Source of the DNA: Peronospora farinosa
Lineage: Eukaryota; Oomycota; Peronosporomycetes; Peronosporales; Peronosporaceae
NCBI GenBank assembly: GCA_947646735.1
Contig: CANTFK010000785.1
Coordinates: 496,001 to 560,000, forward strand
Direction: 5' to 3'
Length of the DNA stretch: 64,000 nt
The first letter of the stretch is position 1. Each line of letters begins with the position of its first letter. A model generated the notes under the pieces. The model was given only the letters and a program-made list of their open reading frames with translations. It made no database searches and was not told where the DNA came from. This document shows positions 1-64,000 of this stretch, piece by piece. A program made the position numbers and the translations under genes.

Positions 1-951
1 TGCACCTACGATGCAGCCCAGTACCGGTATCTCGGGGACCCCTATTACGCACTTTTGCAAGTTCACGTATAATTCGGCGTCACCCAGAGTCTGCAACACA
101 GCGTCTAAATGACGCTTGTGCGACTCTATCGCGCTCAGACCGTCCTCCGCCCTACTATGCACGAATACATCGTCAAAGTAATGGGGCGCGTAGGCACGGT
201 GCTGATTCATCACGTGAGCCACCACTCGATTGAATGTTGCCGGAGCATTTTTCAACCCTTGTGGCATCACAAGCCACTCCCACAGCATACCACTTGGGGT
301 GCTTACTACCGTTTTGGCTACATCGGTATCTCTCATGAGAACCTGATAGTAGTCATCCTTCAGATCCAACGCGGAAAAGATAGTTGACTTTCCCATGGAA
401 TTCAACCAGACATCTTTCCGCGGGATCGGCGTTTGAGCTGGAATGGTGGCCGTGTTCAGCTTATTGTAAGCATGAACCACGCGCCATCCACCTGTTGCTT
501 TACGCACACAGAAGGTCGGGCTGCAGTGAGGCGACTTGCTCTCACGTACATGTCCCGCCTTGACTCGCTTGTCGAAGAATTCATCGATGTAATCGACTTG
601 TTCTTTCGGCAACGGCCATTGCCTGGTCACACAATACTTGGTGCCAGGCTCCAGGTCAATTTCGGGCCTGATGCCTCTATCGGCCGGTAGGCGGCTCGGC
701 ACTTCTGCTGGAAACACATCACGGTGTTTCCACAGAACATCATAGAACGGGCTTTCCTTCAAGGCTTTCCAGCCTTGAGCAGCGAACCGTTTCTTTTTGT
801 CGGTCTCCAAGACGCTCTCATCCATTGTGGATGAAGAGCAACAGTCCACCACGTTCTCTTCTGGAACTGGTGCGACTATCTCGTGGATCTTTCCTTCCTT
901 TAGTTCGGACAGGAACAGATCCCACGTCATCTCTGAGAAATTTACTATCTC
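1..951 (-). pseudogene. gypsy pol: reverse transcriptase part, 5' of window
   Basis: The minus-strand frame is open from 951 to base 1 and lacks a start because it is the interior of a polyprotein. Visible RT signatures include RPEIDLEPGT, then SALDLKDDYYQ (first catalytic Asp), PQGLKNAPATFNR, and YFDD followed by VFVHS (catalytic Asp pair), ending near a LGCIVG segment. This is the usual gypsy RT palm, here with YFDD in place of the more common YIDD or YVDD. The frame is cut upstream by TAG at 952-954, where the surrounding residues (AFA, stop, EIVNFSEM) read on smoothly, so it looks like a point nonsense mutation. A further TAG lies at 1057-1059. The catalytic residues are intact, but the polyprotein is not. 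Confidence 0.88.
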
Positions 952-1479
952 CTAGGCAAATGCCAAGACAAGTTGGAGCACCTCAACTGAGGATGCCTCC
1001 GGCATTTTGTCTTCGACGGCCTCGAACAAATCGTTCGTAGGTCCGTCCTCTTGGACCTAGACTGATCCAAGGGTCACTCGTTTCGACGTGCCCTTGATCG
1101 TCTTAATACGTCTGGTGCTCGTTCTTCGAGTCACCACGACCTTTGACCTGGAAGAAGGTGTCGTTGCTATCTCAGCTAACACACTCCTTCCAACCGCACC
1201 AGGCTCATGTCACTGTGCCGGTTCTTGTGGCGCTTGACTTCCTGTCAGCCCACCATCAACTGCCACAGGCTCTCGGCTCTGTGCAGGACCATTGGACGCA
1301 TGACTACCTGTCATCACCCCATTCACTACACCAGTCTTTTCGACCTGGGTAGGAATATGTGTCACCTGGCTTTCCGCCAGTGCACTTCCAACTAAACCAC
1401 TCCTTTCGAGCTGAGTAGTTCCTGGTGTCGATTGACATACCGTCATCGCACCTCGACTGTGTTGGACACAGCATCAGCC

Positions 1480-1900
1480 ACATAAGCCTCTCGCAAGAGC
1501 ATATCCTCTCCGGTGTCTTGTGTAGAGCTAGCGACTGTGCATTTACGCCAGTCTATCTATGGTTGGTGTTTAGCCAACCAAGGCATACCTAGGATGAGAT
1601 CATACGGACTCTCCATACCTAGCACTGTAAACTTCTCTTTACAAGAAAAGTCACTGAAACTGAAGGCGAGTTCAACTTGAACTCCCTACGATCTAACGAG
1701 CGCGCCGTTCGCTAAACGAACGATCGCCTCTTCTCGCTTACCATCCTGGCAAAGCGACTCTTAACTCGCCGGTCTCTTTTTCAGAGCCGCGAGTTTTACA
1801 AAGTTTTGTGATGCACCCGAATCCACGAGAAGGGTCATCACTTGGTCATAGCCTCGTACTCGAGCGCTATAGACCAAAAGGGTTAAGGTCTAACCTTTCG
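1480..1900 (-). pseudogene. gypsy retropepsin-like protease segment, broken
   Basis: On the minus strand, LLVDSGASQNFVKLAAL is encoded around 1840-1790, with the catalytic DSGAS at 1824-1810. Further on, in the same general reading, come SPYDLILGMPWLAKHQP and IDW, the C-terminal hallmark of clan AA retropepsin-like proteases of gypsy elements. The segment between gag and RT is interrupted by several in-frame stops, for example shortly after LKKRPAS. The protease would cut the Gag-Pol polyprotein. It sits in the expected place between the zinc knuckle and RT. Confidence 0.75.
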
Positions 1901-1987
1901 GAACCTCAGGGACTATGCTACCCATTTGTTCGATCACTCTGAACTTAGATGTAGCTTCAGAGTCCGCGACAGTAGGGCATCCCGCCC

Positions 1988-3112
1988 CTACTGCGCTCCC
2001 GCATTTCCCGACCCATCTTGGGCAGGTGCTGAACCCGTGCGTCGTGCACGCTGATTTTTCGCACCTCCCTTCCGGTTGGGAGACCTTTTGCTGGCTGCCT
2101 TAGCACCAGCAGCTACCTTGGCGTAGCAGCGAGCCATCATATGGCCTCGCTTGCCGCACTTGTAGCAGATTACAGCTGCATTGCCTAACTCCATAGGAGT
2201 GGCATCAGACTTCTCGGACGACGGCCTGTAATAGGCTGTCGCCGAGGCGCTGTTGTAGGATTGCTCCTAAACTAAGGCAATGGCAATTGCCTCTTCCATC
2301 GTCGCTGGCACCTTTCTGAAAAGGGCCTGACGCGATGAGCCGTTCCTAAGTCCATTCATGAACGTGTCCACCTTGATACGTTCTGGTATCGGTTCCCCAT
2401 TAATGGACGCCGACAGCGAACGCATCTCTTGCACAAATTCTTGCAGAGAGCGTTTCGCCTGTGAGCCATGTATCAGCCGCCTAACAACGAAGTGTTGCTT
2501 TTGGCGTGCTCCAAAGAAGCGCGCCAAAAGCAACACTTCGTTGTTAGGCGGCTGATACATGGCTCGAATCTTTGCCTTATAGATCGACCATGATGGAAAT
2601 ACATCAGCATTAGCCATCAGCGCAGAGTATGCCCACTCTGACGCTTTGCCACGCAAGTTGGACATGGCATACGACACCATTCTGATGTCGTCTTCGATGA
2701 GCTGCGCCACTCCACATTGCTCCACTGCTAATACCCAGTGAACAATCGTGTGAGGGCTAGTTCCATCGAACTTCGGAGGGTCCATCCGAATGGGCCTCGG
2801 TTGAGCAGGCCGGGCAGAGAGCGTCTCAACAGTTCTGTTGAGCGCCTCATTCCGAGCTTGCTCAAGCCTAAGCTCATCCTGAGCTTTAGTGATGGACTCA
2901 GCGGTGGCTTGGCTGTTTACCTCGGACGCGTTTCTACGCTGTCCGAGCACAAACGCTTCGAATTGCTCCAACTGTGCAACATGTTGCTCAGGAGGACAAT
3001 GCAAGAGATTGACCAGGGCTTGTTCACCAAGTCCCTGCGCCATATGCTCTGCCAACTCTCTATGATGCTGGGAGAGGTGAGGGAATTCACTCCAGTCCAT
3101 ATTAAGGACCAT
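1988..3112 (-). pseudogene. gypsy gag: capsid region plus CCHC zinc knuckle
   Basis: I prefer ATG at 3112 (start MVLNMDWSEF) to the GTG at 3127, because a stop lies a few codons upstream of that GTG. The protein has a coiled, Gln/Glu-rich N-terminus, a retrotransposon capsid-like core (PKFDGTSPHTIVHWVLAVE, later QEFVQEMRSL) and, after TAG at 2269-2267, a continuing frame with CYKCGKRGHMMARC, a CX2CX4HX4C nucleic-acid-binding knuckle, and a basic tail ending at 1988. The stop lies between two well-formed parts of one protein, so gag is nonsense-mutated. A 44-bp inverted duplication inside it adds residues without breaking the frame. Role by family: assembly of retroelement particles and RNA packaging. 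Confidence 0.85.
2463..2565. repeat. 44-bp perfect foldback inside gag
   Basis: Bases 2463-2506 and 2522-2565 are exact reverse complements separated by a 15-base loop. The second arm is the gag sequence that would be expected (AMYQPPNNEVLLLA), and the first arm is its inverted copy. The insertion keeps gag in frame, adding a stretch antisense to the preceding one. Confidence 0.95.
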
Positions 3113-3171
3113 GTCAACCACACGCACGCTCAGAGAGACGGGTCGTGGGAAGGACTACTAGTGCTACCAAG

Positions 3172-3763
3172 TGTAGACGGGCACTTGTACGAAGTTGCCT
3201 TGTACTACGAGCACACACCTTATGCACAAGAGAGGAAGCGGTTAGACCGTCTTACCTTCGCGTGCGAGGGTGGTTGGGAGGTTGGTCGACTGCTTAAGCA
3301 GTCGTACCACCAGTTGCCTCTCGCTTCAGCGAAAGTGCAACGAACTTCTTAACACTTAGAACACCGACGTCACGCAGAAGTCTTTCAACTTCTCGTGCGT
3401 GGTGTGTTTGTTTAAGGAAATTCAAGACTGAGCTATATTTAATTAATTATAACTAAATATATATTTAACTACTGATTGGCTATATATATATATGTATAGA
3501 TCGGATACGCGACTCTTTAGAAGCGTATCCTGTCGCATGATCTTAAATCAAGATTTAAGATCGCAACTGACGTCCTTCTGAGACGTCGCGATGCCTAGCT
3601 TCAACTAGCGTCATCCCTTCTCATGTGAATCCATCAATGGATATCACATTCACGAGGGTGAATCACATTTGTGTATCACACCCAAGTGACAGGTCAAAAG
3701 TAATCATGGATACTTTTAGAGTATATTCCTTAATGTTTACGTGTAACTAGATTCCCTGTTACA
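3172..3763 (-). repeat. gypsy 5' LTR (592 bp)
   Basis: On the minus strand it starts TGTAACAGGG at 3763 and is taken to end CCCGTCTACA at 3172, giving TG...CA ends with short inverted complementarity. A putative primer-binding site beginning TTGGTAGCAC follows at once, then gag. The inner end is set by this motif and by the homology of the copy at 20630-21134, not by a second LTR in the window. Confidence 0.75.
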
Positions 3764-4144
3764 ACTTCAACCAGTGACCTTCACCAATCTGGACTGGTTG
3801 GCACCCAAAAAATCCGGCAGAAACGTCCGTCGTGTGGCTCGATAGCCATGACCGGTATGGGATGTGTAGGCCCTTCCAAAGAGGAGAGTATCAGGGCGTT
3901 ACAAGATCTTAATGTACCGGCTGGACCTACAGAAAATTGAGGTGCTTCCGTAGCTTACAAGAGCGACTATGATGCAGTCGCTGCTGGTAAGCTCCCACTA
4001 CACACTTGCTCCGGGAAGCCAACGTCGGTCGGAATTTATAAGGCTTGGACACCTGATTGCAAACTGAGTCGACTGCTCAAGTCTCTAGTTTTCATCGAGG
4101 ACGCATTGACGAAAGAGATAGTGGATGGCATTGTTAACACGTAG
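3764..4144 (+). pseudogene. unrecognised ORF fragment in left arm
   Basis: One frame reads from the LTR junction to TAG at 4142-4144, interrupted once by TGA at 3938-3940. The stretch after the stop (starting GASVAYKSDYDAVAAGKL and ending EDALTKEIVDGIVNT) has protein-like composition. I do not recognise a family. The same frame and the same stop occur in the right arm (7513-7103, minus strand), so the stop predates the duplication or was copied with it. In the right arm the frame extends a little upstream, beginning at a TTG at 7513. It may be part of an old transposon or a decayed host gene. Confidence 0.4.
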
Positions 4145-4410
4145 CTGGCTACGAGAGGACGTATTATAAGTGGTAGGCGCCGCTTGCTTTAATGCCAGGC
4201 ACTAGTTCTATGTATTCGCTTTGCTATAACGTACAATAATGTCTGCATCATAATTTTGCCATGTTGCATTCGTGCAGGCGAATAATTAAAGGAATTGACT
4301 GCTACATGCTACAATCTGCTATACTATTTTCTGGCGCTAAGAAATAATTTACAGCTTAGAATTTTATATCCCCCTGCTAAAAGATCTACCACTCACGAAG
4401 TCCCCATTTC
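3764..4410 (+). repeat. 647-bp inverted duplication, left arm
   Basis: Each base x matches the complement of base 11247-x on the right arm (6837-7483) with no net indel and very few differences, for example C/T in the last ten bases. The outer limit is the gypsy LTR end, so the original homology may have extended further. The right arm continues past 7483 into sequence that has no counterpart here. Confidence 0.95.
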
Positions 4411-5289
4411 AATGCTAAGGATTTATTTTACCAGCATATAGTATAGTACACAACAGAGTTTATTGGGATTTATCCAAAAGTGTCCACAAGTCTGTATTGA
4501 TACGTACGAAGATTATAGTGGAAGCTGCGGCTGCATTGTACTCTTGCTAAGTCTTAAACGAGTTCTATATACGATTAATTTGCGTTTGAGCACACGAAAC
4601 TTTCGTCAATATAAGTTATTGCGTTACTTAAAAGGTAAATCAGGCTTCTCTATTAGATGGCACTCTCGCAAACTGTTTAAGATAAGATGATCGAGTTGTC
4701 TATACCAGTTCGATGACCTTAATTACAACGATAACTCTAGATTGCTGGCGGTAGTAGATACATCGTCAGATGAGCCAAAAGTTTCACCGTAAATGGACAA
4801 CTGCATACGGTACTTACTTACTTCTCCTCTTCATTGATACATATAGGCGTCGTGAATCCATTGAATCTCATCTGCAAAAATCCCTAAGGATCATCAAGCA
4901 TTTACAATGAGGCAATTCTGCCAACGTAGTATTTAAAAGAAGACTCTACCTCCACTCCTTGCTTTCGAATTTTTCCTATCTTTTTGACGGAGCTACACGA
5001 TGTTGAAGTTCGACCAAAATATGCAATTCTATATTGTACAAGTGAAATTTGGCCGCATCTAAAATTGATTAAAATCGATCAAAATTGATTAAAATGATAA
5101 AAATAATTAAAACTGATTGTATTAGCCAGTATAAACGCTTGATTGACATGACCTGAAAGAGCATATTCACTATTGCGATCAACAATATGGGGAGATGGCA
5201 TCCCATCGAAGATAGTGTTTACGGAAAGCTGTTCTGCCTAAAATCTTCGTGGGCGTCCCAAAGGCGACAAATCGATTACGTGTAGCTTG
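4411..5289. other. AT-rich spacer inside the inverted pair
   Basis: Only short ORFs with no protein-like features are seen. A local run of near-identical short motifs (AAAATTGATTAAAA type) lies around 5060-5110. No gene, RNA or mobile-element signature was recognised. Confidence 0.6.
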
Positions 5290-5873
5290 CTTCAGCTCAC
5301 CAACTTTCGTTCTTATGTTTTTTTAGCTTTGGTATCGCCACGTCAAGCGTTGTTTCCGTCCAGTCCTGGCTCTCTTCGTCGCGATCGATTCTTCAGTCGC
5401 GTCCCCAGTCGCGTTGTTGGGCGCGTTCACTATTGTTTTGGTCCTCTTGGACTGGTGTTTTTCCACCTGCTTCCAAGAAGCCGTCAAAGGTGAACACCCA
5501 GCAGCTGCACTTCTCTTAAGCTAACGTGACGGTCTATTCGTTGTTGTGGCAGCAAGAGCAGCCTGAAAGCCTTTTGACGGCTCTCAGCTGCTACTTCGGT
5601 CTCCACCTCCCCATCAGATTCCATGTCAAAGTTTCTTTAATTGTTGACGACTCGCTACCGCTGAGGCTTCCACTAAGGATTCGGGTTTCTTACAGTTCGC
5701 TGTCGTTATCTTCGCAGTAACTGGTGCATCCACACCAGCGCCATTGCCTTCGTGAATAGTATCAAACACGCTTGTGGTTTCTCCACCCGACTTCTCTGTA
5801 TTTCTTCGCTTGCTTCAACGAAACGTTTGAAGAGGATCTTCATCCACTCTACTTTCTTGGTGGGGCGTGGCAT
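5290..5873 (-). pseudogene. frameshifted coding relic, low-complexity K/E/A/T-rich
   Basis: A 55-codon ORF runs from ATG at 5873 to TAA at 5706 (start MPRPTKKVEWMKILFKRF). Overlapping it in the next frame is a longer protein-like stretch (VFDTIHEGNGAGVDAPVTAK, ending at a TGA near 5630). Further segments on the same strand look coding in alternating frames: an acidic MESDGEVETEV start near 5625 and a Lys/Thr-rich segment near 5450-5310. Alternation of plausible frames suggests a decayed gene with indels. The family is not recognised. Chance composition is the alternative. Confidence 0.3.
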
Positions 5874-6836
5874 GCTGTTGATGCTGAGATCCTTTCCGAC
5901 TCGCTTTGAGTTGGTGGAACATGGAGTGTAATCACTTGCTGCTGCAAGCGCACGACAGTCACGTGATGCGATGCGAAAATAAGAAACTTGTCTGATTTAC
6001 TTACTAACGTTTTGGCCAAATTTGACCGCTCAAAATCACGATTTGTTGGTTATAAAAGTGTTCCGCACTATATGACAAAAATCAGGTTAGAGATGCCGTG
6101 CTTCATGGCTGATATAGACCATAATATTAGCCAATTCATAAGCACACCCAATGAGCGATAGGCAGATAAAGACGTATTCGTTCGCTCACTTCTCAATTTG
6201 AGCAAACACGGAAACGAACACCACAAGGAAAATTAGTATCGCACACTTTGAGTCATGCGAGTCAGCTGGATTTATATGCTACCAGGGATTACTATGTTTA
6301 ATAGTAAGCTGTCTCGGAATCATATAGTACTCAAGCTTCATTTTAGAACGTGAAAGAAGTGTCTAATGTTGCTAAACCCACCATCGAGCGAGCGCTTTGA
6401 TGGGATGTGAAGGCTGACGAGGCGACCGACGCGGATGACGAAGAAAGGAGAGAAAAAAGTTATGGATTTTTGAAGGAAATAAAACTTTCTATAGTGTCTC
6501 TCTTGATCAAGAACGCGATGATAAATAATACGTTGCGGGCGGAAAAATTCAAAATGTTTGTCTTCACGAAATAACAGAAGGATATTTAGAAAAACGCAAT
6601 CCTTCGAAGAAATTCGCGACGAAACTCGCATACCAACTAGTCGACTCTGCCTGGCTTAGGGCTACATTCAACCTGGAGAGTACGAATCTAGCGCTTTGAG
6701 AAGCTTACTAAGAGAATGCAGGACACGTGGCTAATCAATATAGGCCAAAATCACAGTATCTTTAGACTAAATTAAAACAGTTCCCATCGATGCAGCCACA
6801 GCTCCCACTCTACTCCGTGTACGTATCCTTTTCACC
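5874..6836. other. spacer before right arm, no gene seen
   Basis: The longest open stretch is a 97-codon minus-strand ORF at 6338-6631 with no family signature. I see no other feature. Confidence 0.5.
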
Positions 6837-7483
6837 GAAATAGGGACTTCGTGAGTGGTAGATCTTTTAGCAGGGGGATATAAAATTCTAAGCTGTAAAT
6901 TATTTCTTAGCGCCAGAAAATAGTATAGCAGATTGTAGCATGTAGCAGTCAATTCCTTTAATTATTCGCCTGCACGAATGCAACATGGCAAAATTATGAT
7001 GCAGACATTATTGTACGTTATAGCAAAGCGAATACATAGAACTAGTGCCTGGCATTAAAGCAAGCGGCGCCTACCACTTATAATACGTCCTCTCGTAGCC
7101 AGCTACGTGTTAACAATGCCATCCACTATCTCTTTCGTCAATGCGTCCTCGATGAAAACTAGAGACTTGAGCAGTCGACTCAGTTTGCAATCAGGTGTCC
7201 AAGCCTTATAAATTCCGACCGACGTTGGCTTCCCGGAGCAAGTGTGTAGTGGGAGCTTACCAGCAGCGACTGCATCATAGTCGCTCTTGTAAGCTACGGA
7301 AGCACCTCAATTTTCTGTAGGTCCAGCCGGTACATTAAGATCTTGTAACGCCCTGATACTCTCCTCTTTGGAAGGGCCTACACATCCCATACCGGTCATG
7401 GCTATCGAGCCACACGACGGACGTTTCTGCCGGATTTTTTGGGTGCCAACCAGTCCAGATTGGTGAAGGTCACTGGTTGAAGT
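6837..7483 (-). repeat. 647-bp inverted duplication, right arm
   Basis: Reverse-complement partner of 3764-4410. It carries the same unknown ORF on the minus strand (7513-7103 with TGA at 7309-7307). This copy is not interrupted by the gypsy LTR, so its flank (7484 onward, CTGTGCCGGG) probably shows the pre-insertion sequence of the left copy. Confidence 0.95.
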
Positions 7484-7689
7484 GCTGTGCCGGGTAATAG
7501 AAAAACTGTCCAATCCGACACCGCGTGATCACGGTAAGCACTACTAATGATTGGGCGCACATACTGTTTAGATACAGGCATGCACCATGTGATTGCAAGC
7601 AGATAGTGTATAGACCCATATACAAATATACGTTTTTTTGAACAAGTAAAAGTAAAAGGTTATGAGCCCAAGGTGCCACCTCTCTACTA

Positions 7690-8131
7690 TTTCACCCTCA
7701 TTCTGTGCCTCCTATACCTCTTCCAGAATCTCGCTCTCTGTAAGCTCCGGCTGAGCATTCTCATCCTCTCCGATAGGAATAAGAAGCTCCAAAATCGTCA
7801 AGGGAGCTCGGACACGCAGCTGCTCTAGCTGGTCTCTTAGCTCCTGCTCCAGCGTTGCGACATCTTCAATTATCTATGTAGGCAAGATACTGTTTAATAC
7901 TGTAAATTTACACAAAGCTTTCACTATTAGCACAGGGAAAGCAGCTGACGACGTGTCTCACACTTTTAGGCACGAGTCAAATACACCAAGGAGCCTGGGA
8001 CTTAAGTTCTTTCCAGGTCTGTTTGTTTTATTATTGTTTAATTTCCCTTATGTACACTACGCAAACTCCGATAAGTTTCACCCACTGTTAAGTTATGGAT
8101 ATTGTCGTCCACCGTACCCATAACTTAACGG
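7690..8131 (-). repeat. dispersed repeat copy A with possible pogo-type transposase tail
   Basis: This segment is about 70-80% similar by eye, with small indels, to 21136-21632 in the same orientation. On the minus strand, a frame at about 7862-7690 reads VATLEQELRDQLEQLR, then LELLIPIGEDENAQPELT and SEILEEV before a stop. That resembles the acidic C-terminal tail of pogo/Tigger-like DDE transposases, but no catalytic domain is present, so the family call is weak. The repeat ends in a conserved hairpin (8087-8129). Confidence 0.5.
8087..8129. repeat. hairpin at end of dispersed repeat
   Basis: GTTAAGTTATGG (8087-8098) pairs with CCATAACTTAAC (8118-8129) across a 19-base loop. The loop and inner stem are identical in the second copy at 21586-21628. 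A related CTCCGATAAGTT lies just upstream and its near-complement AACTTAACGGAG just downstream. Confidence 0.85.
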
Positions 8132-8718
8132 AGGGAGCTCTGTACCTTAGCAGGTTCATTATTGATGGCCATTATTCATTTATTTTTTTAATTTCAACTA
8201 AACACATTATACAGTTACCTGCAATCTCTAAATTTATTGCATTCGCAAAATGTAATATTCTTCTAGACATACCAGCTAAACCTTACATATGCGTAGGAAA
8301 GCTTAAACATAAGCATGTTTTTGACACATCATAGAAACATAATCTAAACGATTGTAATAAGGTAAAGCTTGTAAATATTTATATATTCAATCAGTTTTTT
8401 TGCGAAACACAAAGGCCAGAACCTAAAAAGGTAAACGAATTAAAGCTAATAATCACATAACGGAAATAAATAATTAACAAAATACTCGATTTGAAATTCT
8501 CTACTTACTTAAATAAAAAGAAAAGAAGGTAGAGAGGAATTCGACAAGCAACGTGCTGCCATCACTCGACAGCAGAACGGGGACGGCGCCGCGAATTGCT
8601 TGTCAACTATACTTAGTTACTTGAAGCCAGTCCCCGTCTGGATAGCAGAGTGTGCTCTTTGTTAGCGTAAGGTGGACGCGCTCGCAGTTTGCAATTTTAT
8701 GTGGATTCTTGTGCGAAA
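8132..8718. other. AT-rich spacer, no gene seen
   Basis: Only short ORFs are present. A small imperfect inverted similarity exists between the ACAAGCAACG and TTGCTTGTC stretches near 8545 and 8600. Nothing else was recognised. Confidence 0.5.
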
Positions 8719-8979
8719 TTAATTTACGTAGCTTGTTAACATCTCGCAAAATTCCAAGGCATTAAATTCGATTCCTCGGTCGAATACAGACGTACTGCTA
8801 AGTCCTTCGAATATTCGGCCGTACTCTGGGCCGCTTATTCGGTTGCATAAAACCTCCAGCCCAATAGAATAACAGTCTAGAGCTCCGAAAATTTGCAAAA
8901 TGCTGGCTTGGATATCGTCAGGCGCCGTTGATACACCCATCGGCAGGTGCTTATGCAAAGAGTTCCAAATGACAGGCAA
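8719..8979 (-). pseudogene. gypsy RT/integrase scrap with internal deletion
   Basis: The frame opens at a TTG and is not a true start. Its N-terminal part contains LPMGVSTAPDDIQ, matching the conserved 'LPMG...AP..FQ' block of gypsy reverse transcriptases. Its C-terminal part contains VFDRGIEFNALEFCEML, matching the 'D.G.EF....F..ML' block around the second catalytic Asp of retroviral-type integrases. These blocks lie roughly 1 kb apart in an intact pol, so about 45 residues here bridge a deletion. The frame ends at TAA (8719-8721). Confidence 0.5.
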
Positions 8980-9603
8980 ACGTCACGAATGTTTTGCCGC
9001 TAGCTGTCGCGCGTAATACCTCTGTTTGTGTCAAAAGTCGAAAAGAATTGGAATCTTACATTTCACGGATGACAGGGACGCGTTTCAAAGACAAAAAACT
9101 GTTGAAGTCAATTAGCTGGCGGAGACTCAGGTCTGGCTTCCGTAGATAGCCATCTCAGAGTCGTAGGTACATTAAGATCTATAAAAAGCTGAATTTTGGT
9201 GTGAGTCGTTTGCTAGGTTAGTAAGCCTAACGGGTAGCAACGGAAGCGTATTTGGACGATATCGGTCGAATTTGGATGGGTGCAGTATGTGTATAGCACA
9301 AGTCATGTGTCGACAGCGTTCGCTTTCGGCAAGAAGATCGGTAAGGCCTGCCGGAATCATGGCTCTCCTCATTTTTGTTTGCTCGCAAGTCCGAGAGATC
9401 TTGCTTGACTTACACTAATTATTATGACAAGACGGATTTCATCGTCAGTCCGATCTAGCAAAAGGGTTAAATTAGTGCAATGTAACCTTCCTTCATTAGA
9501 TTGACACTGGTAGCTTGATCAAAGTATCAACGTCTGGTATTACATAATTGTATACATTTATAACGAAATACCAACCTCGGTAAATTGTACCCCAGTCGTA
9601 ATA

Positions 9604-10827
9604 ATGCGTCGAATAAGGCTCCGATTCCTGCTATTCCTGCTCGTATTAATCTTCGTATTCGTGTCCTTGCTCGTATTCAATATCTTCTTTTCCTTTGACT
9701 TAAATCGTGTCACCTTTGCACAACGTTTCCGCTCCATTTCACACTCGATTACTTCTTTACCTTTGTGTCTGAATGTCAATAGCTCAGAATTTTTACGACC
9801 TGGTGCATTGCACGAGTTTCAGACGCGATGTGGCATGAAAAATACGTCGGTATTGGATACAAGACGGCGTAAAATACGCCTCGTGCACTTTGTTCACGTT
9901 GCATTGGATGTCGTCCCGGCTGAAGATGACGGAGAGCAGCAAGAAGAGACCAAGGAACAGTTTACGTACTTGCAATTTGCAGCCGTTCAATCGATCAAGC
10001 GGGTGCTAGAGCCAGATACGATGATGATGCACTACTTGGAGATACCTCGGGGTGTCTGGTACACTCAATGTCAACGTCATTTGGGACTGCATCAGGTTTT
10101 ACCGCCCGTGTCATTTGATACCAGGCCGCTGACTCTGAACCGACAAAAAAGACGGCGGATCATGCAAGTTTTGATCATGCTACGCATGTTGAAGAAACAT
10201 GGCGGCGTGGCATTCTCGGACTTTAACACGTTCTTATTGAGGAGAATTAACGTGGAATTGGAGGAGGAAATGGTGGTAGCTAGTCAGATGAGAAGCAACA
10301 GAGGGACGTTTAGAATGGGACTGCATATGATGCAATCGCCCCCAGGACATCCGTTCGTCGAGTATTTAGAACGCAAAATCGTCGAGATGGTGGAGAACAA
10401 TGATGTGAAATTGCATGAATTGGAGTTGGACCAAGTGGTCGGACAAGTCGTGCTTGAGAAATACCTGGAGGAGCACCACCGAGCAGAAAGTGGTGCGAAT
10501 GTGACTAAACCTCAAAGCAGCATCATGGATGGCGTGGTAATTGGCACGTCCAACTTGTTTGCGTTTGACGGACTGCATGACTTGCTCAGTGCGAAGGTGG
10601 AGCCGTCGCTTGCTGGCAAGTTTCGGGATGTAGCTGGATTTCACATCGATACGTACGATTTTGAAAAGAAGACAGCAGACACGGAGGATATTCGTACGAT
10701 TGAACGGATGCAAGAGGAGCTCACGTTGGCAAGCGAGTGGAAAAGCTTGGATACGCTTCTGGGTGCGGTGGTGCGGCTAGTAGTGACTGCCAACACAAGT
10801 GCTGAGTTAGAACCAGTCTTCACTTAA
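9604..10827 (+). CDS. GT32-like type II membrane glycosyltransferase
   Basis: A 407-aa protein with a very hydrophobic N-terminal anchor at about residues 5-31 after a basic MRRIRLR start, fitting a type II Golgi/ER membrane protein with a lumenal catalytic domain. The order of blocks follows DXD-type glycosyltransferases of the GT32 class: KIRLVHFVHVALDV (about 97-110), a MMHYLEIPRGVWYTQ block (about 139-153), then RRRIMQVLIMLRMLKKHGGVAFSDFN (about 182-207). In the family the last block reads as an R-x-x-x-L-x-x-x-GG-x-Y-x-D-x-D nucleotide-sugar/metal site. Here the acidic pair is reduced to SDFN. ATG is the first in frame and no intron is needed. TAA is followed at once by AATAAA-like sequence. 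Likely role: protein or lipid glycan modification, substrate unknown. A degenerate metal site may mean altered or lost catalysis. Confidence 0.75.
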   Translation: MRRIRLRFLLFLLVLIFVFVSLLVFNIFFSFDLNRVTFAQRFRSISHSITSLPLCLNVNSSEFLRPGALHEFQTRCGMKNTSVLDTRRRKIRLVHFVHVALDVVPAEDDGEQQEETKEQFTYLQFAAVQSIKRVLEPDTMMMHYLEIPRGVWYTQCQRHLGLHQVLPPVSFDTRPLTLNRQKRRRIMQVLIMLRMLKKHGGVAFSDFNTFLLRRINVELEEEMVVASQMRSNRGTFRMGLHMMQSPPGHPFVEYLERKIVEMVENNDVKLHELELDQVVGQVVLEKYLEEHHRAESGANVTKPQSSIMDGVVIGTSNLFAFDGLHDLLSAKVEPSLAGKFRDVAGFHIDTYDFEKKTADTEDIRTIERMQEELTLASEWKSLDTLLGAVVRLVVTANTSAELEPVFT

Positions 10828-13800
10828 TAAATGGCGTCAGTCTCTTTAGAGCTGCGCTGTAAATTTTGTCACTAAACTGCTCTGGAGCTCTCGTCATCTC
10901 TTGTCGTGCGGCGGTCCTGTGATGAAACAATGAGTGCTGAATTCTGCTTGAGAAATGAAGATTACAAACGAGGTTCACTGTTTATGAACTAGTGGCTGGC
11001 ATCACCAGCCTCGTCGACCTGCATCTCTCTGAGGCTGTGTAGCTAATCGAGTGCCAAGTTCAATTGCCGAAAACGAACGTGAGCCTCTTACAACTAACTT
11101 TTGGAATTGTGATTGCATCGCTTTTGTGGTATGGCATCTTTTCGTGGCGACCGTGAGGACGGCTGTATCTACCATGTTTGCGTTTCTATCGACTCACCAC
11201 CGTGCGTCTCGAGATATGAAATGCTGCCCGAGTAGCCTAGAATTACTCTGTTTATGTGACTTGTATGATGTGAGTAGATTGAACTGGTAATACATTGGAT
11301 GTCTTACACGGTTTTACAAGGGATCTGCAAGGAACGACATGACATGGCTTTGACATGAATGAAGGTAGAGGTCAAGATGTGAGTACAATTTTGGTAGCTG
11401 AACAAATCATTCGTCGTTCCCAAAATTGCAGCAACCTTTAGCTACAGCACACAAGCGACGCCATGTGTCCTCGCCGTTGCAATGGCGCCAACATACCAAC
11501 TACTCCGCTTTCTGATCCATCAAGATCAGATTAAAGATACAGACAGCTCATTACTTAGGATGACGCTTCCTGTAAATAACTTGCGATCGTTTCTGACGAA
11601 ATCCGTATATGGTAAATGCAAAATCGGTTGCTAACATTCTCTATCCTATGTCTTTGTCGGACCATAGTAGCATTCGCTGTATATAATATTTTCTCCATCA
11701 TCATCACCACATTGCATGCCTAACATAATATCCAAGTTGTATAGACTCCCATGTTAATCGCAGCGCAAGCGCTGCACTACAGCAAACATAGGCAAAGAAA
11801 AGGGAAAAGTATCACATGCACAGTCAACTGCACCTAGTGTGGCTTGACGACTATAATAAGACTAGCCAAGAATTTACACAGGTCACATGTTTATGGTATG
11901 GAGATAGAAAAGTTGGGCATTACAGTGGAATGTGATCCGAATCGCCATTAAAACCAATTGCCTGAAGTTGAGTGCAAGTTTACTTTTGACTGCCCAAACA
12001 AAGTCTTGGTCCGTTTGAATAATCGATGTCGAACTGGGTTAGTGGGTAGACTCGAGCAATGCGTCGCGTGTCGTCATTGATAAGGTACCATAGTTCTCTG
12101 AAGACACAAAGAATAGACATCATTTGCCGGCATCATTATCATCTGTTTGTCGTAGGATACTTGCAGACAAGAGTACCTATGAACCATTTATGATAATATA
12201 GGACTAAAGGATCGCAGTTTGGACAACAAAGACATAAATGAGAAAAAAGAAGGTTGAAATCTTGGACTAGTCCAACGACTTCACGATGCATGGAAGGATA
12301 CCCACTAGCTTTGTTTTGATGCTTCGAGTATAGTTAGAATACGCAATTCAAGTGTCTATGGTCATGGCTTTGAAAGAAATAACATTTTGTAAACAAATAA
12401 GACGTTCATATATATTCAAAAAAAGAACTTACATTTTTTTCGGTTCTACAATAAAAGTAACTAAAGCTTGTAGTAATTAATTAGTAAATTGTATAAATAA
12501 GATAATCATTGTGCATATTAAGCTATTTCTAACGTATATAATTTGATTAAAAACGATATGATCAATCAAACTCTATTTTCAAAGACCTATAATATAAAAG
12601 AAGATGTTATTTACCAACCACCTCTGTGCTATCCATAATATGCTGGTGGTGCTGGTGCTTGACGACGAAAGTTTTCGGCATTGTGGCCTATATGTTAATA
12701 CATTCGACATTTCCGGCGTCGCACAGGAGCTCGCAAACCAGCGGCAACACAACGGATCCCATTACCAAAAAATGTTTAGTGTGAAAGCTTTGACATCACC
12801 GTCTTTTGCTTGCCGATCTTTTTGTGCGTGTGATTACACAGCATAACCTCCCTGCTACATATATGAGAATTAGTTGCAGCTCTTGCTTGCTGCAGGGATG
12901 CATATGCAAGCTGCGGAGGTGTTACAACGTAGTTTAAATGAAGACAAAAATGTATTATTATTTACTTTCTTTTTCTACTTAAAGAATAAGAGGGTGTAAA
13001 GCATTCTGATCAATCAGATTTGAAAAATTGGGATAAACGTAATCAAATAAAAATAGAAGTGCTTTATAAGGTTGACAATTAATCTACTTTTATATGTTTT
13101 AATGTGAATGAATATCGTTTCGAATTAGAAAAAACGTATCGTATCTACAGTAGCAGCTGATCCCAAGTTAATTTAGCTAAGAAATGTTGAGCTGAAAGAA
13201 GCCAAGTACAGACAAACTCGTCCGTTTATTATTATCTTACAGCAAACCCTTAACAACACTGAAGTCTTCATGAAACTCTGCTAATGTCTCCTTCTTTCTC
13301 GTAGCTGTTTTTTGCATCTATAAAAGAGCTTGCAGGCATGCTCGTCAAAATCTGACCTAAATCGAAGAAAATGGTCGCAGTATTGTCGAATTAAAATACA
13401 GCTTCATATAGCTTACAATTTGTAGCCTTACATAACCACTCAAACTAAGTTGTGGCGAAGTGCATAGGAGGGGCCTTAGCCCACATGTTTTTGCCTTGTT
13501 TTCATCATCACGTCTACTATCACCGTGTATGTCTGCTCGCAGGAATCTGCCTATCATCTTGAGAAGCTCTGCATTGTATCTCAATTGAGGCTCACGCACC
13601 CGTTCGGTTCGTAGTTATCATCTCTCCAATCTCCTTTTCTTCCTTTTTTATTTTGCCGTCTCATGTTCCTATTGCGTCATCTTTCTCGCAATGTCGAGCT
13701 TCACGTCAAAGCGTTCACATTCCATCGCGTCGATACAGATCAGTCAATTTTTGCCGCCTCTTATCACTGAAAGAAGAGGCTACTGAGACCTAATTACCGC

Positions 13801-14738
13801 TTTTGGCTTGTACAGTACATACTAAAATGCTGGCACCCGCCAGGGTCTTTCTAGAGTCTCATCCATTGAGAAGGTGCGATACCATTCATTTTCATTGATA
13901 GCGCTAGCACACGTACGCAAGCCCCGGTAATGGTACGCTGAGCGCTTTCAAGTGGATCACTGTTAGTATGTTGAAAGGAATAAAAAGTCAAACTAGCCGC
14001 TTATTTGACTTTTCCTTCATCTTTCAGACGCATAATGGACATACCACTGCACATGCGCATGTATTTTTGTGTTATCTCCAAGCTACTGACGCTTTTTCTG
14101 CAAATGTTTAATTGCATGTTCGAGGCCATCACACGCAACTTACGATTTAGTAAACCGAATGTCAATCGGAGCTCGTCGCTATTAGCAGCAAAGTAATTGA
14201 TTACACCTTACAAGGGAATGTCGTGCTCCTAAGCTGTTGTACACCCGAGTCATCACATCATCGGTGTTGACAGACCAGTTCTATCTATAATGTATGCGTG
14301 AGATTTTAGATCGCTTTGTGATTTGGCCGTCCAATTCTTGAGTCGTAGCTCAAGACGGCCCCCTTTCTGCCCTATACAATGCGCCGAAGCGATCCGTGAA
14401 AGACGAACCTACTATACAGACGATCCAATTTTGTTTGCACTGTTGCGACAATTATGTGCATGTGTGATCAAATTGTGTTGCCAATTGGAGGTTGTGGTGA
14501 CACTTTCTCGAGGTTATAGCCTACTAAACAAGCAATCAAGATAGCGCAGATTTGCCGTTAAAGGTGTTTTGGGCTAGCAAGTGTGGTACACTCATCATTA
14601 ATCGTGCCTATTAACTTCATAATTGTTGAGAGGTTCATTTGTCCGTCTTGTGTAATGAGACCGCTGTCACGATTTGCTTCAAATGCCGCCGTCGGAGCAC
14701 AGTTTGTGTTATCCTGACAAGGTACTAGTCGAACATAG
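10828..14738. other. 3.9-kb AT-rich intergenic region
   Basis: No ORF longer than about 80 codons has any protein-like motif, and no tRNA-like or repeat structure was recognised. It separates the glycosyltransferase from the secreted-protein gene and would hold the promoter of the latter. Confidence 0.6.
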
Positions 14739-14753
14739 CATTCTCGATTCTGA
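14739..14753 (+). promoter_or_regulatory. possible oomycete initiator-type core promoter
   Basis: CATTCTCGATTCTGA, about 55 bases before the ATG of the secreted-protein gene, matches 12 of 15 positions of the oomycete initiator plus flanking element as I recall it (CATTYYNCAWTTTNY). No TATA box is near. Position and partial match only. Confidence 0.3.
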
Positions 14754-14808
14754 AATACTTATAACAAGTTGATCCTTACCACCGTTACCACCATCGAGGT
14801 TCTAAAAG

Positions 14809-16677
14809 ATGCCAGCATGGTCTAAGTTTTTCTGGTTGCTGGCACTATTAGTGGCCGCAACCAGTTGTACGGTGACCGAAGCAAAGACATCTATGCTCAT
14901 TCGTCGGATGAGCGCAATACTACCAACGATGGCAACACCTTCAGCTTTGTCTACTGAGAGAGATTCAGACGATCACGACGGCTATGACTCCAACTACCAT
15001 CAGTCTTTGTCATCAAAGGACACCGACCACGATGATGAGGTTTCTTCGTCTGAAAGTGACATCGACTCGGACGGCGACGATCATACATCATTGTCGTATA
15101 CGGATTCGTTACCAGCAATAACTTTTCCAGACGACATCAAGATTGGATCGGCTGTCAATACAAAGGACAAGATTGTGTCTACCTACCGCAACTGGGTCGG
15201 TCCTAGCATTGGAAATCCATCGAACCCGGCAGGTGATAAAGCGTGCTGGCGCAAAGCTTACATCATGGAGGAGTGTCCCTATGGATTCGACCACAAGATG
15301 GGAATGTGCTGGTCTCAATGCCCAATGGCTTACCCCGTGGAATGCGGCTTCGAATGCATCAAGCAAAACGATGACTGCGGAGGCGAAATCTACGCAAAGT
15401 TTGTGAGTGTGGCCAATGCGTTCATGTCCGTTCAGATTAAAGGAGTCTTTGGAGCATTTTCGGCACTATCGAGGAAAGTGCGAGTCGGCATCAAGTGCGC
15501 CAGAGCCATGCTCGGCACGATGCGTGCTATTGTCAACTACGTTCGCGCCCTCAAGGTTTCGGATCCACAAGCGACGCAGGATAAGATCCTTTTGGCACTG
15601 TACCAGACGAGCTACATCACAATAGACCTACCTGTCAGTACTGTCGTATGCATGGGAAAACCTTACAATGACCCCATCCTTGATCCTCTCAGTGTGACTA
15701 TGGGTACCTGCCAAGTGATACTGGGCGAGATCATGGCTCGGCAGGACAAAATTTTAAAGTCTTGGGATCATTTTAAAGCCTTCCTCCTCCGCTTGAACTA
15801 CACTTACGCTGTAAACGATTTAAACGAGACGGAGATTTCGTCGTTGAAGACTGGTATGAAGTCTAGTTCTACGTGTGGATACGAGCTCCAGCGCCTTACT
15901 GATCGAACGTGGCGAACAATTGCCGAGATGAAGGAGGCGAACCCCGGAGTTACCGAGGATAGTCTCCGCGTGACACTGTACAAGTCCGACCTCATGTTGA
16001 ATGACATCCCTACAGTCACCAATAACTGCATGGAGCAGATGATTATGGAATCGGACGAAGCCACTGCTTACAAGACGCGTGACTTGCTGCGCAAGACGTA
16101 CGGCGTGATTGTGAACGACTTGATCAACAAGGGACACAGTGACAACGGCACGTCATTGACCGCTAAGCAGTACACTCGAGTTGTAGCTGACAAAGTGTTC
16201 ATGAGTATTGCTACAGTCTTTTACATCGATCTTACGCGTATCTCCGGTCTGATGTCCGAGTTCATTGAAGCCATATGTGGACCGACAAATCTCGTCGGCG
16301 AGATTGACGATGGCACAGACCCCAACACCCTCGGATTTCGAATAGTGCAAGAGGCATTCAAGAACAGCACCATGTCTTGGCAGCGGAGGGGCGACGGCGT
16401 AGTCCGAATTACCTTCACCAGCGTTGACACGAAGGACGTAACAGTCAACATCTACTCTGGCGGGGACAAGTTCGATGAGCAAGACGTCCCGGCAGGTAAA
16501 ATCGTGACGTGGACATCAACCGTGGAAGCACTGGGAGGAAAGACGCTTTACCTCGATCGATGGCGACCAGGGTTCCTTGGTCTCCCACGCACTGGTGGTG
16601 GCTCGCTGAAGCTTTGGGTGCCTCGAGCTAGTGAAGGTGGCCACTTGCAAGTCAACGCAAAGATCAATGATAGTTAG
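14809..16677 (+). CDS. secreted Cys-rich protein, 622 aa, function unknown
   Basis: The N-terminus (MPAWSKFFWLLALLVAATSC) is a clear signal peptide ending near residue 25. An acidic Ser/Asp-rich stretch follows (about 48-100, many D-S-D and E-S-D runs). A compact Cys module then spans residues 146-190, from ACWRKAY through ECPYGFD, MCWSQCP, VECGFECI to NDDC. The middle is helical and appears internally duplicated: LYQTSYITIDLPVSTVVC (about 268-285) resembles LYKSDLMLNDIPTVTNNC (about 388-405). The C-terminus is beta-rich with a GGDKFDEQDVPAG segment. NxS/T sites (NYT, NET, NGT, NST) are present. No RXLR-dEER motif follows the signal peptide. The gene is intronless and the first in-frame ATG is used. 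It is probably an extracellular or wall-associated protein. I recognise no named family. Confidence 0.85.
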   Translation: MPAWSKFFWLLALLVAATSCTVTEAKTSMLIRRMSAILPTMATPSALSTERDSDDHDGYDSNYHQSLSSKDTDHDDEVSSSESDIDSDGDDHTSLSYTDSLPAITFPDDIKIGSAVNTKDKIVSTYRNWVGPSIGNPSNPAGDKACWRKAYIMEECPYGFDHKMGMCWSQCPMAYPVECGFECIKQNDDCGGEIYAKFVSVANAFMSVQIKGVFGAFSALSRKVRVGIKCARAMLGTMRAIVNYVRALKVSDPQATQDKILLALYQTSYITIDLPVSTVVCMGKPYNDPILDPLSVTMGTCQVILGEIMARQDKILKSWDHFKAFLLRLNYTYAVNDLNETEISSLKTGMKSSSTCGYELQRLTDRTWRTIAEMKEANPGVTEDSLRVTLYKSDLMLNDIPTVTNNCMEQMIMESDEATAYKTRDLLRKTYGVIVNDLINKGHSDNGTSLTAKQYTRVVADKVFMSIATVFYIDLTRISGLMSEFIEAICGPTNLVGEIDDGTDPNTLGFRIVQEAFKNSTMSWQRRGDGVVRITFTSVDTKDVTVNIYSGGDKFDEQDVPAGKIVTWTSTVEALGGKTLYLDRWRPGFLGLPRTGGGSLKLWVPRASEGGHLQVNAKINDS

Positions 16678-17249
16678 TTTATTGGTAAATAGTACAAGTC
16701 GAGTAGTGCACTCGTAGTTTGTACACATAGAAGTGCAAAACTGAGCAAATACATTCATGGTACACAGAGGGAAACGTTAAACCTGTGCGTTTGATGAACG
16801 GATTCTCTCCATTTTCGAAGCGATGCAAGAAATCGCAGCAAACGTGATATACAATGTCGCTGTTATACACCGATTTCGAGCGAACACTCTACAAAATGGT
16901 GATTATTCGGTCACGACTCTGTCTCTGCGATACACTGCAATTTTGACATGTGCCTTTCACCAATAAGGACGCGGTATAGCTTCATGTCGTAGCTAAGCGA
17001 TCAGAAAGGCTCGATAGCCCTACTCGATTTGTAATCAGTAGATATTGACAAGCCCATTAGACAAAAGTAATCATTTGCCAAGAAATTGATCATTTGTGTA
17101 TTATCGAACGGTAAACAAGCAGACAAACCTCTTGTCAAAAAGCAGAGGTTATCACAAAGTTCGTCACTTTTTTCGATTAGAGAGAAATATTAGGGACGTG
17201 TCAAATTATTCTACATTATGACTTTCCTGAGTACACGACATGAATGCTT
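16678..17249. other. intergenic, no gene seen
   Basis: Downstream flank of the secreted-protein gene. Nothing beyond short chance ORFs. Confidence 0.5.
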
Positions 17250-17692
17250 CTACACCTCGCTCACGTTGTCGACGCAGAAAAGCTGGAAGCTTCCAGTGGC
17301 CTCGTCAAATTGCATGTGCTCAGCAAACTCCTTGTCCGTCATAAATAAAGTAGTCGATACCTTAAGGGACCCCACTTTGTTGACCAAAGCGCCTTGAACA
17401 GGATCACATCGGCATCCTCAATATAAGAACCAGCATCTTCGTAAGTCTAAGATTGTCCCCTTTGACAACGTACTTGAGCCAAAAAAAGTGTGCGACCATC
17501 GTCGCAATAAATGAATTGCTCAATTTGGTTGAGATGAACAGCAGCGGGGCAACTACCGCACGGCACGAAGAACTCGGCCACTGTGCAAGACGAGGACCAC
17601 GATGACTGCTTGCTCAGATTAAAACACGATGACTGCTTGCTCAGATTAAAACACGAGACAAGACTACATTCTTGCCCCACACAAATACTCAA
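17250..17692 (-). pseudogene. decayed small gene, minus strand
   Basis: Three protein-like stretches follow one another in different frames on the minus strand. From 17692 comes a Cys-rich piece with FIYCDDGRTLFLAQVRC. Overlapping its end is a short frame with YEDAGSYIEDADVILFKAL. Then VQGALVNKVGSLKVSTTLF with KEFAEHMQFDEATGSF ends at TAG 17252-17250. Such serial plausible frames indicate indels in a former ORF. A 27-bp tandem duplication lies in its first part and repeats CFNLSKQSS. The family is not recognised. Confidence 0.4.
17598..17657. repeat. 27-bp tandem duplication (2.2 copies)
   Basis: The unit starting CACGATGACTGCTTGCTCAG occurs exactly at 17598-17624 and 17625-17651, with a partial third copy. 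It is in frame within the decayed minus-strand ORF. Confidence 0.95.
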
Positions 17693-18393
17693 ATTCTTGG
17701 CTTAAAGCCCCATAGTATAGTATACGCCTTGGTATATTTTTTATTTTCCCCATCTTGTTTATTTTTTCGTATCTATTTTAATTGATAGCATTATTTGGTA
17801 TATATTGTATCCCTATACTACAGGTACGCAAATTCATATCATTTGATTGAGAAATTACAAAATTCTCATCTGTTTTCAATGGTTTTCAAATGAAGCAATT
17901 TAACAATCCGCTTCTTCTGAATCAAATAAACGATTGAGAATGCTACACTCAATAGCATTTTATGCTGCTTTGTGTCTTCTAAGCGCAGTGTCACCTAACA
18001 AAGCTTCCCAGACAATTATACAAATGCAAGATGGGCTGCAAACTGGAAGTATGAACATCGGTCCTGCATTTTATGCTGGATCAATACCGTAGGCAGTTGG
18101 CTGCATCATCATTTGAAGTATAAAAACAGCCACAAACAGTAGAGCACTACAGTACAGTAACCAGCAGTGGAACAGGTCAGCAATCCAGCTCAGCAATAAA
18201 GCTGGTATACATTCTCCTTCAAACTTTGACACTACACATTTCTAGCAAAAAACATCTTAGTGTGCCAACCCTTCAAATATCACAGATCTGATGACTGAGA
18301 CGGTTGCAGCTCCAGCTGAGCTGCGCTCCGGCTCCATGTCGCGTCGACTTCAACGACATTCATTCTTCTGTCTCTTGTTGACCAAGCAGCAGC
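17693..18393. other. upstream flank of RWP-RK gene
   Basis: AT-rich, then CAG-rich from about 18130. A TATA-like GTATAAAAACA lies near 18118-18128, about 270 bases before the start codon. No gene was seen. Whether the element is used is unknown. Confidence 0.35.
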
Positions 18394-19414
18394 ATGAGCT
18401 CACCCTCACCTGCTCGACGTGCTGTTTCACCACCGTCTACTACTTGTGTAGCCACCTCATGTGGACACCATCTGACGTCGAGTCACGAAGAAGGCAGCAG
18501 CGACAGCGACTACGACGAACAAGCACTCAACAATGAAGAAGATTATGAAGAAGAAGAAGAGTCGGCAGCAAGTGGCTCGGAAGTTGAAGACCTTACTCGC
18601 GGTAAAAGACGTCGACAACGAATTCACTTCAACGTCGAGCAATTGCAGACGGTTTACCACCTTCCACTCAAGACGGTGAGCGCTATCGTAACATTTGGAC
18701 GGTTGGCACATAGATGCGGCAATAACAGACTGACATGCAACACATTGCATGATGCTTATGGCAAAGTGCATACGTAGTGTAGCTAGAGTGATTGTAATAG
18801 TAACGATCACGAACGTTGAGTTGTGTTCAGGCAGCGGAACAACTCGGTATTTGTGAAGCAGCGTTAAAACGGATTTGCAGACGTAATTTCATCCAAAAGT
18901 GGCCGTACAGACAGTTGTCGTCCGTTCGTCGACGTATCACACAGCTTGAGGACCGTCGTGCTGACATGGTTGCTAACCATGGTGGTACGAATGAATTTAA
19001 CCTGCGAGAATACTCATCTAAGCTTCCGTCTTACAAAGTACTTTATAAGTAGACAGACTGGAGCATTTTACACGTCGTGAGTTCCAGGAACACACTTCCT
19101 TTGTGACACCAGAACAGTTTGATATAAAGCTGCAACAACTGAAAGAGGAGGAGGACCAGATCATCCGATTGGCCCACCAACCACGTCTACCGACACAAAC
19201 AATTGGATCTTGCACGACAACATCGTGTCAGCAACACTTACAAGAACAGCGAGAACTACAACGACCGATCCTGAATGAAGAACGAATCGTTCATTCACAC
19301 GGCGTACAAAGCACAATTGCGGATTTACCGCCATTGGACCTCGGTCGCGTAGATCGCGAATTTCCACTATTGTTGCTAGCCAACGTGTGCGAGTCTGTCC
19401 GAGCTTACATTTAA
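18394..19414 (+). CDS. RWP-RK domain transcription factor, three exons
   Basis: Proposed structure is join(18394-18675, 18831-18984, 19050-19414), which encodes 266 aa and keeps frame throughout. ATG 18394 follows an in-frame TGA five codons upstream. The protein starts Ser/Pro-rich, then has an acidic stretch (EEDYEEEEES, about 48-57) and a basic RGKRRRQR. The RWP-RK domain is split by intron 1: FNVEQLQTVYHLPLKT (about 79-94) joins AAEQLGICEAALKRICRR and KWPYRQLSSVRRR. This matches the family pattern of LP.K.AA..LG.C.T.LK.ICR..G...WP.RK. The C-terminal exon is Gln/Glu-rich with a short coiled-coil (FDIKLQQLKEEEDQIIRL). Role: nuclear DNA-binding regulator. The signature hexapeptide reads KWPYRQ, not RWPxRK. 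The second intron is less certain than the first. Confidence 0.82.
18676..18830 (+). other. intron 1 of RWP-RK gene (155 bp)
   Basis: GTGAGC donor and TTCAG acceptor at a phase-0 junction. Removing it makes the RWP-RK domain continuous (LPLKT joined to AAEQLG). Confidence 0.85.
18985..19049 (+). other. putative intron 2 of RWP-RK gene (65 bp)
   Basis: GTACGA donor and ATAAG acceptor remove the in-frame stops at 19046-19052 and bring the Gln-rich 3' frame into register. A donor at 18982 with the same acceptor also keeps the frame. The alternative is a disabled gene ending at 19052. Confidence 0.5.
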
Positions 19415-19718
19415 TAGTTTTTGAGCCCTCTTCAGCCATCCAGTTGACGTCAAGCATAACCTCTCTCGAAATTCTCGAGGGTTCCTCAACTTCATGTCAT
19501 CACGAATCACCAAAAAGGCATGCCATTTTTTATATTTTTTGTGGTTACCAACTACTCGTGTTTAAACACTTTTATAAGAGTTAAAAAGCTTTAAGCATTA
19601 ATTTTATATTTTTGTGACAAAAGAATAAAAATGGGTAATTTGCACCCCCCTATTTTACGGGTACCTATTTACCCAATTTTAAAGACATGAGCAGCGACCA
19701 AATAATGGGTAAGAACAA

Positions 19719-19768
19719 TTATGTCCAATTTTGAAAAAACCTCAAAAATTCCAAAAAATTGGACATAA
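19719..19768. repeat. 14-bp stem hairpin
   Basis: TTATGTCCAATTTT (19719-19732) and AAAATTGGACATAA (19755-19768) are exact complements. It lies in AT-rich DNA with recurring ATGGGTAA motifs (19629-19712). Confidence 0.85.
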
Positions 19769-19914
19769 AGCCTCAAAATTTGCGTTATTTGCCCCCTTAA
19801 AGACTTTACTATATCAATGCCATATCATGCGCAGCGTAATCGACGTTTATTAACTGTTTACTGACATTTTATCGCTAGAAGCGGTATGGTGTGCTCTGAC
19901 GGTTCATATACACG

Positions 19915-19980
19915 TTCTATTACTTAGTCATTGTATGAGCGGGCCTTCTTGTCCGCTCATACAATGACTTAGTAATAGAA
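19915..19980. repeat. 28-bp stem hairpin
   Basis: 19915-19942 pairs with 19953-19980 with one mismatch across a 10-base loop. The ends read TTCTATTAC and GTAATAGAA. It is not within any recognised gene and could be a foldback mutation or a MITE-like relic. Confidence 0.9.
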
Positions 19981-20393
19981 TGAGTAATCGTAAACCGTGC
20001 CCTTACTAAAAGCCGTGCTTGCTGCAGCCTTCAGTTCAAACGTTATTTATCAACAAGTTGTCTGTACAGCGTCGTGTAATGAAAGAAGCGCTAAAGGAAA
20101 AACCACTACAACAACACTGCGTTTGCGTCATCAGACGCTGCGGCTAGCAAGAACGGAAGCGTAAAATTGGACTGTTAGCCCATATACTAAATTAAAATGG
20201 AGAGGATTGAATACAGATTATCCTCCAAAAGTTATACTCCGATATTATCTCGGTAGGTTGTCAAATTTTGTGTCCACCGAGCTCGTTCTATGGTCGCTAA
20301 GTTATAAGTTAAAAGTTATACTCAGCGAAGCAATATACCTTTAAAACATGAGTGATCTTCTTCTTTTTTTAAGAGAAAATCTACGTAAAACAC
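19981..20393. other. intergenic, no gene seen
   Basis: AT-rich with no recognised feature. Confidence 0.5.
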
Positions 20394-20609
20394 ATGTCAA
20401 GTGGTGGGTGCGTTGCGGATGTCAAGTAGAAGGTCGCAAAGGACTCTATAAGCAGCTTAGTAACTTTCCTGGGATACATCGAGCTGGGAGCAGGTATCAT
20501 GAAAGATGTTAATATTTTTGGTTCTAATGAGCTTGTGTACGCCAGGCGCCACACCGGCCAATAGTTACACAGGTTCGTTAAGCAAATGATACTTAACAAA
20601 GAGGTCTAA
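20394..20609 (+). pseudogene. stop-containing ORF relic next to LTR
   Basis: One frame runs from ATG 20394 to TAA 20607-20609 with two in-frame TAGs. A protein-like core reads DSISSLVTFLGYIELGAGIM, then DVNIFGSNELVYARR. It ends just upstream of a diverged gypsy LTR, so it may be the last part of that element's coding region. I do not recognise the domain. Confidence 0.35.
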
Positions 20610-20629
20610 AAGGGTACGCGGTACCATAG

Positions 20630-21134
20630 ACCTGAGGCACATCAATGTGACTCACCCTCGTGAATGTGATATTCATTGATGGTTTCACATTCGAAGGGGA
20701 TGACGCTCAGTTGGGACAACGCGTCATGGTGACGTCATAGACGGACGTCATCAGCGAGCTTAACTATATTTGAGCTAGCACGTAGGGATACGCTTCTAAA
20801 GAGACGCGCATACAATCTTTGCATAATCAACCAATCAGTTGTTAAGGTTATAATAAATTATTGCTATTGAATATAAGTCACTCTTGGATTTGCTAACTGA
20901 CACTCACTGCCCACGAATAGCTGAATAAGCTTCTGCGTGGCGCAAGTGAAGCACTTGTTCAGAACTTCGTCGCGCTATCGCTTTAGGCGACCGGCAACCA
21001 TTGGTGCGACCGCTTAAGCGGTCGACTTAGCATCCCACCACCGCGCACGGTGGTTAAACGGTTTGACCGCTGCCTCGCGTTCTTGAAGGTGTGTGCCAGA
21101 GTAGCACTTGGCAGTTTCCTTGAAGTGACAGTCT
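20630..21134 (+). repeat. diverged gypsy LTR, plus orientation
   Basis: Aligns along its length with the reverse complement of 3172-3763. Shared blocks include TCACCCTCGTGAATGTGATA, GGATACGCTTCTAAAGAG, CTTCTGCGTG and CGACTGCTTAAGCAGTCGAC (here CGACCGCTTAAGCGGTCGAC). The first roughly 90 bases of the LTR, including TGTAACAGGG, are missing. It ends near GTCTA where the dispersed repeat copy B starts, so it is probably a truncated or solo LTR inserted beside that repeat. Confidence 0.8.
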
Positions 21135-21135
21135 A

Positions 21136-21632
21136 TCTTCACCCTTTTCCTATGCCTTCTTTACCTCTTTCAAAATCTCGTTTCCGGCTGAGCAGTCTCA
21201 TTCTCTTCGATGGGATTGATAAGCTCCGAAATCGTCATGGGATCCTACGCAGCTACTCTAGTTGCTCTAGCTCGTCTCTCAGCTTCTACTCCAGCTTTGC
21301 CACATCTTGAATTATTTAGGAAGGTAAGACACTGTCAAACACTGTATATTTACATATAGCGTTCGCTATTAGCACAGGGAAAACAAATTGGTGATGTGTC
21401 TCTTACCTTTGGGCACGGGACAAACTAACAAAGAAGACTGAGACTTAAGTTTTTTTCAGCAGTCAAACCCTTGGGGCTGGATCCTGGCCTTGGAAGTGAG
21501 GATGGTTCTGGTTGCCCAAGTACACTTTTTATTATTTAGATTTCTCTTACGTACTATACACAAAAACTGATAAGTTATAACCTCTGTTAAGTTATGGATA
21601 TTGTCGTCCACCGTACCCATAACTTATCGGAG
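21136..21632 (-). repeat. dispersed repeat copy B with possible pogo-type tail
   Basis: Partner of 7690-8131. The minus strand encodes the same degenerate tail (KLRDELEQLE, then MTISELINPIEENETAQPE), with stops and a deletion relative to copy A. An extra segment lies near 21465-21520. It ends with the same hairpin (21586-21628). Confidence 0.55.
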
Positions 21633-21814
21633 AAAAATCGATCAATCCTCTAAGCACGCTATACACCATGCGTTCGTGTAGACTTTACTGAATGTAATCC
21701 GACTGATTACGTTTCAAGCAAACGATTAGGCGTTTATATCCGAGAGTAGATCAACTCTAAAAAAATGGCTTCACACATAAGTCAGTTTTCGACCTGCTAA
21801 GCTTTTGCGGTACA

Positions 21815-22318
21815 ATGCAAATAGCATCTCAATCACCAGCACGCGCAGGAGCTCCGTTGCGTGCCGCAGCCGTCGTTGAAGACAATCCAGATCACTAAAG
21901 GAGCTCGGTGAGCGATAAAAAGGTTTTAGTGGCCCTCGTCGCCCTTTCGGACTGCATGAAGAACATAAAAACTTCCCAGGTGCAAATCAACGAGAATGAG
22001 CGTATGCGCGGAGCGATCGAGATTGGAATGTCTCTTTCCGCTCTTAGTGCGAACATGGGCGCTTGAATGATGACGAACGACGCGCTAAGAACTCGACACA
22101 GTGCAACCCATCGACTTGTTCAGCGGGCGCTTGTGTCGTCACCTGACTTCAAATACTCGTTGTTTTCGTCTCTCGTGACGAGATCACCAATGCCGTACCA
22201 GCAGAAGACGCAGGCACGCGCTCCGGTCGACTTCGCGTCTCCTCGCGTCACAGCGCCGCAGCCAGTAGCGCCAGCTCAGCAGCAAGGTGGTGTGGGGCTC
22301 ACAGAATTTCAGATGTGA
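21815..22318 (+). pseudogene. ORF with two in-frame stops, gag-like composition
   Basis: A single frame runs from ATG 21815 to TGA 22316-22318 with internal TAA (21896-21898) and TGA (22064-22066) and no frameshift. Segments are an Ala/Pro/Arg-rich start (SPARAGAPLRAAAVVEDNPD), a Ser-rich amphipathic middle (SDKKVLVALVALSDCMKN, then NENERMRGAIE) and a Pro/Gln/Ala-rich end (ASPRVTAPQPVAPAQQQ). Composition suits a retroelement gag or small accessory ORF, but no domain is recognised. The last codons (GGVGLTEFQM, stop) overlap a segment homologous to the satellite monomer, where the same frame reads GGVGFTKLLM and a stop. Confidence 0.5.
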
Positions 22319-22724
22319 TCCCGACTCTCCACTACCGTCCATACAACCATCTATCGGAAGGGGTGCTCCGTTTCCGTGTAAGGAAATTCCTTCATCACCT
22401 TGTGTACCCGTCGGCAGGGCGGGTAGCAATCTTCTCGGTGGATTTGAGTCGATGCTAAACTTGACCGTGCTTGGGATTGGTTGAGGGTCGATCGCGCAGA
22501 AATCTTCATGCGATAGAGGGTTAATTGAGGCACTCTATTTGAGTTGCCCTGATGATTCTTAAGATAGTCTTGTCTAAAAAATGTAGATACTTGATCCACT
22601 TGATACCTCTTGACCTTCTGACCACTCGAACCGTCTCGCTATCTTATATCTTTTCCTTTAATTGATACTGCGTCCAATAGCAGGCGAAGATTGCTCATGA
22701 GAGATCTTAGAATCGTTGATCCAA
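22284..22724 (+). repeat. diverged relative of the satellite monomer
   Basis: Aligns at roughly 75-80% by eye with about 440 bases of each monomer (for example 23996-24400). Shared blocks include CACCTTGTGTACCCGTCGG, GTAGATACTTGATCCACTTG and CTGCGTCCAAT. It lies directly upstream of the array but outside it and lacks the minisatellite half of the monomer. It may represent the element from which the monomer was derived. Confidence 0.8.
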
Positions 22725-24704
22725 ACTTTTGATCGACTTCACCACAGGGACGCCAGTATCAGTACGGCAAACGTGCAGTGCTTTTTCATGGCTTTCCATG
22801 CATCGCTTGTAAACTTACAGGCTCGCGTTTCTAAAGTGGTCGGCGCTAGTCTGACTTCAGTGTAGTGGAGTGGAATTCGCAAAATTGCTGATGTGATCCC
22901 AGCTATTCTTGGGGTGCTCTATTTGAGTCGCCCTGATCTCTCTTGAGATCGCCTTGTCCAAAAATGTAGATACTTGATCCACTTGATATACTTGATCTTC
23001 TGACCACTTGAGCCGTCTCGCGATCTTGTACCTTGTCCTTTTCTTGTTGTGCTGCGTCCAATCGCAGGGGGAGTTGTTTGTTGAGAATTCTTGCAATCCC
23101 TGGCCAAACAATCCAGGGATATGACTTGCGTAGTATGTGGACTTCCTTGAGACGTCGGGAGGCCAAAGAATTCAGCCCGGAAGAGAAGTCGACACGTGTA
23201 TTTAGAAGCAAATTGAACTCTGTTAATGTTAACCAATCAAATACCAAAACCTATGATCTTGACTATCTGTAGCTCAGGATCTGTTGCCACGTATCGCCCT
23301 TTCGGAAAAATCAGATCTTGTAATGTGGTCCACTCCAATATCGCCGCGATCTGGATCGCTACCTCGCTCGGATATAATACCATTTTAGTACCAGATCGCG
23401 GTACTAAATAATTAATATCGGATCGCGGTACTAATAATTAGTATCGGATCGCGGTACTAAATAATAAGTATCGGATCTCGATACTAATAATTAGCATCGG
23501 ATCGCGATACGCCGGATCACGACTTGTCCTCTTCACCGTTTCTCAGGTCATGTGAGATAGCTCATCTATGTGACATGTCATATCCACTATTCCAGTCCTC
23601 CATAGCGACGTGATCCACACCAGACCGTCTTCCACATGCTTGGATGTACCCATCTTCCTCCTTAGCGATCGCGTTCACGCGGATCGCCATCGGAAATACT
23701 GGAGATCGCAATAGCGTAGTTCCTAGGCCATATTTGACCCCACATAGAACTGCAAACTACACCATTCACTGTTTTCCATCCCATTTGACGTCATCTCCAA
23801 ACCTTTCTGCGAGATCGCGACTCATCAATATTGGCCACGAGATCGCGACTCATTAATATTGGCCATTTCGGACTTAACCGAAAATATGCGATCACACTTT
23901 GCGAAATTCACTCCTTCACTTCGCCACATCAGCGAACACCTTGAACACGATATTATTAATATCTTAATTACTAATTTGCGGCCCGATGTAATTGTGGTGG
24001 AGTGGGATTCACAAAATTGCTGATGTGATTTCAGCTCTCCACTGGCACCGACTAACGGAGGGGGTACCGCGATTCCGTGTGTATACCCTTCCTCACCTTG
24101 TGTACCCGTCGGTAGGGCGGGTTGCTCTCTTCTCGGTAGACTTGAGTCGATGTTGAACTTGATTGTGTTAGGGATAGGTGGGGGGCGATCGAGTGGAATT
24201 ACTCACACGATCGCAGTTGTTCTTGGGGTGCTCTATTTGAGTCGCCCTGATCTCTCTTGAGATCGCCTTGTCCAAAAATGTAGATACTTGATCCACTTGA
24301 TATACTTGATCTTCTGACCACTTGAGCCGTCTCGCGATCTTGTACCTTGTCCTTTTCTTGTTGTGCTGCGTCCAATCGCAGGGGGAGTTGTTTGTTGAGA
24401 ATTCTTGCAATCCCTGGCCAAACAATCCAGGGATATGACTTGCGTAGTATGTGGACTTCCTTGAGACGTCGGGAGGCCAAAGAATTCAGCCCGGAAGAGA
24501 AGTCGACACGTGTATTTAGAAGCAAATTGAACTCTGTTAATGTTAACCAATCAAATACCAAAACCTATGATCTTGACTATCTGTAGCTCAGGATCTGTTG
24601 CCACGTATCGCCCTTTCGGAAAAATCAGATCTTGTAATGTGGTCCACTCCAATATCGCCGCGATCTGGATCGCTACCTCGCTCGGATATAATACCATTTT
24701 AGTA

Positions 24705-24828
24705 CCAGATCGCGGTACTAAATAATTAATATCGGATCGCAATACTAAATAATTAGTATCGGATCGCGATACTAATAATTATTTTGGATCGCGGTACTAA
24801 TAATTAGCATCGGATCGCGATACGCCGG
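24705..24828. repeat. short form of monomer minisatellite (5 units)
   Basis: Units of 25-27 bp with core TATCGGATCGCGATACTAAT and AT-rich linkers (AATAATTA). Each core is an imperfect palindrome around GATC. This form is in monomers of 1313-1315 bp. Confidence 0.9.
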
Positions 24829-27329
24829 ATCACGACTTGTCCTCTTCACCGTTTCTCAGGTCATGTGAGATAGCTCATCTATGTGACATGTCATATCCAC
24901 TATTCCAGTCCTCCATAGCGACGTGATCCACACCAGACCGTCTTCCACATGCTTGGATGTACCCATCTTCCTCCTTAGCGATCGCGTTCACGCGGATCGC
25001 CATCGGAAATACTGGAGATCGCAATAGCGTAGTTCCTAGGCCATATTTGACCCCACATAGAACTGCAAACTACACCATTCACTGTTTTCCATCCCATTTG
25101 ACGTCATCTCCAAACCTTTCTGCGAGATCGCGACTCATCAATATTGGCCACGAGATCGCGACTCATTAATATTGGCCATTTCGGACTTAACCGAAAATAT
25201 GCGATCACACTTTGCGAAATTCACTCCTTCACTTCGCCACATCAGCGAACACCTTGAACACGATATTATTAATATCTTAATTACTAATTTGCGGCCCGAT
25301 GTAATTGTGGTGGAGTGGGATTCACAAAATTGCTGATGTGATTTCAGCTCTCCACTGGCACCGACTAACGGAGGGGGTACCGCGATTCCGTGTGTATACC
25401 CTTCCTCACCTTGTGTACCCGTCGGTAGGGCGGGTTGCTCTCTTCTCGGTAGACTTGAGTCGATGTTGAACTTGATTGTGTTAGGGATAGGTGGGGGGCG
25501 ATCGAGTGGAATTACTCACACGATCGCAGTTGTTCTTGGGGTGCTCTATTTGAGTCGCCCTGATCTCTCTTGAGATCGCCTTGTCCAAAAATGTAGATAC
25601 TTGATCCACTTGATATACTTGATCTTCTGACCACTTGAGCCGTCTCGCGATCTTGTACCTTGTCCTTTTCTTGTTGTGCTGCGTCCAATCGCAGGGGGAG
25701 TTGTTTGTTGAGAATTCTTGCAATCCCTGGCCAAACAATCCAGGGATATGACTTGCGTAGTATGTGGACTTCCTTGAGACGTCGGGAGGCCAAAGAATTC
25801 AGCCCGGAAGAGAAGTCGACACGTGTATTTAGAAGCAAATTGAACTCTGTTAATGTTAACCAATCAAATACCAAAACCTATGATCTTGACTATCTGTAGC
25901 TCAGGATCTGTTGCCACGTATCGCCCTTTCGGAAAAATCAGATCTTGTAATGTGGTCCACTCCAATATCGCCGCGATCTGGATCGCTACCTCGCTCGGAT
26001 ATAATACCATTTTAGTACCAGATCGCGGTACTAAATAATTAATATCGGATCGCAATACTAAATAATTAGTATCGGATCGCGGTACTAAATAATTAGTATC
26101 GGATCGCGATACTAATAATTAGCATCGGATCGCGATACGCCGGATCACGACTTGTCCTCTTCACCGTTTCTCAGGTCATGTGAGATAGCTCATCTATGTG
26201 ACATGTCATATCCACTATTCCAGTCCTCCATAGCGACGTGATCCACACCAGACCGTCTTCCACATGCTTGGATGTACCCATCTTCCTCCTTAGCGATCGC
26301 GTTCACGCGGATCGCCATCGGAAATACTGGAGATCGCAATAGCGTAGTTCCTAGGCCATATTTGACCCCACATAGAACTGCAAACTACACCATTCACTGT
26401 TTTCCATCCCATTTGACGTCATCTCCAAACCTTTCTGCGAGATCGCGACTCATCAATATTGGCCACGAGATCGCGACTCATTAATATTGGCCATTTCGGA
26501 CTTAACCGAAAATATGCGATCACACTTTGCGAAATTCACTCCTTCACTTCGCCACATCAGCGAACACCTTGAACACGATATTATTAATATCTTAATTACT
26601 AATTTGCGGCCCGATGTAATTGTGGTGGAGTGGGATTCACAAAATTGCTGATGTGATTTCAGCTCTCCACTGGCACCGACTAACGGAGGGGGTACCGCGA
26701 TTCCGTGTGTATACCCTTCCTCACCTTGTGTACCCGTCGGTAGGGCGGGTTGCTCTCTTCTCGGTAGACTTGAGTCGATGTTGAACTTGATTGTGTTAGG
26801 GATAGGTGGGGGGCGATCGAGTGGAATTACTCACACGATCGCAGTTGTTCTTGGGGTGCTCTATTTGAGTCGCCCTGATCTCTCTTGAGATCGCCTTGTC
26901 CAAAAATGTAGATACTTGATCCACTTGATATACTTGATCTTCTGACCACTTGAGCCGTCTCGCGATCTTGTACCTTGTCCTTTTCTTGTTGTGCTGCGTC
27001 CAATCGCAGGGGGAGTTGTTTGTTGAGAATTCTTGCAATCCCTGGCCAAACAATCCAGGGATATGACTTGCGTAGTATGTGGACTTCCTTGAGACGTCGG
27101 GAGGCCAAAGAATTCAGCCCGGAAGAGAAGTCGACACGTGTATTTAGAAGCAAATTGAACTCTGTTAATGTTAACCAATCAAATACCAAAACCTATGATC
27201 TTGACTATCTGTAGCTCAGGATCTGTTGCCACGTATCGCCCTTTCGGAAAAATCAGATCTTGTAATGTGGTCCACTCCAATATCGCCGCGATCTGGATCG
27301 CTACCTCGCTCGGATATAATACCATTTTA

Positions 27330-27608
27330 GTACCAGATCGCGGTACTAAATAATTAATATCGGATCGCAATACTAAATAATTAATATCGGATCGCAATAC
27401 TAAATAATTAGTATCGGATCGCGATACTAATAATTATTTTGGATCGCGGTACTAAATAATAAGTATCGGATCGCGATATTAATTATTTAGTATTGCGATA
27501 CTAATAATTAATATCGGATCGCGGTACTAATAATTAGTATCGGATCGCGGTACTAAATAATAAGTATCGGATCGCGATACTAATAATTAGCATCGGATCG
27601 CGATACGC
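27330..27608. repeat. long form of monomer minisatellite (about 11 units)
   Basis: Same unit as the short form with about six extra copies, including one in altered register (GATATTAATTATTTAGTATT). It accounts for the 155-bp length gain of the 1468-bp monomers. Confidence 0.9.
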
Positions 27609-30600
27609 CGGATCACGACTTGTCCTCTTCACCGTTTCTCAGGTCATGTGAGATAGCTCATCTATGTGACATGTCATATCCACTATTCCAGTCCTCCATA
27701 GCGACGTGATCCACACCAGACCGTCTTCCACATGCTTGGATGTACCCATCTTCCTCCTTAGCGATCGCGTTCACGCGGATCGCCATCGGAAATACTGGAG
27801 ATCGCAATAGCGTAGTTCCTAGGCCATATTTGACCCCACATAGAACTGCAAACTACACCATTCACTGTTTTCCATCCCATTTGACGTCATCTCCAAACCT
27901 TTCTGCGAGATCGCGACTCATCAATATTGGCCACGAGATCGCGACTCATTAATATTGGCCATTTCGGACTTAACCGAAAATATGCGATCACACTTTGCGA
28001 AATTCACTCCTTCACTTCGCCACATCAGCGAACACCTTGAACACGATATTATTAATATCTTAATTACTAATTTGCGGCCCGATGTAATTGTGGTGGAGTG
28101 GGATTCACAAAATTGCTGATGTGATTTCAGCTCTCCACTGGCACCGACTAACGGAGGGGGTACCGCGATTCCGTGTGTATACCCTTCCTCACCTTGTGTA
28201 CCCGTCGGTAGGGCGGGTTGCTCTCTTCTCGGTAGACTTGAGTCGATGTTGAACTTGATTGTGTTAGGGATAGGTGGGGGGCGATCGAGTGGAATTACTC
28301 ACACGATCGCAGTTGTTCTTGGGGTGCTCTATTTGAGTCGCCCTGATCTCTCTTGAGATCGCCTTGTCCAAAAATGTAGATACTTGATCCACTTGATATA
28401 CTTGATCTTCTGACCACTTGAGCCGTCTCGCGATCTTGTACCTTGTCCTTTTCTTGTTGTGCTGCGTCCAATCGCAGGGGGAGTTGTTTGTTGAGAATTC
28501 TTGCAATCCCTGGCCAAACAATCCAGGGATATGACTTGCGTAGTATGTGGACTTCCTTGAGACGTCGGGAGGCCAAAGAATTCAGCCCGGAAGAGAAGTC
28601 GACACGTGTATTTAGAAGCAAATTGAACTCTGTTAATGTTAACCAATCAAATACCAAAACCTATGATCTTGACTATCTGTAGCTCAGGATCTGTTGCCAC
28701 GTATCGCCCTTTCGGAAAAATCAGATCTTGTAATGTGGTCCACTCCAATATCGCCGCGATCTGGATCGCTACCTCGCTCGGATATAATACCATTTTAGTA
28801 CCAGATCGCGGTACTAAATAATTAATATCGGATCGCAATACTAAATAATTAATATCGGATCGCAATACTAAATAATTAGTATCGGATCGCGATACTAATA
28901 ATTATTTTGGATCGCGGTACTAAATAATAAGTATCGGATCGCGATATTAATTATTTAGTATTGCGATACTAATAATTAATATCGGATCGCGGTACTAATA
29001 ATTAGTATCGGATCGCGGTACTAAATAATAAGTATCGGATCGCGATACTAATAATTAGCATCGGATCGCGATACGCCGGATCACGACTTGTCCTCTTCAC
29101 CGTTTCTCAGGTCATGTGAGATAGCTCATCTATGTGACATGTCATATCCACTATTCCAGTCCTCCATAGCGACGTGATCCACACCAGACCGTCTTCCACA
29201 TGCTTGGATGTACCCATCTTCCTCCTTAGCGATCGCGTTCACGCGGATCGCCATCGAGAAATACTGGAGATCGCAATAGCGTAGTTCCTAGGCCATATTT
29301 GACCCCACATAGAACTGCAAACTACACCATTCACTGTTTTCCATCCCATTTGACGTCATCTCCAAACCTTTCTGCGAGATCGCGACTCATCAATATTGGC
29401 CACGAGATCGCGACTCATTAATATTGGCCATTTCGGACTTAACCGAAAATATGCGATCACACTTTGCGAAATTCACTCCTTCACTTCGCCACATCAGCGA
29501 ACACCTTGAACACGATATTATTAATATCTTAATTACTAATTTGCGGCCCGATGTAATTGTGGTGGAGTGGGATTCACAAAATTGCTGATGTGATTTCAGC
29601 TCTCCACTGGCACCGACTAACGGAGGGGGTACCGCGATTCCGTGTGTATACCCTTCCTCACCTTGTGTACCCGTCGGTAGGGCGGGTTGCTCTCTTCTCG
29701 GTAGACTTGAGTCGATGTTGAACTTGATTGTGTTAGGGATAGGTGGGGGGCGATCGAGTGGAATTACTCACACGATCGCAGTTGTTCTTGGGGTGCTCTA
29801 TTTGAGTCGCCCTGATCTCTCTTGAGATCGCCTTGTCCAAAAATGTAGATACTTGATCCACTTGATATACTTGATCTTCTGACCACTTGAGCCGTCTCGC
29901 GATCTTGTACCTTGTCCTTTTCTTGTTGTGCTGCGTCCAATCGCAGGGGGAGTTGTTTGTTGAGAATTCTTGCAATCCCTGGCCAAACAATCCAGGGATA
30001 TGACTTGCGTAGTATGTGGACTTCCTTGAGACGTCGGGAGGCCAAAGAATTCAGCCCGGAAGAGAAGTCGACACGTGTATTTAGAAGCAAATTGAACTCT
30101 GTTAATGTTAACCAATCAAATACCAAAACCTATGATCTTGACTATCTGTAGCTCAGGATCTGTTGCCACGTATCGCCCTTTCGGAAAAATCAGATCTTGT
30201 AATGTGGTCCACTCCAATATCGCCGCGATCTGGATCGCTACCTCGCTCGGATATAATACCATTTTAGTACCAGATCGCGGTACTAAATAATTAATATCGG
30301 ATCGCAATACTAAATAATTAATATCGGATCGCAATACTAAATAATTAGTATCGGATCGCGATACTAATAATTATTTTGGATCGCGGTACTAAATAATAAG
30401 TATCGGATCGCGATATTAATTATTTAGTATTGCGATACTAATAATTAATATCGGATCGCGGTACTAATAATTAGTATCGGATCGCGGTACTAAATAATAA
30501 GTATCGGATCGCGATACTAATAATTAGCATCGGATCGCGATACGCCGGATCACGACTTGTCCTCTTCACCGTTTCTCAGGTCATGTGAGATAGCTCATCT

Positions 30601-33600
30601 ATGTGACATGTCATATCCACTATTCCAGTCCTCCATAGCGACGTGATCCACACCAGACCGTCTTCCACATGCTTGGATGTACCCATCTTCCTCCTTAGCG
30701 ATCGCGTTCACGCGGATCGCCATCGGAAATACTGGAGATCGCAATAGCGTAGTTCCTAGGCCATATTTGACCCCACATAGAACTGCAAACTACACCATTC
30801 ACTGTTTTCCATCCCATTTGACGTCATCTCCAAACCTTTCTGCGAGATCGCGACTCATCAATATTGGCCACGAGATCGCGACTCATTAATATTGGCCATT
30901 TCGGACTTAACCGAAAATATGCGATCACACTTTGCGAAATTCACTCCTTCACTTCGCCACATCAGCGAACACCTTGAACACGATATTATTAATATCTTAA
31001 TTACTAATTTGCGGCCCGATGTAATTGTGGTGGAGTGGGATTCACAAAATTGCTGATGTGATTTCAGCTCTCCACTGGCACCGACTAACGGAGGGGGTAC
31101 CGCGATTCCGTGTGTATACCCTTCCTCACCTTGTGTACCCGTCGGTAGGGCGGGTTGCTCTCTTCTCGGTAGACTTGAGTCGATGTTGAACTTGATTGTG
31201 TTAGGGATAGGTGGGGGGCGATCGAGTGGAATTACTCACACGATCGCAGTTGTTCTTGGGGTGCTCTATTTGAGTCGCCCTGATCTCTCTTGAGATCGCC
31301 TTGTCCAAAAATGTAGATACTTGATCCACTTGATATACTTGATCTTCTGACCACTTGAGCCGTCTCGCGATCTTGTACCTTGTCCTTTTCTTGTTGTGCT
31401 GCGTCCAATCGCAGGGGGAGTTGTTTGTTGAGAATTCTTGCAATCCCTGGCCAAACAATCCAGGGATATGACTTGCGTAGTATGTGGACTTCCTTGAGAC
31501 GTCGGGAGGCCAAAGAATTCAGCCCGGAAGAGAAGTCGACACGTGTATTTAGAAGCAAATTGAACTCTGTTAATGTTAACCAATCAAATACCAAAACCTA
31601 TGATCTTGACTATCTGTAGCTCAGGATCTGTTGCCACGTATCGCCCTTTCGGAAAAATCAGATCTTGTAATGTGGTCCACTCCAATATCGCCGCGATCTG
31701 GATCGCTACCTCGCTCGGATATAATACCATTTTAGTACCAGATCGCGGTACTAAATAATTAATATCGGATCGCAATACTAAATAATTAATATCGGATCGC
31801 AATACTAAATAATTAGTATCGGATCGCGATACTAATAATTATTTTGGATCGCGGTACTAAATAATAAGTATCGGATCGCGATATTAATTATTTAGTATTG
31901 CGATACTAATAATTAATATCGGATCGCGGTACTAATAATTAGTATCGGATCGCGGTACTAAATAATAAGTATCGGATCGCGATACTAATAATTAGCATCG
32001 GATCGCGATACGCCGGATCACGACTTGTCCTCTTCACCGTTTCTCAGGTCATGTGAGATAGCTCATCTATGTGACATGTCATATCCACTATTCCAGTCCT
32101 CCATAGCGACGTGATCCACACCAGACCGTCTTCCACATGCTTGGATGTACCCATCTTCCTCCTTAGCGATCGCGTTCACGCGGATCGCCATCGGAAATAC
32201 TGGAGATCGCAATAGCGTAGTTCCTAGGCCATATTTGACCCCACATAGAACTGCAAACTACACCATTCACTGTTTTCCATCCCATTTGACGTCATCTCCA
32301 AACCTTTCTGCGAGATCGCGACTCATCAATATTGGCCACGAGATCGCGACTCATTAATATTGGCCATTTCGGACTTAACCGAAAATATGCGATCACACTT
32401 TGCGAAATTCACTCCTTCACTTCGCCACATCAGCGAACACCTTGAACACGATATTATTAATATCTTAATTACTAATTTGCGGCCCGATGTAATTGTGGTG
32501 GAGTGGGATTCACAAAATTGCTGATGTGATTTCAGCTCTCCACTGGCACCGACTAACGGAGGGGGTACCGCGATTCCGTGTGTATACCCTTCCTCACCTT
32601 GTGTACCCGTCGGTAGGGCGGGTTGCTCTCTTCTCGGTAGACTTGAGTCGATGTTGAACTTGATTGTGTTAGGGATAGGTGGGGGGCGATCGAGTGGAAT
32701 TACTCACACGATCGCAGTTGTTCTTGGGGTGCTCTATTTGAGTCGCCCTGATCTCTCTTGAGATCGCCTTGTCCAAAAATGTAGATACTTGATCCACTTG
32801 ATATACTTGATCTTCTGACCACTTGAGCCGTCTCGCGATCTTGTACCTTGTCCTTTTCTTGTTGTGCTGCGTCCAATCGCAGGGGGAGTTGTTTGTTGAG
32901 AATTCTTGCAATCCCTGGCCAAACAATCCAGGGATATGACTTGCGTAGTATGTGGACTTCCTTGAGACGTCGGGAGGCCAAAGAATTCAGCCCGGAAGAG
33001 AAGTCGACACGTGTATTTAGAAGCAAATTGAACTCTGTTAATGTTAACCAATCAAATACCAAAACCTATGATCTTGACTATCTGTAGCTCAGGATCTGTT
33101 GCCACGTATCGCCCTTTCGGAAAAATCAGATCTTGTAATGTGGTCCACTCCAATATCGCCGCGATCTGGATCGCTACCTCGCTCGGATATAATACCATTT
33201 TAGTACCAGATCGCGGTACTAAATAATTAATATCGGATCGCAATACTAAATAATTAATATCGGATCGCAATACTAAATAATTAGTATCGGATCGCGATAC
33301 TAATAATTATTTTGGATCGCGGTACTAAATAATAAGTATCGGATCGCGATACTAATTATTTAGTATTGCGATACTAATAATTAATATCGGATCGCGGTAC
33401 TAATAATTAGTATCGGATCGCGGTACTAAATAATAAGTATCGGATCGCGATACTAATAATTAGCATCGGATCGCGATACGCCGGATCACGACTTGTCCTC
33501 TTCACCGTTTCTCAGGTCATGTGAGATAGCTCATCTATGTGACATGTCATATCCACTATTCCAGTCCTCCATAGCGACGTGATCCACACCAGACCGTCTT

Positions 33601-36600
33601 CCACATGCTTGGATGTACCCATCTTCCTCCTTAGCGATCGCGTTCACGCGGATCGCCATCGGAAATACTGGAGATCGCAATAGCGTAGTTCCTAGGCCAT
33701 ATTTGACCCCACATAGAACTGCAAACTACACCATTCACTGTTTTCCATCCCATTTGACGTCATCTCCAAACCTTTCTGCGAGATCGCGACTCATCAATAT
33801 TGGCCACGAGATCGCGACTCATTAATATTGGCCATTTCGGACTTAACCGAAAATATGCGATCACACTTTGCGAAATTCACTCCTTCACTTCGCCACATCA
33901 GCGAACACCTTGAACACGATATTATTAATATCTTAATTACTAATTTGCGGCCCGATGTAATTGTGGTGGAGTGGGATTCACAAAATTGCTGATGTGATTT
34001 CAGCTCTCCACTGGCACCGACTAACGGAGGGGGTACCGCGATTCCGTGTGTATACCCTTCCTCACCTTGTGTACCCGTCGGTAGGGCGGGTTGCTCTCTT
34101 CTCGGTAGACTTGAGTCGATGTTGAACTTGATTGTGTTAGGGATAGGTGGGGGGCGATCGAGTGGAATTACTCACACGATCGCAGTTGTTCTTGGGGTGC
34201 TCTATTTGAGTCGCCCTGATCTCTCTTGAGATCGCCTTGTCCAAAAATGTAGATACTTGATCCACTTGATATACTTGATCTTCTGACCACTTGAGCCGTC
34301 TCGCGATCTTGTACCTTGTCCTTTTCTTGTTGTGCTGCGTCCAATCGCAGGGGGAGTTGTTTGTTGAGAATTCTTGCAATCCCTGGCCAAACAATCCAGG
34401 GATATGACTTGCGTAGTATGTGGACTTCCTTGAGACGTCGGGAGGCCAAAGAATTCAGCCCGGAAGAGAAGTCGACACGTGTATTTAGAAGCAAATTGAA
34501 CTCTGTTAATGTTAACCAATCAAATACCAAAACCTATGATCTTGACTATCTGTAGCTCAGGATCTGTTGCCACGTATCGCCCTTTCGGAAAAATCAGATC
34601 TTGTAATGTGGTCCACTCCAATATCGCCGCGATCTGGATCGCTACCTCGCTCGGATATAATACCATTTTAGTACCAGATCGCGATACTAAATAATTAATA
34701 TCGGATCGCAATACTAAATAATTAGTATCGGATCGCGATACTAATAATTATTTTGGATCGCGGTACTAAATAATAAGTATCGGATCGCGATACTAATTAT
34801 TTAGTATTGCGATACTAATAATTAATATCGGATCGCGGTACTAATAATTAGTATCGGATCGCGGTACTAAATAATAAGTATCGGATCGCGATACTAATAA
34901 TTAGCATCGGATCGCGATACGCCGGATCACGACTTGTCCTCTTCACCGTTTCTCAGGTCATGTGAGATAGCTCATCTATGTGACATGTCATATCCACTAT
35001 TCCAGTCCTCCATAGCGACGTGATCCACACCAGACCGTCTTCCACATGCTTGGATGTACCCATCTTCCTCCTTAGCGATCGCGTTCACGCGGATCGCCAT
35101 CGGAAATACTGGAGATCGCAATAGCGTAGTTCCTAGGCCATATTTGACCCCACATAGAACTGCAAACTACACCATTCACTGTTTTCCATCCCATTTGACG
35201 TCATCTCCAAACCTTTCTGCGAGATCGCGACTCATCAATATTGGCCACGAGATCGCGACTCATTAATATTGGCCATTTCGGACTTAACCGAAAATATGCG
35301 ATCACACTTTGCGAAATTCACTCCTTCACTTCGCCACATCAGCGAACACCTTGAACACGATATTATTAATATCTTAATTACTAATTTGCGGCCCGATGTA
35401 ATTGTGGTGGAGTGGGATTCACAAAATTGCTGATGTGATTTCAGCTCTCCACTGGCACCGACTAACGGAGGGGGTACCGCGATTCCGTGTGTATACCCTT
35501 CCTCACCTTGTGTACCCGTCGGTAGGGCGGGTTGCTCTCTTCTCGGTAGACTTGAGTCGATGTTGAACTTGATTGTGTTAGGGATAGGTGGGGGGCGATC
35601 GAGTGGAATTACTCACACGATCGCAGTTGTTCTTGGGGTGCTCTATTTGAGTCGCCCTGATCTCTCTTGAGATCGCCTTGTCCAAAAATGTAGATACTTG
35701 ATCCACTTGATATACTTGATCTTCTGACCACTTGAGCCGTCTCGCGATCTTGTACCTTGTCCTTTTCTTGTTGTGCTGCGTCCAATCGCAGGGGGAGTTG
35801 TTTGTTGAGAATTCTTGCAATCCCTGGCCAAACAATCCAGGGATATGACTTGCGTAGTATGTGGACTTCCTTGAGACGTCGGGAGGCCAAAGAATTCAGC
35901 CCGGAAGAGAAGTCGACACGTGTATTTAGAAGCAAATTGAACTCTGTTAATGTTAACCAATCAAATACCAAAACCTATGATCTTGACTATCTGTAGCTCA
36001 GGATCTGTTGCCACGTATCGCCCTTTCGGAAAAATCAGATCTTGTAATGTGGTCCACTCCAATATCGCCGCGATCTGGATCGCTACCTCGCTCGGATATA
36101 ATACCATTTTAGTACCAGATCGCGGTACTAAATAATTAATATCGGATCGCAATACTAAATAATTAATATCGGATCGCAATACTAAATAATTAGTATCGGA
36201 TCGCGATACTAATAATTATTTTGGATCGCGGTACTAAATAATAAGTATCGGATCGCGATACTAATTATTTAGTATTGCGATACTAATAATTAATATCGGA
36301 TCGCGGTACTAATAATTAGTATCGGATCGCGGTACTAATAATTAGTATTGGATCGCGATACTAATAATTAGCATCGGATCGCGATACGCCGGATCACGAC
36401 TTGTCCTCTTCACCGTTTCTCAGGTCATGTGAGATAGCTCATCTATGTGACATGTCATATCCACTATTCCAGTCCTCCATAGCGACGTGATCCACACCAG
36501 ACCGTCTTCCACATGCTTGGATGTACCCATCTTCCTCCTTAGCGATCGCGTTCACGCGGATCGCCATCGGAAATACTGGAGATCGCAATAGCGTAGTTCC

Positions 36601-39600
36601 TAGGCCATATTTGACCCCACATAGAACTGCAAACTACACCATTCACTGTTTTCCATCCCATTTGACGTCATCTCCAAACCTTTCTGCGAGATCGCGACTC
36701 ATCAATATTGGCCACGAGATCGCGACTCATTAATATTGGCCATTTCGGACTTAACCGAAAATATGCGATCACACTTTGCGAAATTCACTCCTTCACTTCG
36801 CCACATCAGCGAACACCTTGAACACGATATTATTAATATCTTAATTACTAATTTGCGGCCCGATGTAATTGTGGTGGAGTGGGATTCACAAAATTGCTGA
36901 TGTGATTTCAGCTCTCCACTGGCACCGACTAACGGAGGGGGTACCGCGATTCCGTGTGTATACCCTTCCTCACCTTGTGTACCCGTCGGTAGGGCGGGTT
37001 GCTCTCTTCTCGGTAGACTTGAGTCGATGTTGAACTTGATTGTGTTAGGGATAGGTGGGGGGCGATCGAGTGGAATTACTCACACGATCGCAGTTGTTCT
37101 TGGGGTGCTCTATTTGAGTCGCCCTGATCTCTCTTGAGATCGCCTTGTCCAAAAATGTAGATACTTGATCCACTTGATATACTTGATCTTCTGACCACTT
37201 GAGCCGTCTCGCGATCTTGTACCTTGTCCTTTTCTTGTTGTGCTGCGTCCAATCGCAGGGGGAGTTGTTTGTTGAGAATTCTTGCAATCCCTGGCCAAAC
37301 AATCCAGGGATATGACTTGCGTAGTATGTGGACTTCCTTGAGACGTCGGGAGGCCAAAGAATTCAGCCCGGAAGAGAAGTCGACACGTGTATTTAGAAGC
37401 AAATTGAACTCTGTTAATGTTAACCAATCAAATACCAAAACCTATGATCTTGACTATCTGTAGCTCAGGATCTGTTGCCACGTATCGCCCTTTCGGAAAA
37501 ATCAGATCTTGTAATGTGGTCCACTCCAATATCGCCGCGATCTGGATCGCTACCTCGCTCGGATATAATACCATTTTAGTACCAGATCGCGGTACTAAAT
37601 AATTAATATCGGATCGCAATACTAAATAATTAATATCGGATCGCAATACTAAATAATTAGTATCGGATCGCGATACTAATAATTATTTTGGATCGCGGTA
37701 CTAAATAATAAGTATCGGATCGCGATACTAATTATTTAGTATTGCGATACTAATAATTAATATCGGATCGCGGTACTAATAATTAGTATCGGATCGCGGT
37801 ACTAATAATTAGTATTGGATCGCGATACTAATAATTAGCATCGGATCGCGATACGCCGGATCACGACTTGTCCTCTTCACCGTTTCTCAGGTCATGTGAG
37901 ATAGCTCATCTATGTGACATGTCATATCCACTATTCCAGTCCTCCATAGCGACGTGATCCACACCAGACCGTCTTCCACATGCTTGGATGTACCCATCTT
38001 CCTCCTTAGCGATCGCGTTCACGCGGATCGCCATCGGAAATACTGGAGATCGCAATAGCGTAGTTCCTAGGCCATATTTGACCCCACATAGAACTGCAAA
38101 CTACACCATTCACTGTTTTCCATCCCATTTGACGTCATCTCCAAACCTTTCTGCGAGATCGCGACTCATCAATATTGGCCACGAGATCGCGACTCATTAA
38201 TATTGGCCATTTCGGACTTAACCGAAAATATGCGATCACACTTTGCGAAATTCACTCCTTCACTTCGCCACATCAGCGAACACCTTGAACACGATATTAT
38301 TAATATCTTAATTACTAATTTGCGGCCCGATGTAATTGTGGTGGAGTGGGATTCACAAAATTGCTGATGTGATTTCAGCTCTCCACTGGCACCGACTAAC
38401 GGAGGGGGTACCGCGATTCCGTGTGTATACCCTTCCTCACCTTGTGTACCCGTCGGTAGGGCGGGTTGCTCTCTTCTCGGTAGACTTGAGTCGATGTTGA
38501 ACTTGATTGTGTTAGGGATAGGTGGGGGGCGATCGAGTGGAATTACTCACACGATCGCAGTTGTTCTTGGGGTGCTCTATTTGAGTCGCCCTGATCTCTC
38601 TTGAGATCGCCTTGTCCAAAAATGTAGATACTTGATCCACTTGATATACTTGATCTTCTGACCACTTGAGCCGTCTCGCGATCTTGTACCTTGTCCTTTT
38701 CTTGTTGTGCTGCGTCCAATCGCAGGGGGAGTTGTTTGTTGAGAATTCTTGCAATCCCTGGCCAAACAATCCAGGGATATGACTTGCGTAGTATGTGGAC
38801 TTCCTTGAGACGTCGGGAGGCCAAAGAATTCAGCCCGGAAGAGAAGTCGACACGTGTATTTAGAAGCAAATTGAACTCTGTTAATGTTAACCAATCAAAT
38901 ACCAAAACCTATGATCTTGACTATCTGTAGCTCAGGATCTGTTGCCACGTATCGCCCTTTCGGAAAAATCAGATCTTGTAATGTGGTCCACTCCAATATC
39001 GCCGCGATCTGGATCGCTACCTCGCTCGGATATAATACCATTTTAGTACCAGATCGCGGTACTAAATAATTAATATCGGATCGCAATACTAAATAATTAA
39101 TATCGGATCGCAATACTAAATAATTAGTATCGGATCGCGATACTAATAATTATTTTGGATCGCGGTACTAAATAATAAGTATCGGATCGCGATACTAATT
39201 ATTTAGTATTGCGATACTAATAATTAATATCGGATCGCGGTACTAATAATTAGTATCGGATCGCGGTACTAATAATTAGTATTGGATCGCGATACTAATA
39301 ATTAGCATCGGATCGCGATACGCCGGATCACGACTTGTCCTCTTCACCGTTTCTCAGGTCATGTGAGATAGCTCATCTATGTGACATGTCATATCCACTA
39401 TTCCAGTCCTCCATAGCGACGTGATCCACACCAGACCGTCTTCCACATGCTTGGATGTACCCATCTTCCTCCTTAGCGATCGCGTTCACGCGGATCGCCA
39501 TCGGAAATACTGGAGATCGCAATAGCGTAGTTCCTAGGCCATATTTGACCCCACATAGAACTGCAAACTACACCATTCACTGTTTTCCATCCCATTTGAC

Positions 39601-42600
39601 GTCATCTCCAAACCTTTCTGCGAGATCGCGACTCATCAATATTGGCCACGAGATCGCGACTCATTAATATTGGCCATTTCGGACTTAACCGAAAATATGC
39701 GATCACACTTTGCGAAATTCACTCCTTCACTTCGCCACATCAGCGAACACCTTGAACACGATATTATTAATATCTTAATTACTAATTTGCGGCCCGATGT
39801 AATTGTGGTGGAGTGGGATTCACAAAATTGCTGATGTGATTTCAGCTCTCCACTGGCACCGACTAACGGAGGGGGTACCCCGATTCCGTGTGTATACCCT
39901 TCCTCACCTTGTGTACCCGTCGGTAGGGCGGGTTGCTCTCTTCTCGGTAGACTTGAGTCGATGTTGAACTTGATTGTGTTAGGGATAGGTGGGGGGCGAT
40001 CGAGTGGAATTACTCACACGATCGCAGTTGTTCTTGGGGTGCTCTATTTGAGTCGCCCTGATCTCTCTTGAGATCGCCTTGTCCAAAAATGTAGATACTT
40101 GATCCACTTGATATACTTGATCTTCTGACCACTTGAGCCGTCTCGCGATCTTGTACCTTGTCCTTTTCTTGTTGTGCTGCGTCCAATCGCAGGGGGAGTT
40201 GTTTGTTGAGAATTCTTGCAATCCCTGGCCAAACAATCCAGGGATATGACTTGCGTAGTATGTGGACTTCCTTGAGACGTCGGGAGGCCAAAGAATTCAG
40301 CCCGGAAGAGAAGTCGACACGTGTATTTAGAAGCAAATTGAACTCTGTTAATGTTAACCAATCAAATACCAAAACCTATGATCTTGACTATCTGTAGCTC
40401 AGGATCTGTTGCCACGTATCGCCCTTTCGGAAAAATCAGATCTTGTAATGTGGTCCACTCCAATATCGCCGCGATCTGGATCGCTACCTCGCTCGGATAT
40501 AATACCATTTTAGTACCAGATCGCGGTACTAAATAATTAATATCGGATCGCAATACTAAATAATTAATATCGGATCGCAATACTAAATAATTAGTATCGG
40601 ATCGCGATACTAATAATTATTTTGGATCGCGGTACTAAATAATAAGTATCGGATCGCGATACTAATTATTTAGTATTGCGATACTAATAATTAATATCGG
40701 ATCGCGGTACTAATAATTAGTATCGGATCGCGGTACTAATAATTAGTATTGGATCGCGATACTAATAATTAGCATCGGATCGCGATACGCCGGATCACGA
40801 CTTGTCCTCTTCACCGTTTCTCAGGTCATGTGAGATAGCTCATCTATGTGACATGTCATATCCACCATTCCAGTCCTCCATAGCGACGTGATCCACACCA
40901 GACCGTCTTCCACATGCTTGGATGTACCCATCTTCCTCCTTAGCGATCGCGTTCACGCGGATCGCCATCGGAAATACTGGAGATCGCAATAGCGTAGTTC
41001 CTAGGCCATATTTGACCCCACATAGAACTGCAAACTACACCATTCACTGTTTTCCATCCCATTTGACGTCATCTCCAAACCTTTCTGCGAGATCGCGACT
41101 CATCAATATTGGCCACGAGATCGCGACTCATTAATATTGGCCATTTCGGACTTAACCGAAAATATGCGATCACACTTTGCGAAATTCACTCCTTCACTTC
41201 GCCACATCAGCGAACACCTTGAACACGATATTATTAATATCTTAATTACTAATTTGCGGCCCGATGTAATTGTGGTGGAGTGGGATTCACAAAATTGCTG
41301 ATGTGATTTCAGCTCTCCACTGGCACCGACTAACGGAGGGGGTACCCCGATTCCGTGTGTATACCCTTCCTCACCTTGTGTACCCGTCGGTAGGGCGGGT
41401 TGCTCTCTTCTCGGTAGACTTGAGTCGATGTTGAACTTGATTGTGTTAGGGATAGGTGGGAGGCGATCGAGTGGAATTACTCACACGATCGCAGTTGTTC
41501 TTGGGGTGCTCTATTTGAGTCGCCCTGATCTCTCTTGAGATCGCCTTGTCCAAAAATGTAGATACTTGATCCACTTGATATACTTGATCTTCTGACCACT
41601 TGAGCCGTCTCGCGATCTTGTACCTTGTCCTTTTCTTGTTGTGCTGCGTCCAATCGCAGGGGGAGTTGTTTGTTGAGAATTCTTGCAATCCCTGGCCAAA
41701 CAATCCAGGGATATGACTTGCGTAGTATGTGGACTTCCTTGAGACGTCGGGAGGCCAAAGAATTCAGCCCGGAAGAGAAGTCGACACGTGTATTTAGAAG
41801 CAAATTGAACTCTGTTAATGTTAACCAATCAAATACCAAAACCTATGATCTTGACTATCTGTAGCTCAGGATCTGTTGCCACGTATCGCCCTTTCGGAAA
41901 AATCAGATCTTGTAATGTGGTCCACTCCAATATCGCCGCGATCTGGATCGCTACCTCGCTCGGATATAATACCATTTTAGTACCAGATCGCGGTACTAAA
42001 TAATTAATATCGGATCGCAATACTAAATAATTAATATCGGATCGCAATACTAAATAATTAGTATCGGATCGCGATACTAATAATTATTTTGGATCGCGGT
42101 ACTAAATAATAAGTATCGGATCGCGATACTAATTATTTAGTATTGCGATACTAATAATTAATATCGGATCGCGGTACTAATAATTAGTATCGGATCGCGG
42201 TACTAATAATTAGTATTGGATCGCGATACTAATAATTAGCATCGGATCGCGATACGCCGGATCACGACTTGTCCTCTTCACCGTTTCTCAGGTCATGTGA
42301 GATAGCTCATCTATGTGACATGTCATATCCACCATTCCAGTCCTCCATAGCGACGTGATCCACACCAGACCGTCTTCCACATGCTTGGATGTACCCATCT
42401 TCCTCCTTAGCGATCGCGTTCACGCGGATCGCCATCGGAAATACTGGAGATCGCAATAGCGTAGTTCCTAGGCCATATTTGACCCCACATAGAACTGCAA
42501 ACTACACCATTCACTGTTTTCCATCCCATTTGACGTCATCTCCAAACCTTTCTGCGAGATCGCGACTCATCAATATTGGCCACGAGATCGCGACTCATTA

Positions 42601-45600
42601 ATATTGGCCATTTCGGACTTAACCGAAAATATGCGATCACACTTTGCGAAATTCACTCCTTCACTTCGCCACATCAGCGAACACCTTGAACACGATATTA
42701 TTAATATCTTAATTACTAATTTGCGGCCCGATGTAATTGTGGTGGAGTGGGATTCACAAAATTGCTGATGTGATTTCAGCTCTCCACTGGCACCGACTAA
42801 CGGAGGGGGTACCCCGATTCCGTGTGTATACCCTTCCTCACCTTGTGTACCCGTCGGTAGGGCGGGTTGCTCTCTTCTCGGTAGACTTGAGTCAAAAAAA
42901 ATTATTGATGTTAGGAACTTGATTGTGTTAGGGATAGGTGGGGGCGATCGAGTGGAATTACTCACACGATCGCAGTTGTTCTTGGGGTGCTCTATTTGAG
43001 TCGCCCTGATCTCTCTTGAGATCGCCTTGTCCAAAAATGTAGATACTTGATCCACTTGATATACTTGATCTTCTGACCACTTGAGCCGTCTCGCGATCTT
43101 GTACCTTGTCCTTTTCTTGTTGTGCTGCGTCCAATCGCAGGGGGAGTTGTTTGTTGAGAATTCTTGCAATCCCTGGCCAAACAATCCAGGGATATGACTT
43201 GCGTAGTATGTGGACTTCCTTGAGACGTCGGGAGGCCAAAGAATTCAGCCCGGAAGAGAAGTCGACACGTGTATTTAGAAGCAAATTGAACTCTGTTAAT
43301 GTTAACCAATCAAATACCAAAACCTATGATCTTGACTATCTGTAGCTCAGGATCTGTTGCCACGTATCGCCCTTTCGGAAAAATCAGATCTTGTAATGTG
43401 GTCCACTCCAATATCGCCGCGATCTGGATCGCTACCTCGCTCGGATATAATACCATTTTAGTACCAGATCGCGGTACTAAATAATTAATATCGGATCGCA
43501 ATACTAAATAATTAGTATCGGATCGCGATACTAATAATTATTTTGGATCGCGGTACTAATAATTAGCATCGGATCGCGATACGCCGGATCACGACTTGTC
43601 CTCTTCACCGTTTCTCAGGTCATGTGAGATAGCTCATCTATGTGACATGTCATATCCACCATTCCAGTCCTCCATAGCGACGTGATCCACACCAGACCGT
43701 CTTCCACATGCTTGGATGTACCCATCTTCCTCCTTAGCGATCGCGTTCACGCGGATCGCCATCGGAAATACTGGAGATCGCAATAGCGTAGTTCCTAGGC
43801 CATATTTGACCCCACATAGAACTGCAAACTACACCATTCACTGTTTTCCATCCCATTTGACGTCATCTCCAAACCTTTCTGCGAGATCGCGACTCATCAA
43901 TATTGGCCACGAGATCGCGACTCATTAATATTGGCCATTTCGGACTTAACCGAAAATATGCGATCACACTTTGCGAAATTCACTCCTTCACTTCGCCACA
44001 TCAGCGAACACCTTGAACACGATATTATTAATATCTTAATTACTAATTTGCGGCCCGATGTAATTGTGGTGGAGTGGGATTCACAAAATTGCTGATGTGA
44101 TTTCAGCTCTCCACTGGCACCGACTAACGGAGGGGGTACCCCGATTCCGTGTGTATACCCTTCCTCACCTTGTGTACCCGTCGGTAGGGCGGGTTGCTCT
44201 CTTCTCGGTAGACTTGATGTCGATGTTGGAACTTGATTGTGTTAGGGATAGGTGGGGGGCGATCGAGTGGAATTACTCACACGATCGCAGTTGTTCTTGG
44301 GGTGCTCTATTTGAGTCGCCCTGATCTCTCTTGAGATCGCCTTGTCCAAAAATGTAGATACTTGATCCACTTGATATACTTGATCTTCTGACCACTTGAG
44401 CCGTCTCGCGATCTTGTACCTTGTCCTTTTCTTGTTGTGCTGCGTCCAATCGCAGGGGGAGTTGTTTGTTGAGAATTCTTGCAATCCCTGGCCAAACAAT
44501 CCAGGGATATGACTTGCGTAGTATGTGGACTTCCTTGAGACGTCGGGAGGCCAAAGAATTCAGCCCGGAAGAGAAGTCGACACGTGTATTTAGAAGCAAA
44601 TTGAACTCTGTTAATGTTAACCAATCAAATACCAAAACCTATGATCTTGACTATCTGTAGCTCAGGATCTGTTGCCACGTATCGCCCTTTCGGAAAAATC
44701 AGATCTTGTAATGTGGTCCACTCCAATATCGCCGCGATCTGGATCGCTACCTCGCTCGGATATAATACCATTTTAGTACCAGATCGCGGTACTAAATAAT
44801 TAATATCGGATCGCAATACTAAATAATTAGTATCGGATCGCGATACTAATAATTATTTTGGATCGCGGTACTAATAATTAGCATCGGATCGCGATACGCC
44901 GGATCACGACTTGTCCTCTTCACCGTTTCTCAGGTCATGTGAGATAGCTCATCTATGTGACATGTCATATCCACCATTCCAGTCCTCCATAGCGACGTGA
45001 TCCACACCAGACCGTCTTCCACATGCTTGGATGTACCCATCTTCCTCCTTAGCGATCGCGTTCACGCGGATCGCCATCGGAAATACTGGAGATCGCAATA
45101 GCGTAGTTCCTAGGCCATATTTGACCCCACATAGAACTGCAAACTACACCATTCACTGTTTTCCATCCCATTTGACGTCATCTCCAAACCTTTCTGCGAG
45201 ATCGCGACTCATCAATATTGGCCACGAGATCGCGACTCATTAATATTGGCCATTTCGGACTTAACCGAAAATATGCGATCACACTTTGCGAAATTCACTC
45301 CTTCACTTCGCCACATCAGCGAACACCTTGAACACGATATTATTAATATCTTAATTACTAATTTGCGGCCCGATGTAATTGTGGTGGAGTGGGATTCACA
45401 AAATTGCTGATGTGATTTCAGCTCTCCACTGGCACCGACTAACGGAGGGGGTACCCCGATTCCGTGTGTATACCCTTCCTCACCTTGTGTACCCGTCGGT
45501 AGGGCGGGTTGCTCTCTTCTCGGTAGACTTGAGTCGATGTTGAACTTGATTGTGTTAGGGATAGGTGGGGGGCGATCGAGTGGAATTACTCACACGATCG

Positions 45601-48600
45601 CAGTTGTTCTTGGGGTGCTCTATTTGAGTCGCCCTGATCTCTCTTGAGATCGCCTTGTCCAAAAATGTAGATACTTGATCCACTTGATATACTTGATCTT
45701 CTGACCACTTGAGCCGTCTCGCGATCTTGTACCTTGTCCTTTTCTTGTTGTGCTGCGTCCAATCGCAGGGGGAGTTGTTTGTTGAGAATTCTTGCAATCC
45801 CTGGCCAAACAATCCAGGGATATGACTTGCGTAGTATGTGGACTTCCTTGAGACGTCGGGAGGCCAAAGAATTCAGCCCGGAAGAGAAGTCGACACGTGT
45901 ATTTAGAAGCAAATTGAACTCTGTTAATGTTAACCAATCAAATACCAAAACCTATGATCTTGACTATCTGTAGCTCAGGATCTGTTGCCACGTATCGCCC
46001 TTTCGGAAAAATCAGATCTTGTAATGTGGTCCACTCCAATATCGCCGCGATCTGGATCGCTACCTCGCTCGGATATAATACCATTTTAGTACCAGACCGC
46101 GGTACTAAATAATTAATATCGGATCGCAATACTAAATAATTAGTATCGGATCGCGATACTAATAATTATTTTGGATCGCGGTACTAATAATTAGCATCGG
46201 ATCGCGATACGCCGGATCACGACTTGTCCTCTTCACCGTTTCTCAGGTCATGTGAGATAGCTCATCTATGTGACATGTCATATCCACCATTCCAGTCCTC
46301 CATAGCGACGTGATCCACACCAGACCGTCTTCCACATGCTTGGATGTACCCATCTTCCTCCTTAGCGATCGCGTTCACGCGGATCGCCATCGGAAATACT
46401 GGAGATCGCAATAGCGTAGTTCCTAGGCCATATTTGACCCCACATAGAACTGCAAACTACACCATTCACTGTTTTCCATCCCATTTGACGTCATCTCCAA
46501 ACCTTTCTGCGAGATCGCGACTCATCAATATTGGCCACGAGATCGCGACTCATTAATATTGGCCATTTCGGACTTAACCGAAAATATGCGATCACACTTT
46601 GCGAAATTCACTCCTTCACTTCGCCACATCAGCGAACACCTTGAACACGATATTATTAATATCTTAATTACTAATTTGCGGCCCGATGTAATTGTGGTGG
46701 AGTGGGATTCACAAAATTGCTGATGTGATTTCAGCTCTCCACTGGCACCGACTAACGGAGGGGGTACCCCGATTCCGTGTGTATACCCTTCCTCACCTTG
46801 TGTACCCGTCGGTAGGGCGGGTTGCTCTCTTCTCGGTAGACTTGAGTCGATGTTGAACTTGATTGTGTTAGGGATAGGTGGGGGGCGATCGAGTGGAATT
46901 ACTCACACGATCGCAGTTGTTCTTGGGGTGCTCTATTTGAGTCGCCCTGATCTCTCTTGAGATCGCCTTGTCCAAAAATGTAGATACTTGATCCACTTGA
47001 TATACTTGATCTTCTGACCACTTGAGCCGTCTCGCGATCTTGTACCTTGTCCTTTTCTTGTTGTGCTGCGTCCAATCGCAGGGGGAGTTGTTTGTTGAGA
47101 ATTCTTGCAATCCCTGGCCAAACAATCCAGGGATATGACTTGCGTAGTATGTGGACTTCCTTGAGACGTCGGGAGGCCAAAGAATTCAGCCCGGAAGAGA
47201 AGTCGACACGTGTATTTAGAAGCAAATTGAACTCTGTTAATGTTAACCAATCAAATACCAAAACCTATGATCTTGACTATCTGTAGCTCAGGATCTGTTG
47301 CCACGTATTGCCCTTTCGGAAAAATCAGATCTTGTAATGTGGTCCACTCCAATATCGCCGCGATCTGGATCGCTACCTCGCTCGGATATAATACCATTTT
47401 AGTACCAGACCGCGGTACTAAATAATTAATATCGGATCGCAATACTAAATAATTAGTATCGGATCGCGATACTAATAATTATTTTGGATCGCGGTACTAA
47501 TAATTAGCATCGGATCGCGATACGCCGGATCACGACTTGTCCTCTTCACCGTTTCTCAGGTCATGTGAGATAGCTCATCTATGTGACATGTCATATCCAC
47601 CATTCCAGTCCTCCATAGCGACGTGATCCACACCAGACCGTCTTCCACATGCTTGGATGTACCCATCTTCCTCCTTAGCGATCGCGTTCACGCGGATCGC
47701 CATCGGAAATACTGGAGATCGCAATAGCGTAGTTCCTAGGCCATATTTGACCCCACATAGAACTGCAAACTACACCATTCACTGTTTTCCATCCCATTTG
47801 ACGTCATCTCCAAACCTTTCTGCGAGATCGCGACTCATCAATATTGGCCACGAGATCGCGACTCATTAATATTGGCCATTTCGGACTTAACCGAAAATAT
47901 GCGATCACACTTTGCGAAATTCACTCCTTCACTTCGCCACATCAGCGAACACCTTGAACACGATATTATTAATATCTTAATTACTAATTTGCGGCCCGAT
48001 GTAATTGTGGTGGAGTGGGATTCACAAAATTGCTGATGTGATTTCAGCTCTCCACTGGCACCGACTAACGGAGGGGGTACCCCGATTCCGTGTGTATACC
48101 CTTCCTCACCTTGTGTACCCGTCGGTAGGGCGGGTTGCTCTCTTCTCGGTAGACTTGAGTCGATGTTGAGCTTGATTGTGTTAGGGATAGGTGGGGGGCG
48201 ATCGAGTGGAATTACTCACACGATCGCAGTTGTTCTTGGGGTGCTCTATTTGAGTCGCCCTGATCTCTCTTGAGATCGCCTTGTCCAAAAATGTAGATAC
48301 TTGATCCACTTGATATACTTGATCTTCTGACCACTTGAGCCGTCTCGCGATCTTGTACCTTGTCCTTTTCTTGTTGTGCTGCGTCCAATCGCAGGGGGAG
48401 TTGTTTGTTGAGAATTCTTGCAATCCCTGGCCAAACAATCCAGGGATATGACTTGCGTAGTATGTGGACTTCCTTGAGACGTCGGGAGGCCAAAGAATTC
48501 AGCCCGGAAGAGAAGTCGACACGTGTATTTAGAAGCAAATTGAACTCTGTTAATGTTAACCAATCAAATACCAAAACCTATGATCTTGACTATCTGTAGC

Positions 48601-49386
48601 TCAGGATCTGTTGCCACGTATTGCCCTTTCGGAAAAATCAGATCTTGTAATGTGGTCCACTCCAATATCGCCGCGATCTGGATCGCTACCTCGCTCGGAT
48701 ATAATACCATTTTAGTACCAGATCGCGGTACTAAATAATTAATATCGGATCGCAATACTAAATAATTAATATCGGATCGCGATACTAATAATTATTTTGG
48801 ATCGCGGTACTAAATAATAAGTATCGGATCGCGATACTAATAATTAATATCGGATCGCGATACTAATAATTAATATCGGATCGCGGTACTAATAATTAGT
48901 ATCGGATCGCGATACTAATAATTAGTATTGGATCGCGATACTAATAATTAGCATCGGATCGCGATACGCCGGATCACGACTTGTCCTCTTCACCGTTTCT
49001 CAGGTCATGTGAGATAGCTCATCTATGTGACATGTCATATCCACCATTCCAGTCCTCCATAGCGACGTGATCCACACCAGACCGTCTTCCACATGCTTGG
49101 ATGTACCCATCTTCCTCCTTAGCGATCGCGTTCACGCGGATCGCCATCGGAAATACTGGAGATCGCAATAGCGTAGTTCCTAGGCCATATTTGACCCCAC
49201 ATAGAACTGCAAACTCCACCATTCACTGTTTTCCATCCCATTTGACGTCATCTCCAAACCTTTCTGCGAGATCGCGACTCATCAATATTGGCCACGAGAT
49301 CGCGACTCATCAATATTGGCCATTTCGGACTTAACCGAAAATATGCGATCACACTTCGCCAAATTCACTCCTTCGCTTCTCCACAG

Positions 49387-49741
49387 TCGCGATCCACACT
49401 TTGCGCAATTCCACTATTCCACATTCACTTATAATCCGTACAAATTCAATCCATCCAATTGGAATAGTCGATACTGGAATCCAGTATAATCCCAACAGTG
49501 ATCTATCTAATGATAACCAAATATAATTCGGAAATGTGAGTATGCCATGTATCTTCACCTTAAGTATGTTTCAATCCATAATATCATCGTCTTCGATACC
49601 ATTAATCCTTTCTTCATTCGTTTTATTGAACAAACAAATAAACGATCTTGGATCAACGGTGCTTTTCCATTCGATCGTTCATGAATTGAGATCGACTTCA
49701 TCACACCCAATAAGTCATTTTAGTAAGTGACTTAATGGGGA
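49387..49741. other. right flank of the satellite array, no gene seen
   Basis: AT-rich unique-looking sequence. No copy of it was noticed elsewhere in the window. Confidence 0.5.
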
Positions 49742-49917
49742 AAAGGGATCCAACCGTTATGAGAAAGGGATCCAACCGTTATGAGAAAGGGATCCGACCT
49801 TTATGGGAAAGGAATCCGACCGTTATGGGAAAGGACTCCAACCGTTATGAGAATGGGATCCAACCATTATGAGAATGGGATCCAACCATTATGAGAAAAA
49901 AATCCGGCCGTTAGAGA
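49742..49917. repeat. 22-bp minisatellite, 8 units
   Basis: Units of the form AAAGGGATCCAACCGTTATGAG repeat exactly in register eight times with point changes (CCGACC, CCAACCATT). Each unit holds GGATCC or a one-base variant. Confidence 0.95.
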
Positions 49918-50302
49918 GAAAAGTCCCAATAACTCGGCTCCGGATTTATCGAGAAAATTATTGTATGGACTTAGCCAAAATTCTCTTATCGAACTTTACC
50001 ACATAATGTTGGTTTTGATAGACCCCAAATAAAAGTTAGGGCGTTTTTACCCAAATAGACCTGTTCCAGCTACGGTCCGAGCTGCAACAGCAGCGCTTTA
50101 TACGCGCTACCTTCACATTCGAAATGTTATCGCGTTATGTCCCTACGGCAATCTGAGAAGGGTGAGAGCGATGGCGGTCTCTTGAAAAGAACGGGTATAT
50201 GTCTGGGATGTGGCAGCAAATGACACAGCGCATGTGCAGCGCTACACCTTTGCAACGCTAACTATGGACAATGGGGACACACATGATTAAAGATAAGTTG
50301 AG
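49918..50302. other. intergenic, no gene seen
   Basis: No recognised feature between the minisatellite and the next ORF. Confidence 0.45.
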
Positions 50303-50740
50303 ATGGTTTCGGATGATGTCATGAGGATATTCCTGGAAGCATGCTTCAATAATTCCGTGTTCTCAATTATGATGGTTCTGAAGCATGCGGAGAGCCATTT
50401 ATATGACGTGCAACATGGAGATCCTTCCTTTGACTGGCATGCACAGGATGTCCCTGATATGCGTAGCAGACTCGACCGTGTTCACGAAATGACAGGCTTT
50501 CCTGTACTGACGTCGGCAGGGTATGAACTAAACTCAGTTCGAGCCGAGGTAACGATCGAAGTACAATTGGTGCTGGAGGATATGGGCGTTGATATGTACG
50601 AAATTGGGTATAAAGACGGTGAGATGTCTCAGCTTACATCACTGGATTCAATAAAAAGGATAAATCCTCCTACTTCAGCGCAGGTTCACCCAGATGTTAA
50701 GACTCGGCTACTACAGTATTGTGGTGAAGTGCTTGTTTGA
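50303..50740 (+). CDS. hypothetical protein, 145 aa
   Basis: Intact ATG-to-TGA frame with protein-like composition: acidic, with FDWHAQDVPDMRSRLDRVHE, VTIEVQLVLEDMGVDMYEIG and a C-terminal VHPDVKTRLLQYCGEVLV. No signal peptide, membrane segment or motif is recognised. It lies among transposon relics and minisatellites, and a further protein-like but frameshifted stretch follows it (about 50745-50900, Arg/Asp/Gln-rich), so it may be a fragment of a retroelement gag or a truncated host gene. Its survival as an open frame is the only argument that it is real. Confidence 0.4.
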   Translation: MVSDDVMRIFLEACFNNSVFSIMMVLKHAESHLYDVQHGDPSFDWHAQDVPDMRSRLDRVHEMTGFPVLTSAGYELNSVRAEVTIEVQLVLEDMGVDMYEIGYKDGEMSQLTSLDSIKRINPPTSAQVHPDVKTRLLQYCGEVLV

Positions 50741-50940
50741 GATATGGAGACCCCAGAAGCCAGTTGGATTCGTAGTATAAAAGACCGTGTATCACGAAGA
50801 AGAGACCAGAGAGACAGTGAACTCGAGGGGAAGCGACCTTTGGCGGATCACAATTTGCAGGACCCACAAAAGAGAAATCATTATCAGGGTACCGGTTAAT
50901 CGGTACCGAAGGGAGTCGACCATGGGCTCCTTTGGAAGGC

Positions 50941-51154
50941 CCGGTCCCTCATTGGTAGATACGGTCCCTCATTGGTCGAACCGGTCTCTGATCGGTCGAC
51001 CTGGGTCCCTCGTCGGTCGAACTCGATCCCTCATCGGTAGACCCGTTCCCTTATCGGTCGATCCGGTCACTCATAGGTAGACCTGGTCCCTCACAGGTAG
51101 ACCCGGTACCTCATCGGTAGACCTGGGTTCCTAGTCGGTCGACCCGGGTCCCTT
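50941..51154. repeat. degenerate 20-22-bp minisatellite, about 10 units
   Basis: Units of the form CCGGTCCCTCATCGGTAGAC or CGGTCGAC recur with frequent point changes. It differs in sequence from the 22-bp array at 49742. Confidence 0.9.
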
Positions 51155-51699
51155 GGCGTTCAGCCACTCCTGACCAGTTAAACAAAGATCAGAGCAGTCG
51201 AAGCAAGGAATCATAGCTTCAGGCAAGGATAGAGTAAAGGAGTTAAAAGGATAGGACTATATTAAATACTACCCAATTTGCGATCTACGTGGCACGACTA
51301 CGTCGCCCAAGAAGAACTTGCTCAAAGCTACCACTTGTTCCGGGAGGGGATTCATTTTTGGCCCCCGATGAAGACAGTTGCGTGGTTAAGTTCAAGTGCG
51401 AATAGAGCTCCAGGATATATTTGGCCTGTGAGCTCGTTCAAGTAGCAACACCCCCCCCCCCCCCCACAAGACACGCTATCGGAAGCTGTCTCCCTTACCA
51501 CACGGTCCGGGAGCAAAGTAAAGGTCAGGTGGTTGATACCCTTGAAACAAGAAGGAAAGGGCCAGGGATAAGCTCCCAAAAGAATTTAGCTTTAAGCCCA
51601 CTCTCGACAAGGTCGATCGAGTGGCCACCTACCGGACCACCGAGTGAAACATATCCACTCGAGGCCCCCCCCCCAGGTCTACCTCCCTCAAGGCAGACG
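51155..51699. other. spacer with two poly-C tracts
   Basis: Runs of 15 C at 51451-51465 and 10 C at 51665-51674. No gene was seen. Confidence 0.6.
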
Positions 51700-51878
51700 T
51701 CTACAACTTTATCTAAGTCTTTCGAAGAGTGCGACTCGCCAGCCGACGGGTACACAAGGTGAAAGAAGGTTCATACGCGGCATCGAAGTACCCCCCCCCC
51801 CTCCGACAGTCGGCAGTCCGGAGCAGTGAGTGGTTTGGGATCTTATCATACAATTTTGAGTATCCACTCCACCACAGT
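51700..51878 (-). repeat. inverted, diverged relative of satellite monomer
   Basis: The reverse complement starts GTGGTGGAGTGG at 51878 and carries CACCTTGTGTACCCGTCGG at about 51765-51747, both shared with the monomer. A C-run (51791-51801) replaces the monomer's GGGGGTACC region. It ends one base before the start codon of the decayed effector gene. Confidence 0.75.
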
Positions 51879-53711
51879 ATGCTAACATTTCAGAAATTGG
51901 CGTTATTGATAATCGCATTGCGACTTGCCTTCACTCGGTGAAAGAAGATGTCTTCGTGAGATATAGTGATACTTGCTCGGTTGAGATACTCGGGTGTCGT
52001 CGGCCAAAGCGATGCGCGAGTGAAGCGGTATTTGAAAAGAAAACTGGATGCGACGGATAGCATGGACGACGAGCACGAAGTCAGAATTGGAAACTTAGGC
52101 CCCGCCATAGACCAAGATTTAGCAGGCACCATCGACTCGGTCTAGGGTGGTGTCACCTCTGGAGTATCCACCGCCATAGACCAAGGTTTAGCAGCAAAGG
52201 TTGTTGAAGCTGGAAAGTCTGATGTCATTCCTGGAAATTCCGGCACAAACCACAATCCAGCAGCAAAAGTCGAAGAATCGATCGAGGCTGATGTCATTCC
52301 TAGCGTTCTAGCCAAAGTTCACGATCCAGCAGCAACGGTCGGTAAGGCGGTCGAGAAGACGGGGAACTCAGTAGCTCGCTTCATACACGAACAATAAATT
52401 AAAGAGTTTGAGAGCTTAATTGGTGACAAGCTCAAACTCTACAAATTGAGGGAAACCTGTTCAAAAGCGACCAATATACGACGTGGTCCAATCATAGTGG
52501 ATAATTTGTCCCAACGGAAATCAGTATGAGGAGCCGATTGGGATGAAGAAATTAAGGTTAAACGCTTCTAAGTATATACGGAAGTGTTGATGTGATTAGC
52601 ATGCTAGCGACCGGAAGAAAAAATTCAGATACGCAAGAGATTACCGAAAAATGGAAATCGTTCTGCTGAGCAAGTGGGTTTTAGATGGTAAGGAGGACAA
52701 CATCATGGACCTGCTAACTATTGGCAAAGATGAATGTGATGTCATACTAAGTACGTTTTAAACATATGTTTTAACATTTGAGAGAGATGAAGAAAATCCA
52801 TACGAGGAGTTTGTCACGCATTTTACGAAGCGCTACGGTGACAAAAAATCTAGTAGAACTGCTTGTTGTGGTGGGAGTCAATGGTAAGACCAGGTTGATG
52901 GCAGATAGATTGGCGAAGCATCAGTGGCAGATCTGGAAAAAGCGGCATAGACATGATCCGCAGATATGAGCTCCTTGAACTCAACAAAGAACATCCAGAT
53001 ACGCTTTTGAGAAGTCCGATTCGGAGCACTTAGATCAATTACGCTAAAACGCTGGGATCGGATTCATATGAAATGTTACTTTTGGCGATGAGGAAGCAAG
53101 TGGGTGACAAAAAGCTATACTCGATTCTTGCTGCGGGTGGCAATAATCTAGATTCGATTCTTGCTGCGGCAAAGGCCGATGACACTAATACGAGCATTCG
53201 GCGGACCCTACTACATATGCAAGAGAAGCGCCTACAGGAATATCCACAGATGAAGAAGTGGCGGAAGAATGGGAAAAGTGTCGGCGATGTATACGATCTT
53301 CTGAAGCTCCAAGATAAAGGTGAAGAGATGCTTGGAACTAAATATTGGGACGCGTGGGTTGCGTATGTAACTTTTTTGGAAAAGCAAAAACAACCAACAG
53401 ATCGAAGTGAGATCGCTACGGTTATATATACAGTGCTGAAGAATAGATTTAGCAGCGAAGGACTAGCCAGGTTGGTCGCTACAGCCAAAACTGCCGAGAC
53501 TACCAAGGAATTTGCCGGAAAATGGAAGCGTAGCGACTGGCGACTCGCACAGCGAGCTCCGGACGACGTTTTTAATCTTATGAAGGTATACGGCGTTCAA
53601 TGCGCAGTGAAAACGAATAACTCTGCCCAGAATGAGATCCCTACCTCACCATTAGATGCGCTTTCCCTAAGGTGCGAACTTGGGACGATGATGGTGTACG
53701 GAAATTTTTGA
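51879..53711 (+). pseudogene. decayed RXLR-like, LWY-repeat secreted effector gene
   Basis: ATG 51879 opens a hydrophobic signal-peptide-like segment (MLTFQKLALLIIALRLAF). The same frame, through TGA 51939, TGA 51957 and TAG 52143, carries an RYLK tetrapeptide followed within about 12 residues by DDEHE, which resembles RXLR-dEER. It continues through about three degenerate 24-aa repeats (DPAAKV type) to TAA 52395. From 52397 on, scattered frames encode pieces of the alpha-helical WY/LWY module of peronosporalean effectors (LLSIYGSVDVISML near 52575, KWVLDGKEDNIMDLLTIGKD near 52680). An open 212-codon frame at 53073-53711 has two further modules (KWRKNGKSVGDVYDLLKL, YWDAWVAYVTFL, then VYTVLKNRF-like and LARLVATAKTAE). 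Stops and shifts make it non-functional as a whole. The 3' open frame is in the same phase as the signal peptide. Confidence 0.68.
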
Positions 53712-53959
53712 AGCAGCTAGACTACTCTCGTTTCATCAGTAATTATGTCACATGGAACACCACCGAGGCTGGAACCATTATTTTAACAGGCGTTTGGCGT
53801 TAGAATACGATATGGAGTGCAACTTCTTACTATCAATGCTAGCATTTATCAAGACCTCATACCCAAGTGAGCTGCGCCTAATATTCGTTCCGCTTGACCG
53901 ACCACTTTAAGTGCTGGTTGCTCAGGAGAACAACAAAACGCAGTGCTCATTAGCACTGT

Positions 53960-55351
53960 TGGCCCTTATGGGATAGACATGGAGTATAGTGTTGTCCTCT
54001 CCATGAGCGAGGTGATCTCTTTTACGGTTTTGTTTTCAGAAGATGATCATGTTAACGCCATACCTCCCACCCAATGCTGTACAGATACGTATGTGTGTGG
54101 CATGGGGGCAGACTTGTAGGCTACAACCGATCGCAATAAAAAGGACGAGTTCAAGCTCGTGAGAGACGCAAAGCACTTGCGGAATTTGGAAACAAACACC
54201 TAAAATGGGACCAGCCAGGATAACGCGAACGTCAGCGAAGCATATAGTGACTTAAGTGGGCAGACACTGGCCGCATCACAGTTGCAACAAAATGGAGACA
54301 TCAGGTTCTGTACAGGCTGAAACTCGGAGCCTATAGTGCCTAAAATTTCAACAATCACAATTTGGACTGCCCGATTGAGGAATGTGCTGGGTCGACGGGG
54401 ACACCATACCACACGTTTAAGCTTTATCTGGAGCACGCAAACTTTGGCGTGTATTTGCATCGCAATGGGAAGTCATGGTTTTTTGCCCGAATTTTACCTG
54501 GCCCGGATCAGATTCTTGGACTCTTGGAAATCGTGGTTCCGAAGGCGGTGTTGGAAAAAGGGGACGCGCTTTTTTCAATGTTAACGATAGGTTGCAGGGA
54601 GAGCGTGCATATGGAGTTATTTGATGCGTTCCAGGCTTATTGGAAACTTGGAGTGGTTTCAACTCTACAGATCATTTGGTGGCGACGATGTTTATATCGG
54701 TATCCAGAACAGAAAACTCCCCAATCAAAATGCGGTCATACAAAAATGCGCTTGTTATCGGCGTTCCTTACTCTGCACAGAATTAGGTCTGAGGCGGTAC
54801 CTGCAGTAAAAGCGGAATACGAAATTTGCCATGCCTTGCAAACGCAACTGGGAGATACTTGGCTAGGATTTACCAGATTAGTCACCAGCCGCCCTGAACT
54901 CATCCTTAATTTTTGATGGTGTATCACGAGGGAATCCTGGACCAGACGAGGCAGGCTCTGTGCTGATTAGAATAGGTGGTATCTCGTCGCTACACGAATT
55001 TTCTGGATGGAAAGTGTGTCATATCGCAATTCGGTGAACAACATTGTGGCGGAGTATCACGGACTCCTGAACGGGTTACGCATTATACTACGTAGCCATA
55101 TACGAAACCTTCATGTAGTCGGCGACAGTCAACTCATTATCAATAAACTCAAGCACAGAAGAGTGCCGAGGAAGCAACAGTTACAAGGGCTGTATATGCA
55201 ATGCCAATTGCATGCTGATAGACTGGGGTTCATTTCGTGGACCCATCACCTACGGCAATGTAACTGTATGGCCGATGCACTCGCAAATCAGGCTATGGAC
55301 GCGGGCAAGAGTATACAACTCTTTAAGAAAGATATCGCGGTAGAGAGCTAA
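53960..55351 (+). mobile_element. LINE (non-LTR) retrotransposon 3' remnant: zinc-binding tail and RNase H
   Basis: From 53960 a protein-like stretch (GIDMEYSVVLSMSEVISF, YVCGMGADL) is followed, after stops, by YRLKLGAYSA and CPIEEC with H/C residues, which fits the zinc-binding tail after LINE reverse transcriptases. An open frame at 54362-54916 contains it. The RNase H domain comes next: FDGVSRGNPGP at about 54912, then a shift near 55000 into the frame with AEYHGLLNGL, VVGDSQLIINKL and MADALANQAMD (to TAA 55351). The four acidic catalytic residues (D, E, D, D) are all visible, but one frameshift separates the first from the rest. No 5' part of the RT is present, so this is a 5'-truncated dead copy. 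Confidence 0.72.
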
Positions 55352-55927
55352 TTATGGTCAGGAGTGGCTACTCACCTAAAGGATGATAGACCACTGGGCC
55401 AGCCACGAACTGGATAGGTGCAGCACCAGCAGACAGAACAATCATGATAGTCCGCCTGACGGCGGGCATTTGCCGGCGTCCGTAGGACAGCTAGCACACC
55501 TATCGGTGACATCGGAGCACTAATTAAGAGGGCTTTTAATCCACTAGTCACGACAAAAAGGCTGTATTAACCCTAATAAAATTTTTGTGGTCTACCCCAA
55601 TGCAGCCGCAATAGTTTTCTTGATCGCGATGTCGATTCGATCGGATTGTTATCCATGTTGGTCTGATCGTATCTTTACCCATGTCTATCCGATCGTATTT
55701 GTATTTATGTCGATCGGATCGGCTGAAATACGATTGTAGGTACGATCGATTGTAACCGGTTATGACCGCGATTACGATTGCAGCTAGGATCGATCAGAAT
55801 TTGTCACTAAGGCAAAGTAAGATCTATCGTAATCGATTATGATCGTAGGTACGAATATAATTTAGCGCGAAAGCTTGAAACGTAGTCGTAATCTCCACTT
55901 GACCAGTATCAATCATAGGAGCTTAAT
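55352..55927. other. GATCG-rich non-coding stretch
   Basis: From about 55620 to 55860 many GATCG, CGATCG and GATCGTA motifs occur in loose repetition. No gene was seen. Confidence 0.5.
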
Positions 55928-56096
55928 GTTGATCGATCCAATAAAACCAGACCGATTCCATAGTCTAATAAAGTGTAATTCTGACGACCAAGTAATCGAT
56001 CCAATAAAAACCGAGCGATATCATAGTACAATCAAGTGTAATCCTGATCATCAATTGATCGATCCGATAAACAAGATCGATCGTTTAGTATAAGCA
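55928..56096. repeat. 63-bp tandem repeat, about 2.6 units
   Basis: Units begin GATCGATCCAATAAAA (first near 55931, next near 55994, then 56057) and are similar over about 63 bases with point changes. Confidence 0.8.
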
Positions 56097-56190
56097 AGTG
56101 GAATTCTGCAATGTGATAATGCCATGTACGTGATCCAAATTTCTCCAATCGACTTCACCACAAGTGTTGTACTTCACGAAACGACGGTAA

Positions 56191-56935
56191 TTCAGCGCAA
56201 GCTCGCAGCTCGCAGCTCGCAGGTTTGACGGCGCTGATCTGTATCGCGGCATGGAATCCGGCTTTTGTGACTGGGTAAAGACTTTTCTGCGGCATGTCAA
56301 CTTGGCCGAGGCGTCGTTCACTTTCCGCTGGAGCGAAGACGTCAAGGTGGATCTACTCGGTCATTACCTCGCTGGCACGACCGAGAGGTACTGCTACAAG
56401 CAAGTCGACATATGGTGGAAACAGCAAGCGACGCTAGACCACGTGATGGGACGAATGTTGAAATTGTTCAAGACGACGATCACCGCCGGCTAGTCAATGA
56501 AACTCCTCGCGCAAAAGAAGGACGCAAATCGATTGTAGGAAAAGTACTTCTTATATCTGGTAGCAGTCAGCTATGCACGACACAGCGCAGACTCGTTAAT
56601 GCTAGACGACATTGTTCATCACGCGTCGCCAGAACGTCATGCAATCCAAGTACGATCCGACACGTACCGATTACTTGCGACACGCTGAAGAGCTGACGCG
56701 ATTTGCGATCGAGCTCGGTAATGAATATGTTGGGCGTGAGGTCGTTGCTACGCACATCGAGGCGTCGTCACAGCGCAAAGAAATTTTCAGATGCTTTACA
56801 GGTGCGGCAAGATGAACCACATCTAATCAAATTGTCGCGGCAAAAGAAAACGGTGGCAGCGGAAGCCAGAAGAGAAGTGTTGGCGACACGGCGCAATTGA
56901 CAAGATTTAAAGGCGACAGGTGAGTTTGTGAACGC
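56191..56935 (+). pseudogene. copia gag, frameshifted
   Basis: Plus-strand frames carry RRFDGADLYRGMESGFCDW, then FLRHVNLAEASFTFRW, VKVDLLGHYLAGTTERY and LDHVMGRMLKLFKT (open to TAG 56493). After a shift come VNETPRAKEGRK and later MQSKYDPTRTDYLRHAEEL. These fit the capsid-like gag of oomycete copia elements, though this rests on recollection of the family, not a search. An 8-bp repeat (GCTCGCAG, nearly three copies) lies at 56202-56224. Confidence 0.65.
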
Positions 56936-57057
56936 GATTGGCAACGTCGACGACAGCAAAACAAGTGACTGGATCCTGGACAGCGGGTCGAGTTGTCACT
57001 TGGTGAATGACGCGCGATGATGCAAGACGACGACGAAGAGATTGTGATGGCAGACGG

Positions 57058-57375
57058 TATAACGGGCTAAGGACCCGTTACCGTCTTACACTAAAAGAGC
57101 GTTGAGGAAGCGCTCCTAAAAAACTCGTAAATATAACTCTGTTTTATTTTTGTTTTGTTTTGATTCGCAGTAAGTGCGAATATGTTCCCTAGCTCATGGG
57201 AACCACTCAATATGGAAGTCAATTTATTATTGGCTAATTATTGGGTCTGGCACCCCAATAATTAACCAATAATAAAATGACGCGCAGTATCCGCTAATCG
57301 GATACTGCCCTATTCCTAATTATGTAATTATGTATTATTCTTATAACTTCTCATGTAATAGGTTGCCCCATTACA
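57058..57375 (-). repeat. solo LTR A (318 bp) nested in copia pol
   Basis: On the minus strand it starts TGTAATGGGG and ends CCCGTTATA. The direct repeat GACGG flanks it (57053-57057 and 57376-57380). Removing the LTR and one repeat joins ATGGCAGACGG to the downstream pre-integrase frame. No internal sequence remains, hence solo. Confidence 0.92.
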
Positions 57376-59944
57376 GACGGCGAGTCGCGCAAGATCACCA
57401 ATGCTGAAAGTGTTCGTTTGCGTGTTATCGGTATCGGCAAAGAGAAAACGATCACGCTGACGAGCGTGTACCCGGTGCCGCAGCTCGCGCCCAACATCGT
57501 CTCATACGGTAAGCTTAAGCATAAAGGCTTCGGACTTGTGTACAGCGGTTCGACTCGTGCTCTCGCGCGTCGCAGTGATGGAGAATTAACTTTCCACATA
57601 ATCATGCAGACGGACGTGCTGTACGTGCAAACAGCGGCGACAGCTGTGCGACAAAAGAAGCCACCAGATTTGCTGATGGCCGTGAGATCCAGCTCAGGAT
57701 TGAGCACGCCAGCCGCTGACGTTCAGCGCGTGTATCTTATGCATTCCATTCCCTGATGAGATACCTGCTTTTCGATACGATCGAGCGAATGGAGAAGACA
57801 CCCGTTTCAGGCATCGAGATCACTGACAACAAGAGAACGGTGTATCCTCTGCATAAAAAGAAATCAGACGAAGAAAAGCAGTCTCAGGCAGACACTGGCG
57901 AGCACGCGCCGATCGATCGATCGGATTGATGGGGTAATTTGCTCGGACTTGAAGGATCCAATGACGCCTACAAATCGGCTCGGTAATCGCTTCCTCGTTA
58001 ACTTTGTCGACCACAAGTCGAACTACTGTCACGTCTTCCTAGCGCGTACAAAGGACAAAATGTCGAAAAATTCGAAATGATAAGTATTTTTGAGCGCATG
58101 TTCGAATGCAAGACACACGTCTTGCGAAAAGATAGCGGGGGTGAGTAAAACAACGTCTACCTGTTCTGCCAGCGCACAGGGATCACGCAAGAAGTCTGTG
58201 AAGTGCGGAACCAAGCGTCGAATGGCAAGGCCGAGCGCATGCATCAAACGATACTCAAAATGGCGCGAAGCATGATCTTCGCGATCCGGATACCGCTCAA
58301 GTTCTGGGGAGACGCCGTATCATACGCCGCATACATCCTGAATAGGAGGCCAACTCGGGCGAACGCGAGACGCGCATCGCCGATCGAGATCCTGACGAAG
58401 AAAGCGCCGTATCTTCAGGAGATTGTCGTTTTCGGGAGCACCTGCGCTGTGTATCGAGACCCGGAAAACAACTTCCTCACGCAGCGATCGCAGGGCGGCA
58501 TCATCATCGGAATCAGCAACGAAATAAAAGTTTTTCCCGTGTTCTTGTAGAAAGACAACAAGGTGGCGAAGACGTAGCACGTTAAAAACATCGAGACGCT
58601 CAGCGACGATCAGAACAGCTAGCTGCAGTGCTCATTGTAGTACGAGGATCAAGCAACGCCTCCAGTGACAACAGGTGCGAACGCAGCTCTAGCGAAAATG
58701 CTTAAAAGCAATAGTCTACATGACCAAGACGAACGCAGATGGCAACATTGAAAGGCCGAAGGCGCAATTAATTTGCGCGTGAAAAGAACAAGTCCTGGAA
58801 GTAGAATACGGGTTCACTTTCGCTGCTGTTATGGATATGTAGACAGTGAAAGTGATAATGGCGCTCGCGGCAGCATGGAAAGCACCTACGAAGCACGGGA
58901 CATACTGAGCGTCTACGTCAAGGCCGCCAAAGAAGCGCACCTTAATTTTTTTACAAGTTTCTCAGGGCATCGATGTGGACCACGCGATGCTGAAGGACCT
59001 TGGCGCCATAAGCATAAGTATATTGGTGCTGAAGCTGCGCAAGAGTCTGTACGGATTAAAATAAGCGGGGCGCCTGTGAAGCCATTTTCTACACGCGCGA
59101 CTTACAAAGGTGGTGCGTTGCGTACATGTGTCGGTATCGCTAGTACGACGGCGAAAATATAGTCGTGGTTGGCGTTTATGTCAAAAAAATTGGCGACTGG
59201 GACCATCACTGCGGCAGTGGATTGATTCTTCGTCAGTCTCGGTTCGCTGTCAATTATGGACTTGGGACGTGTGTTGAAGCTCTTAGTCATGCGCGTGGCG
59301 CTCAACAACGATAGCTCGTATATCCTGGACCATGAGGAAACGATTCAAGACATCCTGCGCGAGTACGGGCTTGCCTTCACGAACTCGACGCGTGCGCCGA
59401 TCGGCGCTGACTGCTACGAGGTGCAGGACAAAGACAGCTCGCTTCTAGGGACGGCGAGCGCGGCTGGAGTATTAACTATCAAGAGTTTTTAGTCACTCGT
59501 TAAGAGTCTTCTATGGGTGGCGCATTGTACGCGGCCAGACGTGGCGTTCGCTGTGCACAAAGAGACGCGCCAAACCCATCAGCCACGCCTTCACGTCTGG
59601 AAGCTAGCAAAGCGCATTGCCCGCTACCTAAAAGGGGCTCAAGGGCTGAAATTACGAATGACACCAAAAGTCGAAGCGCGGAACACTCCGACGCTGGCGT
59701 CATACAGCGACGCAGACTTTACAGCGGACAAATAGGACCAAAAGTCATTGACTGGAGGGGTCATCCTGCTTTATGATATGCCAGTGAGCTGTAGCACGAA
59801 GAAATAAATCGGCGTTTCCTTGTCGGCCATGAAAGCGGAATTCGTGGCTGCATCAGAGGTAGCACGCGAGTTGCTTGGCGTCCGCAATATTCTGGGTGAG
59901 ATTAATATGGCGCCGGGTCTGCCATGCTAATGCATGTGGGCAAC

Positions 59945-60288
59945 TGTAATGGGCTACATTACACACATAGTTTTAACATGAATAAACAATTACATATGTA
60001 GGCAGGTGCTGTGCCCGAATAGCGGGCACAGCGTGGCAATTTATAATTGGCTTATTATTGGGGCCTAAAGTATCAATATGGACCAATGATAAATTAACCT
60101 GAAATTGTGTGGTTCCCGAAAGGCGGGAACACTGTCGTATTTATTACGACTAAAATCTTCGTAATTAGTACGAATTAAAACAAAAATAAAAAAATTAAAG
60201 TTAAATTGACTTAATACCTAATACTTGGGCTTGAGTCTTCCTCAAGCGCAGGTGTGAGCTAGTGACAGTACGTCCTAGCCCCGTTACA
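59945..60288 (+). repeat. solo LTR B (344 bp) nested in copia RNase H
   Basis: Starts TGTAATGGGC and ends CCCCGTTACA, with the target duplication GCAAC at 59940-59944 and 60289-60293. Same family as solo LTR A but in opposite orientation (shared AATTATTGGG-type and GTGGTTCCC blocks). It splits the RNase H region between MHVGN and QVAIKQLEG. Confidence 0.93.
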
Positions 60289-60608
60289 GCAACCAGGTGG
60301 CCATCAAGCAACTCGAAGGCTAGACGTCATCGATTAAGGCCAAACACATTGACGTGCGGCTCAAGTTCGCGTGCGACTACACCAGGCGCGGCATCGTACT
60401 CGCGCAATATGTGCGCTCGGATCAGATGCTCGCAGATTTGCCGACGAAAGCACTTGATCCGGTGAAGCTCGTGACGTTGCGCGCACTCATGTGCCTGACG
60501 AAGTAGTGCAGGACCTCGAGATGGAATAAGGATGCGAAGCGGTTAGTTGCCGGTTGCGGAGGCGATGGTATTGATGGTGCGGCCAAGACGACTACATTCG
60601 AGGAAGAG

Positions 60609-61117
60609 TGTTGGATATAAGTGATGAGAGAAACGGCTGTCAGATCTTGGCATTTGTGTACAAGCACAGTTCCAGGTAGGACAAAATCAAGGTAGAGCCA
60701 GAACGAAAAGGTATGGATGGACGACAGAGCAGGAACGGCAAGATAGCTAGCGTAGATAGGGAGGTGTAAAAGAGGAAGAGTAGCAGGTAAGGCCAAGCAG
60801 AACACATAAGCAGTTTCACCCTAATCTAACCCTTACTAACTGTTTCCTGTATGTTGGAAGGTGCAAGTTGCACTTGGTATCGACTCGAGAGCTTCAACTT
60901 ACGCTAGGATACATGAAATGTTATAGAGGCTTCTAGATGCTTCTAGATGCTTCTAGATGCTTCTATGAATGTGATAGATCTTAGATAGGAAGATGATCGG
61001 GTGGTTCTCACTCGTAAATTGACAAAGCCACTAAAGAGGCCCCGGCGGGGCCCATACGCGTCTGGCATGCGTTAATATACAAGTAATTCATGTTTACTTT
61101 ATTCTTACTTTTCTACA
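60609..61117 (+). repeat. possible 3' LTR of the copia element
   Basis: TGTTGGATATAAG follows a purine tract. The end is guessed at TTCTACA because no second LTR copy was found for comparison. It contains a 10-bp tandem repeat (TTCTAGATGC, three copies plus a partial, 60931-60965). Confidence 0.45.
60931..60965. repeat. 10-bp tandem repeat TTCTAGATGC x3.5
   Basis: Three exact units followed by TTCTA. Confidence 0.97.
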
Positions 61118-61695
61118 ATGTACCAGAGTATGATTGGTGTTCCGCATCGTGAGCTCATTAGTGTACCGACCACTGATTTTGCCTATGCGAGCAGCTCCGA
61201 AGATACGCGTAGATCCTGATGCAGAAGCACCTTATTTTTTCCTGATACCTCATGATGCACCTTAACGCTATCAACTATCGTACAGGAAACTTCAGCTTTA
61301 GCAAGAAAGATCGTTATTGTGGATGCTTTTGCTCTCACAAGAGCAGATCTGATCTTGCGTACGCAGCGAAACTAAGCTAGTCGTATTTAGCAGCTACTCA
61401 ATCAAAGATTGTTAACAGCATCAAGCCAAACAAAAGTTGCATTATTCCTTTACGTCGTATGTCCAGCAAAATTCTAGCGTCAGTGGCTCATCATGAAAGC
61501 TATCAAGTTAAACAATAACACGCACCATTCTAAGCGTAGAGGTCCCCTTACGTGAAAACAATTGCAACACAATACTTTCCTGAACAGACTGTCCACTGAT
61601 TTCTGTTTAAACATGCATCATCCATAATCTCTCCAAAACTAATCGCTATGAACACGATGCGTTCCACAAGCCCGGGTTGATTACTAGTTCCTTCA
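61118..61695. other. 3' flank of the ZZ-domain gene, no gene seen
   Basis: AT-rich with no recognised ORF. It would hold the 3' UTR and terminator of the minus-strand gene. Confidence 0.5.
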
Positions 61696-64000
61696 TTACT
61701 CCTCTGCAGAGCTGCTCGCGTCGCCATCACGACTGTAGTTTTGGCTTTCAATCTCATCCGACTGTCCACCGTCGCCGTTGTCACTTCCATCCTCGTTTTC
61801 TTCACTGTCTTCATCGTCTTCATGATACTTAAGCAGACTGCGTTCCACGAATGGTGATGTAGTTCGATACTGATCTGCGACCCAGATTCGTAGTGCCTCC
61901 AGGAAACGGCCATCTCCTTCACTAACTCCACCGTTCACGCTGCGAACTGGAGCCTGGTTGTCATCCTCTAGCTCCCACTCTGTCTTGACCTCAATATCTT
62001 CTCGGTCACTGCATACGCGCATAAGGAGAGGCACAAACACCTTGCGGACATCGCGCCGAATACGAGGTATTTCCAAAGCACGCGCCTGCAAGTCCTTTGA
62101 TGATTTTCCATTGACAATGTCAGCCAGCCAGTTGAGGCAAAAGCTGAATTTGCGCAAGTTGGAGCGGCAGATATCAAAGCGCATGAGCTCAAGCAGATCC
62201 ACTTCCTCGGCTAGGCGAGGGCAACGCGCAAGCACTAGCTCTTGCACGCGATAGAACAACTCGTCTGAGTTTTCCATACCATGACCACCTAGGGAGTAGC
62301 AGTTCTCGCAGAGATCGAAACCCACGCACGTGGCACACGAATAACGCTCACCCACAATAGGCGTCATCTTGCAGAACTGACACGACGTGCCCTCGTGTGC
62401 AAACTTGGAATTCTTAAAGGTAGCTGCCACGCGCTGCTTGGCGCCAGCTGCCATCGTGCCAATGAACTTGGCAGCTTTCAGTCCACCCCACTTGCGTTTT
62501 GACGTCATAGCATCAGATGGTGGTGGCTCCGCCGACTCGGAACATGTGTCCATGTCCTCTATATGTTCACTTACTCTCTCTTGAGACAAAGAATCGCCAA
62601 TACTAGCCAAAGTCTCAGCGACTTTGGGCTTGGACACATAGCTTGCCTTGCTGCTCGTGCTAACTACACGAGGCATGTGGGGCACAAGCTTCCCCACATC
62701 TTCGATCGACGGACCCAAAAACAAATGATCCTTGCCGAACCGTTTCTCGCCAGGCATAATTCCACCCAGGACAGAATTACGGCGACGCTCGATCTGAATA
62801 CGCACATCTGTCACCAATGTACGACGTTCCATCGTCGAGTACGAAACCCTCAGTGCCGGGTGCGACTTCAATAATGGCAACAAAAATTCTTGCAACTCAG
62901 CCTGCCGTTCCGCTGACAAGTTTCGGAGCACAATCTGCGACTCAATCACAGGTTCATCCATTGTGTCCGGGTCCAATGCACCCATAAGTACACGACTTGC
63001 ACCTTCTTGAGATTCATAGGGTAATTTCCGAATCAATTCTTCCAATCGATCAAGATCCAAAGCTTCTTCAAAACTTCGTGCGGATGAAATTTTTCTATCT
63101 TCCGTCCAATCTCGAATCGTCTGATCAGCTGTTGGGTCTTCCAATGGCAATAACCCACCCGATGAAATGGGTGGTGGAGTGCCTGGAGGTGTATCCGGTT
63201 CCTCCTCCTCCTCCTCCTCCTCACTCTCATCTTTTTCATGATTAGATTTCAATCGATCCACTGGTCCAAATCTAATCGTATCTCTTCCTTCCTCTTCAGC
63301 CACTGCTAAAGCTGCTGCCACACTGGAACGTCGTCTCAATTTCATTTGTTGCACGAGTTTCTCCAATTCTCGGATTTTATCCTGTTTTTCTTTCAATCGC
63401 GTCATTCCTGCTTCTTGTTCTTCTTTCAGTGCTTGCTGCAGTCCATCAATGTGTGTTTTATGCACCTGAATCTGTTCGTCCTGTCGTTGTATCTCTTCTT
63501 CTTTCCGATCCACTTCGTTCAACAGGCACGTATTTTCCGTCTTCAGCGCGACAATTTCCCCCTCCAAGCGTTCCTTCTCGTCCTGTCGTGCTTTGTACTG
63601 AGATTGCAACAACTCGTCGACATGGTCCGAGCTTCTTGTTTCCGCTGCCAGCGCCGCAACAACTTCCAATTCCGTCTCTCGAATTTTCATGGCTTCCAAT
63701 TGCATGTCCCGTTCTTTTTTCGTTGCTGCTTCTAAAGCACTTACAAGACCACGTAACGCTGTACTTTCTTGGTCTTTAAATTTCATTTCTTGCTGTAGAA
63801 ACGCAATTTGTTTATGCGACGCGTCCAATTTCCCCGTTTCTAACGCCAAAAGTTCATTTTCATGAAAAACGTATTCAAATTTCTGTTTCCAACGCGTTAA
63901 ATCCTTCTTGAGTGTCGTGTAATTGATCTCGTAGATCTGAAGTTCCTTGATCTTTAACGCAAGCTCCTCCTGCGTTGCACGTAACATATCGACGTGTTCC
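61696..64000 (-). CDS. coiled-coil protein with ZZ zinc finger, 5' end beyond window
   Basis: The frame is open at the right edge (four codons precede the first visible ATG at 63987), so the N-terminus is missing. From that ATG, 763 residues remain. Residues 1 to about 220 are a long heptad-rich coiled coil. An acidic run of nine E residues followed by a Pro-rich TPPGTPPP lies at about 255-275. A helical region follows, then a ZZ-type zinc finger at about 530-575: CQFC, later CATC, DLCENC and a downstream GGHGM. ZZ fingers bind peptides or modified histone tails and act in adaptors. The C-terminus (about 725-763) is strongly acidic (EDDEDSEENEDGSDNGD). Basic patches flank the ZZ finger. It is probably a scaffold or adaptor; the precise role is unknown. 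No introns are needed in the visible part. Confidence 0.85.
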   Translation of the reverse strand, partial: EHVDMLRATQEELALKIKELQIYEINYTTLKKDLTRWKQKFEYVFHENELLALETGKLDASHKQIAFLQQEMKFKDQESTALRGLVSALEAATKKERDMQLEAMKIRETELEVVAALAAETRSSDHVDELLQSQYKARQDEKERLEGEIVALKTENTCLLNEVDRKEEEIQRQDEQIQVHKTHIDGLQQALKEEQEAGMTRLKEKQDKIRELEKLVQQMKLRRRSSVAAALAVAEEEGRDTIRFGPVDRLKSNHEKDESEEEEEEEEPDTPPGTPPPISSGGLLPLEDPTADQTIRDWTEDRKISSARSFEEALDLDRLEELIRKLPYESQEGASRVLMGALDPDTMDEPVIESQIVLRNLSAERQAELQEFLLPLLKSHPALRVSYSTMERRTLVTDVRIQIERRRNSVLGGIMPGEKRFGKDHLFLGPSIEDVGKLVPHMPRVVSTSSKASYVSKPKVAETLASIGDSLSQERVSEHIEDMDTCSESAEPPPSDAMTSKRKWGGLKAAKFIGTMAAGAKQRVAATFKNSKFAHEGTSCQFCKMTPIVGERYSCATCVGFDLCENCYSLGGHGMENSDELFYRVQELVLARCPRLAEEVDLLELMRFDICRSNLRKFSFCLNWLADIVNGKSSKDLQARALEIPRIRRDVRKVFVPLLMRVCSDREDIEVKTEWELEDDNQAPVRSVNGGVSEGDGRFLEALRIWVADQYRTTSPFVERSLLKYHEDDEDSEENEDGSDNGDGGQSDEIESQNYSRDGDASSSAEE

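What the first reader, a model, noticed from the sequence alone, without database searches (positions are those of the whole stretch)
22860..49386. 26.5-kb homogeneous satellite array with ~1.3-1.47-kb monomers
Nineteen evenly spaced anchors show one uninterrupted head-to-tail array with near-identical monomers. Such long, complex monomers are unlike simple satellites and not something I can match to a known oomycete family from memory. Position and homogeneity would suit a centromeric, pericentromeric or subtelomeric block, or a recombination-driven amplification. The seen part is the array. Its role is inference.
Basis: partly seen in the sequence, partly recalled or inferred. Interest (0 to 1): 0.8.

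Follow-up and report, generated by a model that had tools for sequence, protein, structure and literature searches.

The report
Young satellite built from retrotransposon ends
A 27-kb stretch of near-identical repeats in a downy-mildew-like genome looks like a young tandem array made from the end-repeats of two jumping elements that landed 64 bases apart in a decayed gene, so the birth of a satellite DNA can be read from its two edges.

Summary
The array is real: 19 head-to-tail copies, from 22861 to 50003, about 600 bp further right than stated. The monomer is one complete LTR (1249-1405 bp) of a dispersed Ty3/gypsy retrotransposon plus a 64-bp linker. A 25-bp pattern of the LTR start has 414 genome matches (up to 2 mismatches) and 0 in the reversed control.

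All 18 linkers are identical and are host DNA: left flank, linker and right flank are contiguous in two paralogous loci. The two outer LTRs have different 4-bp target duplications (TCAG, TAAT) and are different LTR-length variants. The 17 inner copies carry the last LTR's left junction and the first LTR's right junction; most diagnostic sites agree, with one exception on each side.

So two separate LTR insertions, 64 bp apart in a decayed gene copy, most likely recombined unequally, and the hybrid unit amplified. Neighbouring copies are more alike than chance gives, which suggests stepwise unequal exchange; a rolling-circle route is not excluded. I found no evidence for a centromeric, telomeric or rDNA role; chromatin and read depth could not be examined. 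LTR-derived satellites are known in plants; the unusual part is an origin readable to the base, here in an oomycete.

The parts
22746..22860 (+). Left flank: decayed copy of a host gene family, up to the insertion point of LTR-A
   Evidence: Aligns to L051 (C261) 926-1041 and L052 (C67) 970-1033, in register with linker and right flank
22857..22860 (.). Target-site duplication TCAG, left copy (insertion A)
   Evidence: The same 4 bases open every linker; present once at this place in L051, where L052 reads TCTG
22861..23928 (-). Copy 1 = LTR-A: short-LTR type right end, with a 182-bp deletion; element sense is the minus strand
   Evidence: orientation from the ORFs
23929..23932 (.). Target-site duplication TCAG, right copy (insertion A), at the start of linker 1 and repeated in all 18 linkers
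23929..23992 (.). Linker 1 of 18 (64 bp of host DNA, identical in all 18)
23993..47941 (-). Copies 2-18: 17 hybrid LTRs (1249-1405 bp) with linkers between them; left junction as in LTR-B, right junction as in LTR-A
26621..42673 (-). Block of 11 long-form copies (4-14) with 9 (8 in copy 9) instead of 4 internal 26-27-bp subrepeats
47942..48005 (.). Linker 18 of 18; its last 4 bases TAAT (48002-48005) are the left target-site copy of insertion B
48006..50003 (-). Copy 19 = LTR-B: long-LTR variant, 1998 bp
   Evidence: Matches other long-LTR copies mostly at 85-89% up to position 1998, e.g. L017 over 1-1998 at 87.3%
50004..50007 (.). Target-site duplication TAAT, right copy (insertion B)
50004..50499 (+). 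Right flank: the same decayed host gene copy resumes
   Evidence: Aligns to L051 1096-1489 and L052 1140-1652 (alignments begin at 50001)
22286..22746 (-). Older, diverged LTR fragment of the same family just left of the array
   Evidence: 76% identity over 22286-22684; its end reads ...CCACA against the host sequence

Best explanation
SHOWN: the repeat unit is one full LTR of a dispersed Ty3/gypsy retrotransposon plus 64 bp of host DNA. That 64 bp is the stretch of a decayed gene copy lying between two LTR insertions in the same orientation: A (short-LTR type, duplication TCAG) on the left and B (long-LTR type, duplication TAAT) on the right. SHOWN: the 17 inner LTRs have B's left junction and A's right junction, and most diagnostic sites on either side of the subrepeat region agree, with one exception on each side. 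INFERRED: A and B mispaired between chromatids and crossed over within the LTR, giving A-linker-(B/A hybrid)-linker-B. Once three LTRs were present, further unequal exchange and conversion grew the array to 19, and secondary variants (subrepeat number, point changes) spread to neighbours. INFERRED, not tested: it has no selected function; it is a young selfish or neutral satellite whose copy number should vary between isolates.
For: (1) LTR identity: a 25-bp pattern of its start has 414 hits at up to 2 mismatches, 0 in the control. Outer flanks of full elements show a 4-bp duplication in 4 of 4 usable cases: CTGA, CGAT, TAGA, GTCT. The 1870-aa ORF of one element matches aspartyl protease, RVT_1, RNase H and integrase H2C2 above Pfam cut-offs; rve and Chromo lie below cut-off. 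(2) Uninterrupted site: left flank, linker and right flank are collinear and contiguous in L051 and L052 (BLAST E 2.5e-16 and 1.1e-14; 1.2e-16 and 7.7e-13; 6.3e-80 and 2.7e-97). (3) Two different 4-bp duplications at the outer edges, each with its partner in every linker. (4) Hybrid inner copies: at LTR position 19 the 17 inner copies and B share an A that 30 of 31 dispersed LTRs lack; the string GATTTCAG is in B and the inner copy printed, but in neither A nor the 9 dispersed LTRs printed. At 6 of 6 tabulated sites from 1080 to 1244 all 17 inner copies match A against B, and all 17 end at the short-type end directly before a linker, without B's further 618 bp. (5) Neighbours are more alike: Mantel r 0.50, 0 of 20000 permutations reach it; adjacent copies differ by 3.3 events against 6.0 over all pairs.
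Against: Two sites do not fit a simple two-part hybrid: 617 is A-like in 16 of 17 inner copies although on the B-like side, and 909 is split, 11 A-like and 6 B-like. Sites 4 and 14 of copy 1 (31 of 31 dispersed LTRs have the other base) are private changes of copy 1, and sites 221, 225 and 227 lie at its deletion edge and depend on the alignment, so they do not support hybridity. The table left out positions 691-841 (subrepeats), where alignment is ambiguous and position 764 of B is also private. The 31 dispersed LTRs were mostly the best matches, not a random sample, and some come from the same element. Between about 230 and 700 A, B and the inner copies are nearly identical, so later conversion has blurred the founding event. 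Neighbour similarity does not exclude rolling-circle amplification followed by exchange. Copy number rests on the assembly alone.
Confidence: 0.86

Rival explanations
1. Same two-insertion founder, but amplified through a circle: A x B recombination within one chromatid excises a circle of one hybrid LTR plus linker, which is copied by rolling circle and put back at an LTR by homologous recombination. (This shares the founder with the best explanation, so the confidences overlap.)
For: The excised circle would have exactly the observed unit. Identical copies exist: one sequence three times (copies 4, 6, 7) and another three times (copies 10-12).
Against: Variants are graded along the array and neighbours are most alike; a single rolling-circle event would give one variant throughout. 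A mixture of routes is possible.
Confidence: 0.25
2. Internally deleted LTR element (LTR, 64-bp remnant of its own internal region, LTR) amplified, as proposed for the maize CRM repeats or seen in Cassandra arrays.
For: Such arrays exist in plants, and this genome has cases whose spacer is the element's own internal sequence: C7, 738 bp, and one junction at C264.
Against: The linker matches neither internal border of the element in the copies printed. It matches the gap between the two flanks in two paralogous loci, and there are two different duplications rather than one.
Confidence: 0.03
3. Centromeric or other structural satellite with a chromosome function.
For: Long homogeneous array. Retrotransposon-derived satellites in plants sit in or near centromeres (PMC3648361, PMC7004042, passages). 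A Copia-like fragment lies at 57.3-58.6 kb of the window and was not compared with CoLT.
Against: The unit was found at one locus only. The parent element is gypsy-type, not Copia-like CoLT as in P. sojae centromeres (PMC7082073, passages). No chromatin data were available.
Confidence: 0.06
4. Assembly artefact: a short A-linker-B structure expanded, or a longer array shortened, by the assembler.
For: Some copies are identical to the base (two sequences three times each), and read depth could not be examined.
Against: 15 distinct LTR sequences among 19 with spatially ordered variants, unique flanks on both sides, and inner copies whose junctions need a real hybrid.
Confidence: 0.06

Closest known systems
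Sobo satellite of wild potato (seen only as described in passages of PMC3648361)
   Same: Long-monomer tandem array including LTR sequence of a gypsy element plus genomic DNA
   Different: 4.7-kb monomer over about 360 kb in a pericentromere; here 1.3-1.47 kb over 27 kb, with founding insertions, duplications and uninterrupted paralogous loci identified
CRM1TR and CRM4TR of maize (PMC3648361, passages)
   Same: Tandem repeats (CRM4TR average 1386 nt) made from LTR parts of Ty3/gypsy elements; nested insertions and gene conversion are discussed there
   Different: Monomers are part of the LTR plus the element's own UTR; here a whole LTR plus host DNA from between two insertions
Cassandra and BARE1 LTR tandems of plants (PMC7215508, passages)
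   Same: Head-to-tail LTR arrays, discussed there in terms of LTR recombination and unequal crossing-over
   Different: Their spacers are the element's own internal domain; here host DNA. C31 and C7 in this genome are nearer to that type
Ogre-derived satellites of Lathyrus sativus (PMC7004042, passages)
   Same: Satellites born from LTR retrotransposons
   Different: Derived from short tandem repeats in the 3'UTR, not from whole LTRs
PpSat1 and PpSat2 of Phytophthora parasitica (PMC7290008, passages)
   Same: Oomycete satellite arrays
   Different: PpSat2 mean monomer 142 bp; PpSat1 more than twice that (table entries of about 325 bp); no sequence comparison was made here

Membership tests
LTR of a Ty3/gypsy retrotransposon | Paired direct repeats TG...CA around an internal region | tested here: met
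   Same-strand pairs at C20, C132, C210 and C31 with TGTGG start; exact CCACA ends in C20, C132, C210 (short type) and in C31 (long type)
LTR of a Ty3/gypsy retrotransposon | Short fixed-length target-site duplication | tested here: met
   4 bp in 4 of 4 usable outer pairs (C20, C132, C210, C31); two rows not used: C49 (opposite strands, not one element) and C7 (inner copies)
LTR of a Ty3/gypsy retrotransposon | Protease, RT, RNase H, then integrase in one ORF | tested here: met
   L023 ORF, 1870 aa, in that order; rve and Chromo under the curated cut-off; one element scanned
LTR of a Ty3/gypsy retrotransposon | Primer binding site and polypurine tract next to the LTRs | tested here: inconclusive
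   In element sense ATGGTGCGCGTGCCCGG follows one LTR and AGGGGACGAT precedes the other (read); the primer tRNA was not sought
Satellite DNA | Long head-to-tail array of near-identical units | tested here: met
   19 copies, 96.8-100%
Satellite DNA | Amplified family at several loci or in high copy number | tested here: not met
   The unit with this linker was found at one locus only; better called a young single-locus array
Oomycete centromere repeat (CoLT type) | Clustered Copia-like CoLT elements | tested here: not met
   The array's element is gypsy-type; a Copia-like fragment at 57.3-58.6 kb was not compared with CoLT
Oomycete centromere repeat (CoLT type) | CENP-A enrichment | not testable with these tools
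   No ChIP data
rDNA or 5S spacer array | An RNA gene in each unit | tested here: not met
   No Rfam family at gathering score and no tRNA in the window
Own-internal-domain LTR tandem (Cassandra/BARE1 type) | Spacer derived from the element's internal region | tested here: not met
   Linker is host DNA

The most novel reading that the evidence does not exclude
This is a general and continuing route of satellite birth in compact, LTR-rich oomycete genomes. Any two same-sense LTRs landing within about 100 bp can turn the DNA between them, even a gene fragment, into a tandem array. Because every unit carries an LTR with its subrepeats, the array may be transcribed and seed small RNAs or heterochromatin that act on homologous gene copies elsewhere (the C261 and C67 paralogues share the linker).
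Probability: 0.12. Interest if true: 0.75.

Novelty: new variant of a known kind. Interest (0 to 1): 0.5.

Why it matters
How a satellite array starts is usually erased by later homogenisation (general knowledge, not from a call). Here both founding insertions, their target duplications, the host DNA trapped between them, two uninterrupted paralogous loci and the hybrid inner copies can be seen together, so the order of events can be tested step by step. It also shows a simple way for transposons to amplify a piece of a host gene, and it predicts copy-number differences between isolates at one defined locus.

Tried and rejected
Rejected: rDNA/5S or other RNA-gene array. Rejected: protein-coding tandem gene; the 121- and 125-aa minus-strand ORFs repeated in the array are parts of the frame that in the C20 element runs from the LTR into the first internal ORF (that ORF has no Pfam match). 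Rejected: linker as remnant of the element's own internal region. Looked for and not found: this linker at other LTR pairs. A search for LTR-end, 0-60 bp, LTR-start gave three hits on a 7-base end motif, with other linkers, not followed up; for 60-120 bp it gave the 18 of this array and one at C264 with another spacer. Spacers above 120 bp were not searched for. Led nowhere: no Pfam family for the C261 and C67 ORFs (one Peronospora effusa relative, named OTU domain-containing by UniRef); no telomere motif in the last 2.5 kb of the contig (the other end was not read); C36 shares only 73-75% identity over the first 160-205 bp of the LTR. The species was not established: the best outside relative of a flanking ORF is from Peronospora belbahrii at 71%. 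Literature: oomycete searches listed no paper whose title or abstract start describes such an array, and narrower ones returned no paper; this covers the open-licence library only. Six papers were opened, passages only: PMC7215508, PMC3648361, PMC11139960, PMC7004042, PMC7290008, PMC7082073.
Full report
Observation. The window holds 19 head-to-tail copies starting between 22861 and 48006. 20-mer multiplicity is about 18-19 inside and 1 outside. Copies 2-18 are 98.9-100% identical over aligned columns; the first and last are the most divergent. There are 15 distinct sequences among 19. Eleven consecutive copies (4-14) have 9 (8 in copy 9) internal 26-27-bp subrepeats where copies 1-3 and 15-18 have 4, which accounts for most of the difference between the 1313-bp and 1467-bp periods.

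What the monomer is. The window is C210:496001-560000 of a 46.85-Mb, 274-contig assembly. A search of that genome with one monomer gave 99 matches, with 39 of 1275 candidates scored, so this is a lower bound. In the copies examined the matches form one unit that starts at TGTGGTGGAG and in the short type ends at CGCCACA; the 64 bases between end and start in the array are not next to the other LTR copies printed. A 25-bp pattern of the unit's start has 414 matches at up to 2 mismatches, 0 in the reversed control. A 30-bp pattern covering the border between internal sequence and LTR has 468 matches at up to 3 mismatches, control 0. Some copies come in same-strand pairs about 8.6 or 12 kb apart, with recurring internal sequence at both borders. 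LTRs are 99.3-100% identical within the elements at C20, C132 and C210, and 99.7-99.8% between adjacent copies at C31. Outer flanks show a 4-bp duplication in 4 of 4 usable cases: CTGA, CGAT, TAGA, GTCT. Two rows of that table were dropped: C49, where the two LTRs lie on opposite strands and so are not one element, and C7, where the rows are inner copies. The second internal ORF of the C20 element carries aspartyl protease, RT, RNase H and integrase H2C2 matches above the Pfam cut-offs, with rve and Chromo below; the first ORF has no match. The monomer therefore contains a complete LTR of a Ty3/gypsy retrotransposon, recently active to judge by its LTR pairs. The coding sense of that element is the minus strand of the window.

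What the linker is. All 18 linkers are identical, 64 bp. In the own-genome search this linker occurs 18 times here, and about 52 bases of it occur at 89-91% and 85% identity in C261 and C67. At those two places the counterparts of the window's left flank (from 22746), the linker and the right flank (alignments begin at 50001, host sequence at 50004) follow one another. The linker and both flanks thus come from one decayed copy of a host gene family. The linker has a 1-base gap against both relatives, and in C261 the frame is open there, so this copy was probably frame-shifted before the array grew. The C261 ORF has one relative in the protein database, a Peronospora effusa protein with the UniRef name OTU domain-containing (82% identity over 66% of the query). 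Pfam finds no family.

How it began. The left flank ends in TCAG and each linker starts with TCAG. Each linker ends in TAAT and the right flank starts with TAAT after LTR-B. In C261 each of these tetranucleotides is present once at the corresponding place; in C67 the TCAG place reads TCTG. That is the signature of two insertions, A at TCAG and B at TAAT, in the same orientation, 64 bp apart (one copy of each duplication included). A has the short-LTR right end. B has the long-LTR right end shared with C171, C193, C263, C31, C7 and C190. The 17 inner LTRs join the linker's TAAT end to an LTR start, as B does, and an LTR end to the linker's TCAG end, as A does, so they should be B/A hybrids. Point differences mostly agree. 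On the left, at position 19 the 17 inner copies and B share a base that 30 of 31 dispersed LTRs lack, and GATTTCAG is in B and the inner copy printed but not in A or the 9 dispersed LTRs printed. On the right, at 6 of 6 tabulated sites from 1080 to 1244 all 17 inner copies follow A, and all 17 stop at the short-type end without B's further 618 bp. Against this, site 617 is A-like in 16 of 17 although on the left side. Site 909 is split 11 to 6; there the base shared with A is the one that 31 of 31 dispersed LTRs lack. Sites 4 and 14 are private changes of copy 1, and 221, 225 and 227 lie at its deletion edge. Positions 691-841 were left out of that table as ambiguous. The 31 dispersed LTRs were mostly best matches and not independent. 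The middle of the LTR is nearly identical in A, B and the inner copies, so later conversion or exchange has blurred the exact crossover point.

How it grew. Among copies 2-18, sequence difference rises with distance along the array (Mantel r 0.50; 0 of 20000 permutations as high; adjacent mean 3.3 events, overall 6.0), and variants lie in blocks. This is what repeated unequal exchange and local conversion would give. A contribution from rolling-circle copies of a hybrid-LTR circle cannot be excluded.

Is it alone? A search for LTR end, 60-120 bases, LTR start gave 19 hits: the 18 of this array and one at C264 whose spacer, as far as printed, is the element's own internal sequence. For 0-60 bases, 3 hits on a short end motif were found, about what chance could give by my own rough estimate (not from a call), and were not followed. 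Longer spacers were not searched for. Other tandem LTR structures exist: C31 (LTR-internal-LTR-internal-LTR with outer duplication GTCT), C7 (three LTRs at 2041-bp spacing with two identical 738-bp spacers that begin with the element's own internal border sequence), and C36 (five hits about 4.0-4.15 kb apart of a related, diverged LTR). So LTR tandems recur in this genome; among those I looked at, only the present array has host DNA as spacer.

Function. I think it most likely has none and is a neutral or selfish young array; this was not tested. A centromere role found no support: P. sojae centromeres are marked by Copia-like CoLT clusters (PMC7082073 and PMC11139960, passages), whereas this is a gypsy LTR array whose unit was found at one locus. 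A Copia-like fragment to the right was not compared with CoLT. No telomere-type motif was found in the last 2.5 kb of the contig. Expression, chromatin and read depth could not be examined.

Comparison. LTR-derived tandem repeats are known from plants: maize CRM1TR/CRM4TR and the potato Sobo satellite (PMC3648361, passages), Cassandra and BARE1 tandems (PMC7215508, passages), and Ogre-derived satellites (PMC7004042, passages). Described oomycete satellites are PpSat1 and PpSat2 of P. parasitica (PMC7290008, passages), with much shorter monomers. Sobo is the nearest in content (LTR plus genomic DNA). What differs here is that the two founding insertions, their duplications and uninterrupted paralogous loci are identified. 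I call it a new variant of a known kind.

Noticed in passing
G000 C7:409116-416600 (L053, L054): Second LTR tandem of the same family: three LTRs at 2041-bp spacing with two identical 738-bp spacers that begin with the element's own internal border sequence; the third LTR is the long variant and leads into further element sequence.
   Followed up: partly
G000 C31:54178-73400 (L021, L022): LTR-internal-LTR-internal-LTR tandem with outer 4-bp duplication GTCT, as expected from LTR recombination after one insertion.
   Followed up: partly
G000 C36:5851-22104 (L056): Five hits about 4.0-4.15 kb apart of a related, diverged LTR; in L056 a 643-bp stretch recurs after 4058 bp at 99.5%, with complex inner repeats.
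   Followed up: partly
window 22286-22746: Older LTR fragment (76%) ending directly at the decayed host gene, 115 bp left of LTR-A: perhaps a third insertion of the family here, though the sequence to its left does not match the gene relatives.
   Followed up: partly
window 3764-4422 and 6825-7483: 659-bp inverted repeat, 99.2% identical.
   Followed up: no
window 50940-51153: 20-bp minisatellite (CCCGGTCCCTCATCGGTAGA type); by eye, similar motifs flank the LTR insertions at C210:144-157 kb and C10.
   Followed up: no
window 53034-53711: 225-aa ORF that by eye resembles repeat-type oomycete secreted effector domains (recalled, no call); no Pfam match.
   Followed up: no
window 57328-58550: Fragments of a Copia-like pol (weak Pol_BBD and SH3_retrovirus matches, both below cut-off).
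   Followed up: no
L023:1076-3940: In the C20 element a frame is open from within the LTR into the first internal ORF without a stop.
   Followed up: no
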